The position numbers and the translations under genes were made by a program. Below the pieces are notes generated by a model. It ran no database searches, was not told the DNA's origin, and saw only the letters and a program-made list of their open reading frames with translations. A stretch of 64,000 nucleotides of DNA from Gilliamella apicola (GTDB lineage: Bacteria; Pseudomonadota; Gammaproteobacteria; Enterobacterales; Orbaceae): assembly GCF_000599985.1 (NCBI RefSeq), contig NZ_CP007445.1:186001-250000 (forward strand), given 5' to 3'. Shown one piece after another: positions 1 through 64,000 of this stretch. Within the stretch, counting starts at the first letter, position 1, and every line of letters begins with the position of its first letter.

Positions 1-190
1 ATAATGATGCTACATTTGAATAATGACCGACTAAAAAAGTAAATTTGGTATGATTTTTTTCATAGAAAGTCTGATTAATATAGTTAATTAAATTTGCGGC
101 AACCTGTTTAGGAATCTTATTTTTTATAATTGAATTGATGTAGTTTTTATCAAATAAAGGTCTATCAGAAGCAAAAGTTTTATTTATCAT
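1..190 (-). pseudogene. agp: Glucose-1-phosphatase remnant (C-terminal part)
   Basis: On the minus strand an open frame starting at 190 runs off the left edge and reads like the C-terminal third of periplasmic glucose-1-phosphatase (histidine acid phosphatase family). The stretch KFTFLVGHYSNVASL aligns with the E. coli Agp segment KITVLVGHDSNIASL, preceded by a similar helix (VAANLINYINQ against VAKPLVDYIDK). The signal peptide and the N-terminal RHxxRxP catalytic motif are absent, and the family's His-Asp pair reads His-Tyr here. The frame begins exactly at the stop of the broken DeoR fragment (ATGA overlap). I see the similarity directly; calling it a decayed 5'-truncated gene is inference, because the rest lies outside the window. 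Confidence 0.7.
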
Positions 191-368
191 TGCTCTCCAT
201 AAGAGCGTAATACACAGCCTTTTTGCTCTAAATGGCGAAGATCATTACCAATTGTGACTGTAGAGACTTTAAAAAGTTTACTCAATTTATTCACACGGTA
301 TTTTCTTAACCCAGTAAATAGATAATTTTTTCTCGACGCTGTAGAGTGTTCATGATTTCATTAGTCAT
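187..368 (-). pseudogene. Frameshifted N-terminal fragment of a DeoR-family repressor (AgaR/GatR type)
   Basis: The minus strand from ATG 368-366 reads MTNEIMNTLQRREKIIYLLG and then a stop. Moving to the next frame at about 310 continues the same domain (KYRVNKLSKLFKVSTVTIGN followed by DLRHLEQKGCVLRSYGEQ) and stops at 187. Together this is one DeoR winged-helix DNA-binding domain, closest in my memory to AgaR/GatR of E. coli (EATIRADLRFLEQKGVV). The sugar-binding C-terminal domain is missing altogether. It is therefore both frameshifted and truncated. The next open frame is the agp remnant, so this end of the window looks like a deletion scar. Confidence 0.72.
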
Positions 369-720
369 AAATTTTCAATTCATTAAACTTTCATTTTTTA
401 TTGGATTTGAATATATATAAAGAATTAAAAATGATAAATAAGTCACAAAATAGATTATGCATAGAAAAACCTAAAAATCATTTCATTTGAAACGAAATGA
501 AAGAATAAAAATAAAATTAGATTTTAGATAAAAAACTATTATTATTTTTATTCAAATGGTTAATGAAAAGATAAAAAATTATTTGAATAAGAAATGAAAG
601 TATATAATTTCATTTTATAAAGTGATGTCCACTAAAAATTTGATCATTAGATTTGAAATAATGATAATTTTGGTGAGATTTAACGTGAAAAATTATTTAA
701 ATGAAAAAATCGAGGATAGG
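369..720. other. AT-rich non-coding gap with repeated CTTTCATTT motifs
   Basis: No convincing gene. CTTTCATTT occurs on the plus strand near 389-397, and on the minus strand as CTTTCATTTC at 494-503 and 591-600. The first minus copy sits in an inverted repeat (TTTCATTT 481-488 / AAATGAAA 495-502). A second perfect 10-bp inverted repeat is TTATTCAAAT 548-557 / ATTTGAATAA 581-590. Repeated short boxes next to a DeoR-type gene could be leftover operators; that is inference. Confidence 0.4.
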
Positions 721-755
721 AAGTTATTGAAACCATATTATAGTTTCAATAACTT
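721..755 (-). terminator. Hairpin after the permease gene
   Basis: Perfect 13-bp inverted repeat AAGTTATTGAAAC (721-733) / GTTTCAATAACTT (743-755) with a 9-nt loop, beginning 8 nt past the permease stop codon. T-rich sequence lies on both sides but is better placed on the plus side, so function in both directions is possible. Confidence 0.6.
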
Positions 756-762
756 GTATTTT

Positions 763-1932
763 TTAATTCAATTCTGGCTGTGCAGCAGGTTTTTTAACTT
801 GGTTAAAAACTATCATTACAACAAATGCAATAACGGTTAAATAAATAATAAACATCCCATATGTGGACATCATATCAATGAGTGAACGACCACGCATAGC
901 GATATCACGGAAAAAACGGAATAACCAAACTAAAGGGAAAGCATGGCTAACATAATAAGCCCAGATTGGCATAATACCTACAGCCATTGTTGATCCACCC
1001 ATAATAAAACCTGGAGGTACTAAAAATATCATTTTACTTGCACCTTCACCTGGATTATTAGTTTTCCAAGAAAGTAAAAAACCTAACCAACCAAATGCTA
1101 GTCCAGTCATAAATATACTAGGTACAAACACGAAGTAGTTACCATCAAAACGCAATTGTCCAAATAAAACAAGTACTGCGGTAATCAATGTTAATCCGGT
1201 AGTATAAAATAAGGCATAAGGTATTGTTCTTGCTAATAAAGCGACAAAGCCTCTTTCTAAAACGGTATTCCACATTCCAGTAATTTTTAAGCGACCTATA
1301 ATCATCAATGATGTTAATCCATATGTTAAAGATGAGAAAAAGTAAACAAAATAGATGATGGTTGAAATTGTTGATGAACTTGCTGGATTAAATAGATTAC
1401 GGGATTTTAGCTGCATAGGTGATAAGGTAGCTTCAGTGCCTTCTCGACCAAAGCCTAATGACGAAACTTTACCCACACTTAATTCTGCACCTAATTCAGG
1501 TATATATTCGTTGAGATTTTGAAGTACTTTAGCATTTTGGGCTTCATTCGTATCATCTGAAAAGTAACCTAAACGAACAGTCTGGTCTCCTTTTTTTAAA
1601 CTCTTTTCCAATCCTTTAGGAATATATAAAACACCTAAATTACGATCATGAGAAACCAAAGTTATAGGGTTAACAGGCGATCTGATTACTTCAGAAACTT
1701 CAATGTAAGAAGAAGTATTTATTTTACTAATTAATTCAGTCGAATAATTAGATCCATCAAGGTCTATAACTGCAATTTTACCTTCAAATACCGAACCATG
1801 ACTGAGTACAATAGAGAAAATAAGCGCAACAATAGCAGCTAACCCTATAGCAACTTTGTAATACGGGATAAAGTGGCCTGATAACATTGCATCAAGCTCT
1901 TCTTGAATAGATTTAATGATGTTTTGCATCAT
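763..1932 (-). CDS. ABC-2 type transporter permease (YhhJ-like)
   Basis: A 389-residue inner-membrane protein with one N-terminal membrane segment (about 26-45), a periplasmic domain of about 140 residues (EGKIAVIDLDGSNYS onwards) and five or so C-terminal membrane segments (about 185-375). This is the layout of ABC2_membrane_3 permeases such as YhhJ/YbhR, which export drugs or other amphiphiles with an HlyD-type adaptor. It overlaps the upstream HlyD gene by 4 nt (ATGATG, with TGA inside), implying translational coupling. It is the last gene of the marR-hlyD-permease unit. No ATP-binding partner and no second permease is encoded next to it, so the energy subunit must be elsewhere or lost. 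Substrate unknown. Confidence 0.82.
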   Translation of the reverse strand: MMQNIIKSIQEELDAMLSGHFIPYYKVAIGLAAIVALIFSIVLSHGSVFEGKIAVIDLDGSNYSTELISKINTSSYIEVSEVIRSPVNPITLVSHDRNLGVLYIPKGLEKSLKKGDQTVRLGYFSDDTNEAQNAKVLQNLNEYIPELGAELSVGKVSSLGFGREGTEATLSPMQLKSRNLFNPASSSTISTIIYFVYFFSSLTYGLTSLMIIGRLKITGMWNTVLERGFVALLARTIPYALFYTTGLTLITAVLVLFGQLRFDGNYFVFVPSIFMTGLAFGWLGFLLSWKTNNPGEGASKMIFLVPPGFIMGGSTMAVGIMPIWAYYVSHAFPLVWLFRFFRDIAMRGRSLIDMMSTYGMFIIYLTVIAFVVMIVFNQVKKPAAQPELN

Positions 1933-3059
1933 TGTTCAACCTCAAGTGTCATTCCAGTTAATAGTTTTGGAATTGATTCAATATATATTCTGACCTGATA
2001 AGATGTTAAATCAGCTTGTCCGCGTTCTCGAGTCATGCGTAAGTCAGCAAAAGATGGTGCAGCTGTTGCAAAACGAACCTTACCTTTTACTTCTTTATCC
2101 AGAGCAATCACATTTGCTGTAACAGTCGTACCCGGTTGGTAGTCATTGACCATTTTTTCATTCACATAAATGTCGATATATTTACGATCGGTTTCTAACA
2201 ATACAGCAGGTGCACCTGTTGGTGCCAACTCTCCATCTTCAAACATCAGTTTTAATACTTTACCATCTTCAGGTGCTTTTAACGTGAGTCTTTGGTAATT
2301 GATTTGCAATTGTTTTAAATCAGCTTCGCCTTGAGCTAACTGTGCCTTGAGTTGTGCTAATTGATTTTGGCGATTTTCAAGCTTTTGTCTAGCAATTATG
2401 ATTGATTGTAGTGACATACCCGTAGCATTTTGCGTTTTCTCAAATTGACTGACTTGTTCTGGTGTAGCGCCAATCATTAATGTTGATAATTGGCTTTCAA
2501 TTTGGATTACTTGCATTTTGGCTACAACAAAAGCATTACGAGCATTATCAAGTTGTGATTGTGAGTTTCCACCTGTTTTACGTAATTGTGCTTGACGATC
2601 AAACTCAGTGCTAGCCAAATTTCTAGCAGATTTCGCCGCTTCTAAACTTGCCTTAACTTCTTCAATTTTACGCCAAGTCGATAGTTCAGAAAGATTGGTT
2701 TCGTTTTCAGTGATTTCAATTGCAGCTTGTTCTTGATTAACTGCTGCTCTTTGGCTATCAACCAATGCTTGTAAGCGATCAATTGCCAATTTTGTATCAA
2801 CATCCTCTAATTGCATTAAGGGATCGCCTTTTTTAACCATTTGTGATTCTTCCACAAATCGTTTAATAACTTTTCCTCCCACATTTTGAAAGGCAACATT
2901 AATTTCATCAGCAGTTAACACTCCTGATTTAATGCTTTTCGCTACTGTTACCGCATCATTTCGGGAACCCAAAAAGATTAAAAACGATCCAAAAAATAGA
3001 AGAAGTAAAAAGATAACAGGAATTTTGACATTTTTTTTCATATATAGCTTATTTTCCAT
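1929..3059 (-). CDS. HlyD-family membrane fusion protein (YhiI/EmrA-like)
   Basis: A 376-residue periplasmic adaptor with one N-terminal membrane anchor (about 10-31), a lipoyl/barrel-sandwich half (VGGKVIKRFVEE and later LKAPEDGKVLKL), a long Gln/Lys/Glu-rich alpha-helical hairpin (about 85-260) and a beta-barrel region near the C-terminus. Such proteins bridge an inner-membrane exporter to an outer-membrane channel. A downstream Met at residue 7 (MKKNVKIPV) is an equally good start. The start codon lies 4 nt from a MarR-type operator (3064-3075) and just after a terminator-like hairpin, suggesting the hlyD-permease pair has its own repressor-controlled promoter. No TolC-type partner is in the window. 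Confidence 0.85.
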   Translation of the reverse strand: MENKLYMKKNVKIPVIFLLLLFFGSFLIFLGSRNDAVTVAKSIKSGVLTADEINVAFQNVGGKVIKRFVEESQMVKKGDPLMQLEDVDTKLAIDRLQALVDSQRAAVNQEQAAIEITENETNLSELSTWRKIEEVKASLEAAKSARNLASTEFDRQAQLRKTGGNSQSQLDNARNAFVVAKMQVIQIESQLSTLMIGATPEQVSQFEKTQNATGMSLQSIIIARQKLENRQNQLAQLKAQLAQGEADLKQLQINYQRLTLKAPEDGKVLKLMFEDGELAPTGAPAVLLETDRKYIDIYVNEKMVNDYQPGTTVTANVIALDKEVKGKVRFATAAPSFADLRMTRERGQADLTSYQVRIYIESIPKLLTGMTLEVEQ

Positions 3060-3063
3060 TTAT

Positions 3064-3075
3064 TTAGTCAGCTAA
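3064..3075. promoter_or_regulatory. SlyA-like operator, copy 1 (before hlyD)
   Basis: TTAGTCAGCTAA, an inverted TTAG-N4-CTAA element, 4 nt upstream of the hlyD start. The same element, with one base different, lies before marR at 3635-3646. It resembles the SlyA consensus TTAGCAAGCTAA. A weak promoter on the minus strand (TTGAAG, then ATACTT) would place it near the transcription start. Confidence 0.6.
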
Positions 3076-3093
3076 GTATTTGATTAAAAAGAA

Positions 3094-3117
3094 TGACTTC
3101 AATTTTCATTGAAGTCA
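3094..3117 (-). terminator. Hairpin between marR and hlyD
   Basis: Perfect 10-bp inverted repeat TGACTTCAAT / ATTGAAGTCA with a 4-nt loop; it includes the marR stop codon. On the minus strand it is followed by TCTTTTTAATC, so it can act as an intrinsic terminator or attenuator separating marR from the export genes. Confidence 0.62.
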
Positions 3118-3615
3118 GTTATTTCGTAATAATTTACGCAACATAAGTATTAAAGATTCTTGTTCTTGCGAGTTTAGTACCTGTGCAAAAGCACGAATCG
3201 ATTTAAGGTGATCGGGTAATGCATTTTGAATAAGTGTTATTCCTGCTTCTGTCAAAGTTATCAAACGAGAACGACCATCTTCATCATTTTTTGTCATGGA
3301 TATTAATGGATTGGATGTGATTAACATCCGCTTAACCATAACTGATACGGTTGCTGGGGTTACCCCTATACGGAGTGCGAGATCGCCAGCACTTGTTTCA
3401 CCTTCTGAATATAATGACATTAACAAAGCAAACTTACCTTCAGAAACATCATAATCTTTAGTAAGTTGTGCATAAATATTTGAACGAATCAAATCAGCTG
3501 TTGTTATCAAACTTAAAACTAGATCAACACCAGACACGTCAATGATATCATCATTAAATCTTTGTGCTCGTGCTAATGTTTCACGAGATGGAAGCTTTCT
3601 TGACTTGTAATTCAA
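3115..3615 (-). CDS. MarR-family transcriptional regulator
   Basis: A 166-residue winged-helix repressor. The central SEGKFALLMSLYSEGETSAG and the recognition region LALRIGVTPATVSVMVKRML, followed by the DEDGRSRLITLTEAG wing, are typical of MarR proteins that sense small aromatic or toxic compounds. The reading frame opens with TTG at 3615, immediately after an in-frame stop; no ATG fits, and the conserved family N-terminus (ARAQRFNDDIIDVSG) begins soon after, so TTG is the probable start. A promoter (TTGCCA, 16 nt, TATAAT) and a SlyA-like operator lie just upstream, so autorepression is likely. It probably also controls the hlyD-permease pair, which carries the same operator. Confidence 0.85.
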   Translation of the reverse strand: MNYKSRKLPSRETLARAQRFNDDIIDVSGVDLVLSLITTADLIRSNIYAQLTKDYDVSEGKFALLMSLYSEGETSAGDLALRIGVTPATVSVMVKRMLITSNPLISMTKNDEDGRSRLITLTEAGITLIQNALPDHLKSIRAFAQVLNSQEQESLILMLRKLLRNN

Positions 3616-3634
3616 TTATCATTACTCAATTTAT

Positions 3635-3646
3635 TTAGTCGGCTAA
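3635..3646. promoter_or_regulatory. SlyA-like operator, copy 2 (before marR)
   Basis: TTAGTCGGCTAA, 11 of 12 bases identical to the copy before hlyD. It starts directly after the marR -10 box, so a bound repressor would cover the transcription start. Confidence 0.68.
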
Positions 3647-3673
3647 TTATACTGGTTTAATATTAATTGGCAA
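3646..3673 (-). promoter_or_regulatory. marR promoter
   Basis: On the minus strand: -35 TTGCCA (3673-3668), 16-nt spacer, -10 TATAAT (3651-3646). The predicted transcription start near 3639 lies inside the operator. Confidence 0.65.
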
Positions 3674-3919
3674 TCATTTTCACTGCATTTTTTTATATCT
3701 GTTAATAATTAATTAATAAGAATCTTTCTAAGATGACTGTAACATTTTTAATTTTGCTTATACGTTAAAACATCATAACATAATGATATTAAATAATATT
3801 ATTATTGTTTACCACTTTAGTAGTACCTCTTGAGAGTAGTTATATTCTGAATAAAGTTTCATACAATGGGAATAGTCTCAAAATTGATTATTTAAATTAG
3901 AATAAATTGGAGCTTTTGT
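3674..3919. promoter_or_regulatory. nirB upstream region with NarL/NarP-type site
   Basis: AT-rich divergent spacer. At 3810-3825 TACCACT-TT-AGTAGTA is a near-perfect 7-2-7 inverted heptamer of the type bound by NarP/NarL (consensus TACYYMT-N2-AKKRGTA, one mismatch). A second heptamer TACCTCT overlaps it at 3824-3830. TACAAT at 3862-3867 is a possible -10. A single FNR-like half site TTGAT is seen near 3883, but no full FNR palindrome. The Shine-Dalgarno GGAG is at 3909-3912. Confidence 0.5.
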
Positions 3920-6445
3920 ATGAGTAAGACCAATCTCGTTATTATTGGTAATGGGATGGTTGGGCATCGTTTTGTCGAAGAAATTATCGATAAAATGCAG
4001 TCTGATCAGTTCAATATTACTATTTTTTGTCAAGAACCTCGAGTCGCTTATGATCGGGTGCATCTTTCCTCTTACTTTTCAGGCTTTACTGCCGAAGCAT
4101 TATCGCTTGTCAGAGAAGGATTTTATGAAGAAAATCATATCAATATTTTACTAAATGAACGTGTGATATTGATCAATCGTGAGCTTAAACAGGTGCATTC
4201 ACAGACTGGACGAATTGTTGAATACGACAAGTTAATTATAGCGACAGGTTCTTATGCTTGGATTCCCCCAATTAAAGGGGCTGATGGTGCTGATTGTTTT
4301 GTTTATCGTACGATTGAAGATTTAGACGCGATTGCACAATGTGCTAGTCATTGTAAAACTGGTGCTGTTGTCGGAGGCGGTTTACTTGGACTTGAAGCAG
4401 CAGGAGCACTTAAAAATCTAGGGATACAAACCCATGTAGTTGAGTTTGCTAACGTTTTAATGGCTGAACAGCTTGATATGATGGGTGGCGAACAATTGCG
4501 CCATAAAATTGAAGAAATGGGCGTTAGTGTCCATACCAGCAAAAACACTCAAGAAATTTTGCATACACCCCAAGGTAAAGTAATGCAATTTGTTGATGGC
4601 ACATCACTAGAAATCGACTTTATTGTTTTTTCCACTGGCATTCGAGCGAATGATCAGTTAGCGCGTGATTGTCAGTTAGACATAGGTGCTCGAGGGGGCA
4701 TTGTCATCAATGATTATTGCCAAACGTCTGATCCTGATATATATGCTATTGGCGAATGTGCATGTTGGCAAGGTAGAGTCTTTGGTTTAGTTGCTCCAGG
4801 TTATAAAATGGCGCAAATTGCTGTTGCGCATTTACTTGGTGACAATGTTCAATTTGATGGTGCTGATATGAGTGCTAAATTGAAATTGATGGGGGTTGAT
4901 GTAGGTAGTATTGGTGATGCCAAAGGCAAAACGGTAAGTAGCCGTAGTTATGTATATTTAGACGAAAATATTCCTGTTTACAAAAAATTAGTTGTATCTA
5001 ATGACAATAAAAAATTATTGGGTGCGGTATTAGTCGGAGATACTACAGATTATAGTAATTTGTTACAATTAATGCTCAATAATATGGATCTACCTGAACA
5101 CCCTGATACATTAATTTTGCCTGAACATGCCGGTTCTAAGCCAACAATGGGTGTGGATGCATTGCCAGATTCTGCACAAATTTGCTCCTGTTTTGATGTT
5201 ACTAAAGAAAAAATCATCAATGCCATTCATGCAGGTTGTCATACTGTAGCTGCCATTAAAGCTCAAACTAAAGCAGGTACAGGTTGTGGAGGGTGTATAC
5301 CGCTGGTTACACAAATTTTAAATACAGAACTAGCAAAACAAGGTATAGAGGTCAGTCATGCTCTTTGCCAACATTTTAAATATTCTCGTCAAGAATTATA
5401 TCATCTGATTCGGGTTGAAGGATTGAAAACATTTAAGCAGGTGATAGATAAACATGGAATTGGTTATGGTTGTGAAATATGCAAACCCACAATTGCTTCA
5501 TTATTAGCTTCATGTTGGAATGATTATATTTTGCGACAAGATCTTATCCCCCTGCAAGATAGTAATGATATCTTCCTCGGTAATATTCAAAAAAATGGTA
5601 CTTATTCGGTTATTCCTCGTAGTGCAGGTGGTGAAATTACACCTGAAGGATTGATCTCCATAGGAAAAATAGCGCAAAAATATCACCTCTACTCTAAAAT
5701 TACTGGTTCACAACGTATTGGTCTTTTTGGTGCACAAAAAGATGATTTACCTGCCATTTGGAAAGAGTTAATTGATGCAGGGTTTGAAAGTGGCCATGCT
5801 TATGCTAAAGCATTACGAATGGCTAAAACCTGTGTAGGTAGCACATGGTGTCGTTTTGGTGTAGGTGATAGTGTTGGTTTCGGCGTTGAGTTAGAAAACC
5901 GTTATAAAGGCATTCGTGCACCTCACAAATTTAAATTAGGCGTATCAGGTTGTACTCGCGAATGTGCTGAGGCACAAGGTAAAGATATTGGTGTGATTGC
6001 TACCGAAAAAGGATGGAATTTATATGTCTGCGGTAATGGAGGAATGAAGCCTCGTCATGCTGATTTATTGGCAGCTGATTTAGATAAAGATACATTAATT
6101 CAATATCTCGATCGTTTTATTATGTTCTATATTCGTACCGCAGATAAATTACAACGTACGTCTGTTTGGCTTGAAAATATGGAAGGTGGTATTGACTACT
6201 TACGCAGTGTGATTATTGATAACAAACTTGGTATTAATGATGAACTAGAAACAGAAATGACTCGCTTACGAAGTTTATTTATATGTGAATGGAAGCAGAC
6301 AGTTGAACATCCTGAAAATCAACATCGATTTGCTCACTTTATCAATAGTAATAAACGCGATGAAAATGTCCAGTTTATTACTGAGCGTAATCAACACCGC
6401 CCAGCAAGTTTACAAGAACGCTACACAGTATTAGAGGAGCAATAA
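3920..6445 (+). CDS. nirB: NADH-dependent nitrite reductase, large subunit
   Basis: Cytoplasmic siroheme enzyme reducing nitrite to ammonia with NADH. The 841 residues show an FAD dinucleotide fold at the N-terminus (VIIGNGMVGHRF), an NAD-binding fold (AVVGGGLLGLEAAGAL), a BFD-like [2Fe-2S] domain with Cys near 421, 423, 456 and 459 (CSCFDVTKEK and GTGCGGC), and a C-terminal siroheme/[4Fe-4S] half with CVGSTWC and SGCTRECAEAQGKD, then YVCGNGGMKPRHAD. The length matches E. coli NirB (847). It starts with ATG seven nt after GGAG. It leads a nirB-nirD-nirC-cysG unit in which cysG supplies the siroheme. Regulation by nitrate/nitrite through the neighbouring narXL is likely, given the heptamer site upstream. 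Confidence 0.97.
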   Translation: MSKTNLVIIGNGMVGHRFVEEIIDKMQSDQFNITIFCQEPRVAYDRVHLSSYFSGFTAEALSLVREGFYEENHINILLNERVILINRELKQVHSQTGRIVEYDKLIIATGSYAWIPPIKGADGADCFVYRTIEDLDAIAQCASHCKTGAVVGGGLLGLEAAGALKNLGIQTHVVEFANVLMAEQLDMMGGEQLRHKIEEMGVSVHTSKNTQEILHTPQGKVMQFVDGTSLEIDFIVFSTGIRANDQLARDCQLDIGARGGIVINDYCQTSDPDIYAIGECACWQGRVFGLVAPGYKMAQIAVAHLLGDNVQFDGADMSAKLKLMGVDVGSIGDAKGKTVSSRSYVYLDENIPVYKKLVVSNDNKKLLGAVLVGDTTDYSNLLQLMLNNMDLPEHPDTLILPEHAGSKPTMGVDALPDSAQICSCFDVTKEKIINAIHAGCHTVAAIKAQTKAGTGCGGCIPLVTQILNTELAKQGIEVSHALCQHFKYSRQELYHLIRVEGLKTFKQVIDKHGIGYGCEICKPTIASLLASCWNDYILRQDLIPLQDSNDIFLGNIQKNGTYSVIPRSAGGEITPEGLISIGKIAQKYHLYSKITGSQRIGLFGAQKDDLPAIWKELIDAGFESGHAYAKALRMAKTCVGSTWCRFGVGDSVGFGVELENRYKGIRAPHKFKLGVSGCTRECAEAQGKDIGVIATEKGWNLYVCGNGGMKPRHADLLAADLDKDTLIQYLDRFIMFYIRTADKLQRTSVWLENMEGGIDYLRSVIIDNKLGINDELETEMTRLRSLFICEWKQTVEHPENQHRFAHFINSNKRDENVQFITERNQHRPASLQERYTVLEEQ

Positions 6446-6446
6446 T

Positions 6447-6779
6447 ATGAATGATTGGGTAACTGTTTGTAAAATAGATGATATCCTACCTGAAACAGGT
6501 GTTTGTGCGTTAGTTGGCAAAGCTCATGTAGCGATCTTTCGTCCTTACCATTCCAACGAGCTTTATGCGATAAGTAACATTGATCCTTTTGCTCATGCTA
6601 GTGTGTTGTCACGTGGCATTATTGGTCAACATGATGATGAATTATGGGTCGCTAGCCCACTAAAAAAACAGCGTTTTCGATTAAAAGATGGCTATTGTTT
6701 CGATGATGAGAATAATTCTATCCCTCATTATGAAGTAAAAGTGAATGATGATGGCTTTGTACTAGTAAAAGTAGATTAA
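6447..6779 (+). CDS. nirD: Nitrite reductase small subunit
   Basis: A 110-residue Rieske-fold protein (E. coli NirD has 108) that partners NirB. N-terminal WVTVCKIDDILPETGVCALV and the central NIDPFAHASVLSRGIIG are typical of NirD. As in other NirD proteins the fold lacks the Cys/His ligands of true Rieske proteins, so it carries no cluster. The gene starts 1 nt after the nirB stop with GAGGAG at 6434-6439, so the two subunits are translated in tandem. Confidence 0.95.
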   Translation: MNDWVTVCKIDDILPETGVCALVGKAHVAIFRPYHSNELYAISNIDPFAHASVLSRGIIGQHDDELWVASPLKKQRFRLKDGYCFDDENNSIPHYEVKVNDDGFVLVKVD

Positions 6780-6802
6780 AATTTTGAAAGGATAACTTTG
6801 TT

Positions 6803-7570
6803 ATGTATACCGATACTATCAATAAATGTGCCGCTAATGCGGCACGCATTGTTCAATTTGCAAAATCTAATGCATTAGGATTTTGGTTAAGTTCAGCTAT
6901 GGCTGGTGCATATGTTGGGCTTGGTATTATTCTTATTTTTACGCTTGGCAATTTAGTCGATCCTGCTTTAAGACCATTATTAATGGGGGCAACGTTTGGG
7001 ATTGCTTTAACATTAGTTGTGATTGCTGGTTCCGAGTTATTTACGGGACATACCATGTTTTTAACCTTTGGTGTGAAATGTAAAAGCATTACTCATAAAC
7101 AAATGTGGTTTGTATTACCACAAACTTGGTTAGGAAATTTGCTAGGTTCAATTTTTGTTGCAGTAATTTACTTTTATGCTGCAACTCCTTTATTATCAAC
7201 TGATATCAGTTTAGTACATAGCGCAGCGTTGGCTAAGACATCAGCGCCTGCTAGTGCGTTATTTTTTCGTGGTATTTTATGTAACTGGTTAGTATGTTTA
7301 GCTATTTGGATGGCTAATCGTGTTGAAGGTTCAGCAAAATTTATTGCTATCTGGTGGTGTTTATTGGCTTTTATTGCTTGTGGTTATGAACATTCAGTTG
7401 CCAATATGACACTTTTTTCTTTGTCTTGGCTTGGTAACCACAGTGATAATTATACATTAGCTGGGATTGGTCATAATTTATTATGGGTTTCATTGGGTAA
7501 TATTGTTTCTGGGGCTATTTTTATGGGGTTAGGATATTGGTATGCAACGCCTAAATCAGAACGTCCTTAG
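6803..7570 (+). CDS. nirC: Nitrite channel of the formate/nitrite transporter family
   Basis: A 255-residue polytopic membrane protein of the FNT family with about six hydrophobic segments. Family features visible are [13 protein letters not shown] in the first helix, a [11 protein letters not shown] loop after the second, and the [12 protein letters not shown] and [10 protein letters not shown] helices. NirC proteins pass nitrite across the inner membrane, supplying NirBD. It lies 23 nt after nirD with an AAGGA Shine-Dalgarno and precedes cysG, the same order as the E. coli nirBDC-cysG operon. Confidence 0.93.
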
Positions 7571-7608
7571 CGCCAATTACATCGTTAAAGTGCAGGAATG
7601 AAGGTGTT

Positions 7609-8982
7609 ATGGATTATTTTCCTCTATTTTGTAAACTACAAGATCGTAAATGTTTGTTGGTTGGAGGCGGTGAAATTGCTGAACGAAAGGCTCGTTTGTT
7701 GCTTGAAGCAGGGGCTAGTATCACTGTTAATGCTGTCACTTTTAGTGAACAATTTTTAGTTTGGCAAGATCAAAAGCAATTAAAGTTAGTCCAAGGAGAA
7801 TTTAAAGCGGAATTACTAGATGATAAATGGCTAGTTATTGCTGCTACTAATTGTGATAAAACTAACCAACTAGTAAGTATTGAAGCTGAAAAGCGACGAA
7901 TTTTTTGTAATGTGGTTGATTCTCCAAAAGATGCTAGCTTTATTATGCCTTCAATTATCGATCGTTCGCCAATTATGGTAGCGGTTTCATCCGCGGGACA
8001 TGCACCTGTTTTAGCACGATTATTACGTGAAAAATTAGAGGCTATTTTACCGCAACATTTAGGTAAATTAGCGCGATATGCCGGTTATTTACGTAATAAA
8101 GTTAAACTAAGTTATAAAACATTGACAGAACGTCGTCGATTTTGGGAAAAGTTATTTAATCATGATAGGCTAGCACAAGCTATTGCTAATAATGATTCAG
8201 AACGTGTTGAATTATTGACTAATGAATTATTTGATATGTCACTTGATGATCGCGGAGAAGTTGTTTTAGTTGGCGCTGGACCAGGCGATGCGGGTTTACT
8301 AACATTAAAAGGACTACAGCAAATTCAACAAGCTGATATTATTGTTTATGATCGATTAGTATCAGATGAAATTATGAACCTTGTACGTCGTGATGCTCAG
8401 CGTATTTTTGTTGGTAAACGAGTGGGATATCATTGTGTTTCACAAGAACAAATTAACCAACTCTTGTTAGAACAAGCTCAAAAAGGGCTACGTGTAGTAC
8501 GCTTAAAAGGAGGAGACCCTTTTATTTTTGGTCGTGGTGGAGAGGAACTTGAAGCTTTATTTAATGCTAATATTCCTTTCTCAGTCGTGCCAGGTATAAC
8601 TGCCGCTTCTGGTTGCTCCGCATACAGTGGCATACCTCTAACACATCGTGATTATGCTCATAGTGTACGTTTGGTTACAGGACATTTAAAAAATGGTAAT
8701 CATTTGGATTGGCAAAGCTTAGCAGCAGAAAAACAAACGTTAGTTTTTTATATGGGGCTTTCTCAAGCGGAAAATATCAGTAATCAATTAATTAAACATG
8801 GTATGAATGCTCAAACCCCTATTGCTATTATCGAGGAGGGAACAAGTACTAAGCAAAGAGTCATTACCGGTTTGCTGGGCGATTTAGCGAATCTGGCTTT
8901 GCAAGCGCATAGTCCGAGTTTGGTTCTTATTGGACCAGTGGTTGCACTGCGTGAAAAATTAAATTGGTTTTCTAACCATTAA
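7609..8982 (+). CDS. cysG: Siroheme synthase (trifunctional CysG)
   Basis: A 457-residue fusion, the same length as E. coli CysG. The N-terminal half (about 1-200; [20 protein letters not shown]) is precorrin-2 dehydrogenase/sirohydrochlorin ferrochelatase. The C-terminal half (about 215-457; [15 protein letters not shown], then [16 protein letters not shown] and [13 protein letters not shown]) is uroporphyrinogen III methyltransferase. It makes siroheme, the cofactor of NirB, and follows nirC by 38 nt with AAGG ahead of the start, so it belongs to the nitrite operon. No strong terminator is seen in the 146-nt convergent gap to narL. Confidence 0.97.
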
Positions 8983-9128
8983 TATAAATGGGCAAGTAAA
9001 TGTTAACTATTAGTTATATACTTGTCTATTATTTATAGAATATCTTATTTTAAGATTAACAAATTTATTTTAAATAATTTTTGTTCTATATAAAATAGAT
9101 GAAAATTATTTGTCTTTGATCACTAGAC

Positions 9129-9782
9129 CTACTCTTTACTTTGTAAATACCACACAGTCATTTCCATGCGAGATTTAAAGTTAAGTTTTTTAAATATGCT
9201 TTTGATATGAACTTTTACCGTACTTTCAACAATATCTAAATCTTTAGCTATTAATTTATTGGATAGTCCTTGCACTAATAAATGAAATATTTCATGCTCC
9301 CTAGGGGTGAGAAGACTGACATCATGGATCGGTTTTGTTGTCGGTTCATCACCGTGACGCATATAATTGAGAATAATATGTGAAATTGCATCATCCATTA
9401 TTACCTTACCAAGTGAAATATCTTGTAATGCTTTGATAAAGTCTTCTGGTTCCATATCTTTTAATAGATAACCATCAGCACCTATTTTAAGCGCTGTAAT
9501 AATATCTTCTTTTGCATTCGATACGGTAAACATAATGATACGACTAGAGATATTTTTTTCACGCAAAACTCGAAGAATATCTAAACCATTGACATCATGT
9601 ATATTAATATCAAGTAAAATAATATCAGGGTCGAGCTCTTCAGCCAGTTTAATCCCTTCTATTCCTGAACCTGTTTCACCCACTATTTCAAAATAATTGA
9701 CGGTATGGATTAATTGCTTTATACCATTTCTTAACATAGGATGATCGTCAATAAGTAATATTGAACTTTTAATTTGTTCCAT
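9129..9782 (-). CDS. narL: Nitrate/nitrite response regulator
   Basis: A 217-residue two-domain response regulator: receiver (LLIDDHPMLRNG with phosphoacceptor Asp58 in IILLDIN, then GADGYLLKDMEPEDFIKAL) and a C-terminal LuxR/FixJ-type helix-turn-helix (LTPREHEIFHLLVQG and ESTVKVHIKSIFKKL). The KDMEPED segment matches E. coli NarL almost word for word. It starts 3 nt after the sensor gene, so the two are co-transcribed. The nirB operon, with a 7-2-7 heptamer site, is a plausible target. NarP is the alternative name; the pairing with a NarX-like sensor favours NarL. Confidence 0.9.
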   Translation of the reverse strand: MEQIKSSILLIDDHPMLRNGIKQLIHTVNYFEIVGETGSGIEGIKLAEELDPDIILLDINIHDVNGLDILRVLREKNISSRIIMFTVSNAKEDIITALKIGADGYLLKDMEPEDFIKALQDISLGKVIMDDAISHIILNYMRHGDEPTTKPIHDVSLLTPREHEIFHLLVQGLSNKLIAKDLDIVESTVKVHIKSIFKKLNFKSRMEMTVWYLQSKE

Positions 9783-9785
9783 CGG

Positions 9786-11600
9786 TTACTCTTCTATTAT
9801 TTTTAATGGAATAGCTTTTATCGCTTTAAATGTTACCACAATTTGTGTTCCTTTATTGGGTTTACTATCAATGACTAAATTACCATTTAATATCTCAATT
9901 CTATCTCGCATAATAATAAGTCCGTAATGGTGATCTTGTTTAATTTTACTTTTAAAACCTATTCCATTGTCTTTTATATTTAGTGTAATAATCTGATTAT
10001 TATCCATTTCTAATTTTATTATTACACTGGAAGCTTTTGCATGTTTATATACGTTATTTAGTGCTTCACGAATAAATTGCAATAAATGAAAGGCATATTT
10101 GCTATTGATAATATTTAAAGGCAATTGATATTTAAGCTGAATATTAAATTTTAATTTGACATTAAACTCTTCTACTAATTCAACTAAGCTTGCATAAAAT
10201 CCTGTTTGATTTAGACGTAAACGAAAAGAAGTGATTAACTCTCTTAGTTGCGAGTAAGTAACATTGACTTCTTTGCGCATAGTCGTGAGTAAATCAACGC
10301 TGGTTGGTGAATTCAAATCAGATTGCATCTGTAAGCAACTGAGGTAAATTTTTAAACACGATAGCGATTGGGCTATCGAATCATGTAATTCACGCGCCAT
10401 TGCCGAACGCTCTTTCATTAATAGATATTGTTTTTGTTGTTCAATTTGCCTATCAAGCATAATTGCTGTGGTCATTTGTTCAATTAATCCAGTAATTAGA
10501 TTCTCTTGTTCAATGCTGAGTGTGACATCAGCGGGTTGAATAGCAAATAAAATTCCATATTTTTCGCCATTTTCTTGAAGATACCAAAGGCGTTGGACCC
10601 CATTTTTTTGATAGATTTTTGAAGGAGTTAAACAAGCATTACATTTTGGATTAAGGCAATAGGGTAATTTTTGTTGGTTATCATAACTGATTTGTTGATA
10701 ATGTTCAGGATTATCCGATTCATAAAAACGAATTTGAAATTGAGTTAATGGTATCAATTCTTCTAATTCTCGTAGGACTTTAAGAAAACGCTCACATAGT
10801 GGTTCAGAAGTATGTAGTTGCTTGGTTGCATAATATTGAAATGAAATAATTTGATTAGTTTTTTGTAATTCTGAAGTTTTTTCGGCAACGCGTTGTTCAA
10901 GTAATAAATATTGTGATTCTATTTGTTCTGACATTTTATTAAAAGCTAACCCAAGTAAATCAAATTCATTCCTTTTTTTCCGAATGTTAAAACGTTCACT
11001 GAAGTTATGCTTTGAGATTGCTTCTGCCATATCAATCAGTTTTTGCCACGGAACTAGAATATAGCGACGTAAATAGTAAATTTGGGTAATCAAAGAAAGA
11101 ATGATGATGACAATAAATAGTAGTTGTAGCTGAAAAATATAATGGATCTGTTTTTCCGTTTTCTGATCTATCTTGTGTACCAAGTTATTAGTGAGATCAA
11201 CATAGTTATCTATATCATTTTTTACTTCATCACTTTTTTTTGCTTGTTGTATTTTAGGTGCTATATTACTTATCCACTCATTTTGCAATTGGTTAAATTC
11301 ATGAGTTAAGCCGTAATGTTCAAATAATTGCAAATATTGCTTGGAAGAAGATAAATCTTTAAAAATATCAAGACGATTATAATCATTTGGGGATAATGGG
11401 ATAATCGTCAAAAGTTGATAACTTTTCATTCTGAGTAATCCTAATTGATTAATCATATAAGCACTACCTTTGGTATCGTTGGCAATTCTAATTGATAATG
11501 ATAATGCTATTAATGCAATGCCTCCTAAAATGAACATGAGTAGTGTTAAACGACTAGTAATAGAGACATTGTAGCTATCTTTTCTTCCCGACATATTCAA
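9786..11600 (-). CDS. narX: Nitrate/nitrite sensor histidine kinase
   Basis: A 604-residue membrane kinase. It has membrane segments near 17-37 and 155-175 and, between them, a periplasmic sensor that begins with the P-box (MINQLGLLRMKSYQL, 49-63). This is followed by a HAMP region (about 176-230), a cytoplasmic GAF-like module with a cysteine cluster at 315, 320 and 323, and a HisKA_3 domain with phosphorylated His406 (ARELHDSIAQSLS), then a HATPase. The P-box and the cysteine cluster are NarX features; NarQ is the alternative. It precedes narL in the same unit. Nitrate or nitrite bound at the P-box would set the phosphorylation of NarL. Confidence 0.88.
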   Translation of the reverse strand: MNMSGRKDSYNVSITSRLTLLMFILGGIALIALSLSIRIANDTKGSAYMINQLGLLRMKSYQLLTIIPLSPNDYNRLDIFKDLSSSKQYLQLFEHYGLTHEFNQLQNEWISNIAPKIQQAKKSDEVKNDIDNYVDLTNNLVHKIDQKTEKQIHYIFQLQLLFIVIIILSLITQIYYLRRYILVPWQKLIDMAEAISKHNFSERFNIRKKRNEFDLLGLAFNKMSEQIESQYLLLEQRVAEKTSELQKTNQIISFQYYATKQLHTSEPLCERFLKVLRELEELIPLTQFQIRFYESDNPEHYQQISYDNQQKLPYCLNPKCNACLTPSKIYQKNGVQRLWYLQENGEKYGILFAIQPADVTLSIEQENLITGLIEQMTTAIMLDRQIEQQKQYLLMKERSAMARELHDSIAQSLSCLKIYLSCLQMQSDLNSPTSVDLLTTMRKEVNVTYSQLRELITSFRLRLNQTGFYASLVELVEEFNVKLKFNIQLKYQLPLNIINSKYAFHLLQFIREALNNVYKHAKASSVIIKLEMDNNQIITLNIKDNGIGFKSKIKQDHHYGLIIMRDRIEILNGNLVIDSKPNKGTQIVVTFKAIKAIPLKIIEE

Positions 11601-11715
11601 ACTCTATAGGATTACAAATATTTTAAATAAATAATAATTTATAATTATTGTAACGTGAAAACAGTATACCTCTGATCTTTTTTGTAACTTTTTGCGATCT
11701 TTTGGTAAACAGCGC

Positions 11716-11744
11716 TTGCAACAAGCATAAATTTTGCGTAAAAT
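11716..11744 (+). promoter_or_regulatory. rplU promoter
   Basis: TTGCAA (11716-11721), 17-nt spacer, TAAAAT (11739-11744). The predicted start falls about 70 nt before the rplU ATG, near a CGCCCTAT stretch that recalls the E. coli rplU start region. Confidence 0.6.
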
Positions 11745-11821
11745 TCACGCCCTATAAGATTAATCATACAGACATATATGTTCAATCAAGTAATCGTCTG
11801 TTTTTTATTGCGGAGTTAAGT

Positions 11822-12130
11822 ATGTACGCAGTTTTCCAAAGTGGTGGCAAGCAACACCGAGTTAGCGAAGGACAGGTCGTTCGCTTGGAAAAAATTGAAG
11901 TCGAAACAGGTGCAGAAGTTGTTTTCGATAAAGTTTTAATGGTAGCAAATGGTGAAGACATCAAAGTTGGTGCTCCGTTTGTTGAAGGTGCAACAATTAA
12001 AGCAGAAATTGTTGAGCACGGTCGTGGTGACAAAGTGAAGATTGTTAAATTCCGTCGTCGTAAACACTATCGTAAACAACAAGGTCACCGTCAGTGGTTT
12101 ACTGATGTGAAGATCACTGCAATCGCTTAA
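11822..12130 (+). CDS. rplU: 50S ribosomal protein L21
   Basis: A 102-residue protein beginning [18 protein letters not shown] and ending in the basic [15 protein letters not shown], the full family length. It binds 23S rRNA. The frame is open further upstream to 11702, but those extra residues are unlike L21, and the promoter lies inside them. The ATG at 11822 follows TGCGGAGTTAAGT, which holds the Shine-Dalgarno. It is co-transcribed with rpmA 15 nt downstream. Confidence 0.97.
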
Positions 12131-12145
12131 TAGGAGTATCGAACA

Positions 12146-12406
12146 ATGGCACATAAGAAGGCGGGTGGTTCATCACGTAATGGTCGTGATTCCCAGAGTA
12201 AACGTTTAGGTGTTAAACGTTATGGTTCTCAAGAAGTTCTTGCAGGTAATATTCTAGTTCGTCAACGTGGAACTCAATTCCACCCAGGCACTAATGTAGG
12301 TTGTGGTCGTGATCATACTCTATTTGCCTTAATTGATGGACAAGTAAAATTTGAAGTTAAAGGACCTAAAAATCGTCGTTATGTTAGTGTAATTGCTAAC
12401 AGTTAA
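12146..12406 (+). CDS. rpmA: 50S ribosomal protein L27
   Basis: An 86-residue protein with the invariant N-terminus [20 protein letters not shown] and the [15 protein letters not shown] core. L27 reaches into the peptidyl transferase centre. It follows rplU with an AGGAG Shine-Dalgarno and ends before a strong terminator, so rplU-rpmA forms a bicistronic unit. Confidence 0.98.
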
Positions 12407-12431
12407 TTAAAAACGATTTGAAAGTTATAGA

Positions 12432-12459
12432 AGCCTCACAGTTATTGTGGGGCTTTTTT
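12432..12459 (+). terminator. rplU-rpmA terminator
   Basis: AGCCTCAC / GTGGGGCT stem (one G-T pair) with a 7-nt loop followed by a run of T. Confidence 0.88.
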
Positions 12460-12492
12460 CATTTCTTGAAATTCATATAAGTTAATTGCGAT

Positions 12493-14620
<2,128 letters not shown>

Positions 14621-14672
14621 GTAAGTTGTTACTCTATTCCAATGAATTTACCTACTTTATAAAATTATCTAT

Positions 14673-14704
14673 ATAAGTAGAGGCTAAAGTCTCTACTTAT
14701 TTCT
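14673..14704 (+). terminator. Terminator after obgE
   Basis: Perfect 10-bp stem ATAAGTAGAG / CTCTACTTAT, 8-nt loop, then TTCTTAT. Confidence 0.72.
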
Positions 14705-14786
14705 TATATTCCTTATTTGATTGAACATTAATCTATTTTGTAAAACAATTTATTATAAATTTATTTTAAAAAAGTCAAAAAAATGC

Positions 14787-14815
14787 TTGATTTTAATAAT
14801 GAGAATCATTATCAT
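14787..14815 (+). promoter_or_regulatory. ryhB promoter with overlapping Fur box
   Basis: TTGATT (14787-14792), 17-nt spacer, TATCAT (14810-14815). A Fur box, AATAATGAGAATCATTATC at 14795-14813, matches 17 of 19 positions of GATAATGATAATCATTATC and covers the spacer and -10, so Fur-Fe(II) would block initiation. Confidence 0.82.
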
Positions 14816-14822
14816 TAATTTG

Positions 14823-14917
14823 TACTTTGTTAGAACTCGAAAGGCTTCTAAAAAGTATGACATTGCTCACATTGCTTCCAATGTTTGCCAGCTTGGCTTA
14901 TCTAGGCTGGCTTTTTT
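14823..14917 (+). ncRNA. ryhB: RyhB iron-starvation small RNA
   Basis: About 95 nt. Positions 14859-14880 read GACATTGCTCACATTGCTTC plus CA, identical to the conserved seed core of E. coli RyhB. The RNA ends in a terminator hairpin (GCCAGC / GCTGGC extended by wobble pairs, 14888-14912) followed by six T, which doubles as the Hfq tail. Upstream GAACTCGAAAGG resembles the 5' stem-loop of E. coli RyhB (GAACCTGAAAGC). The Fur-box promoter is at the right distance. RyhB is known to silence mRNAs of non-essential iron proteins when iron is scarce. The 5' end is estimated from the promoter. Open frames crossing this stretch are not genes. Confidence 0.93.
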
Positions 14918-15316
14918 ATTTTCATACTATTAATTTATATTTGTTATCATATATTGATATTCAATTTCTATTTTTTAGGCGCATCTTCAACAAAAGGTAC
15001 GTTTTGAAACTCTAAATAGGGTATTAATACCTTAAAATTCATCTTTAATCATATTGATAATGAATGTTTATATTCAAGAAATAACTTATTTTTAATGATT
15101 TTTTTAATATTGATATATATTTATATAAAAGTGATTAATAGCAGTATTAAATGATAGTAAAATAACTACCATTTATTATCCATCCTCAATCTCTATATAG
15201 TTTATTGTTACCCATTGGAATATACTTATATTGTGGCAAAATATTATAAGTAGTGTATTAGCTATAATAATTAGGTGAGATTTTCATATACATTTGCGTC
15301 TTTTAATTGGTTATCG
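14918..15316. other. Non-coding gap between ryhB and smrB
   Basis: About 400 nt of very AT-rich sequence downstream of both converging units. I see no gene, repeat or convincing terminator in it. Confidence 0.5.
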
Positions 15317-15859
15317 TTAATTATTTGCTAATTTATCATTTATATCAAATAAAATGAGTAAAGCAGCATTACCTCCAAATTCTTTTGGTGCTTGATGAAA
15401 GCAAATAATTTGTGGGTGCTGAGCAAGCCACATTGGTGTTTGTTTTTTTAGTATGTTTTTTCCATGTCCATACATAATACAGGCACAGGGAGTTCTTTCT
15501 CGTAAACATGCTGCAATAAGTGCGGCTATCTCTTTTTTTGATTCTTGTAGTGTCAATCCATGTAAATCTAAAAAAAATTCAGGCTCATAAAAACCTCGCC
15601 GTAATTTTTTAATTTCATTAGGATCAGCGTTTTCTCTACTATAACGAATGGGATCTTCTTGTAATAGTGGTTGATAATCATCTGAAAAATAAAACTCAGT
15701 ATTAACTTTTTCGTGTTGCTGTTTTTGTGTCTCTATTATTTTTTGTGAGCGCTTTTGTGGTTTGTGGAGCACAGTGTCTTGCTTTATCTTTTTAGTATCT
15801 CCAAGGCTATTTTTAAATAAGTTGATGTCATCGTGGGTTAATTTGAATTTATTTAGCAT
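15317..15859 (-). CDS. smrB: Smr-domain endonuclease, ribosome rescue factor SmrB
   Basis: A 180-residue protein close in length to E. coli SmrB (183). The N-terminal extension (GDTKKIKQDTVLHKPQKR, then YFSDDYQPLL) and the Smr domain with FLDLHGLTLQESKKEI and CIMYGHGKNIL are characteristic. SmrB cleaves mRNA between collided ribosomes; the DLHG and GHGK motifs are those of the catalytic fold. The gene begins 6 nt after nth on the same strand, so the two are probably co-transcribed. No clear terminator is seen after it. Confidence 0.93.
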   Translation of the reverse strand: MLNKFKLTHDDINLFKNSLGDTKKIKQDTVLHKPQKRSQKIIETQKQQHEKVNTEFYFSDDYQPLLQEDPIRYSRENADPNEIKKLRRGFYEPEFFLDLHGLTLQESKKEIAALIAACLRERTPCACIMYGHGKNILKKQTPMWLAQHPQIICFHQAPKEFGGNAALLILFDINDKLANN

Positions 15860-15865
15860 TATTTT

Positions 15866-16540
15866 TCACTCAGGGTAAATTTTATTTTTAAATTCGCATA
15901 GATCTTCAATTACGCATGAACCACATCTAGGTTTTCTAGCAATACAAGTATAACGACCGTGTAGAATTAACCAGTGGTGGCAATTAATTTTATATTTTTC
16001 GGGAACAACTTTTAGTAATTTTTCTTCAACAGCTTCGACTGTTTTACCTGGAGCAAAACCCGTTCTATTACTGACTCGAAAGATATGGGTATCAACCGCA
16101 ATCGTTGGCCAACCAAAAGCAGTATTTAATACTACATTTGCTGTTTTTCGACCAACACCAGGCAATGCAATAAGTGAATCAAACTTTTCTGGTACTTGTC
16201 CTTGATACTTATCCACTAATATTTTACATGTTTTTATGATATTTTCAGCTTTGCTATTATAAAGGCCGATTGTGCGGATGTAGTTTTTTAATTTATCAAT
16301 GCCAAGTGCTAAAATTTGTTCAGCAGTATTAGCTACAGCAAACAATGGTTTTGTTGCTTTATTGACGCTAATATCCGTAGCTTGAGCAGAAAGTACAACC
16401 GCAATAAGTAATTCAAAAGGCGTCTTGTATACAAGCTCTGTTGTAGGATCTTTAATGTGTTCTTTTAGTCTTTCTAAAATTTGAATTCGAGTTAATTGTT
16501 TCACAAAATGATTATATGAAAAAGGTAATTTGTCCTTCAT
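15866..16540 (-). CDS. nth: Endonuclease III (DNA glycosylase/AP lyase)
   Basis: Base-excision repair enzyme for oxidised pyrimidines. It has the helix-hairpin-helix LPGVGRKTANVVLNTAFG, the catalytic Lys within VDTHIFRVSNR-flanked sequence, and four Cys of the [4Fe-4S] cluster spaced C-X6-C-X2-C-X5-C (CIARKPRCGSCVIEDLC). The frame is open to 16654, but the first 38 residues are unlike Nth; Met at 16540 (MKDKLPFSYN) gives 224 residues, still about 13 longer than E. coli Nth at the N-terminus. It precedes smrB by 6 nt. Confidence 0.95.
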   Translation of the reverse strand: MKDKLPFSYNHFVKQLTRIQILERLKEHIKDPTTELVYKTPFELLIAVVLSAQATDISVNKATKPLFAVANTAEQILALGIDKLKNYIRTIGLYNSKAENIIKTCKILVDKYQGQVPEKFDSLIALPGVGRKTANVVLNTAFGWPTIAVDTHIFRVSNRTGFAPGKTVEAVEEKLLKVVPEKYKINCHHWLILHGRYTCIARKPRCGSCVIEDLCEFKNKIYPE

Positions 16541-16772
16541 TATATACTTTAATTTAGGGTTTATCTGTAGGTTAAATTTAGTTTTTAAATAGTTTATACC
16601 GATGAAAGATATATCGTTATTATAATATAAATTAAATATTCTTAATGTTATCATTAAATTAAGAATATTTTTTGTTCATAGATATCCATAAATCGCCTGC
16701 TTTTTAGCATAGGTTTTTTATGGTAAGCTAGCCAACTATTTTTAATTTCATTTTACAGGGTATATTATAAAA

Positions 16773-18260
16773 ATGTCGTTACCAATGATTGTCACCTTTG
16801 CTGTGTACATTTTAGGAATGATTGCAATTGGTTTTTTTGCGTTTCGCGCAACACAAAACTTTGGTGATTATATATTAGGTGGACGTCGTATCGGTAGCGT
16901 TGTGACAGCACTTTCTGCTGGAGCTTCCGACATGAGTGGTTGGTTGTTAATGGGGCTTCCTGGCGCTGTTTTTTTATTTGGTATCTCACAAAGCTGGATT
17001 GCAATTGGTTTAATCATTGGTGCATATCTAAATTGGTTACTGATTGCTGGAAGACTGCGTGTTTTTACTGAAATTAACCATAACTCATTAACATTACCCG
17101 ATTACTTTGCTCGCCGATTTGATGATAAAAGCTCATTACTCCGTATTATTTCAGCTATCATTATTCTTATTTTCTTTACTATCTATTGTGCTTCGGGTGT
17201 AGTTGCAGGAGCTAAGTTATTTGAAAGTACATTTGGTATGAGTTATGGATGGGCAATGTTAGCCGGGGCTGGAGCAACAATAGCTTACACATTTATTGGT
17301 GGCTTTTTAGCAGTAAGTTGGACTGACACTATTCAAGCTAGTTTGATGATGTTTGCACTTATTTTAACACCAATCATGGTTATGGTGAACGCTGGTGGAT
17401 TTACTGATGCAATGAATTATATTGAATCACTCAATCCTGATTATGTTAATTTATTTGCTCATATGGATTTTGTTGCCATTATTTCACTATTGGGATGGGG
17501 GCTTGGATATTTTGGTCAACCTCATATTTTAGCAAGATTTATGGCTGCAGACTCACATGATGTGATGAAAAACGCTCGTCGAATTAGTATGACATGGATG
17601 ATTTTATGTTTAGGAGGCGCAATTACTGTTGGCTTTTTTGGTATTGCTTTTTTTGCTCATAATCCTGATTTAGCCTATCTGATCAATAATGGAAAACATG
17701 AGCGTATTTTTATTGAATTGTCTAAATTACTATTCAATCCATGGATTGCAGGTGTTTTGTTGGCAGCTATTTTAGCTGCGGTTATGAGTACCCTAAGCTG
17801 CCAATTGTTGGTTTGTTCAAGTGCATTAACAGAAGACTTTTATCGAGCATTTTTTAGACCAAAAGCAAAACAAAAAGAGCTTGTTTGGGTAGGGCGTATA
17901 ATGGTACTAATTGTATCAATTGTAGCAATATTATTAGCGCTTAATCCAAATAACAGTGTACTTGATTTGGTAAGCCACGCATGGGCTGGTTTTGGTGCGG
18001 CATTTGGACCTATTATTGTATTTTCTGTTTTTTGGGCGCGTATGACACGTAATGGTGCATTAGCCGGTATGATAATTGGTGCAGTAACTGTATTACTTTG
18101 GATTAATTTTAATTGGTTTAATCTTTATTCGCTTATTCCTGGATTTTTATTTGCTTCTATTGGCATTATTATTTTTAGCCTTTTTGATAAAAAACCTAAT
18201 GAAATAGTGGAAGATCATTTCAAACAAGCGTATAAACGTTATCATAACAAGACACAATAG
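16773..18260 (+). CDS. putP: Sodium/proline symporter
   Basis: A 495-residue member of the sodium:solute symporter family (E. coli PutP 502), with about 13 hydrophobic helices. It shows GGRRIGSVVTALSAGASDMS and GWLLMGLPGA in helix 2, where PutP binds Na+ and proline, and LSCQLLVCSSALTEDFYR later. It takes up proline as a nutrient or compatible solute. No putA is adjacent. The upstream 118 nt carry a TATATT close to the start but no clear -35. Confidence 0.95.
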   Translation: MSLPMIVTFAVYILGMIAIGFFAFRATQNFGDYILGGRRIGSVVTALSAGASDMSGWLLMGLPGAVFLFGISQSWIAIGLIIGAYLNWLLIAGRLRVFTEINHNSLTLPDYFARRFDDKSSLLRIISAIIILIFFTIYCASGVVAGAKLFESTFGMSYGWAMLAGAGATIAYTFIGGFLAVSWTDTIQASLMMFALILTPIMVMVNAGGFTDAMNYIESLNPDYVNLFAHMDFVAIISLLGWGLGYFGQPHILARFMAADSHDVMKNARRISMTWMILCLGGAITVGFFGIAFFAHNPDLAYLINNGKHERIFIELSKLLFNPWIAGVLLAAILAAVMSTLSCQLLVCSSALTEDFYRAFFRPKAKQKELVWVGRIMVLIVSIVAILLALNPNNSVLDLVSHAWAGFGAAFGPIIVFSVFWARMTRNGALAGMIIGAVTVLLWINFNWFNLYSLIPGFLFASIGIIIFSLFDKKPNEIVEDHFKQAYKRYHNKTQ

Positions 18261-18314
18261 ATTATTATTTAAAATAAGATATAAATCGTAAAAAAATTTA
18301 ATAGGTAGAATATT

Positions 18315-19586
18315 ATGACAAAAAATGTGATCAAACAACTGCAAGAGCGAGGACTTATTGCTCAGCTTACTGATGAAAAAGCACTAATAGAACTAATTGA
18401 ACAAAATTCTATTGCGCTTTATTGTGGTTTTGATCCAACAGCCGATAGCCTACATTTAGGGCATTTGGTGCCGTTACTTTGTTTAAAACGCTTTCAATTA
18501 GCAGGTCATAAACCTGTTGCTTTAGTTGGTGGCGCAACAGGATTAATTGGTGATCCTAGTTTTAAAGCTGTTGAACGCAAGCTTAATACTCAAGAAACAG
18601 TTGTTGAATGGAGTGAGAAAATAAAACAGCAAGTTTCACCATTTTTAGATTTTGATTGTGGTGAAAAATCGGCTGTTGTTGCCAACAATTACGATTGGTT
18701 TGGTAGTATGAACGTACTCACCTTTTTACGTGATATTGGTAAATACTTCTCGGTTAATGCTATGATTAACAAAGAATCTGTCAAGCAACGTATTGATCGC
18801 GATGAAGTAGGGATCTCGTTTACAGAATTTTCTTATAGTTTATTACAGTCCTATGATTTTGCGTGCTTAAATAAATCTCATAATGTTGTTTTACAAATTG
18901 GTGGATCTGACCAGTGGGGTAATATTACCGGTGGTATAGATTTAACGCGTCGTTTACATCAAAAACAAGTTTATGGTTTGACCGTACCTTTGATCACAAA
19001 ATCAGATGGAACTAAATTTGGTAAAACGGAAAGTGGTGCAGTATGGCTTGATCCTAAAAAGACAAGTCCATATAAATTTTATCAATTCTGGATTAATACT
19101 GCTGATGCTGATGTTTATCGGTTCTTGAAATTCTTTACCTTTATGTCATTAAATGAAATTGATGCATTAGAGCAAGAAGATAAAAATAGTGGTGTTGCAC
19201 CTCGTGCTCAATATGTTCTTGCCGAGGAGGTTACTCGCCTCGTACATGGTGAAGAAGGGCTAAATGCAGCTAAACGAATTACTGAAAGTTTATTTTCAGG
19301 ACAATTAAGCGATTTATCGCAAGCCGATCTAGAACAGCTTGCGCAAGATGGAATGCCAACGCTTGATGTTGAAAGTGAGGTTGATTTACAACAAGCAATT
19401 GTCAATGCTCAATTTGCACCATCACGAGGACAAGCTAGAACCATGATTGAATCGAATGCTATTTCAATTAATGGTGAACGTAATACGACAACTGATTATC
19501 GTTTTTCAGATAATGATAAACTTTTTAATCGTTATACCTTGCTTCGCCGTGGTAAAAAATATTATTGCTTGTTAATTTGGAGATAA
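18315..19586 (+). CDS. tyrS: Tyrosyl-tRNA synthetase
   Basis: A class I synthetase of 423 residues (E. coli 424). The HIGH-type motif is LHLGHLVPL, the KMSKS-type loop is [12 protein letters not shown], and the tyrosine pocket includes [10 protein letters not shown] and [11 protein letters not shown]. The C-terminal S4 RNA-binding domain ([14 protein letters not shown]) is complete. pdxY follows after 4 nt, the same pair as in E. coli. Confidence 0.97.
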
Positions 19587-19590
19587 TTCC

Positions 19591-20457
19591 ATGAAAAGTA
19601 TTTTATCGATTCAGTCACATGTGGTATTTGGTCATGCGGGAAATAGCGCTGCCGTGTTTCCTATGCGTCGAATAGGGGTAAATGTTTGGCCTCTAAATAC
19701 AGTACAATTTTCTAATCATACTCAATATCATCAATGGACTGGAACGGTAATGCCTGCATCTCATCTGATTGAGATTGTTGATGGAATTAATGCCATTGAT
19801 GAATTAAAACGTTGCGATGCAGTACTAAGTGGTTATATGGGATCACCAGAACAAGGTGATGCCATTATTGAGATTGTTGAAAAAGTAAAAACAGTTAATC
19901 CAAATGCTATTTATCTTTGTGATCCTGTAATGGGACATCCTGAAAAAGGTTGCTTTGTTGCGCCAGGTGTATCTGCATTTTTATGTAATACTGCGCTACC
20001 TATGGCAGATATAATGGCACCAAATATACTTGAGCTTGAAGAACTTAACGATAAACAACACATTAATAATGTTGATGAGGCTGTATTAGCTTGCCGAACC
20101 ATATGTAAAAAGGGACCAAAAGCTATTTTGGTTAAACATTTAAGCCGAGCAGGATATCATAATGATCGTTTTGAAATGTTACTTGTGACTCAAAATGAAG
20201 CATGGCACATTAGTAGACCATTAGTTGATTTTGGTCTAAGACAACCAGTTGGTGTTGGGGATATGACCAGTGGGTTATTTTTAGCTAATATTTTACTTGG
20301 AAAATCATTAGTAGAAGCCTTAGAACATACTACTGCTGCAGTGTATGCTGTTATGCTCGAAACTTTAAAACAAAATGAATATGAATTACAATTGGTTGCT
20401 GCACAAGATGAAATAGCAAAACCAACCCAATGGTTTAGTGCGAAAAAAATTGATTAA
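19591..20457 (+). CDS. pdxY: Pyridoxal kinase
   Basis: A 288-residue ribokinase-fold kinase (E. coli PdxY 287) that phosphorylates pyridoxal for PLP salvage. It begins [20 protein letters not shown], contains the [11 protein letters not shown] loop and ends in the [15 protein letters not shown] anion-hole region with the catalytic Asp. It is translated from 4 nt after tyrS and so is part of a tyrS-pdxY unit. Several PLP enzymes are encoded in this window (MetY and the class III aminotransferase). Confidence 0.94.
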
Positions 20458-20515
20458 TTATCAAAATATGTAAAAATGGGATATCTTTCTGGATTATTAT
20501 ATGCATGAGGGGATA

Positions 20516-20950
20516 ATGGATAACGTTTCATTGGGAGGAAAGCTTGCCTATTTAAGAGAGCAAATGGGATTAACTCAAGATGATATTGCCAATAAGATTC
20601 ATGTCCGTAAAACGATAATTGATGACATTGAAAAAGAACAATTGATTCGGACTTCTTTTGTTTTTGTTAAAGGATATATTCGTTCTTATGCTGAACTTGT
20701 CGGTTTATCCGTTGAGGAATATCAACCTTACCTTGATGAATTATCCCACCATTACCAATCCTATAAAATGAAAAATTATTCTCAAAACTATAAAAAAAGA
20801 CATGGCAAAAAAATATTTCTTATGATTGTTTTAGTTTTTTTATGTGCATTGGGTGTTACCCTATATTATGTTAATAAAGAGAATAAAAGTAATCTTGTGG
20901 AAGTTAGTCATTATATTTCTCCATCACTATCTAAACATGTTAATAGTTAG
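20516..20950 (+). CDS. rodZ: RodZ-like cell-shape protein lacking the periplasmic domain
   Basis: A 144-residue protein from ATG 20516, chosen because GAGGGG (20507-20512) lies just before it; an in-frame ATG at 20501 has no such site. Residues 1-75 are the RodZ-type helix-turn-helix (KLAYLREQMGLTQDDIANKI, VFVKGYIRSYAELVGL), which in E. coli binds MreB. A basic stretch and a single membrane helix (IFLMIVLVFLCALGVTLYYV) follow, then only about 25 periplasmic residues. E. coli RodZ has 337 residues with a large periplasmic beta domain. The place ahead of ispG is conserved. Natural reduction or recent truncation cannot be told apart here. Confidence 0.82.
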   Translation: MDNVSLGGKLAYLREQMGLTQDDIANKIHVRKTIIDDIEKEQLIRTSFVFVKGYIRSYAELVGLSVEEYQPYLDELSHHYQSYKMKNYSQNYKKRHGKKIFLMIVLVFLCALGVTLYYVNKENKSNLVEVSHYISPSLSKHVNS

Positions 20951-20998
20951 CAAATTTTCTTATTCTCATACAGACTTTTGCTTTAAATCTTGTTAAGA

Positions 20999-21026
20999 TT
21001 GCTGGCTAGTTATTTTGTAATATAAT
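20999..21026 (+). promoter_or_regulatory. Candidate ispG promoter
   Basis: TTGCTG (20999-21004), 16-nt spacer, TATAAT (21021-21026). The start would lie only a few nt from the ispG ATG at 21037, giving an almost leaderless transcript, so this may be one of several promoters. Confidence 0.42.
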
Positions 21027-21036
21027 TAGGCATGTT

Positions 21037-22146
21037 ATGAGTCATCAAGATTCACCTATTATTAGACGAGAATCTACCCAAATTTATGTCGGCAATGTTC
21101 CTATTGGTGGAGGTGCTCCAATTGCTGTTCAATCGATGACAAATACTCGTACAACAGATGTTGAAAAAACCGTAGCTCAAATTCAAGCTCTTGAACGTGT
21201 TGGGGTCGATATTGTTCGTGTCTCTATTCCCACAATGGATGCAGCAGAAGCTTTTAAATTGATTAAACAGCAAGCAAAAGTTCCACTTATTGCTGACATT
21301 CATTTTGATTATCGTATCGCTCTGAAAGTTGCTGAATATGGTGTAGACTGTTTAAGGATTAATCCTGGTAATATTGGTAACGAATCGAGGATACGCGCAG
21401 TTGTTGATTGTGCTAAAGATAAAAATATTCCAATTCGCATTGGGGTTAATTCAGGTTCACTGGAAAAAGATATTCAAGAAAAATATGGGGAGCCAACTCC
21501 GCAAGCAATTGTAGAGTCAGCTATGCGTCATGTTGATATACTTGATCGGCTTGATTTTGATCAGTTTAAAGTTAGTGTAAAAGCCTCTGATGTTTTTACG
21601 GCAGTTGATGCTTACCGATTATTAGCTAAACAAATTAAGCAGCCACTACATTTAGGTATTACTGAGGCTGGTGGAGTTCGTAGTGGTGCTATTAAATCGG
21701 CTATTGGGCTGGGATTATTGTTATCAGAAGGCATTGGTGACACATTACGTGTATCATTAGCCGCCGATCCTACAGAAGAAGTTAAAGTTGGATTTGATAT
21801 TTTAAAATCACTGCGCATACGGGCTAGAGGCATTAATTTTATTGCATGTCCTACATGCTCTCGTCAAGAATTTGATGTGATAAATACGGTAAACATATTA
21901 GAACAAAGATTAGAAGATATTATTACACCTATGGATGTCTCAATTATTGGTTGTGTGGTTAATGGCCCTGGTGAGGCATTAGCTTCAACTATGGGGGTTG
22001 CCGGAGGCCATAATAAAAGTGGCTTTTATGAAGATGGTGTGCGAATAGGTCGTATTGATAATGAGCAAATGATTGACGAATTAGAAGCTAAAATCCGTGC
22101 TAAAGCATTATTATTGAAAAATAAAATTTCAACAACTGAATTATAA
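21037..22146 (+). CDS. ispG: (E)-4-hydroxy-3-methylbut-2-enyl-diphosphate synthase
   Basis: An MEP-pathway [4Fe-4S] enzyme (GcpE) that converts MEcPP to HMBPP; 369 residues, near the usual 372. It has an N-terminal TIM barrel ([28 protein letters not shown]) and a C-terminal cluster domain with [11 protein letters not shown] and [10 protein letters not shown] holding the cluster Cys. It sits between rodZ and hisS, as in E. coli. Confidence 0.97.
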
Positions 22147-22169
22147 TTTTAAAAGAAAGTGAATAAAAA

Positions 22170-23447
22170 ATGACAGATAAAAAAATTCAATCAATACGTG
22201 GGATGAACGATTTACTTCCAACTGAGAGTGCAAGTTGGCAACAGATTGAAAAAATCGTTAAAGGCGTATTAAATAGCTATGGTTATAACGAAATTAGAAC
22301 ACCTATTGTTGAAGATACTGCACTTTTTAAAAGAGCGGTAGGTGAAGTTACAGATATCGTTGAAAAAGAGATGTATACATTCAATGATCGTAATAATGAG
22401 AGCATTACTCTACGCCCTGAAATTACTGCAGGTTGTGTTCGTGCCGGTATTGAACATGGACTTTTTTATAACCAAGAACAACGACTTTGGTATTTAGGCC
22501 CTGCTTTTCGTTACGAAAAACCACAAAAAGGGCGTTATCGTCAATTTCACCAGTTTGGTGTTGAAGTCTTTGGACTTGAAGGACCAAATATTGATGCAGA
22601 ACTTATTTTATTAACGGCTCGTTTTTGGAAAGCGCTTGGTATTGAACAGCATACTTCTCTTGAACTTAATTCAATTGGTTCTCTTGAAGCTCGAGCAAAT
22701 TATCGTAATGCTTTAGTGAGCTTCCTTGAACAACACAAAGATAAGTTGGATGAAGACTGTTTACGTAGAATGTATACTAATCCATTAAGAGTTCTCGACT
22801 CAAAAAATCCTGTTATACAAGATTTGTTAGATAAAGCGCCAAAATTATTTGATTATTTAGATGAAGAATCTAGACAGCACTTTGATGGTTTGTGTCGCTT
22901 ATTGGATAATGCTGGAATCAAATATAATATTAACCAACGGTTAGTTCGTGGATTAGATTACTATAATCGTACGGTTTTTGAATGGGTAACAAGTAGTTTA
23001 GGAGCACAAGGTACCGTTTGTGGTGGTGGTCGTTATGATGGTCTTGTTAGCCAATTAGGAGGGCAACCTACACCAGCTGTTGGTTTTGCTATGGGTGTTG
23101 AGCGTTTAGTTTTATTAGTTCAAGCTGTCAATCCGTCATTAAACAGTGAGAATTCAATTGATATTTATATGATTTCGTCAGGTGATGAAAAAACAATCTC
23201 AGAAGCACAATGTATAGCAGAGCAATTACGAGATGGATTACCTGAAAAACGCATTGTCACCAATTATGGTTCTAGCAATTTTAAGAAACAATTTGCCAAG
23301 GCTGATAAATTAGGTGCTAAAATAGCGGTTATTATTGGAGAAAATGAAATAGCAAACCAAACAGTAACTATTAAAAATTTACAAAACGGTGAACAAGTTG
23401 AAGTGGCAAAAATAGATATTGTTCAAACTTGTTTGGCTATACTATAA
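22170..23447 (+). CDS. hisS: Histidyl-tRNA synthetase
   Basis: A class II synthetase, 425 residues (E. coli 424). Motif 1 region [18 protein letters not shown], motif 2 [16 protein letters not shown] with [20 protein letters not shown], the histidine-specific [15 protein letters not shown], motif 3 [14 protein letters not shown] and a C-terminal anticodon-binding domain are all present. It starts 23 nt after ispG, in the ispG-hisS-yfgM-bamB-der block. Confidence 0.98.
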
Positions 23448-23466
23448 AGGATAATAGGAGAAAAAA

Positions 23467-24180
23467 GTGAGTCATCAATTAACGCCTGAGGAACAATTTT
23501 CGGAGTTAAAAGAATTTTTTGCAAAAACATGGAAAATTATGGTTGCAGTCATCGTAATTGGTTTATTAGCTTTTTATGGATGGCGTTACTGGCAATCTTA
23601 TAAAGTAGACAAGTCAATTGAGTCATCAGACCGATATGAACAATTAATAGCAAAATTAGATAATAGTAAACCTGATTCTGTCAATGAATTAGTCGCTTTT
23701 GCTAAAAACGATGATACTATTTATAGTGTATTTGCTAGTTTTAATGCAGCTAAATTTTATGTCGAAGTATTAAAAGATTATGCAGGAGCACAAGTTCTAC
23801 TAACCGATTCTCTAAAGAAAACGGATGCAGGACCAGTTAAAGCAATCGCATATATTCGAATAGCTCGTTTACAATACCAACAAGAGCAATATCAGGATAG
23901 TTTAACTTCATTAAGTAAGGTATCAGAAAAAAGTTGGATGACGATTGTAAATGATCTTCGTGGTGATATATTTTTGAAGATGGCTCGTTATAGTGATGCT
24001 GTTGATGCATATAACCTTGCGTTGGCTTCATCCTCAACAAATGATTTGAAAACAAATATAAAAATAAAATTAAATGAAGCACAATACTTAAAAGCTAAAC
24101 AGGATGAACAAGCAATAAAAGATAAGGCAGAAAAAGAGTCACAAGATAATAAAGCCGTAACAGAAGAAAGTAAAAATTAA
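23467..24180 (+). CDS. yfgM: YfgM, TPR-containing inner-membrane protein
   Basis: A 237-residue bitopic protein starting with GTG (23467) after AGGAG. A short cytoplasmic segment (EEQFSELKEFFAKTWK) precedes one membrane helix (about 25-43) and a periplasmic TPR-like helical domain, with a charged Lys/Glu tail of low complexity. E. coli YfgM (206 residues) is a SecYEG/PpiD-associated periplasmic chaperone factor. Order and spacing between hisS and bamB support the call. Confidence 0.9.
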   Translation: MSHQLTPEEQFSELKEFFAKTWKIMVAVIVIGLLAFYGWRYWQSYKVDKSIESSDRYEQLIAKLDNSKPDSVNELVAFAKNDDTIYSVFASFNAAKFYVEVLKDYAGAQVLLTDSLKKTDAGPVKAIAYIRIARLQYQQEQYQDSLTSLSKVSEKSWMTIVNDLRGDIFLKMARYSDAVDAYNLALASSSTNDLKTNIKIKLNEAQYLKAKQDEQAIKDKAEKESQDNKAVTEESKN

Positions 24181-24208
24181 TTTATCCTGCATATAAGGGT
24201 CATATAAT

Positions 24209-25381
24209 ATGAAGTTAACAAAATATTTTTTTACCAGTGTTTTAATTTGCTCACTTGCGGGATGTTCTTTATTTGGTGGTGAAGAAGAAGTTGTACAGAT
24301 TGCACCTTCCCCAACTGTGAAAAATCAATTTTCTATTCAGCAAATATGGCGAAATAGTACATCGGGAAATACGCAAATTTATTCCTTATTAGGGCCTGCC
24401 AGTTATGATAATACTGTTTATGTTGCTAGTCGCAGTGGACAGGTTAAAGCGATTGATTTATCAAGTGGTAATACAATATGGGATGTAAATTTATCTCAAA
24501 GTACTTTTTTTAGTAGCAAAACAGCATTGTTTTCTGGTGGTGTAAGTGTTGATGACAAATATGTTTACATTGGAAGTGAACGTGCTGTTGTTTATGCCTT
24601 AGACCGTAGTAATGGCAAAGTTGTTTGGGAAAAAAAAGTAAATGGTGAAGTACTTGCCCGACCTGTGTCTTCTGAAGATAAATTAATTATTCATACAGCT
24701 AATGGCATTTTACAAGGACTAAACCGTAATACCGGTGAAGCACTATGGGATATAACTCTTGATGTCCCTTCTTTGTCACTAAGAGGCAATTCAACACCAA
24801 CTGTCGTTCATGGAGCTGCGATTATTGGAGATGATAGTGGGCGAGTAAATGCTTACTATATCAATGATGGACAACTCATTTGGCAACAACGTATTTCTCA
24901 ACCAACAGGTTCAACTGAAATAGCGAAATTGAACGATGTTGATTCTACACCTATTGTTGAAGGAAATTTGGTTTATTCTGTTGGTTATAATGGATACGTT
25001 GCAGCATTGGATCTAAGTAATGGTCAAGTTGTTTGGCGTAAGCAATTAGGTTCAACACACAGTTTTGCGGTCGATTCCGAACAAATATTCGTTGTTGATC
25101 AGGATGATAATGTTCAAGCTATCACTAAAAAAGGTGGAGCATTGGACTGGACTCAATCAGGCTTTTCGCATCGTCAATTAACCGATCCAGTTATTTATCA
25201 AAACTATATTATTGTAGGTGACTTTGAAGGTTATTTGTATTTGCTAAATAAAGATAGCGGCGAAATTGTTGCTAAAACACAAGTAAGTAGTAGTGGTTTA
25301 ATATCTCGACCATTAATTGTAGACAATAAAATAATTGTCCAAGCAAAAAATGGTGATATTTATGCGTTTACAAAAAATTAA
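24209..25381 (+). CDS. bamB: Outer-membrane assembly lipoprotein BamB
   Basis: A 390-residue lipoprotein. The signal peptide ends in the lipobox LAGCS (Cys about 19), followed by an eight-bladed beta-propeller with repeated GxxxALDxxxGxxxW-type turns (VKAIDLSSGNTIWDVN, VYALDRSNGKVVWEKK, VAALDLSNGQVVWRKQ). BamB supports the BAM complex in folding outer-membrane proteins such as the OmpA encoded later in the window. It lies between yfgM and der, as in enterobacteria. Confidence 0.96.
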   Translation: MKLTKYFFTSVLICSLAGCSLFGGEEEVVQIAPSPTVKNQFSIQQIWRNSTSGNTQIYSLLGPASYDNTVYVASRSGQVKAIDLSSGNTIWDVNLSQSTFFSSKTALFSGGVSVDDKYVYIGSERAVVYALDRSNGKVVWEKKVNGEVLARPVSSEDKLIIHTANGILQGLNRNTGEALWDITLDVPSLSLRGNSTPTVVHGAAIIGDDSGRVNAYYINDGQLIWQQRISQPTGSTEIAKLNDVDSTPIVEGNLVYSVGYNGYVAALDLSNGQVVWRKQLGSTHSFAVDSEQIFVVDQDDNVQAITKKGGALDWTQSGFSHRQLTDPVIYQNYIIVGDFEGYLYLLNKDSGEIVAKTQVSSSGLISRPLIVDNKIIVQAKNGDIYAFTKN

Positions 25382-25399
25382 GGTAATTAGAGAATATAC

Positions 25400-26869
25400 A
25401 TGGTACCTGTTATAGCACTAGTTGGTCGTCCAAACGTTGGAAAGTCGACTTTATTTAATCGGTTAACTCGAACTAGAGACGCATTAGTTGCTGATTTTCC
25501 CGGATTAACTCGTGATCGTAAATATGGACGAGCCGAAATTAAAGGACATGAATATATCGTCATTGATACTGGCGGTATTGATGGAACTGAAGATGGGGTT
25601 GAAAGCTTTATGGCAGAACAATCCCTACAAGCAATTGAAGAAGCAGATATTGTTCTTTTCTTAGTAGATGCTAGAGCAGGTGCTATGCCTGCTGATCATG
25701 CTATCGCTAAACACTTGCGTTCCCGCCAGAAAGCTACATTTTTAGTGGCTAATAAAATTGATGGTATTGATGCTGATATTGCTATTTCTGACTTTTATGG
25801 GCTAGGATTAGGTGAGATTCATTCAATTGCAGCTAGTCATGGTCGAGGAGTAAGTTCATTAATTGAGACTGTTTTAGATCCTATTTTTCAATTCAAAGAT
25901 GAACAGCAAAATAATTTTGTTAACGATGAATCATCTAACGATTTGCCTGAATCATATGATGATCTTGTCCTTGATGATACTCAATCACTAATAAATCAAC
26001 CTATCAAGGTTGCTATTGTTGGTCGTCCAAATGTTGGTAAGTCAACACTAACTAATCGCATATTGGGTGAAGAGCGTGTTGTTGTGTATGATATGCCAGG
26101 AACAACGCGAGATAGCATCTATATACCAATGACACGTGATGAACGTGAATACGTCTTAATTGATACCGCAGGTGTTCGTAAACGAGGTAAAGTAACCGAA
26201 ACCGTTGAAAAATTTTCTGTCATTAAAACATTACAAGCAATTGAAGATGCTAATGTTGTGATTTTAGTTATTGATGCCAGAGAAGGAGTGTCAGATCAAG
26301 ACTTATCATTACTTGGTTTTATTATAAATAGTGGTCGCTCACTTGTAATAGCTGTTAATAAATGGGATGGCTTATCACAAGACATCAAAGAACAAGTCAA
26401 GACGACTCTTGATGATCGACTTGATTTTATTGATTTTGCTCGAGTACATTTTATTTCTGCTTTACATGGTAGTGGAGTTGGTAATTTATTTGATTCCATT
26501 CAAGAAGCTTATGATTGTGCAACGCGTCGTGTAAACACGGCACTACTGACAAAAATAATGCAAATGGCACAAGATGATCACCAACCTCCTTTGGTGTGTG
26601 GTCGTCGAGTAAAATTGAAATATGCACATGCTGGTGGCTATAATCCACCAATTGTTGTTATTCATGGTAATCAAGTCGAAGATTTACCTGACTCTTATAA
26701 GCGTTATTTAATGAATTATTTTAGACGTTCATTAAAAATTATGGGTTCGCCAATTCGAATACAATTCAAAGAAGGATCTAATCCATTTGAAGGTCGAAAA
26801 AATAGCTTAACAGCATCACAGCAACGTAAGCGTCGCCGATTGATGAAACATGTTCGAGGTCGAAAATAA
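25400..26869 (+). CDS. der: GTPase Der (EngA)
   Basis: An essential 50S-assembly GTPase with two G domains: the first begins [17 protein letters not shown], the second at about residue 210 with [17 protein letters not shown]. Each has DTGG/DTAG switch II and NKxD motifs. A KH-like C-terminal domain ends in the basic [20 protein letters not shown]. At 489 residues it matches the family. It starts 18 nt after bamB, and yfgJ follows after 3 nt. Confidence 0.98.
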
Positions 26870-26872
26870 ATT

Positions 26873-27124
26873 ATGCCCAAAAAAATAGCAGTTAATCATG
26901 GACAAGAAGGCATTTGCCCGAATTGTAATGAAAAAATGAGTAGTGTTTCCCCTCAACATTTTAGTTGTTCTAAATGCCAACAACATTACATTGAACAATA
27001 TATATGTCCAATTTGCCAACAAAGTGCGCAAATGATTAAAGGCTGTGGCTCGATCAATTATATTTGTCAAACAGATGGTTTAATATCAAGTAGTAAAGTG
27101 ATATTTCATTATTTACCAGAATAG
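26873..27124 (+). CDS. yfgJ: Zinc-ribbon protein YfgJ
   Basis: An 83-residue protein with four CxxC pairs (CPNC, CSKC, CPIC and a GCG...C pair), a double zinc-ribbon. It resembles E. coli YfgJ (71 residues), with ALCPDCHQPLQVLKACGAV matching YICPICQQSAQMIKGCGSI here. Function unknown. It begins 3 nt after der, the same neighbour as in E. coli, so it is co-translated. Confidence 0.88.
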   Translation: MPKKIAVNHGQEGICPNCNEKMSSVSPQHFSCSKCQQHYIEQYICPICQQSAQMIKGCGSINYICQTDGLISSSKVIFHYLPE

Positions 27125-27805
<681 letters not shown>

Positions 27806-27821
27806 TTGATTTTAGTAAAAG

Positions 27822-27853
27822 AGTCAGATAGTTTTTAGCTATCTGACTTTTTT
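27822..27853. terminator. Bidirectional terminator between adk and metY
   Basis: Perfect 10-bp stem AGTCAGATAG / CTATCTGACT, 7-nt loop, followed by T run on the plus strand and CTTTTAC on the minus strand; it serves both converging genes. Confidence 0.88.
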
Positions 27854-27868
27854 CTATTGCATAATAGG

Positions 27869-29149
27869 TCAATTCGAAGCAGCTGTAAGGGCTTGCTCTA
27901 GATCAGCAATAATATCATCAATATGTTCGATACCAATAGATAAGCGAATCATTTCTTGACTGACTCCTGCTTTTTGCAACTCTTCATTATTAAGTTGTCT
28001 ATGTGTTGTGGTGGCAGGATGGCAAGCTAATGAACGAGTATCGCCGATATTAACTAAGCGAATTATCAGTTTTAATGCGTCAATAAATTTAGCTCCGGCT
28101 TGCTTACCTCCTTTTATACCAAACGATAAAATACCAGCTGGCAAACCATTATCCATCTGTTTTATGGCTAATTGGTGTTCTGGATGATTTGATAAACCAG
28201 CATAATTTACCCAACTAACTTGGGGATGAGCTTCTAAATATTGGGCTACTTTTAGGGTATTTTGACAGTGGCGTTCAACTCTTAAAGATAATGTTTCGAG
28301 TCCTTGTAGCAGTAAAAAAGTATTAAATGGAGATAATGCTGCGCCCATATTACGCAAGGGGATAACACGACAGCGCGCTATATAAGCAGCGGTACCAAAT
28401 GTTTCAGTATATGAAACGCCATGGTAAGATGGGTCAGGTTGATTTAACATTGGATATTTATCCGCATGATCTTTCCACGGAAATTTACCTGAATCAACAA
28501 TCATTCCACCTAAACTATTACCGTGTCCACCAATATACTTAGTGAGGGAATGAATGACAATATCTGCTCCAAATTCAAATGGTCGGCAAAGTGCAGGGCT
28601 CGCAACAGTATTATCGACAATCAAAACGATACCATGACGATGAGCAATATCGGCTAATGCCGCAATATCCACTATATTGCCAGCGGGATTACCTATACTT
28701 TCACAATAGATGGCTTTAGTTTTGTTATCTATCTGTTTTTCAATAGCGACAAGATCATCGTGAGGAGCAAACTTAGTTGTAATACCAAAGTTAGGTAATG
28801 TATGGGCAAATAAATTATACGTTCCACCATAAAGCTTAGAAACTGAAACGATATTTTCACCAGTAAAAGTGATTGCTTGAATTGCATAAGTAATGGCTGC
28901 CATACCTGATGCTACGGCTAAGGCTCCTACTCCACCTTCAAGGGCGGCAACTCTTGCTTCAAGTACTGCATTAGTAGGATTTGTAATTCTTGTATAAATA
29001 TTCCCAGGCACTTTCAAATCAAAAAGATCTGCACCATGTTGTGTGTCGTCAAAAGAATAAGAAGTGGTTTGATAAATAGGTACAGCAACAGCGTGGGTTG
29101 TTAACTCGGGTGTATAGCCAGTATGGATGGCAATTGTTTCTGGTTTCAT
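27869..29149 (-). CDS. metY: O-acetylhomoserine sulfhydrylase (MetY type)
   Basis: A PLP enzyme of the Cys/Met metabolism family, 426 residues, the length of MetY rather than the shorter MetB/MetC. It shows the opening [32 protein letters not shown], the PLP-lysine motif [11 protein letters not shown] and [14 protein letters not shown]. MetY makes homocysteine from O-acetylhomoserine and sulfide. The close relative Met17/CysD has the same features. The leader holds a hairpin that buries the Shine-Dalgarno. ybeD lies upstream on the same strand. Confidence 0.93.
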
Positions 29150-29151
29150 AT

Positions 29152-29183
29152 TAGAGCCTCATTATTGCAGTATAGAGGCTCTA
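29152..29183 (-). promoter_or_regulatory. Leader hairpin covering the metY Shine-Dalgarno
   Basis: On the minus strand TAGAGCCTC (29183-29175) pairs perfectly with GAGGCTCTA (29160-29152) across a 14-nt loop. The GAGG of the 3' arm is the metY Shine-Dalgarno, 7 nt before the ATG. Without a T run, it looks more like a translational control element than a terminator. Confidence 0.5.
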
Positions 29184-29215
29184 TTTTGCGAAAAAATTTT
29201 TAAAAAAGCAAAGAA

Positions 29216-29482
29216 TTATAAAACCATTCTTACAATATCAATTTCGCCTAATTCTTTATAAAGGTTCTCAATTTGGTCAATATGTGTTGCATTAATAGTA
29301 ATTGACACAGAATGATAATTACCTTTACTACTTGGTTTGATAGATGGAGTATAATCACCTGGCGCATGACGTTGAATTACAGATACGACTTTGTCAACCA
29401 ACTCTGGTTTTGCTTCTCCCATTACTTTATAGGTGAATGAACAAGGGAACTCCAATAGTTCATTTAATTTTGTTTGTTGCAT
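29216..29482 (-). CDS. ybeD: YbeD (DUF493) family protein
   Basis: An 88-residue ferredoxin-like-fold protein almost identical in plan to E. coli YbeD (87): [18 protein letters not shown], then [20 protein letters not shown], and the ending [11 protein letters not shown]. coli YbeD has no settled biochemical role. In E. coli it lies between dacA and lipB; here it stands alone ahead of metY, so context gives no help. Confidence 0.93.
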
Positions 29483-29690
29483 AATTTTATACTTCTCATT
29501 TCATTAGCTCATTTTATTGGTATGATTACCAAGAATGACGAATATATATAGGCAGTTTATACTTCTTCAAGTAATATGAAATACAAACATCGCTTTTTAA
29601 AGCTTATAATTTGATCTATGATAGGAAGATTCTAACATAGCTTGATAAATCTATCTTGCATTTTGTTCATAAATATAAGGTTAATACAGC

Positions 29691-31568
29691 ATGTCATCTT
29701 TGTCCAATAGCAAAGAATCTTTCGGTACATTATTAGGTTATGCGCCAGGTGGCGTTGCAATTTATTCATCTGATTATGAAACATTAGATTCCAACCTTTA
29801 CCCTAATGATGCCTCATTTCGCAGTTATTCTGGCCATGAATATATGGGATATAAATGGCAATGTGTCGAATTTGCTAGGCGATTTTTATTTTTAAATCAC
29901 GGTATTGTATTTACCGATGTGGGTATGGCGCATGAAATATTCTCGTTACGATTTTTAAGACATGTCATTAATGAAGCGATTTTACCTTTACAAGCATTTG
30001 CCAATGGCAGTAAACGTGTGCCAGAGGCTGGTGCATTATTAGTTTGGGATGATGGAGGCTTTTTTGATCGTACCGGTCATGTCGCTATTATTACTGAAGT
30101 ATTTGAAGATAAAATTCGGATCGCTGAACAAAATGTGAGGCATACACGTTTGCCAATTGGTCAGCAATGGACCCGTGAGCTTGCTATGACAAGAATAGAT
30201 GGCGGTTATCAGTTACATGACACGTTTGATGATACAACGATTCTTGGTTGGATGATTCAAACAGATAATACAGAACATAGTTTGCCACAACCCAATGTAC
30301 CTAATCCGTTGTTAGCAATCCACAGTGCTCATATTGAAAATGAAAGCCAATTTGATAAAAAGTGGCTAAATGAATTAGATACGCTCGAAAATGCCTATGT
30401 ATCAGCTACAGGGCATGCAATCAGCCATGACGATCAATATCGTTATTTCACCATTTCAGAAAGCGCGGAACAAGAGTTAATTCGTGCAACCAATGAATTA
30501 CATTTAATGTATTTACATGCTACTGAAAAAGTATTAAAAGATGATAGATTATTAATTAATTTTAATATTCCAGAAATATTATGGCCAAGGCTTAGACTTT
30601 CATGGCAACAGCGTCGCTATCAAATGATCACAGGAAGATTAGATTTTTGCATGGATGAACGAGGTTTTAAAGTTTACGAATATAACGCTGATTCAGCTTC
30701 TTGCCATACTGAAGCCGGACACATTCTTGATAAATGGGCAATTCAAGCAGGATTAAATGTGGGGGTCAATCCAAGTAGTGGTTTACTCAATTCTTTGGCT
30801 AATTGTTGGACACATAGCGATGCACAAGCTTTTGTTCATATCATGCAAGATAACGATAGTGAAGAAAATTATCATGCATTGTTTATGCAAACAGCCCTTA
30901 CACAAGCAGGATTTAGTAGCAAGATTCTACGTGGACTTAATGGGCTAAAATGGGATAAACGAGGTCGATTAGTTGATGATGAAGATCGACAAGTCACATG
31001 TGTTTGGAAAACATGGGCATGGGAAACCGTTCTAGAGCAACTACGAGAAGAAAGTGAAGCTCAGATTGCCGGCTTACCAATTCGTACTTGGCATCCTGAA
31101 AATGCGGTAAGGTTAATTGATGTGCTTTTACGACCAGAAGTATCAGTTTTTGAGCCTTTGTGGACGGTTATTCCAAGTAATAAAGCTATTTTGCCTGTTT
31201 TATGGTCTTTATTCCCAAACCACCGTTATTTATTAGAATCAACATTTGAACTTAATGACAGCTTAATTAAAAAAGGTTATGCCATTAAACCTATAGCAGG
31301 ACGACGCGGTAGTGATATTCAATTAGTTAGTAGTCAAGAACAGATTCTTGATAAAACAGTAGGAAAGTTTGCTAAGCAAGAAAACATTTATCAAGAACTT
31401 TGGTGTTTACCAAAGGTTGATGATCGTTATCTACAATTATGCACTTTTACTGTAGGTGGGCATTATGGCGGAGCATGTTTACGTTCAGATCCGTCTTTGG
31501 TTATAAGAGGTGAGAGTGATATGCAACCATTACGAGTTTTAACTGATGAGGAGTTTTTAAAACAATAA
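29691..31568 (+). CDS. gss: Glutathionylspermidine synthetase/amidase
   Basis: A bifunctional enzyme of 625 residues (E. coli Gss 619). The N-terminal CHAP amidase has its catalytic Cys58 in GYKWQCVEFARRF and a His in DRTGHVAIITEVF. The C-terminal ATP-grasp synthetase has YEYNADSASCHTEAGH and KPIAGRRGSDIQL. It joins glutathione and spermidine and hydrolyses the product. Such enzymes are scattered among enteric bacteria and kinetoplastids. It is monocistronic: a 282-nt gap separates it from srfA. Confidence 0.95.
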   Translation: MSSLSNSKESFGTLLGYAPGGVAIYSSDYETLDSNLYPNDASFRSYSGHEYMGYKWQCVEFARRFLFLNHGIVFTDVGMAHEIFSLRFLRHVINEAILPLQAFANGSKRVPEAGALLVWDDGGFFDRTGHVAIITEVFEDKIRIAEQNVRHTRLPIGQQWTRELAMTRIDGGYQLHDTFDDTTILGWMIQTDNTEHSLPQPNVPNPLLAIHSAHIENESQFDKKWLNELDTLENAYVSATGHAISHDDQYRYFTISESAEQELIRATNELHLMYLHATEKVLKDDRLLINFNIPEILWPRLRLSWQQRRYQMITGRLDFCMDERGFKVYEYNADSASCHTEAGHILDKWAIQAGLNVGVNPSSGLLNSLANCWTHSDAQAFVHIMQDNDSEENYHALFMQTALTQAGFSSKILRGLNGLKWDKRGRLVDDEDRQVTCVWKTWAWETVLEQLREESEAQIAGLPIRTWHPENAVRLIDVLLRPEVSVFEPLWTVIPSNKAILPVLWSLFPNHRYLLESTFELNDSLIKKGYAIKPIAGRRGSDIQLVSSQEQILDKTVGKFAKQENIYQELWCLPKVDDRYLQLCTFTVGGHYGGACLRSDPSLVIRGESDMQPLRVLTDEEFLKQ

Positions 31569-31850
31569 CAATAAAGAGTTTTTGTAAAAAAGTTTCAGGT
31601 TCTGCATACGTTTCAGTATAAAATTAAAAGAGAATAATACTATTAAGTGGTTTTATTATGATTTTTGTTGTACTAATACTTATTAATGTATTATTTTCTG
31701 TAATAAATATATAAAGCTTTAACTAATATTCAAATATGAAAGTCATACTATCGGAGAATCTAACAATTACAATAATAAATTTTTTTGTTAAAATTGATAT
31801 AATTATATAAAAATAATAACAAGATAAATACAATTAATAAGAAGGAATAT
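31569..31850. other. Spacer upstream of the srf cluster
   Basis: Very AT-rich. TATAAT at 31798-31803 is a possible -10 for the cluster, without a good -35. An 18-codon hydrophobic frame starts at 31658 but lacks coding support. AAGGA precedes the srfA ATG. No terminator for gss is obvious. Confidence 0.4.
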
Positions 31851-33362
31851 ATGGTAAATACTTTACTTCGAAGTGGTGATATAAAAGATTTCAAAATGCT
31901 GGGGCACGATGGTAAAGCCGCCTATTTAGTTGCTACACAAATCCGTGAAATGTTTAGAGTAAAGTTAGGTAAGCAGTATGCTGATTATTTAGCTATTCCA
32001 CAACGTAATGATCAAGGTAATATTGTTGATTGGTATATTCCTTTTGATTCAACTCAATCTGATGGACAATATGATATTGTTCCTTGGACTTCTGCCAGTG
32101 AATCAGAGCAAGAAGAAGCATTAATTTTACTCAAAGAGTTCGAAAATAAAGTTATCAATTTAGGCAAGCAACTTGCGAGCAATCCAAATTTAGCAGGTGA
32201 TCAATTACTTTTTAGTCGCCTGATTTATGATCCCAAAAATAATATTGATAGTTCTGAACCTAATTTGATGGCAATACGTTTTCCAAGTAATCAATTTGTT
32301 TATATTGTTAATGGTAAACCTGTGATTACTTTTTGGGGATTTGTATATCCACAAACACCGCAAAATAATTCACCATTTAATTGTTTGCAATCTATAAAAC
32401 AACCAATTCCTTTAGCATCAACAGTAACTGAACCTGAGGTAATTAAAAAACCATGGTGGAAACGTTGGTGGGCGTGGTTGCTTGGTTTGTTGCTTTTATT
32501 ATTGCTATTATTTGCAATATTTTTGTTACGAGGCTGTGGGCAAAATTTGGGCGTTTCTATTAATCATGAAATAGCAAAGGAAAATAATATTAATCAACTT
32601 TTGCCAGCAGATGAAAAACAAGATGTAAAAGAAATAAAAAACAAAGATCAAGTGATTGATAGACAAATTAATGTTATCAATGGTACCAAAAATAATTTAA
32701 AGGATGTAGTTGATGCTAATGGCGTGCCTATAAACACTGAAGTTCAAGGAGATACTCTTAATACTGTTGATCCAAACGCAATACCTAATAATGTTGAAAA
32801 TAATGGTGATATTAATCAAATTCCAGACGCTTTAAATAGTAATGATGACAAAGTAGGTGATCCTAATTTAGTTGAATCCGATAAAAAAGATAATTTGGAT
32901 GGCACAAAAGATGAAGACAATAAAGGTCAAATACCTGAAGAATCAAATAAAGATAATAATTCTGATACTAATGTGAATCCAGATAAATTGGATAATTTAA
33001 CTTTATCTCCAGATCAAATAAAGCAAGGCTCCACTAAATTTTTGGATGGGCAATGGTCTGTTAGTGGAGGAATTCAAGACAAGGCTACTGGTAAACCATT
33101 ACAATTGAGTTATGAACTTAAAGATGGAAATGGCCAAGTTACTATTACTCGTAGTGATGGCGTTAAATGCGTTGGTCAAGTTGATAGTGGTATTCAAAAT
33201 GCTAATTTAAGTATTGGTGGTAATAACCAAGCTATCTGTAGTGACAATACCAAATATCAACTACCTAAGATTCAGTGTAAATCAGGCAACAATAATCAAG
33301 CTGATTGTCAGGGAATTTATGATAATGGAACTTCGTTCCCAATTACGATGAAAAAACAATAA
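31851..33362 (+). CDS. srfA: SrfA-family bitopic membrane protein
   Basis: A 503-residue protein. The cytoplasmic N-domain (about 1-190; DYLAIPQRNDQGN, VDWYIPF, FVYIVNGKPVITFWGF) is followed by a tryptophan-rich boundary and one membrane helix (about 208-227). An Asn/Asp-rich linker leads to a C-terminal periplasmic domain with four Cys (KFLDGQWSVSGGIQDKATG; KCVGQ, AICSD, IQCKS, ADCQG). The layout and the srfB-srfC neighbours fit the SrfA family, named for SsrB-regulated factors in Salmonella; the role is not settled. It begins the cluster with AAGGA ahead of the ATG. The N-domain resembles that of the two vWA proteins downstream. Confidence 0.78.
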   Translation: MVNTLLRSGDIKDFKMLGHDGKAAYLVATQIREMFRVKLGKQYADYLAIPQRNDQGNIVDWYIPFDSTQSDGQYDIVPWTSASESEQEEALILLKEFENKVINLGKQLASNPNLAGDQLLFSRLIYDPKNNIDSSEPNLMAIRFPSNQFVYIVNGKPVITFWGFVYPQTPQNNSPFNCLQSIKQPIPLASTVTEPEVIKKPWWKRWWAWLLGLLLLLLLLFAIFLLRGCGQNLGVSINHEIAKENNINQLLPADEKQDVKEIKNKDQVIDRQINVINGTKNNLKDVVDANGVPINTEVQGDTLNTVDPNAIPNNVENNGDINQIPDALNSNDDKVGDPNLVESDKKDNLDGTKDEDNKGQIPEESNKDNNSDTNVNPDKLDNLTLSPDQIKQGSTKFLDGQWSVSGGIQDKATGKPLQLSYELKDGNGQVTITRSDGVKCVGQVDSGIQNANLSIGGNNQAICSDNTKYQLPKIQCKSGNNNQADCQGIYDNGTSFPITMKKQ

Positions 33363-33370
33363 GGTTGTAT

Positions 33371-36300
33371 ATGCTTCCAGAAACACGCAACTATGGTCAA
33401 GAAGTTACACTTATAATGAATAGTGGAATTCAATTTCTTGATTTTGCCCTAAAAATAGATTGGAAAGATAATCAATGGCGCAGTAAAATTAATGGTAGTT
33501 TTATTGATCCTTCTGAAAGTGGGGCGCTAGTTAGATTAATTGAAGATAGTAATAATGGCAAATTTTTTGTACCAGATAATCTCTCTTTTGCTGTAACTCC
33601 TACACAAGAGATTAGTGTTGATCAATCATTAAAATTGTATGATGGTATTTGGTTGCCTGTTCCTGTTTTAAGATCAATACCACCTGAACGATTTGATAAA
33701 GGACCTCATAACTGGAGTCGTGTAAGGATTGTTAGCATTCCAGAAGGAGAAGATCCTGATGGCTATACACACCGCATAACTTTTGCATTTGATACTAAAA
33801 TCTTTGCAAACATGCAAGACGTTGTTTACTTAGCACCTACTGAAAATGATGTAAAAACAGGTTCAGTATTTAGTCTAGCACATCGCTCAGATCAGGTTTC
33901 TTGGTATCTAGAACTAAAATGGATAACAAGTTGGTTAATTGACTTGTTCCAAGAATTAGCTCCTCAGCCTGAACGACTAAAAATACACAAAGATGATATT
34001 GAATTAGAAATAAGTAATAAAGCTTATTATGGACATTATCTGAACATTCTTAATTTGCTCGCAGATTCAATACAGCTACCAACAATCAAAATAGTATCAA
34101 ACGCTAAAAATGATGTTGTCAAATCAATTCCTGTCGATATGATTCTTGATGTTGGAAACAGTCGAACTTGTGGGATTTTAATAGAAGATCATATTCAAGA
34201 TAAAGATACTTTAAATCATCGGTATGAGCTTGAAATTCGTGATCTTACCCAACCAGAACATATTTATAATGAACCTTTTGAAAGCCGAGTTGAATTTGCG
34301 CAAACTTTCTTTGGTAAGGAACATTATTCTTTACAAAGTGGAAGGCGAGACACTTTTCGCTGGCCAAGTATTGTACGAGTAGGTAAAGAAGCCAGCCGAC
34401 TTGCAAGCCGACGTGAAGGTAATGAAGGCGCAACAGGCCTTTCAAGCCCAAAACGTTATTTGTGGGATAAAGATAAGTACGAACAAGGTTGGCGCTTTAA
34501 CTCCCATTATGTAAAAAGTGATCATGAACCGTTTGCAACAGCGGAACCTTTTTCAAGTTTAATTAATGAATATGGCGAAGCGCTACATATTTTAAGTAAT
34601 GATATTGAAGAAGAGTATGATCGTAAAATGCCGGTTTTTCATCCAAAATACTCGCGTAGTTCTTTAATGACATTCATGCTATGTGAAGTTTTAATGCATG
34701 CTTTAATGCAAATAAATAGTGTTGCTCAACGAAATAAACTTGAACATGCTAAAACTCCTCGTAATTTGCGTTCTATCATTTTAACTATTCCACCAGCAAT
34801 GCCTAAACCTGAACAGGCAATTTTTAAAAGTTGTGTTTATCAAGCTATAGGGCTTGTTTGGAAAAGTCTTGGTTGGGATAATTCAGATAATAATATTGAT
34901 TTTAATAATCCTGAGCAATTAAGAAGTATTTGGCCAAATATTCCAGAAGTTTATATTCAATGGGATGAAGCAACCTGTGGTCAAATTGTTTATCTGTTTA
35001 ACGAAACACAAAATAATTATAATGGACGCAGTGAAGAATTTATTGCATCAGTAGTACGTCCTGATAAAGTTAATAAGCAAAAACTAACGATTGCAACTGT
35101 TGATATAGGTGGTGGTACAACTGATCTAGTTATTAATGATTACGAACTTGATTATGGTAGCAGCAAGCAAACAAATGGTAGCAATACTTATATTGTTCCT
35201 ATTCAACGTTTTCGAGATGGATTCAAAGTTGCCGGAGATGATATTTTACTCGATATAATTCAAGATGTTGTATTGACCGCCTTAACCAATGGTTTAAAAC
35301 AAGCTGGCTTAACTGATCCAAATCCAATTTTATCAACAATAATTGGTTCACAGCAACTTTCTATTCAAGATGCGGTATTACGCCAACAACTCAACTTGCA
35401 GCTATTTACACCAATTGGATTACAAGTGTTAAAGCAATATGAGCTTTATGATCCACTTCATGCAGATCAACATGTGTATAACGCTACTTTCAGTGAGTTA
35501 CTACAGCATACTTCTATGACTGATCATGTTTTGAATTTTATTAATGAACCGATTAGACGAGCTTTAAATAATCCAACATTTTCAGTGCTTGATGTAAGTA
35601 TAGAGATTAATTTGAAACGTATTCATCATTTATTTATTCGTGGTGATTATTATAATATCTGTAAGACATTTGATGCATTATCTGAAATTATCAGTTGTTA
35701 TCAATGTGATGTATTGTTGCTAACGGGGCGCCCATCACGTTTACCTGGCGTTCAAAGTTATTTCCGTTCTCGCTTATCAATACCTTCGGGAAGAATTTTA
35801 CCATTACATGGCTATTATACGGGAGGGTGGTATCCGTTTCATAAACAAGAACGAATCGATGATCCAAAAACTACAGCTGCTGTTGGGGCAATGCTCTGTT
35901 TTTTAAGTAAGAATTTAAGACTACCAAATTTTTATTTTAGATCATCAAATATCGATTTATATTCAACGGTTAAATATATTGGTCTGCTCGATAATCTAAA
36001 TATGATAAAAGATGAAAATATTTATTATCGAGATATTGATTTAGATGATCCTGATTATGATTTTCCTGATATCTCTTTTGAGATCCGAGGTACAACCAGA
36101 CTCGGCTTTAAACAATTAGAAATTGATCGTTGGCCTGCATCACCAATTTATATTTTAACGATTGAAAATAGCGATGTTGCTAGAAGGCTCAGTGCTGAAG
36201 GTGTTGTTTTAGAAGTGACATTAGGAATAAAAAACCGACAAAAAATGGTTGAAAATTTCTATATTAAAGATGTTAAAGCTTCTGATGGACGTGCTTGTAA

Positions 36301-36397
36301 CAAAACCAAGGATATAAAGCTAAATTTAAATACAATGGTAAATTCAGGTTTAATTAGTACACAATATTGGCTTGATAGTGGAATGATAAAGCGATGA
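33371..36397 (+). CDS. srfB: SrfB, Hsp70/actin-fold ATPase-like protein
   Basis: About 1,008 residues. The ATG at 33371 is chosen, with AAGG six nt before it; TTG at 33365 is an alternative in frame. A phosphate-1 loop ILDVGNSRTCGIL (about 258), a phosphate-2 loop TVDIGGGTTDLVI (about 577) and an adenosine-type motif LLLTGRPSRLPG (about 783) show an Hsp70/actin nucleotide-binding fold with large insertions. It is predicted cytoplasmic, with no membrane segment. Its N-terminus (VTLIMNSGIQFLDFAL) is a family signature. It overlaps srfC by 4 nt, so the ATPase and GTPase are probably made in fixed ratio. Partner proteins and substrate are unknown. Confidence 0.85.
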   Translation: MLPETRNYGQEVTLIMNSGIQFLDFALKIDWKDNQWRSKINGSFIDPSESGALVRLIEDSNNGKFFVPDNLSFAVTPTQEISVDQSLKLYDGIWLPVPVLRSIPPERFDKGPHNWSRVRIVSIPEGEDPDGYTHRITFAFDTKIFANMQDVVYLAPTENDVKTGSVFSLAHRSDQVSWYLELKWITSWLIDLFQELAPQPERLKIHKDDIELEISNKAYYGHYLNILNLLADSIQLPTIKIVSNAKNDVVKSIPVDMILDVGNSRTCGILIEDHIQDKDTLNHRYELEIRDLTQPEHIYNEPFESRVEFAQTFFGKEHYSLQSGRRDTFRWPSIVRVGKEASRLASRREGNEGATGLSSPKRYLWDKDKYEQGWRFNSHYVKSDHEPFATAEPFSSLINEYGEALHILSNDIEEEYDRKMPVFHPKYSRSSLMTFMLCEVLMHALMQINSVAQRNKLEHAKTPRNLRSIILTIPPAMPKPEQAIFKSCVYQAIGLVWKSLGWDNSDNNIDFNNPEQLRSIWPNIPEVYIQWDEATCGQIVYLFNETQNNYNGRSEEFIASVVRPDKVNKQKLTIATVDIGGGTTDLVINDYELDYGSSKQTNGSNTYIVPIQRFRDGFKVAGDDILLDIIQDVVLTALTNGLKQAGLTDPNPILSTIIGSQQLSIQDAVLRQQLNLQLFTPIGLQVLKQYELYDPLHADQHVYNATFSELLQHTSMTDHVLNFINEPIRRALNNPTFSVLDVSIEINLKRIHHLFIRGDYYNICKTFDALSEIISCYQCDVLLLTGRPSRLPGVQSYFRSRLSIPSGRILPLHGYYTGGWYPFHKQERIDDPKTTAAVGAMLCFLSKNLRLPNFYFRSSNIDLYSTVKYIGLLDNLNMIKDENIYYRDIDLDDPDYDFPDISFEIRGTTRLGFKQLEIDRWPASPIYILTIENSDVARRLSAEGVVLEVTLGIKNRQKMVENFYIKDVKASDGRACNKTKDIKLNLNTMVNSGLISTQYWLDSGMIKR

Positions 36398-39069
36398 AAA
36401 ATTTAAACGAACAACTACCTAAATCCTGGGAACAGGTTTATCAAGCATCAGCAAAGGCCATTGAATGGGTGGATGAAACTCGCAATTCATCTAAACGTCT
36501 GAATAATGAAGCTGATAGTTTAATTCTCGATCTTCGACGTCTCCGTAATAGTGCAAAAAAGTTAGGTGATGTATCAGGTAAATCTGTTGCAGTTGGTTTT
36601 TTTGGTTTATCGCAGGCAGGAAAATCTTATCTAATTTCAGCATTAGCAGCAGGTCAAAATGGCAAACTTGAAACTGTTGTTGATAATGAAATTTTAGATT
36701 TTATCGATCATGTTAATCCAGTCGGTAGTGGTAAAGAGGCAACGGGTCTTGTGACTCGTTTTAGCCGAATAGCTAAAGGAGGTATTGCCAACTATCCTTT
36801 AGAACTAAAACTCTTTCAAGAAATTGAAATTGTTAAAATTTTAATTAATGCTTATTTTAAAGATTTTGATCAACAAAGAATTAGTAATAAAATCGAATTT
36901 TCCTCATTAAATCAGCTTATTCAAAATATTGAAAGTAAAAAACAAGATGAGTATACAGGTGGTATTACTGAAGATGATATTGTTGATCTATATGATTATC
37001 TAGCTGAAAATTTTGGTAATTCGCTTGAAGGATTAAAAGGTGGTTATTGGGAAAAAGTAATGTATTTGCTACCGTATCTTAAAACTTCTGAACGTAGTGC
37101 ACTTTTTTCTATTTTATGGGGCGGTATTAGTGAAATTACGGCTGTCTATATACAATTAGCGACAACATTAGCTAGCTTAAATTATGTTAGTACAGTATAC
37201 GCACCAATTTCTGTATTAGTTAAAGATAATAATGGTACTAAGTCACAAATTGATAGTATTATGAATGTCGATATCCTTGAACGATTAAATACTGACCGTG
37301 ACTCATCAGTAACTATTACTCCTCAAAATGGTGTACCAACCTCGATTTCTCTAGCTCAACTTGCTTTTTTAACCGCTGAATTAACTTTTCCATTAGTAAA
37401 TCAAACGCGTGTGCCTACGTTTGAAAAAGTTGATTTGCTTGATTTCCCAGGATATCGTGGACGATTAAATTTAACTTCTATTTCAGATGTTAAAGAAGGT
37501 AATCCTATTGCCCAACTTTTATTACGGGGTAAAGTTGCTTATCTTTTCGAAAAATACACTGATAATCAAGAAATGAATGTTCTTGTTGTTTGTACACCAT
37601 CAGATAAGCAATCTGATGTGAACGATGTTGGTCCCGTTCTTGAACGTTGGATAGATAAGACCCAAGGAGAGTCAGCAGAAAAAAGAGCGACTAAAAAAGC
37701 TGGACTATTATGGGCTATTACCATGTTCGATAAACGGATTAGCAACTCATTAACTTTATCAGAAGATAATCTTAAAAATAGTTGGGGTAAAGGTGGATTA
37801 CTACAACAAACCATTTTAGAACGTTTTGGTAACTATGATTGGTTAACAAATTGGTTTAATGAACATAAATTCAACAACGTTTTTTTAGTACGAAAGCCAG
37901 GTTTTGATGTACCATTTTTAAATACTGATGCAGAGACAAAACTTGAATTATCTTACAACGATACTTATCAAGAAAAAATGCAAATTTTAAAAAATACATT
38001 TGTTGAAGATCCTGATATCAAAGAGTATGTGAACGCTCCAGATCAAACATGGGATGCCATGTTAAAATTAAATGATGGTGGTATTGGAAGAATTAGTCAA
38101 TATTTAGAACAAGTTGCTATTACTGAAATCAAACAACAACGCATTGTTGAACAACTCAATGAAAAAATTGATTATATTATTAATATGCGTTTTGATACTT
38201 GGTATCAGGCAGATAATGATGAAGAACTTGGCAAGAAAAAACAGATTATTGCTAATGTTGTTAAAGAACTACAGGTAAAAGCCTTATTATTGGGTGAACT
38301 ACTTAAAGTATTAGAACTACCTGAGCAAACCATTCGTGCGATTTATCATACTAGTGAAGCAGATACTGATACATCTAAAAACGAAGCTCATAATGATATG
38401 GTCAATGATATATCAACCGATTTTGCATTAAATACCGATTTTGAATTATTTTCTGATGATAATTTCTCATCTAATATAAAACCAGTAACCATTTTACCAA
38501 CTGAATGTAAATTGGCTAAAACAATATTTACTACATGGCTAGAATATTTAAGAAATATTGTTTTAGATAAACATATTTTGCAATTTTTTGGTTTGGAGCA
38601 AAAATCACTATCTTTTATTGTCGAAGAGCTTATCACTGCAGCAAATCGTCTAAAAATTGAAGCAAGTTTAACTGAACGAATATTGCAAAATGAAAATACA
38701 GGTAGTAAACGCGATGATCTAGAGTCTAGACAAGTGAGCACTATACATACTTTATTGGCAGACTTCATTGCATGGCTCGGTTTTGTTCAAGGGCAATCTA
38801 TTGAAATACCAATGAGCAGAGTTAATCAAGGTAAACCAATATTTTCTTCACCATTGAGCCAATTTTCAAGTCAATTATCACATCCACTACCAGTACTTGA
38901 TGATAAGACTAAAAATTATTCTCAATTTGCTATATTTGATTGGTTTATTGCATTTGCTATGCTTGCTCAAGAAAATGTTGGGCACCATGCTGGACGTGAA
39001 ATAAGTCAAGAACAAAACTCTCGACTTGGTGAGATTTTAATGTTCTTTAAACAATCACAAATAAAATAG
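36394..39069 (+). CDS. srfC: SrfC, dynamin-like GTPase-type protein
   Basis: An 891-residue cytoplasmic protein. The P-loop GFFGLSQAGKSYLISAL lies at residues 69-85. A switch II/Walker B DLLDFPGYRGR is at about 347-357, and ITMFDKRI near 441 stands where a G4 motif would be. Long helical regions follow, with no clear membrane span. This is the plan of bacterial dynamin-like or SrfC-family GTPases. It overlaps srfB by ATGA. Two hairpins follow the stop codon before the next gene. GTP use and membrane remodelling are inference from fold; only the motifs are seen. Confidence 0.82.
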   Translation: MKNLNEQLPKSWEQVYQASAKAIEWVDETRNSSKRLNNEADSLILDLRRLRNSAKKLGDVSGKSVAVGFFGLSQAGKSYLISALAAGQNGKLETVVDNEILDFIDHVNPVGSGKEATGLVTRFSRIAKGGIANYPLELKLFQEIEIVKILINAYFKDFDQQRISNKIEFSSLNQLIQNIESKKQDEYTGGITEDDIVDLYDYLAENFGNSLEGLKGGYWEKVMYLLPYLKTSERSALFSILWGGISEITAVYIQLATTLASLNYVSTVYAPISVLVKDNNGTKSQIDSIMNVDILERLNTDRDSSVTITPQNGVPTSISLAQLAFLTAELTFPLVNQTRVPTFEKVDLLDFPGYRGRLNLTSISDVKEGNPIAQLLLRGKVAYLFEKYTDNQEMNVLVVCTPSDKQSDVNDVGPVLERWIDKTQGESAEKRATKKAGLLWAITMFDKRISNSLTLSEDNLKNSWGKGGLLQQTILERFGNYDWLTNWFNEHKFNNVFLVRKPGFDVPFLNTDAETKLELSYNDTYQEKMQILKNTFVEDPDIKEYVNAPDQTWDAMLKLNDGGIGRISQYLEQVAITEIKQQRIVEQLNEKIDYIINMRFDTWYQADNDEELGKKKQIIANVVKELQVKALLLGELLKVLELPEQTIRAIYHTSEADTDTSKNEAHNDMVNDISTDFALNTDFELFSDDNFSSNIKPVTILPTECKLAKTIFTTWLEYLRNIVLDKHILQFFGLEQKSLSFIVEELITAANRLKIEASLTERILQNENTGSKRDDLESRQVSTIHTLLADFIAWLGFVQGQSIEIPMSRVNQGKPIFSSPLSQFSSQLSHPLPVLDDKTKNYSQFAIFDWFIAFAMLAQENVGHHAGREISQEQNSRLGEILMFFKQSQIK

Positions 39070-39118
39070 TTATTTTAAATAAAATAAGTGATAATCATTT
39101 TATCGTCATTAAATAAAT

Positions 39119-39139
39119 AAGGTAGCATGAAGCTACCTT
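39119..39139 (+). other. Hairpin 1 after srfC
   Basis: AAGGTAGC / GCTACCTT, 8-bp perfect stem with a 5-nt loop and no T run behind it, so more likely a processing or stability element than a terminator. Confidence 0.55.
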
Positions 39140-39149
39140 GGTTTATGAA

Positions 39150-39176
39150 AAGTTTATCAATCTATATTGATAAACT
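39150..39176 (+). other. Hairpin 2 before the next gene
   Basis: AGTTTATCAA (39151-39160) / TTGATAAACT (39167-39176), perfect 10-bp stem, 6-nt loop, then CTTAGTTG. It lies only 11 nt behind hairpin 1 and 24 nt before the next start codon. Confidence 0.55.
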
Positions 39177-39200
39177 CTTAGTTGTGAAATAGAGGATATC

Positions 39201-40247
39201 ATGGCACTAAGAATTGAATTAGAAGGGTATAAACCAGGTATTGCTAGATTTTTGGCACAAAAATGGAATGGTAGTGCTGATATTGATATATTGATTCAAC
39301 GTAACCAAGATAATTATTATTTATCCGGTCTTAATCTATGGGGACCAGAAAAAAATTGGCATTCATTGAATAATATGTCAGTAGATAATGAGCAATTAAT
39401 TGGATATGTTGATGAATGGCTAGTTGATTCTTTATTATCTCAAGAAAACAGTGTCAGATTTCTTATCCAAATTCGTGATGAACAAAATGAAAGTTATACG
39501 GATAGCGGAGTAGTTAATATTGGTGAGACAGTATTTCCATCCTCTGCTTTGAATACTCAAACAGAGCAACCACAGGTTATTGAACAAAATACGATTGAGA
39601 TAAATGAAGTCAATTCGAATTTAGTTCAATCAGATACTATCGAATCTTTAGATCCTCAATCTGAATTGCCAACTGTTGAAGAAGAAAATCAAGCAATGAC
39701 AGAGCCTGAGGTTGAAATAGAAGTCACACCAGAACCAGTAACTACACAAGAAGTCATCTCTACTCCAGAACCGACTAAGTCAAAAAGTAAATTGAGGATA
39801 TTTATCCTAATTTTTATAATAATACTGATTTTAAGTGGGCTTGGTGCATTAGCATGGTATTTCTTATTTTCTCAAGATAAAAGTTCTTCAGATACTTCAA
39901 TACAAGGCAATAGTCAGTGTAATGTCGCTAATGTAACAAGTGATGATTTAACCTTTATTCAACAATGTTTACAGTCAAAACCGAATACTGATGTGTTAAT
40001 TGAGATAATCAATCAAGCAAAACAAGCGAATAAATGTAATATTGCTCAGCGGTTATATGCGAATCAATCCTTATTAAATGCTAAAATTGCCTTACTTTAT
40101 GCCAAAGAATATGATGAAAAATTTTATCATAACAACTCGTGCTTTAAAGTGGATAAGCAAACGGCGATTTATTGGTATGAAACTACATTAAATAATGATC
40201 CTAATAACGCCTTGGCTAAAGAGCGTCTAGCTGAATTGCAAAAATAA
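39201..40247 (+). CDS. Bitopic protein with acidic Pro-rich linker and Sel1/TPR-like tail
   Basis: I do not recognise the family. The 348 residues comprise a globular N-domain of about 110 residues rich in beta-type sequence (ALRIELEGYKPGIARFL, then FLIQIRDEQNESYTDSG), a Glu/Pro/Thr/Val-rich linker (115-195), one membrane helix (about 199-223) and a periplasmic tail with four Cys. The tail ends in a Sel1/TPR-like repeat (TAIYWYETTLNNDPNNALAK). Positive Lys/Arg before the helix predicts an N-in topology, the same as SrfA and the vWA pair. AGAGGA precedes the ATG. Its place between srfC and the PpkA-like gene suggests a structural part of the same envelope complex; that is inference. Confidence 0.75.
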   Translation: MALRIELEGYKPGIARFLAQKWNGSADIDILIQRNQDNYYLSGLNLWGPEKNWHSLNNMSVDNEQLIGYVDEWLVDSLLSQENSVRFLIQIRDEQNESYTDSGVVNIGETVFPSSALNTQTEQPQVIEQNTIEINEVNSNLVQSDTIESLDPQSELPTVEEENQAMTEPEVEIEVTPEPVTTQEVISTPEPTKSKSKLRIFILIFIIILILSGLGALAWYFLFSQDKSSSDTSIQGNSQCNVANVTSDDLTFIQQCLQSKPNTDVLIEIINQAKQANKCNIAQRLYANQSLLNAKIALLYAKEYDEKFYHNNSCFKVDKQTAIYWYETTLNNDPNNALAKERLAELQK

Positions 40248-40259
40248 TAAGGTGCAAGT

Positions 40260-42224
40260 ATGAAAAGAAAAGTAATTTCAACATTAATTATCGGATTTAG
40301 TTTTACTTGTTTACCTTTGGTTAGTTCGGCTATAGAACCATTAAAGCAAGAGGGTAAAACAACACTTTACCAGCGAGTTCTTAGTACTCCAACTTGTGAA
40401 TTAAAAAAAGATATTAAGGATTCTACTGGTCAATCAGTGCCTGCCTTTTCTCGTTATTATGTTTATGAGCGTAAAACGGATAACAATCAACAATGGCTTA
40501 GTGTTGGTCCAGATTCTTATGGAAAAACGATAGGTTGGATTAATAATGCATGTGCTATTGCTTGGAATATGCAAATGACATTAGTCTTTACTAACCCTGT
40601 TGATCGTGATTCTCTCTTATTTTTTAAAGATAAAGCCTCACTTACGACTCTTGTTGATGCAAATCAACCTGAAACTTTGTTAAAACCTATTAGGGAAGCA
40701 CTTAAAAACAATAAATCAGTCCCTGAAATTGTTGCTCAAGAGCCAAAAGAGTATGTTGATTTTAAAACAAATTTTTATTTATTACCTATTTTACAAGGTG
40801 AAGAGGTAATGAATGGTAAAGGATTTTATGAGCGCATTCTAGAAGTGGCTTCAGTGAGTAAGCAAGATGATTTGGTAAAAAATAATAACGCTCAATCTAA
40901 TGTACAAGGTTCTGATGATGACATCAATCAAGTAGCACCATTCAAAGCTGCGATAGTATTTGTTATAGATTCGACTATTTCAATGGATCCTTATATTTCA
41001 AGAACTAAAGAAGCGGTTGAACAAGTTTATCGACATATAGAAAAAGAACATCTACAAGAGCAAGTAAAATTTGGTCTTGTCTCATTCCGTTCAAGTTTAC
41101 AAACTTCGGACAAGTTAGAATTTTTAACAAAGATTTTTGTTGATCCTAACAAAGTACAAAATAGAGAAGATTTTATACAGTTAAGTTCATCGCTCAAACA
41201 AGCGACTGTTTCTACTGCTTATTTTGCTGAAGATTCTTATGCTGGTATTGCCAAAGCATTAAATGATATCAATTGGAATAGCTTTGGCGCACGTTATATG
41301 ATTTTGATCACTGATGCAAGCGCCATTCCTGGCGATGATAAACTTTCTAGTACTGGAATGGATGCAGCACAGTTAAGACTTGAAGCTCAACATAAAGGTG
41401 TTGCTATTTATGCACTACATTTAAAAACACCAAGTGGTGAAAAAGATCATCAAGTCGCTGCAACGCAGTATTCAGATCTAACTTATAACGATTATATTCA
41501 TAAATCACTTTATTATCCCGTTAATGCCGGTGATGTGAATGAATTTGGTCGGAAAGTGGACTTATTAGCTAAAACTCTGTCTGAACAAGTTAAACTAGCA
41601 TATAAAGGCGAAGCATCAGTTGGTAATGCAATTAACGCTAAAGATGACAGTTCTAATATGCTAAAAGATGCATTGTTATTAAGTAAGGCGATGCAACTTG
41701 CTTATTTAGGTGATACTAATGGTACAAAAGCTCCTTCGGTTTTTAAAGGATGGATTGCTGATAAGGATTTTGTTAAACCAACGATACCGACAGCCGAACC
41801 TCGTATTTTGTTAACTAAATCTCAATTAAGTGATTTAAGTGATATTGTCAGTAAAATAGCTAATGCGGCTAATGATGGGTTAATTTCTGCTGATGATATG
41901 TTTTCGCAGTTACGTTCTGTTGCTGCGGCTATGGGACAAGATCCAAATAAATTAAAATCAGATTCAGTGACTAAAATCGCCGATTTAGGTTTATTAGGTG
42001 AATATTTGGATAATATTCCATATAAAAGTGATGTCACAGGTCTTGATCAAGATACTTGGAAAAGTATGAGTGGTTTAGAGCAAGAAAAATTTATTCGAAA
42101 TTTAAATAGTAAAGTTCGTTATTATCAAAAATGTAATGCTGATGTTGATCGTTGGATTTCATTAGCCGAAGGAAGTGATCCTAGAGATAATGTTTATCCT
42201 ATTCCATTAGAAATGTTACCGTAA
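40260..42224 (+). CDS. Secreted vWA protein like the periplasmic half of T6SS kinase PpkA
   Basis: 654 residues with a cleavable signal peptide (about 1-24, ending VSSA). An SH3-like segment follows (about 60-125; FSRYYVYE, WLSVGPDSYG, MTLVFTNPVDRDSLLFF). The vWA domain from about 228 to 430 has a MIDAS D237-S-T239-I-S241 and LITDASAIPGDDK. The C-terminal helical domain reads ILLTKSQLSDL, LADLGLLGEY-like sequence, and ends VYPIPLEMLP. To my recollection these blocks, including the ending, match the periplasmic region of PpkA, the Thr kinase of the type VI secretion signalling pathway. Here there is no kinase domain and no transmembrane anchor other than the signal peptide. It is followed by tagT/S/R-like genes. 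The periplasmic location is predicted. Confidence 0.8.
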   Translation: MKRKVISTLIIGFSFTCLPLVSSAIEPLKQEGKTTLYQRVLSTPTCELKKDIKDSTGQSVPAFSRYYVYERKTDNNQQWLSVGPDSYGKTIGWINNACAIAWNMQMTLVFTNPVDRDSLLFFKDKASLTTLVDANQPETLLKPIREALKNNKSVPEIVAQEPKEYVDFKTNFYLLPILQGEEVMNGKGFYERILEVASVSKQDDLVKNNNAQSNVQGSDDDINQVAPFKAAIVFVIDSTISMDPYISRTKEAVEQVYRHIEKEHLQEQVKFGLVSFRSSLQTSDKLEFLTKIFVDPNKVQNREDFIQLSSSLKQATVSTAYFAEDSYAGIAKALNDINWNSFGARYMILITDASAIPGDDKLSSTGMDAAQLRLEAQHKGVAIYALHLKTPSGEKDHQVAATQYSDLTYNDYIHKSLYYPVNAGDVNEFGRKVDLLAKTLSEQVKLAYKGEASVGNAINAKDDSSNMLKDALLLSKAMQLAYLGDTNGTKAPSVFKGWIADKDFVKPTIPTAEPRILLTKSQLSDLSDIVSKIANAANDGLISADDMFSQLRSVAAAMGQDPNKLKSDSVTKIADLGLLGEYLDNIPYKSDVTGLDQDTWKSMSGLEQEKFIRNLNSKVRYYQKCNADVDRWISLAEGSDPRDNVYPIPLEMLP

Positions 42225-42229
42225 AGCAG

Positions 42230-42946
42230 ATGTTAGTAATAAAACAACTTGAAATATCTCGATCAACAGGTAAATCTTTTTTTAGAGTCTGTTTACCTGA
42301 ATTGATCTTAAAAGAAGGTGATATTGTTGTTATTCAAGGAGATAGCGGATCTGGTAAAAGTACCCTCCTTGAGATGATTGGCATGATTCTCAAACCAGAT
42401 AATATAGATGGCTATAAACTTTTTTTAGACAATAACGATCTTGATATTGCTAAATTGATTAATAACAATGATATAAATCAATTAGCCAATATACGTGCTC
42501 AATATTTAGGATTTATGTTGCAAACTGGTGGTTTACTGCCTTTTTTGAAGATATATGATAATATTTTATTGCCAATTAAATTATTACAAAAAAATGTTGA
42601 TAATTCACGGTTAGAATATTTGATAGATAAACTAGGCATTTCTCATTTGCTAAATAAATATCCTAAACAATTATCGATTGGTGAGCGCCAACGAGCCTCT
42701 TTTATTCGTTCAATTATCCATAAACCAGCATTACTACTTGCAGATGAACCAACCTCTGCTCTCGATCCTTATAATGCAAATTTACTTTTTGATTTAATTA
42801 TTGAACAGGCAAAACAAGATAATATTGCAACTATAATAGTTACTCATGATTGGCAACGTATTTCTACTAAAGGTTTATTCACTTTATCTGCTAAGTTAGT
42901 ATCTTCACATTCATCAGAATTTCTTCCATTACATGATAGGCAGTAA
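42230..42946 (+). CDS. ABC transporter ATP-binding protein (TagT/LolD-like)
   Basis: A 238-residue ATPase with Walker A GDSGSGKSTLLE, Q-loop MLQTGG, signature LSIGERQRASF, Walker B LLLADEPTSALD and H-loop VTHDW, so it should be active. It belongs to the MacB/LolD/TagT group that pairs with FtsX-type permeases. The gene begins 5 nt after the vWA gene, and its permease follows after 3 nt. In the P. aeruginosa T6SS signalling operon TagT occupies the equivalent place; assignment by context is inference, because LolD-like ATPases all look alike. Confidence 0.88.
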   Translation: MLVIKQLEISRSTGKSFFRVCLPELILKEGDIVVIQGDSGSGKSTLLEMIGMILKPDNIDGYKLFLDNNDLDIAKLINNNDINQLANIRAQYLGFMLQTGGLLPFLKIYDNILLPIKLLQKNVDNSRLEYLIDKLGISHLLNKYPKQLSIGERQRASFIRSIIHKPALLLADEPTSALDPYNANLLFDLIIEQAKQDNIATIIVTHDWQRISTKGLFTLSAKLVSSHSSEFLPLHDRQ

Positions 42947-42949
42947 AAA

Positions 42950-44173
42950 ATGGCTAAAGTGATATCTAAATGGTTACTCATTATTCGTTTGTCATTTGCC
43001 GATTTATGGTATGACAAAAAAGTTTCATTTTGTATCATTGCATCAGTTATATCGGTTATTACTCCATTATTATTATTATTTAGCTTAAAGTATGGGGTAG
43101 TTTCACAGCTTCGTCAGCAACTACTTAATGATCCACAAAATTTGGAAGTGAAAATTGTAGGAAATTTACATCTTGATGACGCAATGTTTGATTGGATAAG
43201 TAAGCAACCAGAAACCGCTTTTGTCATCCCATTAACTCGTTCACTTAATACCCAGGCCGATTTAATGAAAGATTCAAACCATTTTGTAGGTAACGCTGAG
43301 ATCATACCAACGGCTAGTGGAGATCCACTTACAAACGATTTACCTAACATTGATAATGAAAAAAAAGTATTACTAAGTACTTTATCTGCGGAAAAGATGC
43401 AAGTTAATGTTGGTAGCCGGATAAAACTAATTATTACAAGACAACTTGATGGTAAATTCGAAAAAGGTGTAACTGAATTAGAAGTTATTGGCATTATTCC
43501 TGAGAATCGTTATAGCCGAACAGCTGCTTTTGTTTCGTTAAATTTATTGATTGCTATGGAAAATTTTTATGATGGTTATCAAAGTAACCTTTTTGCAACA
43601 GATGCCGGGAAACTTAATCCACCAAATCATACTTTGTTTGCTCGAGCTCGTATTTATGCTAATTCGCTAGATAATGTTGCTCCACTATCTTTTAAATTAC
43701 GAGAAAAGCATATTGAAACACGTACTCAATCTAATGCAATTGAGAATATAAAAGCAATTGATCGGGTATTTAGTTTTATTTTTAGTGTAATTGCTATTAC
43801 TGCTGGTTTTGGTTGTATTTTATCATTTACGGGTTCATTTTTATCTAACATTGAACGTAAGCGTAAAGATATTGCTTTTATGTGTTTGCTTGGATTTCAA
43901 TCAAAAAATATTATGCTTTATTTAATTAACCAAGCTGTAATATTGTGTTGCTTGGCATTTTTTGTATCTATTATTCTATTTTTATTAGGAAATCATGCGT
44001 TTAATAGTGTTTTAGGTAAAAATTTAATTTCACAACCTATTGTAAGTCGATTACAATTTTATCATCTAGTTGTTGCATTTATGCTGACCATGCTTATTGC
44101 GTGTATTGTTGTAGTTATAGGAGGTCAACGTGCCATTAAAATCCAGCCAGCTGAAAGTTTACGAGAAGTTTAA
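42950..44173 (+). CDS. FtsX/MacB-type permease (TagS-like)
   Basis: A 407-residue membrane protein with one N-terminal helix (about 25-48), a periplasmic domain of about 210 residues (LEVKIVGNLHLDD, then EVIGIIPENRYSRTA) and three C-terminal helices (about 268-395; FIFSVIAITAGFGCILSFTG). This is the mechanotransmission type of ABC subunit, which does not usually move substrate across the membrane but transmits force or extracts lipoproteins. It is 3 nt after the ATPase and overlaps the SUMF1-type gene by 44 nt. TagS is the likely counterpart in the Tag pathway. Confidence 0.85.
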   Translation: MAKVISKWLLIIRLSFADLWYDKKVSFCIIASVISVITPLLLLFSLKYGVVSQLRQQLLNDPQNLEVKIVGNLHLDDAMFDWISKQPETAFVIPLTRSLNTQADLMKDSNHFVGNAEIIPTASGDPLTNDLPNIDNEKKVLLSTLSAEKMQVNVGSRIKLIITRQLDGKFEKGVTELEVIGIIPENRYSRTAAFVSLNLLIAMENFYDGYQSNLFATDAGKLNPPNHTLFARARIYANSLDNVAPLSFKLREKHIETRTQSNAIENIKAIDRVFSFIFSVIAITAGFGCILSFTGSFLSNIERKRKDIAFMCLLGFQSKNIMLYLINQAVILCCLAFFVSIILFLLGNHAFNSVLGKNLISQPIVSRLQFYHLVVAFMLTMLIACIVVVIGGQRAIKIQPAESLREV

Positions 44174-45752
44174 TACTAAAAAAAATATTTTTTGTGTATT
44201 AATATCTATAGGCATGAGTTTATCTCCTTCTATCAGCTATGCTGAGCCATGGGATACTAATTTTTATAATCCTAAACCATCGGATGATGATGTTATTTTT
44301 CCTATGCCATGTGACGGCAGCATGGTGATGAAGAAAGTTTATACACCTACGAATAAGCCACTAGATGATATCAAAGTTATTTTGGGTAGCAATCAAAAAG
44401 AGCTTGGTTTTGCTGAATATGCAACTCCAAATTATATTTCAGGTAGTTTTTCAGATAACGGTAAAGAACGATATTATCTGATAGGTAAGTATGAAGTAAC
44501 AGCATTGCAATATCAAGCTGTGATGAATGATACTTGCCCTTCGGCAAAAATTTCACTTATATTTCCAATGACAAATATTAGTTGGTTTGATGCTATTGCA
44601 TTTACTGATAAATATAATAGATGGTTAATTGAAAATCAGACAAAAAATAAATTAAACACAATTCCACAAGGGTATTTTCGCTTACCTAATAATACTGAAT
44701 GGGAATATGCAGCACGAGGAGGTACAAAAGTAACCGAATCTGAATTTCGTGAAAATCACTTTCCAATGGCTGCCAATTTAGAAAATTATGCATGGTTTTC
44801 TGGAGCAAAATCTGCTAATGGTAAACTACAACTTATAGGTCGATTACAGCCCAATCCGCTAGATATCTATGATATTTTGGGTAATGCAAATGAAATGATG
44901 TTTGACTCTTTTCGTATGAACAAGTTAGATCGTTATCATGGTCAAGAGGGCGGAATGATTGTCCGTGGTGGCAGTTATTTAACCCCTGAATCGTCAATAA
45001 CTGCAGCATTTCGTACTGAAAAACCTTATTATGATGATAAAGGTGCTTACAAGAGCCTGGATGTCGGTTTTCGTTTGGTTTACACAACCTCAGTCATGAA
45101 TTCGAGCGATGCAGTTAAAGTTTTAGATAAACAATGGAATGAACTTGGAAATGAAACAACAAGTTCAGCAAATGGTAACGTTGTTAATGAACTTGAGAAA
45201 ATTACTAAACGAGTCGAGGATGAGAATACAAAAAAAGAATTAAACAAATTAAATACGTTGTTACGTAGTGCAAACCAAGCTAGAGATGAACAACGAAACC
45301 GTTCTATACAGTCAGCATTACAATTAGGTGCGTTTTTGTGTGCTAATGTTTCAGATTTAAACAGCAAATTTGAATACAATAATCATTTGTATAATACCAT
45401 GACTAATGAAATTTGCGATCCAGACGAAACAGAAACATTGCCTGATGATAATATGTGTTCAAAAGTTAAGCTTAATAATTTAAAACAGGTGCTCAATGAA
45501 TCAAAAAATGCAAGAGACTTTATTTTAAAATATTATGCCGATACTATCGTTACTACAGCATCAAATTACGAAAAAAATGTCATTAATGAGCAAGCTCAAC
45601 CCACAAAATTTATTTTGGAAAACAGTGGTAAAGCCAATATGAATGATTATCTAAAACTTTATTTAAACCACATTAATCAATATATTGTGTCAGGAAAGGT
45701 TGATAGAACAACTTGGTTACAGTCTTGTGATGAGATAAAAGGAAAGAAATAA
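44130..45752 (+). CDS. Periplasmic pseudo-FGE (SUMF1-domain) protein, TagR-like
   Basis: 540 residues from GTG 44130, which has a strong AGGAGG at 44119-44124 and lies inside the permease gene. The signal peptide ends near SISYA (about residue 38). The FGE/SUMF1 fold spans about 60-320: IGKYEVTALQYQAVM, NISWFDAIAFTDKYNRW, RLPNNTEWEYAARGG, DILGNANEMMFDSF and VRGGSYL to VGFRLVY. The catalytic Cys that follow GGSYL in true formylglycine-generating enzymes are replaced (LTPESSITAAFR), so it should not be an active FGE; TagR is likewise a non-enzymatic binder. A C-terminal helical extension of about 210 residues with several Cys is not part of the FGE fold. Confidence 0.85.
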   Translation: MPLKSSQLKVYEKFNTKKNIFCVLISIGMSLSPSISYAEPWDTNFYNPKPSDDDVIFPMPCDGSMVMKKVYTPTNKPLDDIKVILGSNQKELGFAEYATPNYISGSFSDNGKERYYLIGKYEVTALQYQAVMNDTCPSAKISLIFPMTNISWFDAIAFTDKYNRWLIENQTKNKLNTIPQGYFRLPNNTEWEYAARGGTKVTESEFRENHFPMAANLENYAWFSGAKSANGKLQLIGRLQPNPLDIYDILGNANEMMFDSFRMNKLDRYHGQEGGMIVRGGSYLTPESSITAAFRTEKPYYDDKGAYKSLDVGFRLVYTTSVMNSSDAVKVLDKQWNELGNETTSSANGNVVNELEKITKRVEDENTKKELNKLNTLLRSANQARDEQRNRSIQSALQLGAFLCANVSDLNSKFEYNNHLYNTMTNEICDPDETETLPDDNMCSKVKLNNLKQVLNESKNARDFILKYYADTIVTTASNYEKNVINEQAQPTKFILENSGKANMNDYLKLYLNHINQYIVSGKVDRTTWLQSCDEIKGKK

Positions 45753-46444
45753 TGAACAAAATAATAGGAACATTAGCTTTATGCGTATCGCTTGTATTAA
45801 CTGGTTGCCAATCCTCATCTGGTGGTGCAAGTACTAGAAATGTTGACCCTGCTCTAACTAAAGGTTCTACAGCTCAATTTTTTAGTAAATCTGCTTGGCA
45901 AGCTTGTGCTGTAGGTGTTGGAATTATGGGGGTTGGTTGTTTGTTGTTAGGTGAAAAAGCTGGCACATGCCTTGCTTCAGCAGCTGTTGGTTGTGGTGTA
46001 ATGATGGGAGGAAATTATTACTTGGATACTAAACGCGCAGAATATGCAAATGCTGAGATGCGTATTGATGCTTATATTCAAGATCTTCAACAAAATACAC
46101 TCGAAGTTCAATCAATCACACAAAATGCAAAGAATGTTTTGGATAAAAATTTAGCTACACTTCATGCATTAAATGAACAAATAAAAAATGAGAATGTGAA
46201 TAAAAAGCAAGTTAAGAAAAATTTAACTCAAATTGATGCAAATATTGCTTATCTGAATGATAAATTAAATCGAATTAAAAAAGTTGAAAACGATTGGGTT
46301 AATCTTTCTGTTCAAGAACAACAATCAGGTGTAAATGTAACAAGATTAGATAAAGAAATAGGTGAATTACATAAACAAATTTCAGCACTTGAAAAACAAA
46401 TTAATTTAGTTACTCAACAACGTTCAGCTGTGAAGGTCAGTTAA
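45752..46444 (+). CDS. Lipoprotein with Gly-rich segment and coiled coil (TagQ-like position)
   Basis: A 230-residue lipoprotein: signal peptide with lipobox LTGCQ (Cys19). A glycine- and cysteine-rich hydrophobic stretch follows at about 50-90 (VGVGIMGVGCLLLG, ASAAVGCGVMMGG). A helical Gln/Asn/Lys-rich domain (about 95-230) ends in a coiled coil. The start codon shares one base with the preceding stop (TAATG). With residues QS after the Cys, it should go to the outer membrane. By position it could do the job of TagQ, the outer-membrane anchor of TagR, but I cannot claim sequence homology. Confidence 0.72.
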   Translation: MNKIIGTLALCVSLVLTGCQSSSGGASTRNVDPALTKGSTAQFFSKSAWQACAVGVGIMGVGCLLLGEKAGTCLASAAVGCGVMMGGNYYLDTKRAEYANAEMRIDAYIQDLQQNTLEVQSITQNAKNVLDKNLATLHALNEQIKNENVNKKQVKKNLTQIDANIAYLNDKLNRIKKVENDWVNLSVQEQQSGVNVTRLDKEIGELHKQISALEKQINLVTQQRSAVKVS

Positions 46445-46446
46445 TT

Positions 46447-46929
46447 ATGAAAAAAATATCTATTATTTCACTTTTGTCTTTAGTTTCACTCGTAGGTTGT
46501 TCAACAACTCCAGAACAATGTGATCCAAGAAATACTAATTTAGGTATTATGGATAAAATAAGCTGTAACTATTCTGGTAATTACCAAACACGTATTGATC
46601 AGAAGAAGCGTATTCTTGAAAATGAGCAAAAAGCTAACCAGCAGTTTAAAGAAATTTATGCCAACATAGAAAAACAAAAAAATGATACAACTTTAAGTAT
46701 TAAGCAAAAACAAGCTCAGCAAAACAAGCTTAAACAAGACTTAATGAAATTAACTAATGAAATTAAAGAAAAGTCTAAAGATCGTGATGATTTACAAGAA
46801 CAACTTAATGACATTCAACAACAATTTAAGCAAGTTAATCAATCAAATAAGTCAGAAATTGAAAAGCAAGTTGAACTCGATAAATTAAATATGAAACTTC
46901 AAAAATTACAAAAAGCATTGAATATATAA
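46447..46929 (+). CDS. Small coiled-coil lipoprotein
   Basis: A 160-residue lipoprotein with lipobox LVGCS (Cys about 18), two more Cys in the next 30 residues (EQCDPRN, KISCNYSG), then an almost unbroken coiled coil rich in Lys, Gln and Glu to the end. It starts 2 nt after the preceding lipoprotein gene. The coiled coil resembles the tail of its neighbour, so the two may pair. Function unknown. Confidence 0.72.
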   Translation: MKKISIISLLSLVSLVGCSTTPEQCDPRNTNLGIMDKISCNYSGNYQTRIDQKKRILENEQKANQQFKEIYANIEKQKNDTTLSIKQKQAQQNKLKQDLMKLTNEIKEKSKDRDDLQEQLNDIQQQFKQVNQSNKSEIEKQVELDKLNMKLQKLQKALNI

Positions 46930-46989
46930 ACATACTGATGCTTAATTAAATATTGATAAGAAACGTTAAATGTAAGGAATTAATAACAA

Positions 46990-48360
46990 ATGCAACGAAT
47001 AATAAGGATTAAGGTTGATCATAATGATTTTCAAAAAATGTCTTTATTAGATCAATATAATTCTCTGTTAATGTTATTAAAACCACATTTAACTGAACGA
47101 ACCTTTTCAATTTTAGCTACACCCAGATTAATTGATGACAATCAGTATTTGGGTTGGTATACAGACCTTCAAGGCCAACCTATTTTTCTAAATAGTGTTA
47201 CTGATGAAGTATTAAAAAAGCAAATATCAGAAAAATTACAAACACGTATTAGTGACATTGAATTAACCATTAAATCTTTACAATTGAGTGATGAACAACA
47301 AGCGTTGGTTTCATCTTGGTTGCCAAGAATTAAAAGTTTAGGTAATCAAATCTATATTATTAATGGTGAACCAGTGATTATTAATACGTTTGAAGACCCT
47401 ATCTTACCACCTCCTGTTGTTGCACCTTCAGCTATACCGGTGAAAACTTTTTGGCGATGGTGGCATTTTTTGATCTTAGTCTTATTATTTGCCGGATTAG
47501 GATATTTGTTATACTATTTTTATCCTTTTAATAAAGAAAAAAAGGTAGAGGATGTACCTAAATTAACTATTATACCTCCAGTATTGGTTAAGAAACCAGT
47601 ACCAGTACCTGAACCAGTACCAGTACCTGAACCAGTACCTGAACCAGTACCCGTTGCTAGAAACTGTATTCCTAAAGAAGATGTGATAAAAAATGATAAC
47701 GCATCGAAAATGGTGATGATATTTGATAATTCGTCTTCAATGACAATAACGTTGATGGAGTCAAAATCAGCTATTGCTAAGTATTTAGCAACTGATTTCA
47801 GTATGCTGACACAAAAAGAAGCAGATGCTTATGAAGCTAGAATGACAAGGTTACCGAATCGTTTATCAAGTAGTAAAAAAGTTGCATTGTCGACTATTGA
47901 TAAAATACAACAAGATATTAATATAGCTTTGGTTACATTAACCAGTTGCCCTGTTGCACAAACGACTTCGTTTTATGATTATGCCAGCCGTGGAAAACTA
48001 AAAAATAAGATTAATAAGCTTAATCCATTAGAATATAATAGTGCTACACCATTATACAGTGGTGTACAGCAAGCAAGTAAAATGCTTAATGGTGTAAATC
48101 GCGATGATTATATTTTAATTATTAGTGATGGTGAAGATAGTTGTTCTAAAAGTAATATTTGTTCATTAGCTAGTAAAATTGCAGCTAAACAGCCTCGTTT
48201 AAAAATTAACATTGTTGATATTGCAGGACAACATAAAATTGACTGTGTAGCGAAAAGTACAGGCGGTAAAGTTTATATTGCACAAAATCCGACAGAAATT
48301 GTTAATCAAATGAATAAAGCTGTTTCTGACTTGAATATTACTAAACCTATCTGTGAATGA
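46990..48360 (+). CDS. Bitopic vWA-domain protein, copy 1
   Basis: 456 residues. The cytoplasmic N-domain (about 1-140; LKPHLTERTFSILATP, YLGWYTDL, QIYIINGEPVI) is followed by a WRWW boundary, a membrane helix (about 158-178), a Pro-Val-Glu linker of repeated PVPEP units (203-222) and a periplasmic vWA domain with complete MIDAS (D246-N-S248-S-S250, T in SATPLYSG, D in ISDGEDS). The vWA part has six Cys shared with copy 2, probably disulfides. The N-domain shares the WY and INGEPVI landmarks with SrfA. It stands 60 nt after the lipoprotein gene. Confidence 0.82.
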   Translation: MQRIIRIKVDHNDFQKMSLLDQYNSLLMLLKPHLTERTFSILATPRLIDDNQYLGWYTDLQGQPIFLNSVTDEVLKKQISEKLQTRISDIELTIKSLQLSDEQQALVSSWLPRIKSLGNQIYIINGEPVIINTFEDPILPPPVVAPSAIPVKTFWRWWHFLILVLLFAGLGYLLYYFYPFNKEKKVEDVPKLTIIPPVLVKKPVPVPEPVPVPEPVPEPVPVARNCIPKEDVIKNDNASKMVMIFDNSSSMTITLMESKSAIAKYLATDFSMLTQKEADAYEARMTRLPNRLSSSKKVALSTIDKIQQDINIALVTLTSCPVAQTTSFYDYASRGKLKNKINKLNPLEYNSATPLYSGVQQASKMLNGVNRDDYILIISDGEDSCSKSNICSLASKIAAKQPRLKINIVDIAGQHKIDCVAKSTGGKVYIAQNPTEIVNQMNKAVSDLNITKPICE

Positions 48361-48477
48361 TATTAAGCTAAAAATTATCTCATGTAGAATTTAATTATAA
48401 AATAATGATATAAAACGGCTTCACACAGATTTGTATGATAGTCTGAAAGTAATTAGAAATAAGGACGTCGGTTAACA

Positions 48478-49953
48478 ATGCAACGTATAACTCGAGTTAA
48501 AGTCGATGACAATAATCCCTCAAAACTCATTTTATTAGATCAATATAATTTAATACTATCGTTACTAAAACCTTATTTGACCGAACGGACTTTTTCAATT
48601 TTTGCGATACCTAAACTAATAGATAATAATCAATATTTAGCTTGGTACACAAACCTTGAAGGTCAACCTATCCCAGTTAATAGTATTGCAGATGATTCAG
48701 TTAAACAAAAGATAACAGAAACATTACAAGTACGAATAAATGATCTTGAGACATCTATCAAGACAATTATATTGGATGAAGAACAGCAAAAGTTAATTAC
48801 ATCATGGTTACCTCGAATCAAAAGTTTAGCTAATGAGATTTTTGTTATCAATGATGAACCCGTGATAATTTATAGTCTTGATGAACCTGTTTTACCTAAG
48901 CCTGTCATTACAGAACCAGTCATTTCTCGAAAATCTTTCTGGAGATGGTGGAATATTTTATTGTTAGGTTTATTATTATTATTAGCTACATTAGGTGCCT
49001 TGCTGTTCTTTTTTTATCCATTTAACAAGGAGGAAAGAGTAGAAACGATACCTCAAATTACTATTATTCCGCCTGTATTGGTAAAGAAACCAGTACCTGA
49101 GCCAATTGTTGAACCTTCTAAAGAAGAACCTAAATCCGTTGAAAAATTAGAACCAGCAAAGTCACCAATTGAAGATAAAAAACAAGATATCAAGATAAAA
49201 GTTGCGCCTAAACCGGTGCCAAAAGTCAAAAATCCTCCAAATTGTATTACTAAAGAAGAAATAAAAAATAATCCTAATCCATCAAAAATGATTATTGTGT
49301 TTGATAATTCTTTATCCATGACTGCAACGTTAGCTGAACCGCCATCCGAAGTAGAGCAATTCTTTCAATATTTAAGTTACGGTTATCCAAGTTATATGTC
49401 AGAACAAGATAAAATTAAATATTATAACAAGATGACTCGTTTACCAAGCCGTTTGTCGGCAAGTAAAAAGGTAGCTTTATCAAGTATTGATAAAATACAA
49501 CCTAATATTGGCATTTCGCTTGTAACTTTAAATCATTGTCCTGCAGCAAATGCTACACAATTTTATGATTATTCCAGCCGTAGTATTTTAAAAAATAACA
49601 TAAATAGACTTAATCCATCCGCTGTTGGAGGTGGAGGAACGCCACTTTATAGTGGTTTAGAGAAAGCAAGTAGCATGCTTGATGGTGTTAAACGTGAAGA
49701 TTATATTTTGATCATTAGTGATGGCGAAGATAACTGCTCTAAGAACAATATTTGTACTTTAGCAAATTATATTGCTACAAAAAAACCAAAGTTAAAAATT
49801 AATATTGTTGATATTGCAGGTGAACATAAAATTGATTGTGTTGCTAATATGACTGGTGGAAAAGTTTATATAGCTCAGAGTCCAAAAGATATGATTAAAC
49901 AGATGAATAAAGCTGTTTCTGATCTAAAGGTAGATAGGCCTGTGTGTCAATAA
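48478..49953 (+). CDS. Bitopic vWA-domain protein, copy 2
   Basis: A 491-residue paralogue of the preceding gene, similar from end to end: MQRITRVKVDDNN, LKPYLTERTFSIFAIP, IKSLANEIFVINDEPVI, a WRWW boundary, a membrane helix (about 158-180) and a vWA with MIDAS D276-N-S278-L-S280. The linker (200-255) is longer, Lys/Glu/Pro-rich, and lacks the neat PVPEP repeat. The six Cys of the vWA are conserved (NCITK, HCPAA, NCSKN, ICTLA, DCVAN and the C-terminal VCQ). It is the last gene of the cluster, followed by a strong terminator. Confidence 0.82.
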   Translation: MQRITRVKVDDNNPSKLILLDQYNLILSLLKPYLTERTFSIFAIPKLIDNNQYLAWYTNLEGQPIPVNSIADDSVKQKITETLQVRINDLETSIKTIILDEEQQKLITSWLPRIKSLANEIFVINDEPVIIYSLDEPVLPKPVITEPVISRKSFWRWWNILLLGLLLLLATLGALLFFFYPFNKEERVETIPQITIIPPVLVKKPVPEPIVEPSKEEPKSVEKLEPAKSPIEDKKQDIKIKVAPKPVPKVKNPPNCITKEEIKNNPNPSKMIIVFDNSLSMTATLAEPPSEVEQFFQYLSYGYPSYMSEQDKIKYYNKMTRLPSRLSASKKVALSSIDKIQPNIGISLVTLNHCPAANATQFYDYSSRSILKNNINRLNPSAVGGGGTPLYSGLEKASSMLDGVKREDYILIISDGEDNCSKNNICTLANYIATKKPKLKINIVDIAGEHKIDCVANMTGGKVYIAQSPKDMIKQMNKAVSDLKVDRPVCQ

Positions 49954-50019
49954 ATTCTTTTATTTAACTGATTAAATAGATTGAATAAAAGGATAAACAA
50001 TAATATTAATTGTTATAAA

Positions 50020-50045
50020 AAACCAGACAGTTGTCTGGTTTTTTT
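50020..50045. terminator. Bidirectional terminator between the srf cluster and gyrB
   Basis: Near-perfect stem AAACCAGACA / TGTCTGGTTT with T run on the plus side and AAAAAA (T run on minus) on the other; serves both converging units. Confidence 0.9.
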
Positions 50046-50071
50046 AGTTATTTTTTATTGAAAAAACAATT

Positions 50072-52495
<2,424 letters not shown>

Positions 52496-52525
52496 TTATT
52501 TGGTTGGTTATATCGTTCTGTATTT

Positions 52526-53599
52526 CTAGGAAATTATACCAGATTTTATGTGAAAAATCTTATCATTTTCATTGATCATATGGGTAATCTGATCTTGACT
52601 AACTGCGGTAATAAATACTTGCGAATTAGCTAATTTTAAACGCTTTGCCAGTAATTCTCGTTTGGTGTTATCCAATTCAGAAGCAAAATCATCAATCAAA
52701 TAAACACAAGGTTGTGAGTTTTGTTTTGAATAGTACTCACCTTGAGAAAGGCGTAACGCGCACATTAATAATTTCAATTGACCTCGAGACAAAAGATCTT
52801 CAATAGGAATATTATCGACACGTAATCGAATATCTGCTTTATGAGGGCCAAGCGAAGTGTAATTAATGAATTTGTCTCTTTCATATTGTTTACGTAATAT
52901 TTCGGAATATTCAATACTATGTTCCCAACCTTGATAAAATTGACAATTAATTTGATATTCAGGTAGAAAATCTTGGCAAGTATGAATAATCTCAGGGAAA
53001 ATATTTTGAGAATAATTCGCTCTAATCTGGCTTATTTTTTCAGCGATAGGGGTAAGTTCTTTATCCCAAGGTAGTAACTGATTATAGTTATCACACTGTT
53101 TTAGTAAAGCATTACGTTGTTTTAATAAACGTTTTAAATTATTCCAAAGATGAACAAATTCGGGATAATGATGAAAGCAGCCCCAATCAATAAATGAACG
53201 TCGATATTTTGGACCTCCTGTCAGTAAATCAAAACCTTCAGGTGTAATTAATTGAATCGGCAATAGTTTAGCTAAATCTGTTAAACGGTAACCATCATCG
53301 CCATCTATTTTTATTTTATTATCATTATTACGATTTTTTGCTAGACCAATTGTTCGGGTTTGCTGATTGATTGATTTAATTTGGCTGAATAAAACTAATT
53401 CTGATTGTTCGTGTTGTATAATTCGATTAGATTGAATATGTCTAAATGCACGTCCATGTCCGAGCATATAAATGGCCTCAAGTAGACTAGTTTTACCACT
53501 GCCGTTATCACCTATAATATAATTGAAATGATGAGATAATGATAACTCAGCATAATTGATATTACGAAAATGATGAATTTTGATTTGTGAAATTGTCAT
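52526..53599 (-). CDS. recF: DNA replication and repair protein RecF
   Basis: A 357-residue SMC-like ATPase (E. coli 357) that helps load RecA at gaps. Walker A GDNGSGKTSLLEAIY, the signature region LSRGQLKLLMCALRLSQ and Walker B VYLIDDFASELD are all present. It lies between dnaN and gyrB, as in E. coli. A perfect hairpin stands 12 nt before its start codon. Confidence 0.97.
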   Translation of the reverse strand: MTISQIKIHHFRNINYAELSLSHHFNYIIGDNGSGKTSLLEAIYMLGHGRAFRHIQSNRIIQHEQSELVLFSQIKSINQQTRTIGLAKNRNNDNKIKIDGDDGYRLTDLAKLLPIQLITPEGFDLLTGGPKYRRSFIDWGCFHHYPEFVHLWNNLKRLLKQRNALLKQCDNYNQLLPWDKELTPIAEKISQIRANYSQNIFPEIIHTCQDFLPEYQINCQFYQGWEHSIEYSEILRKQYERDKFINYTSLGPHKADIRLRVDNIPIEDLLSRGQLKLLMCALRLSQGEYYSKQNSQPCVYLIDDFASELDNTKRELLAKRLKLANSQVFITAVSQDQITHMINENDKIFHIKSGIIS

Positions 53600-53611
53600 A
53601 TTAATGAATAA

Positions 53612-53635
53612 AGCTTCTGGTCATTACCAGAAGCT
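53612..53635 (-). other. Hairpin in the dnaN-recF gap
   Basis: AGCTTCTGGT / ACCAGAAGCT, perfect 10-bp stem and 4-nt loop. No T run follows on the minus strand, so partial attenuation or mRNA processing is more likely than full termination. Confidence 0.6.
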
Positions 53636-53648
53636 AAATGGGATTTGA

Positions 53649-54752
53649 CTATAAACGCATTGGCATAACAACATAAGTGGCTGATTGATCATTAATGTCT
53701 TCAATCTGAACACTTGATGTCGCATCAGTTAATAAAAGCTGTACGCTATCACATTTTAATGTATTTAATATATCTAATAAATAGGTTACATTAAAGCCAA
53801 TTTCAAGTTCTGCTGATTCATATTTAACATCAATCAATTCTTCAGCTTCTTCTTGTTCTGGATTATTTGCTGTGATTTTTATTTGATTGTTATGTACATA
53901 CAATCTTATTCCGCGGAATTTCTCATTAGATAAAATTGCTACCCGAGATAATGCATTTCTTAATTCATCACATGATACTTCTAGAGGTTTATCCGGATTA
54001 CGAGGTAGTACTCGCTTATAGTCTGGAAATCTTCCATCAATCAATTTTGATGTGAAAGTGAAATCACCAAGATTAACGCGTAAATTATTATTTCCAATTT
54101 GGATATTAATCGGCTCCTCATTATCACCTACAAGTTTAGCAAGTTCAATTACACCTTTTCTTGGAAGAATTACCGAACAAGCAGCAGAGATATTTTGTCC
54201 AACGGGTTGAGCACAAAATGCTAAGCGGTGACCATCAGTTGCAACCGATTTTAATAAACCATCCTCAATTTCAAATAACATACCATTTAAATAATATCTT
54301 ACATCTTGATTAGCCATTGAGAATTGAACTGCATCAATAAGTCGTTTTATGGTTTTTTGTGGAACGGAAAGATCAATGTCACTTTGCCAATTTTCAAGAT
54401 TAGGAAAATCGCTAGCAGGTAGTGTAGTTAAAGAAAATTTACTTCGACCAGACTGAATGATTAATCGATTATCGTCAACCGTTATTGAAATTTGAGCATT
54501 ACTAGGCAAATTACGGCAAATATCGAGAAATTTTTTCGCGGGAACCGTTGTTGCACCAGGCTCATTTGCCTCGATCAAAGGTAAATGAGAAATCATTTCA
54601 ATTTCGAGATCTGTACTTGTCATTGATAAAACATTATCACTTACTTGTAATAATAAATTACCTAAAATTGGTAGCGTCGGACGACTACTTAGTGGTGCGC
54701 TAACAAGTTGCAATGGTTTGATAAGTTTTTCGCGATCAATAATAAATTTCAT
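53649..54752 (-). CDS. dnaN: DNA polymerase III beta sliding clamp
   Basis: A 367-residue processivity clamp (E. coli 366) with three repeated clamp domains. It begins MKFIIDREKLIKPLQLVSAP, contains VRYYLNGMLFEIE and ATDGHRLAFC, and ends in ATYVVMPMRL, the hydrophobic partner-binding C-terminus. It starts 16 nt after dnaA. Confidence 0.98.
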   Translation of the reverse strand: MKFIIDREKLIKPLQLVSAPLSSRPTLPILGNLLLQVSDNVLSMTSTDLEIEMISHLPLIEANEPGATTVPAKKFLDICRNLPSNAQISITVDDNRLIIQSGRSKFSLTTLPASDFPNLENWQSDIDLSVPQKTIKRLIDAVQFSMANQDVRYYLNGMLFEIEDGLLKSVATDGHRLAFCAQPVGQNISAACSVILPRKGVIELAKLVGDNEEPINIQIGNNNLRVNLGDFTFTSKLIDGRFPDYKRVLPRNPDKPLEVSCDELRNALSRVAILSNEKFRGIRLYVHNNQIKITANNPEQEEAEELIDVKYESAELEIGFNVTYLLDILNTLKCDSVQLLLTDATSSVQIEDINDQSATYVVMPMRL

Positions 54753-54768
54753 AATGTTGATTCTTTTT

Positions 54769-56127
54769 CTAGGTTGATAATGTTCGAATTAAATTAGAAT
54801 AATCTTCTTTAATATCATTGTTTTCTTCTTTTAATTCTGCAATTTTACGGCATGCATGTAATACTGTTGTGTGATCTCTTCCTCCAAATCCATCCCCAAT
54901 TTCAGGAAGACTTTTGTTCGTTAACTCTTTCGCTAACGCCATGGCAACTTGACGAGGCCTTGCAACAGATCGTGAACGACGTTTTGATAACAAATCAGAT
55001 ACTTTGATCTTATAATATTCAGCAACTGTTTTTTGTATATTTTCAATAGTTACAAGTTTTTCTTGCAAAGCAAGTAAATCTTTTAGAGCATCTTTTACAA
55101 AATCAATAGTAATAGATTTACCAGTAAAATTAGCATTCGCAATAACGCGATTAAGCGCGCCTTCTAATTCACGTACATTGGAACGTAAACGTTTAGCAAT
55201 AAAAAAAGCAACTTCTTCTAGTAGTTTAATATTATTTTCTTCTGCTTTCTTCATTAGTATTGCCACACGAGTTTCAAGTTCTGGCGGCTCTATTGCTATT
55301 GTTAATCCCCATCCAAAACGTGATTTTAAGCGATCTTCTACACCATTTATCTCTTTTGGATAGCGATCTGAGGTTAATATAATTTGTTGATTACCCTCTA
55401 ATAGTGAATTAAAAGTATGAAAGAATTCTTCTTGAGAACGTTCTTTATTAGCAAAAAATTGTATGTCATCAATAAGCAATGCATCAACAGAACGATAATA
55501 GTTTTTAAACTCTTCAATCGCATTATTTTGCAAGGCTTTTACCATATCTTGTACAAAACGTTCTGAATGCATATAAACAACTTTTGCATTATCTTTTTCT
55601 TCTAGTATTTGATTACCAACAGCATGCAATAAATGAGTTTTACCTAATCCAGTTGAACCATATAAAAACAATGGGTTATAAGCCTTTCCTGGATTCTGTG
55701 CAACTTGCTTGGCAGCAGCAACAGCAAGTTGATTAGACTTACCTTCAACAAAGCTATTAAATGTGTGTTTATGATTAATACCAGAATGATAACTGTGATT
55801 ATTATTAATTTCTTTAGTCATTTTCCAAGCAGGAACTAGTTCTGCTTTTGGTTGTTCATTTTTGACTTTTTTGTCTATCGAAAGGGTTGAACCAACTTCA
55901 AGATGCAATTTTAAAGAATCATTATTAAAATGCTTATTAAGTAATTGAGATATTGTTGTTAAATATTTATTTCTGACCCAATCTAAAACAAATCTATTAG
56001 GAGCATAAATATAGAGTTTGTTATCAACCATTTCCGCTTGCAATGGTCGAATCCATAAATTAAATTCAGTTGTCGGAAGCTCTTCTTGTAATTGAGAAAG
56101 ACAATCTTGCCAAATAGCGGTAGGCAC
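54769..56127 (-). CDS. dnaA: Chromosomal replication initiator DnaA
   Basis: 452 residues from GTG 56127, chosen because AAAGGAG lies 5 nt upstream and the product then begins (M)[20 protein letters not shown], matching the E. coli N-terminus; the frame is open further, but those residues are not DnaA-like. Domain I (1-90) is followed by the AAA+ core (Walker [16 protein letters not shown], Walker [12 protein letters not shown]) and domain IV with [15 protein letters not shown], which reads the DnaA box. A TTACCCACA box upstream suggests autoregulation. ompA lies upstream on the same strand. Confidence 0.98.
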
Positions 56128-56181
56128 AGCAACTCCTTTAATTTTAATTATTAACAATGCTTTTGTAATTATAATCTTTTT

Positions 56182-56190
56182 TGTGGGTAA
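56182..56190 (-). promoter_or_regulatory. Candidate DnaA box upstream of dnaA
   Basis: TTACCCACA on the minus strand, one mismatch to TTATCCACA, 55 nt before the dnaA start. A single box, so possible autorepression rather than an origin. Confidence 0.4.
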
Positions 56191-56244
56191 TTTATAGATA
56201 GAAGCGACTATATAATTTAATGAATAAAAATTATATAGATAAAA

Positions 56245-56265
56245 AAACCCGGTTTAACCGGGTTT
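56245..56265 (-). terminator. ompA terminator
   Basis: AAACCCGG / CCGGGTTT stem, 5-nt loop, with T run on the minus strand (A run 56241-56247 on plus). It lies 18 nt past the ompA stop and insulates dnaA. Confidence 0.9.
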
Positions 56266-56282
56266 TTGAGTAAAAGTAATAA

Positions 56283-57386
56283 TTAATGTGTTGTATCAAT
56301 AACTTTAACTTCTTGAATGTTACGTGCTTTAACTTCAATTTCAACACGACGATCTGGTGCTAAACATGCTTTTAAGTTAGCGCCACGAAGTCCATCACAT
56401 TTAGTACCTGTAACTGGTTGTGTTTTACCTACACCACGAGCACTGATTAAATCAGCTGGAACACCTTTTTCCACTAGGTATTTCATTACTGAATGTGCAC
56501 GTTGTTCAGATAGTTTTTGATTATAAGTATCTGAACCGATACGGTCTGTATGACCAATTACAACGATAGCACTTTGAGTTGGATTAATTTTAACAAGAGA
56601 TGTTAATAAATTGTCTAATGCTTGACGACCTTCAGCTTTTAAGTCAGATTTCGCATAAGCAAATAAAACATCTTCGTTTAATACATAACGGTTTTCTTGT
56701 GTTTTAACTTCAACTTCTGGTGGTGTTACAACTGGTGAACCTAAACGGTAAGTTATACCTAAAGTTAACAAACCTGCGTCTGGTGATGCTTTAGATTTAG
56801 TGTGAATATGTTGAACATATTGATATTCTAAACGGGTAGAAAAGTCTTCATCAAATCGATAATCAAGACCTAATGCATAAACAGGAGATAAATCAGTTTT
56901 TGTACCACCGTGTCCGTGTCTTTCTTTAACTAAACCACTATTTTTCCATTTAGCAATAGTTACCATTCCACCTGCACGACCATAAATATCAAGGTCATCA
57001 GAAATAAATGATATTGGATAACTTAATTTACCAGTTAAAGACACACCTTGTGCTGAAACTTTGCTGTGACCAATATTACGGCGTTTTCCTTGATAATTGT
57101 CAGTTTTACTATATTTAGCAGAACCTAACCAGTCATAGCCTAATTCAAATGCTAAATAAGGATTTGCTTGGAAACCAAGAAAAGCACCGCCGCCGATATT
57201 GCTACGATCAGAAGTGCTAACACCAACGTTAGAGTTTTCACGGATTTTATTTGCATCTAATCTGTAGAGTTCAGACCAACCTAATTTAGCACCTGTATAA
57301 AAAGTGTTATCTTCGTATGCTGCATTAGCTGCAGTAGCTGTTAAGCTTGCAACTGCGATTGCTAGAGCTAGAGTTGTTTTTTTCAT
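56283..57386 (-). CDS. ompA: Outer membrane protein A
   Basis: 367 residues. The signal peptide ends ATAANA. An eight-stranded beta-barrel follows (about 22-205; TGAKLGWSELYRL, FELGYDWLGSAKY, ALGLDYRFDEDFSTRLEY), then a short Pro/Val hinge and the peptidoglycan-binding OmpA domain (about 235-355; VVIGHTDRIGSDTYNQKLSE, DRRVEIEVKAR). Two Cys in the C-domain flank a loop, as in E. coli OmpA. It tethers the outer membrane to the wall. It is transcribed toward dnaA but separated from it by a terminator. Confidence 0.95.
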   Translation of the reverse strand: MKKTTLALAIAVASLTATAANAAYEDNTFYTGAKLGWSELYRLDANKIRENSNVGVSTSDRSNIGGGAFLGFQANPYLAFELGYDWLGSAKYSKTDNYQGKRRNIGHSKVSAQGVSLTGKLSYPISFISDDLDIYGRAGGMVTIAKWKNSGLVKERHGHGGTKTDLSPVYALGLDYRFDEDFSTRLEYQYVQHIHTKSKASPDAGLLTLGITYRLGSPVVTPPEVEVKTQENRYVLNEDVLFAYAKSDLKAEGRQALDNLLTSLVKINPTQSAIVVIGHTDRIGSDTYNQKLSEQRAHSVMKYLVEKGVPADLISARGVGKTQPVTGTKCDGLRGANLKACLAPDRRVEIEVKARNIQEVKVIDTTH

Positions 57387-57577
57387 TTTTTTGCCTCAAC
57401 TTTAATGTTGTTATAGACGATGTTTAGTTTCCTTTTGTTTAAATTTCACTTTAAATAAAAGAATAATTACTTATTGTTGTATTAATTATGTTATACATAA
57501 TCTTAATTGATTATAGCATATCTTATATGCAAATCTACATCTAATAATATCGCGTTCAAAAAATTTAAACAATGCTA

Positions 57578-58486
57578 TCAAAATATTTTGTTAATCACCA
57601 TAGAAAAACCATTTATTGTATTTGATAACACTTTTGACATAATAAGAAAGTCAGCTTCAAGTCGTTTATCGAATTCTTCTGAGCTTATATCTTCGTTTTC
57701 ATCTAGTATAATAGAATCAAATTTAATTCGTTTAAAAGTTAGGTCAGAATTGATGATAAAGTTAACGCCCCTTTCATCGACAATTTTCATTTTAGTTATC
57801 CATTTTCCAGAATCAAAATGAACGCGCATTTCATCGCTTGTAATTTCTTGATTTTTACAGCTAATAATTCCGTTACCTTCAAGTGGATCTTTAAGTTCAG
57901 CTTGGTCGCCTAATATAAAAGGTGAAAAGTTAAGCTTTTCTTTAACCCATGTGGTCATAATCTGTTCAAACGGTTTATCAATTGATAGTGGTGTTAATGC
58001 TAACGCACCAAGTTCTTTACGTAATATTGCTAAAATATCTTCAGCTTGTTTAAAACTGCTACAATCAACAACAATCCGTTTATTTTCTGTATCAATCCAA
58101 ATCCAATAATGATTATATTTACTAAAAGCCCTTGGCATTAAATCAATCATAACTTCATCTTTCAAGCTAGCTTTCTCGTTTTTTGTAAGTTTCCTACTTA
58201 GAGCTTGCTCTTGTTTATCAATTTTTTCTAATAAAGTTTGTTTAATGACCTGTGCTGGTAATATTTTGGTTTCTTTTTTCATACGTAATAATAAATGTCC
58301 TTGCATATCGACAATAAAATCATTTTGATTATTATCATGATAAGGTGAAACCCAACCCATTTTTGTGGTATCTAAGTTGCCACATGGTATAAACAAGTGA
58401 GATTTAATTGCTTTTTCAATAGCGTCTTTGTTGAGTAAAGTATCATTATTCAATTGGTAAATAATGGCATTTTTAAACCAGAGCAT
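57578..58486 (-). CDS. rdgC: Recombination-associated protein RdgC
   Basis: 302 residues (E. coli 303). The N-terminus MLWFKNAIIYQLNN, the TKMGWVSPY motif, KILPAQVIKQTLLEKI and the C-terminal DENEDISSEEFDKRLEADF follow the family closely. RdgC forms a ring dimer on DNA that restrains RecA filament activity. It is a single gene between mipA and ompA on the same strand; no strong terminator is seen after it. Confidence 0.95.
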   Translation of the reverse strand: MLWFKNAIIYQLNNDTLLNKDAIEKAIKSHLFIPCGNLDTTKMGWVSPYHDNNQNDFIVDMQGHLLLRMKKETKILPAQVIKQTLLEKIDKQEQALSRKLTKNEKASLKDEVMIDLMPRAFSKYNHYWIWIDTENKRIVVDCSSFKQAEDILAILRKELGALALTPLSIDKPFEQIMTTWVKEKLNFSPFILGDQAELKDPLEGNGIISCKNQEITSDEMRVHFDSGKWITKMKIVDERGVNFIINSDLTFKRIKFDSIILDENEDISSEEFDKRLEADFLIMSKVLSNTINGFSMVINKIF

Positions 58487-58611
58487 GTATTTATTGTTCC
58501 TAAAGTGTGTTTATGGTTATGATTTTAGCATGTTTAGTTTTTATTGACTGCCTATAAACTGTAAAACAGCTATAGTTTTATTATTGATCTGAACTTTGCC
58601 TATTTCTAAGG

Positions 58612-59376
58612 TTAGAATTTATAAGATATACCCATATAAATAGATGTTATTGTACTATTATCAACCATTGGACTGTTTGCTGCATCGCCAGTTAATTTAT
58701 CAATATGTACACTACCAAATGTGGCAATATTATCAGTTAATAAATATTGTGCTCCTATTTCAGCGTAAGGCGTGAATGAACTGTCAGCATTAAAGTAATG
58801 TAAATTTGAACGGGAAGATTCTTTATGAGAAATACCATAATAATAATCGTTATGTCTGCTGTTTGCCCAGTTTATGCCTATGGTTGGAACAATTATTAAG
58901 CTACCTTGCATATAAGGAATACTATAATCAGTATTGGCTAATAAACTATTACTTTCATTTAATACATCAACCCCTATACTACTAGAAAAACTTCCAAAAT
59001 TGGTATCAATAGAGTATTCAATTTCTGCTAATAAGGTTGAGTGGCGACTATCAAGAATTCTTAATTGATGATTATCAGAGTCATGTGGTTTAAATTCATT
59101 AGATAAGTAACGTGCTCCAATAGATAAACTTTGATTATTTGTATTATAAGCATAAATACCAGCAGATAAATCATCTATAAAAAATAGGCCATTATCATAA
59201 TCAATATGGGGAACTGGATAAAATTTTGAACTATAGTTTTTGTAGGGAGAATTTCCCCAACCAATACCTAATCCGATAGATGTTGAGTTAGCGGATACTA
59301 TAGGTATAGTTGATAAAGTAATTATTGATAAAATAGAAATTGCATAAAGTGTTTTTTTCATCTTTTTTATATCCAT
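58612..59376 (-). CDS. mipA: MipA/OmpV-family outer-membrane protein
   Basis: 254 residues with a signal peptide ending near VSANS. It is rich in beta-strand sequence with family blocks GIGWGNSPYKNY, YPVPHIDYDNGLFF, YYGISHKESSRS, SFTPYAEIGAQY and the ending YMGISYKF, a C-terminal Phe typical of outer-membrane barrels. MipA scaffolds murein enzymes in E. coli; OmpV homologues are also antigenic porin-like proteins. A second start, MKKTLYA at 59361, would give a more standard signal peptide. Confidence 0.88.
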   Translation of the reverse strand: MDIKKMKKTLYAISILSIITLSTIPIVSANSTSIGLGIGWGNSPYKNYSSKFYPVPHIDYDNGLFFIDDLSAGIYAYNTNNQSLSIGARYLSNEFKPHDSDNHQLRILDSRHSTLLAEIEYSIDTNFGSFSSSIGVDVLNESNSLLANTDYSIPYMQGSLIIVPTIGINWANSRHNDYYYGISHKESSRSNLHYFNADSSFTPYAEIGAQYLLTDNIATFGSVHIDKLTGDAANSPMVDNSTITSIYMGISYKF

Positions 59377-59526
59377 TTAAGTAATAATGCTATATCTAAT
59401 AGAATATTATCCATCTGGATTCATGGTCACACAATCAATACATTAATTGTACATTGTAACAAATGAATTTCCTTAATAATAATGTCATATTTTATCATGT
59501 TTGAATATCGATTAGTGAGATAACTT

Positions 59527-60936
59527 ATGAGTAAACCAAGTTTAGAAATGATTAATAGTCGTCCTGATGATGCAACATTATTAGCAGATGAAGCAAAATA
59601 TTGTTCTTTCGGTGACACAGTACATTATGTTGAACCGCCAAAAATTTTTGATGGCTGTGAAGGTAGCTATATGTATGACAAAGAAGGCAAAGCTTTCCTT
59701 GACTTACAAATGTGGTATTCTGCATGTAATTTTGGTTATGCCAATGAACGTTTGAATAATGTCCTAAAAAAACAAATTGATACCTTGCCACAATGTGCAA
59801 GCCAATATTTACATCCAACCAAAATTGAATTGGCTAAAACGATTGCTCAAGGTATGGAAAAACGCTTTGGTTATGAAGGTCGAGTTCATTTTAATGTTGG
59901 TGGTTCTCAATGTATTGAAGACTCATTAAAATTGGTGCGTAATGCTTCGGGCGGTAAATCATTAATGTTTGCCTTCCAAGGTGGGTATCATGGTCGCACA
60001 TTGGGTGCATCTTCAATCACATCAAGCTATCGTTATCGTCGTCGTTATGGCCATTTTGGTGATCGTGCGATGTTTGTACCGTTTCCATATCCTTTCCGTC
60101 GTCCAAAGGGAATGACCGCAGAAGAATATGGTGAACACTTAGTAGCTGAATTCGCACGCTTATTCGAAACAGAATACCACGGTGTTTGGGATCCAAAAGT
60201 TGGTCAAGCTGAATATGCAGCATTTTATGCTGAACCTTTACAAGCAACGGGTGGCTATATTGTTCCTCCACGTAATTACTTTAAAGGTCTTAAAAAAGTT
60301 TTAGACCAATATGGTATTTTATTAGTGGTTGATGAGATCCAAATGGGCTTCTATCGTACTGGTAAATTATGGTCAATAGAACATTTTGATGTTAAACCTG
60401 ACGTAGTTGTGTTTGCGAAAGCATTAACTAATGGTCTTAATCCATTAGGTGGATTATGGGCACGTGAAGAATTAATTAATCCTCAAGTATTCCCTGTAGG
60501 CTCAACTCACTCTACTTTTGCTTCAAATCCTCTTGGTACAGCTGTTGGTCTTGAAGTGTTAAAAATGACCTCTGAAACAGATTATGAAAAGATGGTTATG
60601 GATAGTGGTGCTTATTTCCTTGAAGGTTTAAAAACTTTAGAGAAAAAACACAAAGAAATTGGTGAAGTTGATGGTTTAGGTTTAGCCCTTCGAGCAGAAA
60701 TTTGTACTGAAGATGGCTTTACAGCAAATAAAGCATTAGTTGATAAGATGGTTGATATCGGTATGTCAGGTGATCTTGACTGGAAAGGGACCAAAATGGG
60801 CCTAGTGCTTGATATTGGTGGTTACTACAAAAATGTTATTACTTTTGCTCCATCATTACATATTTCTCGTCAAGAAATCGATCAAGGTATTGAATTACTT
60901 GATCAATTAATCACCCGCGCAAAGAAAGAACTTTAA
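59527..60936 (+). CDS. Class III PLP-dependent aminotransferase, substrate unknown
   Basis: 469 residues with the ornithine/GABA aminotransferase fold: FNVGGSQCIEDSLKLVRNA, the GGYHGRTLGASS motif, LLVVDEIQMGFYRTG with the PLP-ring Asp, and the PLP lysine in VVVFAKALTNGLNPLGG. The family transfers amino groups from omega-amines such as GABA, ornithine or diamines; which one is used here I cannot tell. A terminator at 60959 separates it from the next gene, but all neighbours to the window end could serve one pathway. It diverges from mipA. Confidence 0.85.
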   Translation: MSKPSLEMINSRPDDATLLADEAKYCSFGDTVHYVEPPKIFDGCEGSYMYDKEGKAFLDLQMWYSACNFGYANERLNNVLKKQIDTLPQCASQYLHPTKIELAKTIAQGMEKRFGYEGRVHFNVGGSQCIEDSLKLVRNASGGKSLMFAFQGGYHGRTLGASSITSSYRYRRRYGHFGDRAMFVPFPYPFRRPKGMTAEEYGEHLVAEFARLFETEYHGVWDPKVGQAEYAAFYAEPLQATGGYIVPPRNYFKGLKKVLDQYGILLVVDEIQMGFYRTGKLWSIEHFDVKPDVVVFAKALTNGLNPLGGLWAREELINPQVFPVGSTHSTFASNPLGTAVGLEVLKMTSETDYEKMVMDSGAYFLEGLKTLEKKHKEIGEVDGLGLALRAEICTEDGFTANKALVDKMVDIGMSGDLDWKGTKMGLVLDIGGYYKNVITFAPSLHISRQEIDQGIELLDQLITRAKKEL

Positions 60937-60958
60937 TAGTTTAACTTTATTCATTCCT

Positions 60959-60980
60959 CCTGCCAACTTTTGTTGGCAGG
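60959..60980 (+). terminator. Terminator after the aminotransferase
   Basis: CCTGCCAAC / GTTGGCAGG, perfect 9-bp stem, 4-nt loop, followed by TTGCGTTTT. Confidence 0.75.
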
Positions 60981-61012
60981 TTGCGTTTTACAGCCAATCA
61001 TTTATTAGATTT

Positions 61013-62062
61013 ATGAATTATATCAATCAGTTAGAAAAAAATGAATTAATAGACAGTTTTTTAACTTATCCGCCACAGAATTTTTCAGCTTGGTTAAGTG
61101 ATGATGGTGTACCTATTTTTTCTGCCAAGTTTGATTTACTTACTACCGCAAGTGATGATTTTAAATATAAGATTCAAAAACTTCCTTTATATAAAAAATG
61201 GCAACACTGGTTACAGCCAAAAACATGTTTTGTTGGAACAACTGTCTCGGAATATGCATTATTAACCGATAAGATTGATGCAAATCAATTAGCTAAACAT
61301 CTTAAAATAACTTATGCTAAACAATATCCTTTTATGATTGTTAAAGATCTTCCTTTAGAATCTCCGTTATTGAGTGAACACGATAATCACTATTCAAAGC
61401 AGCTTATTGCAGCATTGAAAGAACAAGGATATATTGAAGTTGAAGGACAAGCACTAGCTTGGTTACCTATTGATTTTATTGATATCAATGAAATTTTTTC
61501 TCGTTTTTCGTATAGTCGTCGCAAAAATTTTAGAAGAAAATTAAAATCACGGGAAAAATTAGATATTAATGTTTTGCATAGTGGGGATGAATGCTTTTTT
61601 AATCAAGCAGTTCAAGACGAATATTATCAACTTTATCTTAATGTTTATCAGCAAAGCGAAGTACATTTTGATTTATTAACTAAATCATTTTTTATTCAGT
61701 TGCTACAAAGCAAAGCAGCTAAAGCCCATATTTTTACTTATCACAATAATGGAGAATTTATTGGTTATAATATCTGCTTTGAAGTAAATAATATGCTGAT
61801 AGATAAATATATTGGCATGGTTTATCCAAAAGCACGCGATCTAAATCTTTACTTTGTAAGCTGGTTTTTCAATCTTGAATATGCATTGCAACAAGGATTT
61901 AATTATTATATTGCAGGCTGGACAGATCCTGAAGTAAAAGCATCATTGGGTGCTAAATTCACATTTACTAAACATCTAGTGTATATTCGTAATCCAATAT
62001 TACGTGTGATATTACGCAAATTGATCGGTCACTTTGAAAGTGACAAGGGGAGAGTATCATGA
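61013..62062 (+). CDS. FemAB/GNAT-like acyl- or aminoacyltransferase
   Basis: A 349-residue soluble protein with the C-terminal half of a FemAB-like GNAT domain (about 170-330): FSYSRRKNFRRKLKSREKL, HIFTYHNNGEFIGYNICFEV and KYIGMVYPKARDLNLYFVSW, then YYIAGWTDPEVKASLGAKF. Proteins of this kind (often labelled peptidoglycan biosynthesis or GNAT) attach amino acids or acyl groups to amines. It overlaps the arginase-fold gene by ATGA, so the two are translationally coupled and probably act in one pathway. I do not know the substrate. Confidence 0.7.
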   Translation: MNYINQLEKNELIDSFLTYPPQNFSAWLSDDGVPIFSAKFDLLTTASDDFKYKIQKLPLYKKWQHWLQPKTCFVGTTVSEYALLTDKIDANQLAKHLKITYAKQYPFMIVKDLPLESPLLSEHDNHYSKQLIAALKEQGYIEVEGQALAWLPIDFIDINEIFSRFSYSRRKNFRRKLKSREKLDINVLHSGDECFFNQAVQDEYYQLYLNVYQQSEVHFDLLTKSFFIQLLQSKAAKAHIFTYHNNGEFIGYNICFEVNNMLIDKYIGMVYPKARDLNLYFVSWFFNLEYALQQGFNYYIAGWTDPEVKASLGAKFTFTKHLVYIRNPILRVILRKLIGHFESDKGRVS

Positions 62063-62931
62063 CCTGTCCTATTATACTCAATTTCGATAGAAGTGTAGGT
62101 GAGATAAATAATGCTAAAACAATCGATGTGACTGAGTGGCAGGATGCCATTCGCTTTGGTTGTACTGAAAAAAAATTCTTTCACTTTGAAAAAGTGTTAC
62201 AACAATCTCTACCAGAGAAATATGGAACGGTATTAATGGGAAGTGGTGATTTTCATCATGTTTCATTATTATTGATTGAACGTTTAGCTAAACAATATTC
62301 GGCTAGCAATCCTATCCAAGTTGTCGTTTTCGATAATCATCCTGATAATATGCGTTATTTATTCGGTATACATTGTGGCTCATGGATTAGTTATGTGGCA
62401 AATTTACCTTTTGTTAGCCATGTACATGTATTAGGTATTACATCTCAAGATATTGGTCTTTTCCATTTTTGGGAAAACAGATGGTCACCACTTTTCCATA
62501 AAAAACTAACTTATTGGAGCTTAGATGTTAATGTTGCTTGGGCAAAAAAAATTGGTTTAAGTCATGCTTTTCGCGATTTTGCTACACCAGCTGATCTCAT
62601 TGCTAGCTTCCTTTCAGAACAATATCATAGTACACAGCCGATTTATTTATCAATTGATAAAGATGTATTGAGTGAGGAAGTCGTACATACCAATTGGGAT
62701 CAAGGTAAATTACAAACTTATCATATCCTTGATACTATCACATCAATCAAACCACGGCTTATTGGTAGTGATATTACAGGCGAACTTTCTATATGGAGAT
62801 CGTCAAATTGGTTCAAACGTTTTCTTAGTTCACTAGATAAACAACCAATGATATCATCTGATGATCTTTCCAATTGGCAGCAAGAGCAACATCAACTTAA
62901 TCTAACGTTATTAAAAGCCCTTTCAGGATAA
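62059..62931 (+). CDS. Arginase/deacetylase-fold metallohydrolase
   Basis: 290 residues. Although divergent from arginase and agmatinase, all six metal-binding positions can be placed: a His in MGSGDFHHVSLL, the Asp-X-His-X-X-Asp-like VVFDNHPDNM, and the two Asp of LSIDKDVLSEE. A late GSDITGE stands where arginases have their conserved Glu. It should therefore bind two Mn2+ and hydrolyse a guanidino or amide group. It is coupled (4-nt overlap) to the FemAB-like gene. A weak terminator-like hairpin lies between it and the opposing SMR pair. Confidence 0.8.
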   Translation: MTCPIILNFDRSVGEINNAKTIDVTEWQDAIRFGCTEKKFFHFEKVLQQSLPEKYGTVLMGSGDFHHVSLLLIERLAKQYSASNPIQVVVFDNHPDNMRYLFGIHCGSWISYVANLPFVSHVHVLGITSQDIGLFHFWENRWSPLFHKKLTYWSLDVNVAWAKKIGLSHAFRDFATPADLIASFLSEQYHSTQPIYLSIDKDVLSEEVVHTNWDQGKLQTYHILDTITSIKPRLIGSDITGELSIWRSSNWFKRFLSSLDKQPMISSDDLSNWQQEQHQLNLTLLKALSG

Positions 62932-62958
62932 ACTATTGTAAAAAAGTTTGAGGAAATA

Positions 62959-62987
62959 TAGGTGTTTGAGTATAAAACTCAGACCTA
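62959..62987. terminator. Possible terminator between converging genes
   Basis: Imperfect stem TAGGT...TGAGT / ACTCA...ACCTA with a 5-nt loop and CTTTTCC behind it on the plus strand. Confidence 0.4.
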
Positions 62988-63010
62988 CTTTTCCAATATT
63001 CTAAACAAAT

Positions 63011-63412
63011 CTAAGAATGTTGATTAGAAGAATTCTGTTTAGATAATTTGCTTTCCGCTAATGCTAAAAACAAAATACCAGAAACAATTAAAATTGTACC
63101 GATTAATTTAAACAACGTAATTGGTTCATTAAATAACCAAATTGATACAATCATTACTGTTACTAGTTCAAAGTGAGATGCGGCAAATGCTGGACCGACT
63201 GGTGCTTTTTTTAATAGCGTCATCCAAGTAAAAAAAGTAAAAATATATCCAGTAATTGAGATGTAAATCCAAGGGTTAGTAAAAACACGTACTAACCAAT
63301 CAATACTCATTTCTAGAGGTTGTGCATGGATAGCTGTTAATTTAAAACTACATTGTGCAATAGTATCAAAAAAAAGTAATACTGAAAAACCAATAATATA
63401 GAATCTCGCCAT
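63011..63412 (-). CDS. Small EamA/SMR-type membrane protein, second of a pair
   Basis: 133 residues with four hydrophobic helices, the size of SMR transporters. An opening helix with DTIAQCSFKLTAIHAQ matches DTLGQVAFKFAATS in its partner gene. The last helix FKLIGTILIVSGILFLALAE resembles YRLIGMLLITAGVIFVGMS of the partner, and both carry a LLxLVP/LLKKAPVGPA loop. It starts 1 nt after the partner, so they probably form an antiparallel heterodimer like MdtJI or ArnEF. Substrate unknown. Confidence 0.8.
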   Translation of the reverse strand: MARFYIIGFSVLLFFDTIAQCSFKLTAIHAQPLEMSIDWLVRVFTNPWIYISITGYIFTFFTWMTLLKKAPVGPAFAASHFELVTVMIVSIWLFNEPITLFKLIGTILIVSGILFLALAESKLSKQNSSNQHS

Positions 63413-63413
63413 A

Positions 63414-63773
63414 TTAAGACATTCCTACAAAAATGACGCCAGCTGTAATTAATAGCATGCCAATTAAACGATAAAAGGTAAGCAACTCTTTGAAAATAAT
63501 ACGTCCAACAAGCATAATAGTAATAATATTAAATGAGACCAGCAATACACCTTGTGAAAGTGGAACTAAGGTTAAAAACGCCAACCATAATAAAAATTCA
63601 GCAACATAAGATATAATGCCAATCCAAATCCAATGATTTTTTGATAAATCTAGCCAATAATACCAACCATCACGATTATTCGGTGAAGTAGCCGCAAATT
63701 TAAAAGCGACTTGTCCTAAGGTATCAAAACAGATGTTACTAACCCAAAGTATGATTACTAATGGTGACATCAT
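63414..63773 (-). CDS. Small EamA/SMR-type membrane protein, first of a pair
   Basis: 119 residues and four membrane helices (SPLVIILWVSNICFDTLGQV, then WIWIGIISYVAEFLLWLAFL, and two more). Start ATGATG overlaps the stop of the alpha/beta hydrolase upstream, giving translational coupling. With its partner at 63011 it should make a two-subunit inner-membrane exporter or flippase. The neighbouring arginase-fold and aminotransferase genes make an amine or amine-lipid substrate conceivable, as with spermidine export by MdtJI; that is a guess. Confidence 0.8.
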   Translation of the reverse strand: MMSPLVIILWVSNICFDTLGQVAFKFAATSPNNRDGWYYWLDLSKNHWIWIGIISYVAEFLLWLAFLTLVPLSQGVLLVSFNIITIMLVGRIIFKELLTFYRLIGMLLITAGVIFVGMS

Positions 63774-64000
63774 TCTTCTATTCCTTCTGCTATGTTATTG
63801 AAGAATGTGATGCACTCTTTAATCACTTCACGACGTTGACTATCAATTGTTATTAAATGATAACTCTCATTTAAGACCACTAGTTTTTTTGAGCCAGAAA
63901 CGTGTTTTTCAACTAGTTTTGCATTGGTTTCAATATTGGCGATATCATCATTACCTGAATGCATAATTAAACATGGTGAAACAACTTTTGATAGCTGTGC
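63770..64000 (-). CDS. Alpha/beta hydrolase, C-terminal part (partial)
   Basis: The frame enters from beyond the right edge; 76 residues are visible. VSPCLIMHSGNDDIAN is the strand and catalytic-Asp region of an alpha/beta hydrolase, and VVLNESYHLITIDSQRREV carries the catalytic His, close to carboxylesterase/monoacylglycerol lipase-type enzymes (SYHVITLD). The nucleophile Ser would lie outside the window. It overlaps the first SMR gene by 4 nt, so it heads or continues the same unit. Confidence 0.8.
   Translation of the reverse strand, partial: AQLSKVVSPCLIMHSGNDDIANIETNAKLVEKHVSGSKKLVVLNESYHLITIDSQRREVIKECITFFNNIAEGIEE

Follow-up and report, generated by a model that had tools for sequence, protein, structure and literature searches.

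Twelve genes of the bee-gut bacterium Gilliamella apicola join srfABC to homologues of the periplasmic arm that regulates some type VI secretion systems (T6SS), and the two halves share a cytoplasmic domain. The cluster may be a self-contained trans-envelope signalling module, a reading to which we give roughly an even chance (about 0.5): an outer-membrane damage sensor whose output would be SrfB and SrfC instead of a kinase and a T6SS. The homologies, gene order and linkage are direct observations, and from them we infer the wiring and the output. An earlier note on this DNA had proposed one machine linking lipoproteins and periplasmic sensors to a cytoplasmic ATPase and GTPase; homologies, order, linkage and the shared SrfA domain favour that proposal, but its wiring stays conditional.

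The srfABC-tag-ppkA neighbourhood has been in print since 2013 for host-associated Deltaproteobacteria (PMC3608642) and has been noted in Xenorhabdus (PMC6950479), so that the joint unit of the earlier note stands as a linkage, in the cluster and in its relatives, but not as a first sighting. A kinase-less PpkA, a SrfA domain in vWA proteins and a predicted dynamin-like fold of SrfC were not found in the open-access literature searched.

Organization of the cluster

The window, the whole stretch of DNA analysed, comprises 64,000 nucleotides of G. apicola (NZ_CP007445.1, positions 186,001-250,000; GCF_000599985.1), and the cluster occupies window positions 31851-49953. The letters A, B and C denote srfA, srfB and srfC, and D-L denote genes 4-12.

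31851..33362, + strand: srfA (A), NF040486 332.7 bits (cut-off 150); cytoplasmic SrfA-N, transmembrane segment (TM) 208-226, periplasmic C-terminal part
33365..36397, + strand: srfB (B), TTG start; PF07520 1345.6 bits
36394..39069, + strand: srfC (C), PF10139 974.2 bits; large GTPase, predicted dynamin-like fold
39201..40247, + strand: gene 4 (D), bitopic with TM 200-218; some homologues have a Sel1/TPR-like region at the C-terminus
40260..42224, + strand: gene 5 (E), PpkA-like vWA protein, secreted to the periplasm, kinase absent; PF00092 28.7 bits
42230..42946, + strand: gene 6 (F), TagT-like ABC ATPase; PF00005 78.7 bits
42950..44173, + strand: gene 7 (G), TagS-like FtsX-type permease; PF02687 37.3 bits
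44130..45752, + strand: gene 8 (H), TagR-like secreted pseudo-FGE; FGE-sulfatase PF03781 121.2 bits; GTG start, exact start uncertain; 44-nt overlap with gene 7
45752..46444, + strand: gene 9 (I), TagQ-like lipoprotein with lipobox; NF041250 19.6 bits, below the cut-off of 300
46447..46929, + strand: gene 10 (J), second coiled-coil lipoprotein, with lipobox
46990..48360, + strand: gene 11 (K), SrfA-N domain, TM 160-178, periplasmic vWA; VWA_2 PF13519 28.1 bits
48478..49953, + strand: gene 12 (L), paralogue of gene 11; VWA_2 PF13519 29.6 bits; AF2 model made
50017..50044, no strand assigned: terminator-like hairpin of 12 pairs with a T tail, symmetric sequence

All 12 frames lie on the + strand, with intergenic distances, in order, of 2, -4, 131, 12, 5, 3, -44, -1, 2, 60 and 117 nt. 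The single strand and mostly short gaps or overlaps described earlier are thus seen, whereas the 11 genes of that note's title become 12, the number named in its own list. The strong closing terminator is present as a stem with a T tail, but its symmetric sequence may also serve the convergent gyrB. The neighbours are a cysteine/methionine enzyme, gss, gyrB and recF. Hydropathy finds one strong TM segment, and none besides, at residues 160-226 in proteins 1, 4, 11 and 12, which agrees with the bitopic topology claimed for SrfA, gene 4 and both terminal vWA proteins; signal sequences were called by eye and hydropathy.

Kinase, phosphatase, FHA and tss profiles gave no match among the 12 frames, as the earlier note had stated; the flanking genes include no linked phosphatase, Fha or tss gene, and no TssB/C, TssM or other T6SS core gene lies within the cluster. 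The description "without a secretion machine" is correct for the cluster, but the same contig carries a TssC some 1.9 Mb from it (G000:C1:2158585).

The Tag/PpkA arm

Genes E-F-G-H-I follow the order ppkA-tagT-tagS-tagR-tagQ of three Pseudomonas-family T6SS loci (L118, L119 and L120). This order, together with profile or blastp matches to these loci, upholds the TagT, TagS, TagR and TagQ identities proposed earlier. The 654-residue product of gene 5 begins with a signal-like segment and matches no kinase profile; it aligns with the C-terminal part of the PpkA-type proteins of the three loci at 32-33% identity over 632-638 residues; by homology it is the periplasmic half of PpkA, the kinase missing. 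The earlier note had instead assigned PpkA to the two terminal bitopic vWA proteins, an assignment that is rejected: their periplasmic part reaches only 10.8% (hhalign) against the gene-5 family, and gene 5 is the PpkA counterpart. In six Pseudomonas-family genomes the gene-5 profile scores 588-604 bits inside frames of 1017-1189 residues; Pkinase is found in both of the two frames scanned (163 and 168 bits, Pfam), and TssC lies at most 15 kb from the kinase in all six genomes. Homologues of gene 5 measure 551-711 residues in 78 of 79 cases, the remaining frame having 978, among 80 named loci that are the closest of at least 581 confirmed relatives. Gene 5 has no match among PDB sequences.

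In the three T6SS loci an ABC ATPase adjoins PpkA, and gene 6 is 37-41% identical to it; its profile score is unspecific alone, as unrelated ABC proteins reach 262-275 bits. In the same loci the profiles of genes 7 and 8 score 312-347 and 310-315 bits. Matches of gene 8 to PDB sequences comprise FGE-like and PorK/GldK rows. Gene 8 differs from formylglycine-generating enzyme (FGE) in lacking Cys at the expected active-site positions: none occurs within 14 residues past [RK]GG[SN], where we take the FGE active-site cysteines to lie, in any of 77 homologues. Gene 9 is a TagQ-like putative outer-membrane lipoprotein, its family profile giving 51-61 bits on the matching protein of the three loci; PADLOC matches to it look like coiled-coil noise. 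The lipobox pattern of gene 10 recurs in 75 of 77 homologues, and a homologue is present in another locus (L122, 56 bits); the search of the kinase-type loci L118-L120 yielded none.

Compared with the TagQRST-PpkA threonine-phosphorylation pathway of the P. aeruginosa-type H1-T6SS, the cluster thus has homologous E, F, G, H and I in the same order, but its PpkA part is without a kinase domain, PppA, Fha and tss genes are missing from it, and it adds the lipoprotein J, SrfABC, D and K/L.

A SrfA domain in the terminal vWA proteins

Profile comparison establishes, at the level of homology, that genes 11 and 12 carry the cytoplasmic domain of SrfA. The N-terminal domains of SrfA and K align by hhalign at 98.9% over 109 columns (E 1.6e-17 for one comparison), against 4.4% and 1.9% in reversed controls, and NF040486 independently reaches the N-terminus of gene 11 at 17.7 bits (E 0.0018) and that of gene 12 at 26.1 bits (E 5.5e-6), both scores lying under the cut-off of 150. 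The terminal vWA proteins therefore tie the two halves of the cluster together more tightly than the earlier note saw. In 15 K-type proteins, 2 Cys occur in 2400 residues before the TM and 101 in 4515 residues after it, a distribution that fits a periplasmic vWA; SrfA has one Cys before its TM and five after. Among the structural matches listed, none concerned SrfA-N, vWA-domain matches filling both lists. A scan of viral contigs with gene 11 found nothing.

Gene 4 was present in all 80 named loci (the best 80 of at least 581). Its description as Sel1-like finds no Pfam match in the protein of the window, but PF08238 is matched in 2 of 13 homologues. The D profile also gave 18-28 bits on PpkA, confined to the proline-rich linker and TM, and a relation of gene 4 to the PpkA linker was rejected as an artefact. 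The initial iterated profiles of A, D, K and L drifted until they overlapped, and counts use rebuilt profiles of A and K (hand-picked sets) and of D; the Orbaceae table and the gene orders of the 80 loci used the drifted D profile, and D is not counted alone there.

SrfB and SrfC

The identities of SrfA, SrfB and SrfC given earlier agree with the profile matches (332.7, 1345.6 and 974.2 bits). SrfB is probably an ATPase of actin/Hsp70-type fold, as judged from motifs invariant in 20 sequences: D262-G264-N265, D580-G582GGTTD587 and G788-R789-P790, which we take to be the phosphate-1, phosphate-2 and adenosine motifs of the actin/Hsp70 ATPase superfamily. The hhalign match to DnaK is weak (29% over 28 columns, reversed control 0.4%) and covers the DIGGGTTDL motif; FtsA is matched in 2 of 20 members (best E 0.17), and PDB sequences gave no match.

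SrfC shows GTPase-type residues invariant in 40 sequences (G71..SQAGKS78, D350FPG353 and T443..D446), and MMR_HSR1 GTPase is matched in 14 of 40 members (best E 0.007). The earlier note's GTPase is thus retained, but its predicted fold is dynamin-like and not that of a small GTPase. In the AF2 model (Foldseek/VIA) a GTPase domain is combined with helical regions from both ends, as in bacterial dynamin-like proteins (BDLP, SynDLP, the C. jejuni DLP pair) and mitofusins; GTP hydrolysis and membrane action are likewise predictions. Unlike those proteins, SrfC has no Pfam dynamin match (0 of 40 members), with identity about 10% and low TM-scores by query length (0.13-0.22); PDB sequences gave chance-level rows only. 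SrfA, SrfB and SrfC of Xenorhabdus co-immunoprecipitate (PMC6950479).

Distribution and linkage

The survey covered 397 Pseudomonadota genomes, a gene-5 match above 800 bits being counted as strong. Such matches occur in 13 genomes, all 13 with SrfC, and the separation of downstream genes from srfABC that would have spoken against the earlier proposal was not seen. However, 13 of the 26 SrfC genomes are without a gene-5 match; 12 of these 13 have bare srfABC, which implies that SrfABC does something without the Tag/PpkA arm. With regard to tss genes, TssC is missing from 6 of the 13 gene-5-positive genomes and present in 7 (104 of 397 overall). In the stretches fetched from these 13, K-type proteins were not found in six and SrfA in three.

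Of the 80 named loci, 77 have the complete set of SrfA-N and genes 2-10, and in 73 of these 77 the stretch also includes K; being the best 80 of at least 581 relatives, the loci are a biased sample. Gene distances between components correlate at 0.89-0.97, values that include no species-tree control and merely fit block inheritance. In Orbaceae, 30 of 44 genomes carry the cluster, 10 of these 30 without TssC, and TssC is present in 11 of the 13 without SrfC. One Gilliamella genome (G423) has lost srfB together with the greater part of both srfA and srfC while D-J are still open, so either the dependence on SrfABC is not absolute or the decay is recent. K-A-B-C-D-E-F-G-H-I-J stand together on a conjugative plasmid of Enterobacter sp. 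638. In Azotobacter vinelandii CA (L182), SrfA-N and B-J follow one another in this order, the final gene extending to the end of the stretch examined.

With the srfABC operon of Salmonella and Xenorhabdus the cluster has adjacent SrfA, SrfB and SrfC profiles in common. The 13 minimal srfABC loci, of one Enterobacterales family (f4), lack D-L, and their SrfC has 710-820 residues against 891 here. The Deltaproteobacteria set shares its gene kinds with the cluster, comprising srfABC, tagQ, ppkA, usually tagRST and a gene annotated LigA, mostly without T6SS (PMC3608642). There, PpkA is regarded as a kinase and a Hap-like gene belongs to the set; SrfA-N vWA proteins are not mentioned in the parts of the paper covered here. 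The set is described as host-associated, whereas the cluster occurs also in Pseudomonas, Azotobacter and Halomonas records.

Alternative explanations

The cluster could be a trans-envelope transporter, its F/G pair LolCDE- or MacB-like and energized or gated by SrfB/SrfC, but this is unlikely. An ABC pair, lipoproteins and periplasmic proteins are all in the module, and the best NCBIfam matches of genes 6 and 7 are LolD (132 bits, below the cut-off of 307.75) and lolCE (27 bits, below 362.45). However, F and G hold the places in the gene order of TagT and TagS, components of PpkA signalling (PMC11881912). No gene could be recognised as encoding a cargo, and the 13 minimal srfABC loci have no G permease.

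Stress or phage defence, with periplasmic sensors detecting injection or breach and a dynamin-like GTPase sealing the membrane or delaying lysis, is also improbable. The 30 carriers among 44 Orbaceae are unlike a patchy defence island, and PADLOC, given ten of the proteins (all except those of genes 6 and 10), returned no convincing match apart from a weak one of SrfC to LeoBC (E 6.2e-4, 17 bits), which, like the plasmid-borne copies and the phage resistance conferred by Bacillus DynA (PMC8844932), would suit such a role.

A role of SrfABC as a tripartite cytotoxin or effector, with its export controlled by the Tag arm, is quite improbable. SrfABC proteins are cytotoxic to HeLa cells (PMC6950479), and triggering of SrfC export by PpkA has been proposed as possible (PMC3608642); nevertheless SrfA is bitopic, SrfB and SrfC resemble NTPases of the cytoplasm, and the cluster has neither a kinase nor an adjoining export machine, with 10 of 30 Orbaceae carriers lacking TssC. 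Regulation of the genome's separate T6SS in trans is very improbable: the arm is homologous to a T6SS regulator and TssC is found in 7 of 13 gene-5-positive genomes against 104 of 397 overall, but 6 of those 13 and 10 of the 30 Orbaceae carriers have no TssC, 11 of 13 Orbaceae without SrfC do have it, and the cluster is without Fha or kinase.

A proposed mechanism

In the signalling module proposed here, TagQ, TagR, TagS/TagT and PpkA's periplasmic half, which form the periplasmic arm of threonine phosphorylation in T6SS, would have been kept, and SrfABC would occupy the place of the kinase-Fha-T6SS output. Lipoproteins I/J and the pseudo-FGE H may sense outer-membrane damage or contact, the F/G pair would gate the signal, and the gene-5 protein with the bitopic vWA proteins K/L would pass it across the inner membrane. 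On the cytoplasmic side, the SrfA-type domains may engage the ATPase SrfB and the dynamin-like GTPase SrfC, or cluster them at the site, and SrfC could stabilise, reseal or remodel the inner membrane. A tentative and less likely extension is that of a wound-response machine, in which a SrfA-type adaptor domain would connect the damage sensor of T6SS retaliation to new partners, an actin-type ATPase and a dynamin-like GTPase, leading to local remodelling or repair of the inner membrane with no weapon fired, across Gammaproteobacteria and beyond, and on plasmids.

SrfABC has so far borne the label of virulence factor without a mechanism; a dynamin-like SrfC, vWA sensors with a SrfA domain and a kinase-less PpkA would give a concrete, testable model. 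The hosts include harmless bee symbionts and soil bacteria, and the arrangement suggests that the damage-sensing arm of T6SS may be a portable input module for other outputs.

Layout and prior reports

The host genome comprises 3.14 Mb in a single contig; the gene 8 product shares 95% identity with proteins named Gilliamella apicola, and named Gilliamella loci encode SrfC proteins that are 79-84% identical to the one in this cluster. The cluster contains srfA, srfB and srfC (A-C), a bitopic gene 4 (D), a PpkA-like vWA gene 5 (E), TagT-, TagS-, TagR- and TagQ-like genes 6-9 (F-I), a second lipoprotein gene (J) and two bitopic genes (K and L), flanked by gss (glutathionylspermidine synthase) and a convergent gyrB.

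Features of the cluster (window positions)
31851-49953, + strand: genes A-L (n = 12), between gss and gyrB
50017-50044: hairpin of 12 pairs with T tail, after gene L

Junctions are at most 12 nt or overlapping in 8 of 11 cases, the wider ones being C-D (131 nt), J-K (60 nt) and K-L (117 nt). Two perfect inverted repeats are visible by inspection in the C-D gap (39069-39201), the first alone being flagged by an automated scan, on the - strand; they could have a role in setting expression ratios.

According to the available passages of PMC3608642, srfABC of host-associated Deltaproteobacteria is accompanied by tagQ, ppkA, a gene annotated as LigA and, in most cases, tagRST; just one of these bacteria has T6SS machinery genes, and this PpkA was interpreted as a kinase. 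In Xenorhabdus stockiae, T6SS post-translational control genes adjoin srfABC (PMC6950479, available part). The srfABC-tag-ppkA association is therefore already known from these passages, and the present details refine and partly correct the picture they give.

Gene 5 and the Tag-like arm

The gene-5 profile matched 29 of 397 Pseudomonadota genomes. Scores were >800 bits in 13 of these and 588-604 bits in six, whose frames are long (1017-1189 aa); G350 (851 aa) and G014 (757 aa) are intermediate, and the other eight gave weak vWA hits. Both long frames scanned with Pfam, from two of the six genomes, contain a protein kinase and give a sub-threshold vWA match. Three such kinase-type proteins align through their C-terminal part with gene 5 (32-33% identity across 632-638 residues), which indicates that gene 5 encodes PpkA's periplasmic half as a separate, predicted secreted protein.

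In the kinase-type locus L118, homologues of F, G, H and I come next after the PpkA-type gene, an order also seen in L119 and L120; L118 also contains an IcmF/TssM gene, and a PP2C phosphatase gene lies nearby in L120. Two further loci, L121 (G350, 3492-15546) and L122 (G014, 8520-17684, which extends to J), carry E-F-G-H-I with a kinase-less E, without SrfC in either stretch and without tss genes among the ORFs scanned, so the arm seems portable. Upstream of the L121 arm, on the same strand, are two genes, one encoding 292 aa with no match in Pfam and the other a 649-aa protein with a TIR domain, and downstream is a trypsin-like protease that also has a peptidoglycan-binding match; in L122, an S41 peptidase gene directly follows and overlaps J.

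A domain common to SrfA and the bitopic vWA proteins

The cytoplasmic parts of SrfA and K/L align with an hhalign probability of 98.9% over 109 columns (against 4.4% and 1.9% for the reversed controls and <1% for each of eleven further domain pairs) and are, by this comparison, evidently homologous. The vWA part of K reached 10.8% against gene 5. In the structure model of L, residues 1-140 form an N-terminal domain predicted with confidence (block means 85-98), followed by a TM helix and then a vWA fold. In K-type proteins, as relatives of K and L are called here, Cys is concentrated C-terminal of the TM segment, which fits a periplasmic location. Their genes lie after J, before A on the same strand (e.g. 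Proteus, Xenorhabdus) or divergently upstream (L189-L191). In the locus L033, the gene directly upstream of srfA (18672-19862) encodes a bitopic protease of the trypsin type (Trypsin_2, 76.9 bits), in the slot where some other loci carry a vWA sensor gene; it may be a counterpart of the Hap-like gene mentioned in the available text of PMC3608642.

Distribution

SrfC was found in 26 of the 397 Pseudomonadota genomes, including all 13 with a strong gene 5; a K-type gene was detected in seven of these 13.

Gene content among the 13 gene-5 genomes
SrfA-N + B-J: G000 (the window's genome), L034, L035, L036, L038, L040
A-H: L033, L037
A-G: L032
B-H, no SrfA detected: L041
B-J, no SrfA detected: L042/L043
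Split across two contigs (L046, L123): G114

The other 13 SrfC genomes have bare srfABC in 12 cases, the exception being G134 (L039; SrfA-N + B + C + D). G345, one of the gene-5 genomes, has both locus kinds (L040 and L057). The minimal loci (L044, L045, L047-L057) encode a shorter SrfC of 710-820 aa, pointing to a distinct subfamily.

SrfC matched 31 of 44 Orbaceae genomes, one match being a remnant. Stretches from 20 of the 31 were examined, and 19 contain SrfA-N, B-J and one to three K-type genes. The twentieth is the remnant, L147 (G423, Gilliamella), in which SrfA-like N-terminal and SrfC-like C-terminal parts are fused in a 274-aa frame (8411-9235) and srfB is lost. Its gene 4 is repeat-expanded to 1000 aa, D-J are still open, and the stretch showed no K-type gene. 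Among named loci (the best 80 of at least 581, a sample biased towards near relatives), 77 have SrfA-N + B-J; the others are two short contigs (L208, L217) and one unclassified locus (L213). In 72,556 plasmid records, counted separately, SrfB matched 142 and gene 5 matched 125, with 114 from Klebsiella in each set. A conjugative Enterobacter plasmid carries K-A-B-C-D-E-F-G-H-I-J in one block, with no T6SS genes annotated in the 26 kb read, for which the gene table is incomplete.

Relation to type VI secretion and a possible mechanism

TssC occurs in 104 of the 397 Pseudomonadota genomes, in 7/13 gene-5 genomes and in 12/13 other SrfC genomes. Within the Orbaceae, it is present in 20 of 30 genomes with a full SrfC gene, in 11 of 13 without SrfC and in the genome with the remnant; the window's own genome has a T6SS elsewhere, outside the cluster. 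All six kinase-type genomes have TssC, each <15 kb from the kinase. From the TssC counts across carriers, the joint SrfABC-Tag module is therefore not tied to T6SS.

In Pseudomonas aeruginosa, the TagQRST-PpkA route senses outer-membrane damage, according to the available part of PMC11881912. Action of the Tag arm on SrfB/SrfC is opposed by the frequent occurrence of SrfABC alone and by the one Gilliamella that retains D-J despite srfB loss. Given that the kinase is missing and that sensors bearing SrfA-N are present, the simplest reading would be that Tag-arm input acts on SrfB/SrfC, in which case the same outer-membrane-damage signal may be passed to these proteins in place of the missing kinase.
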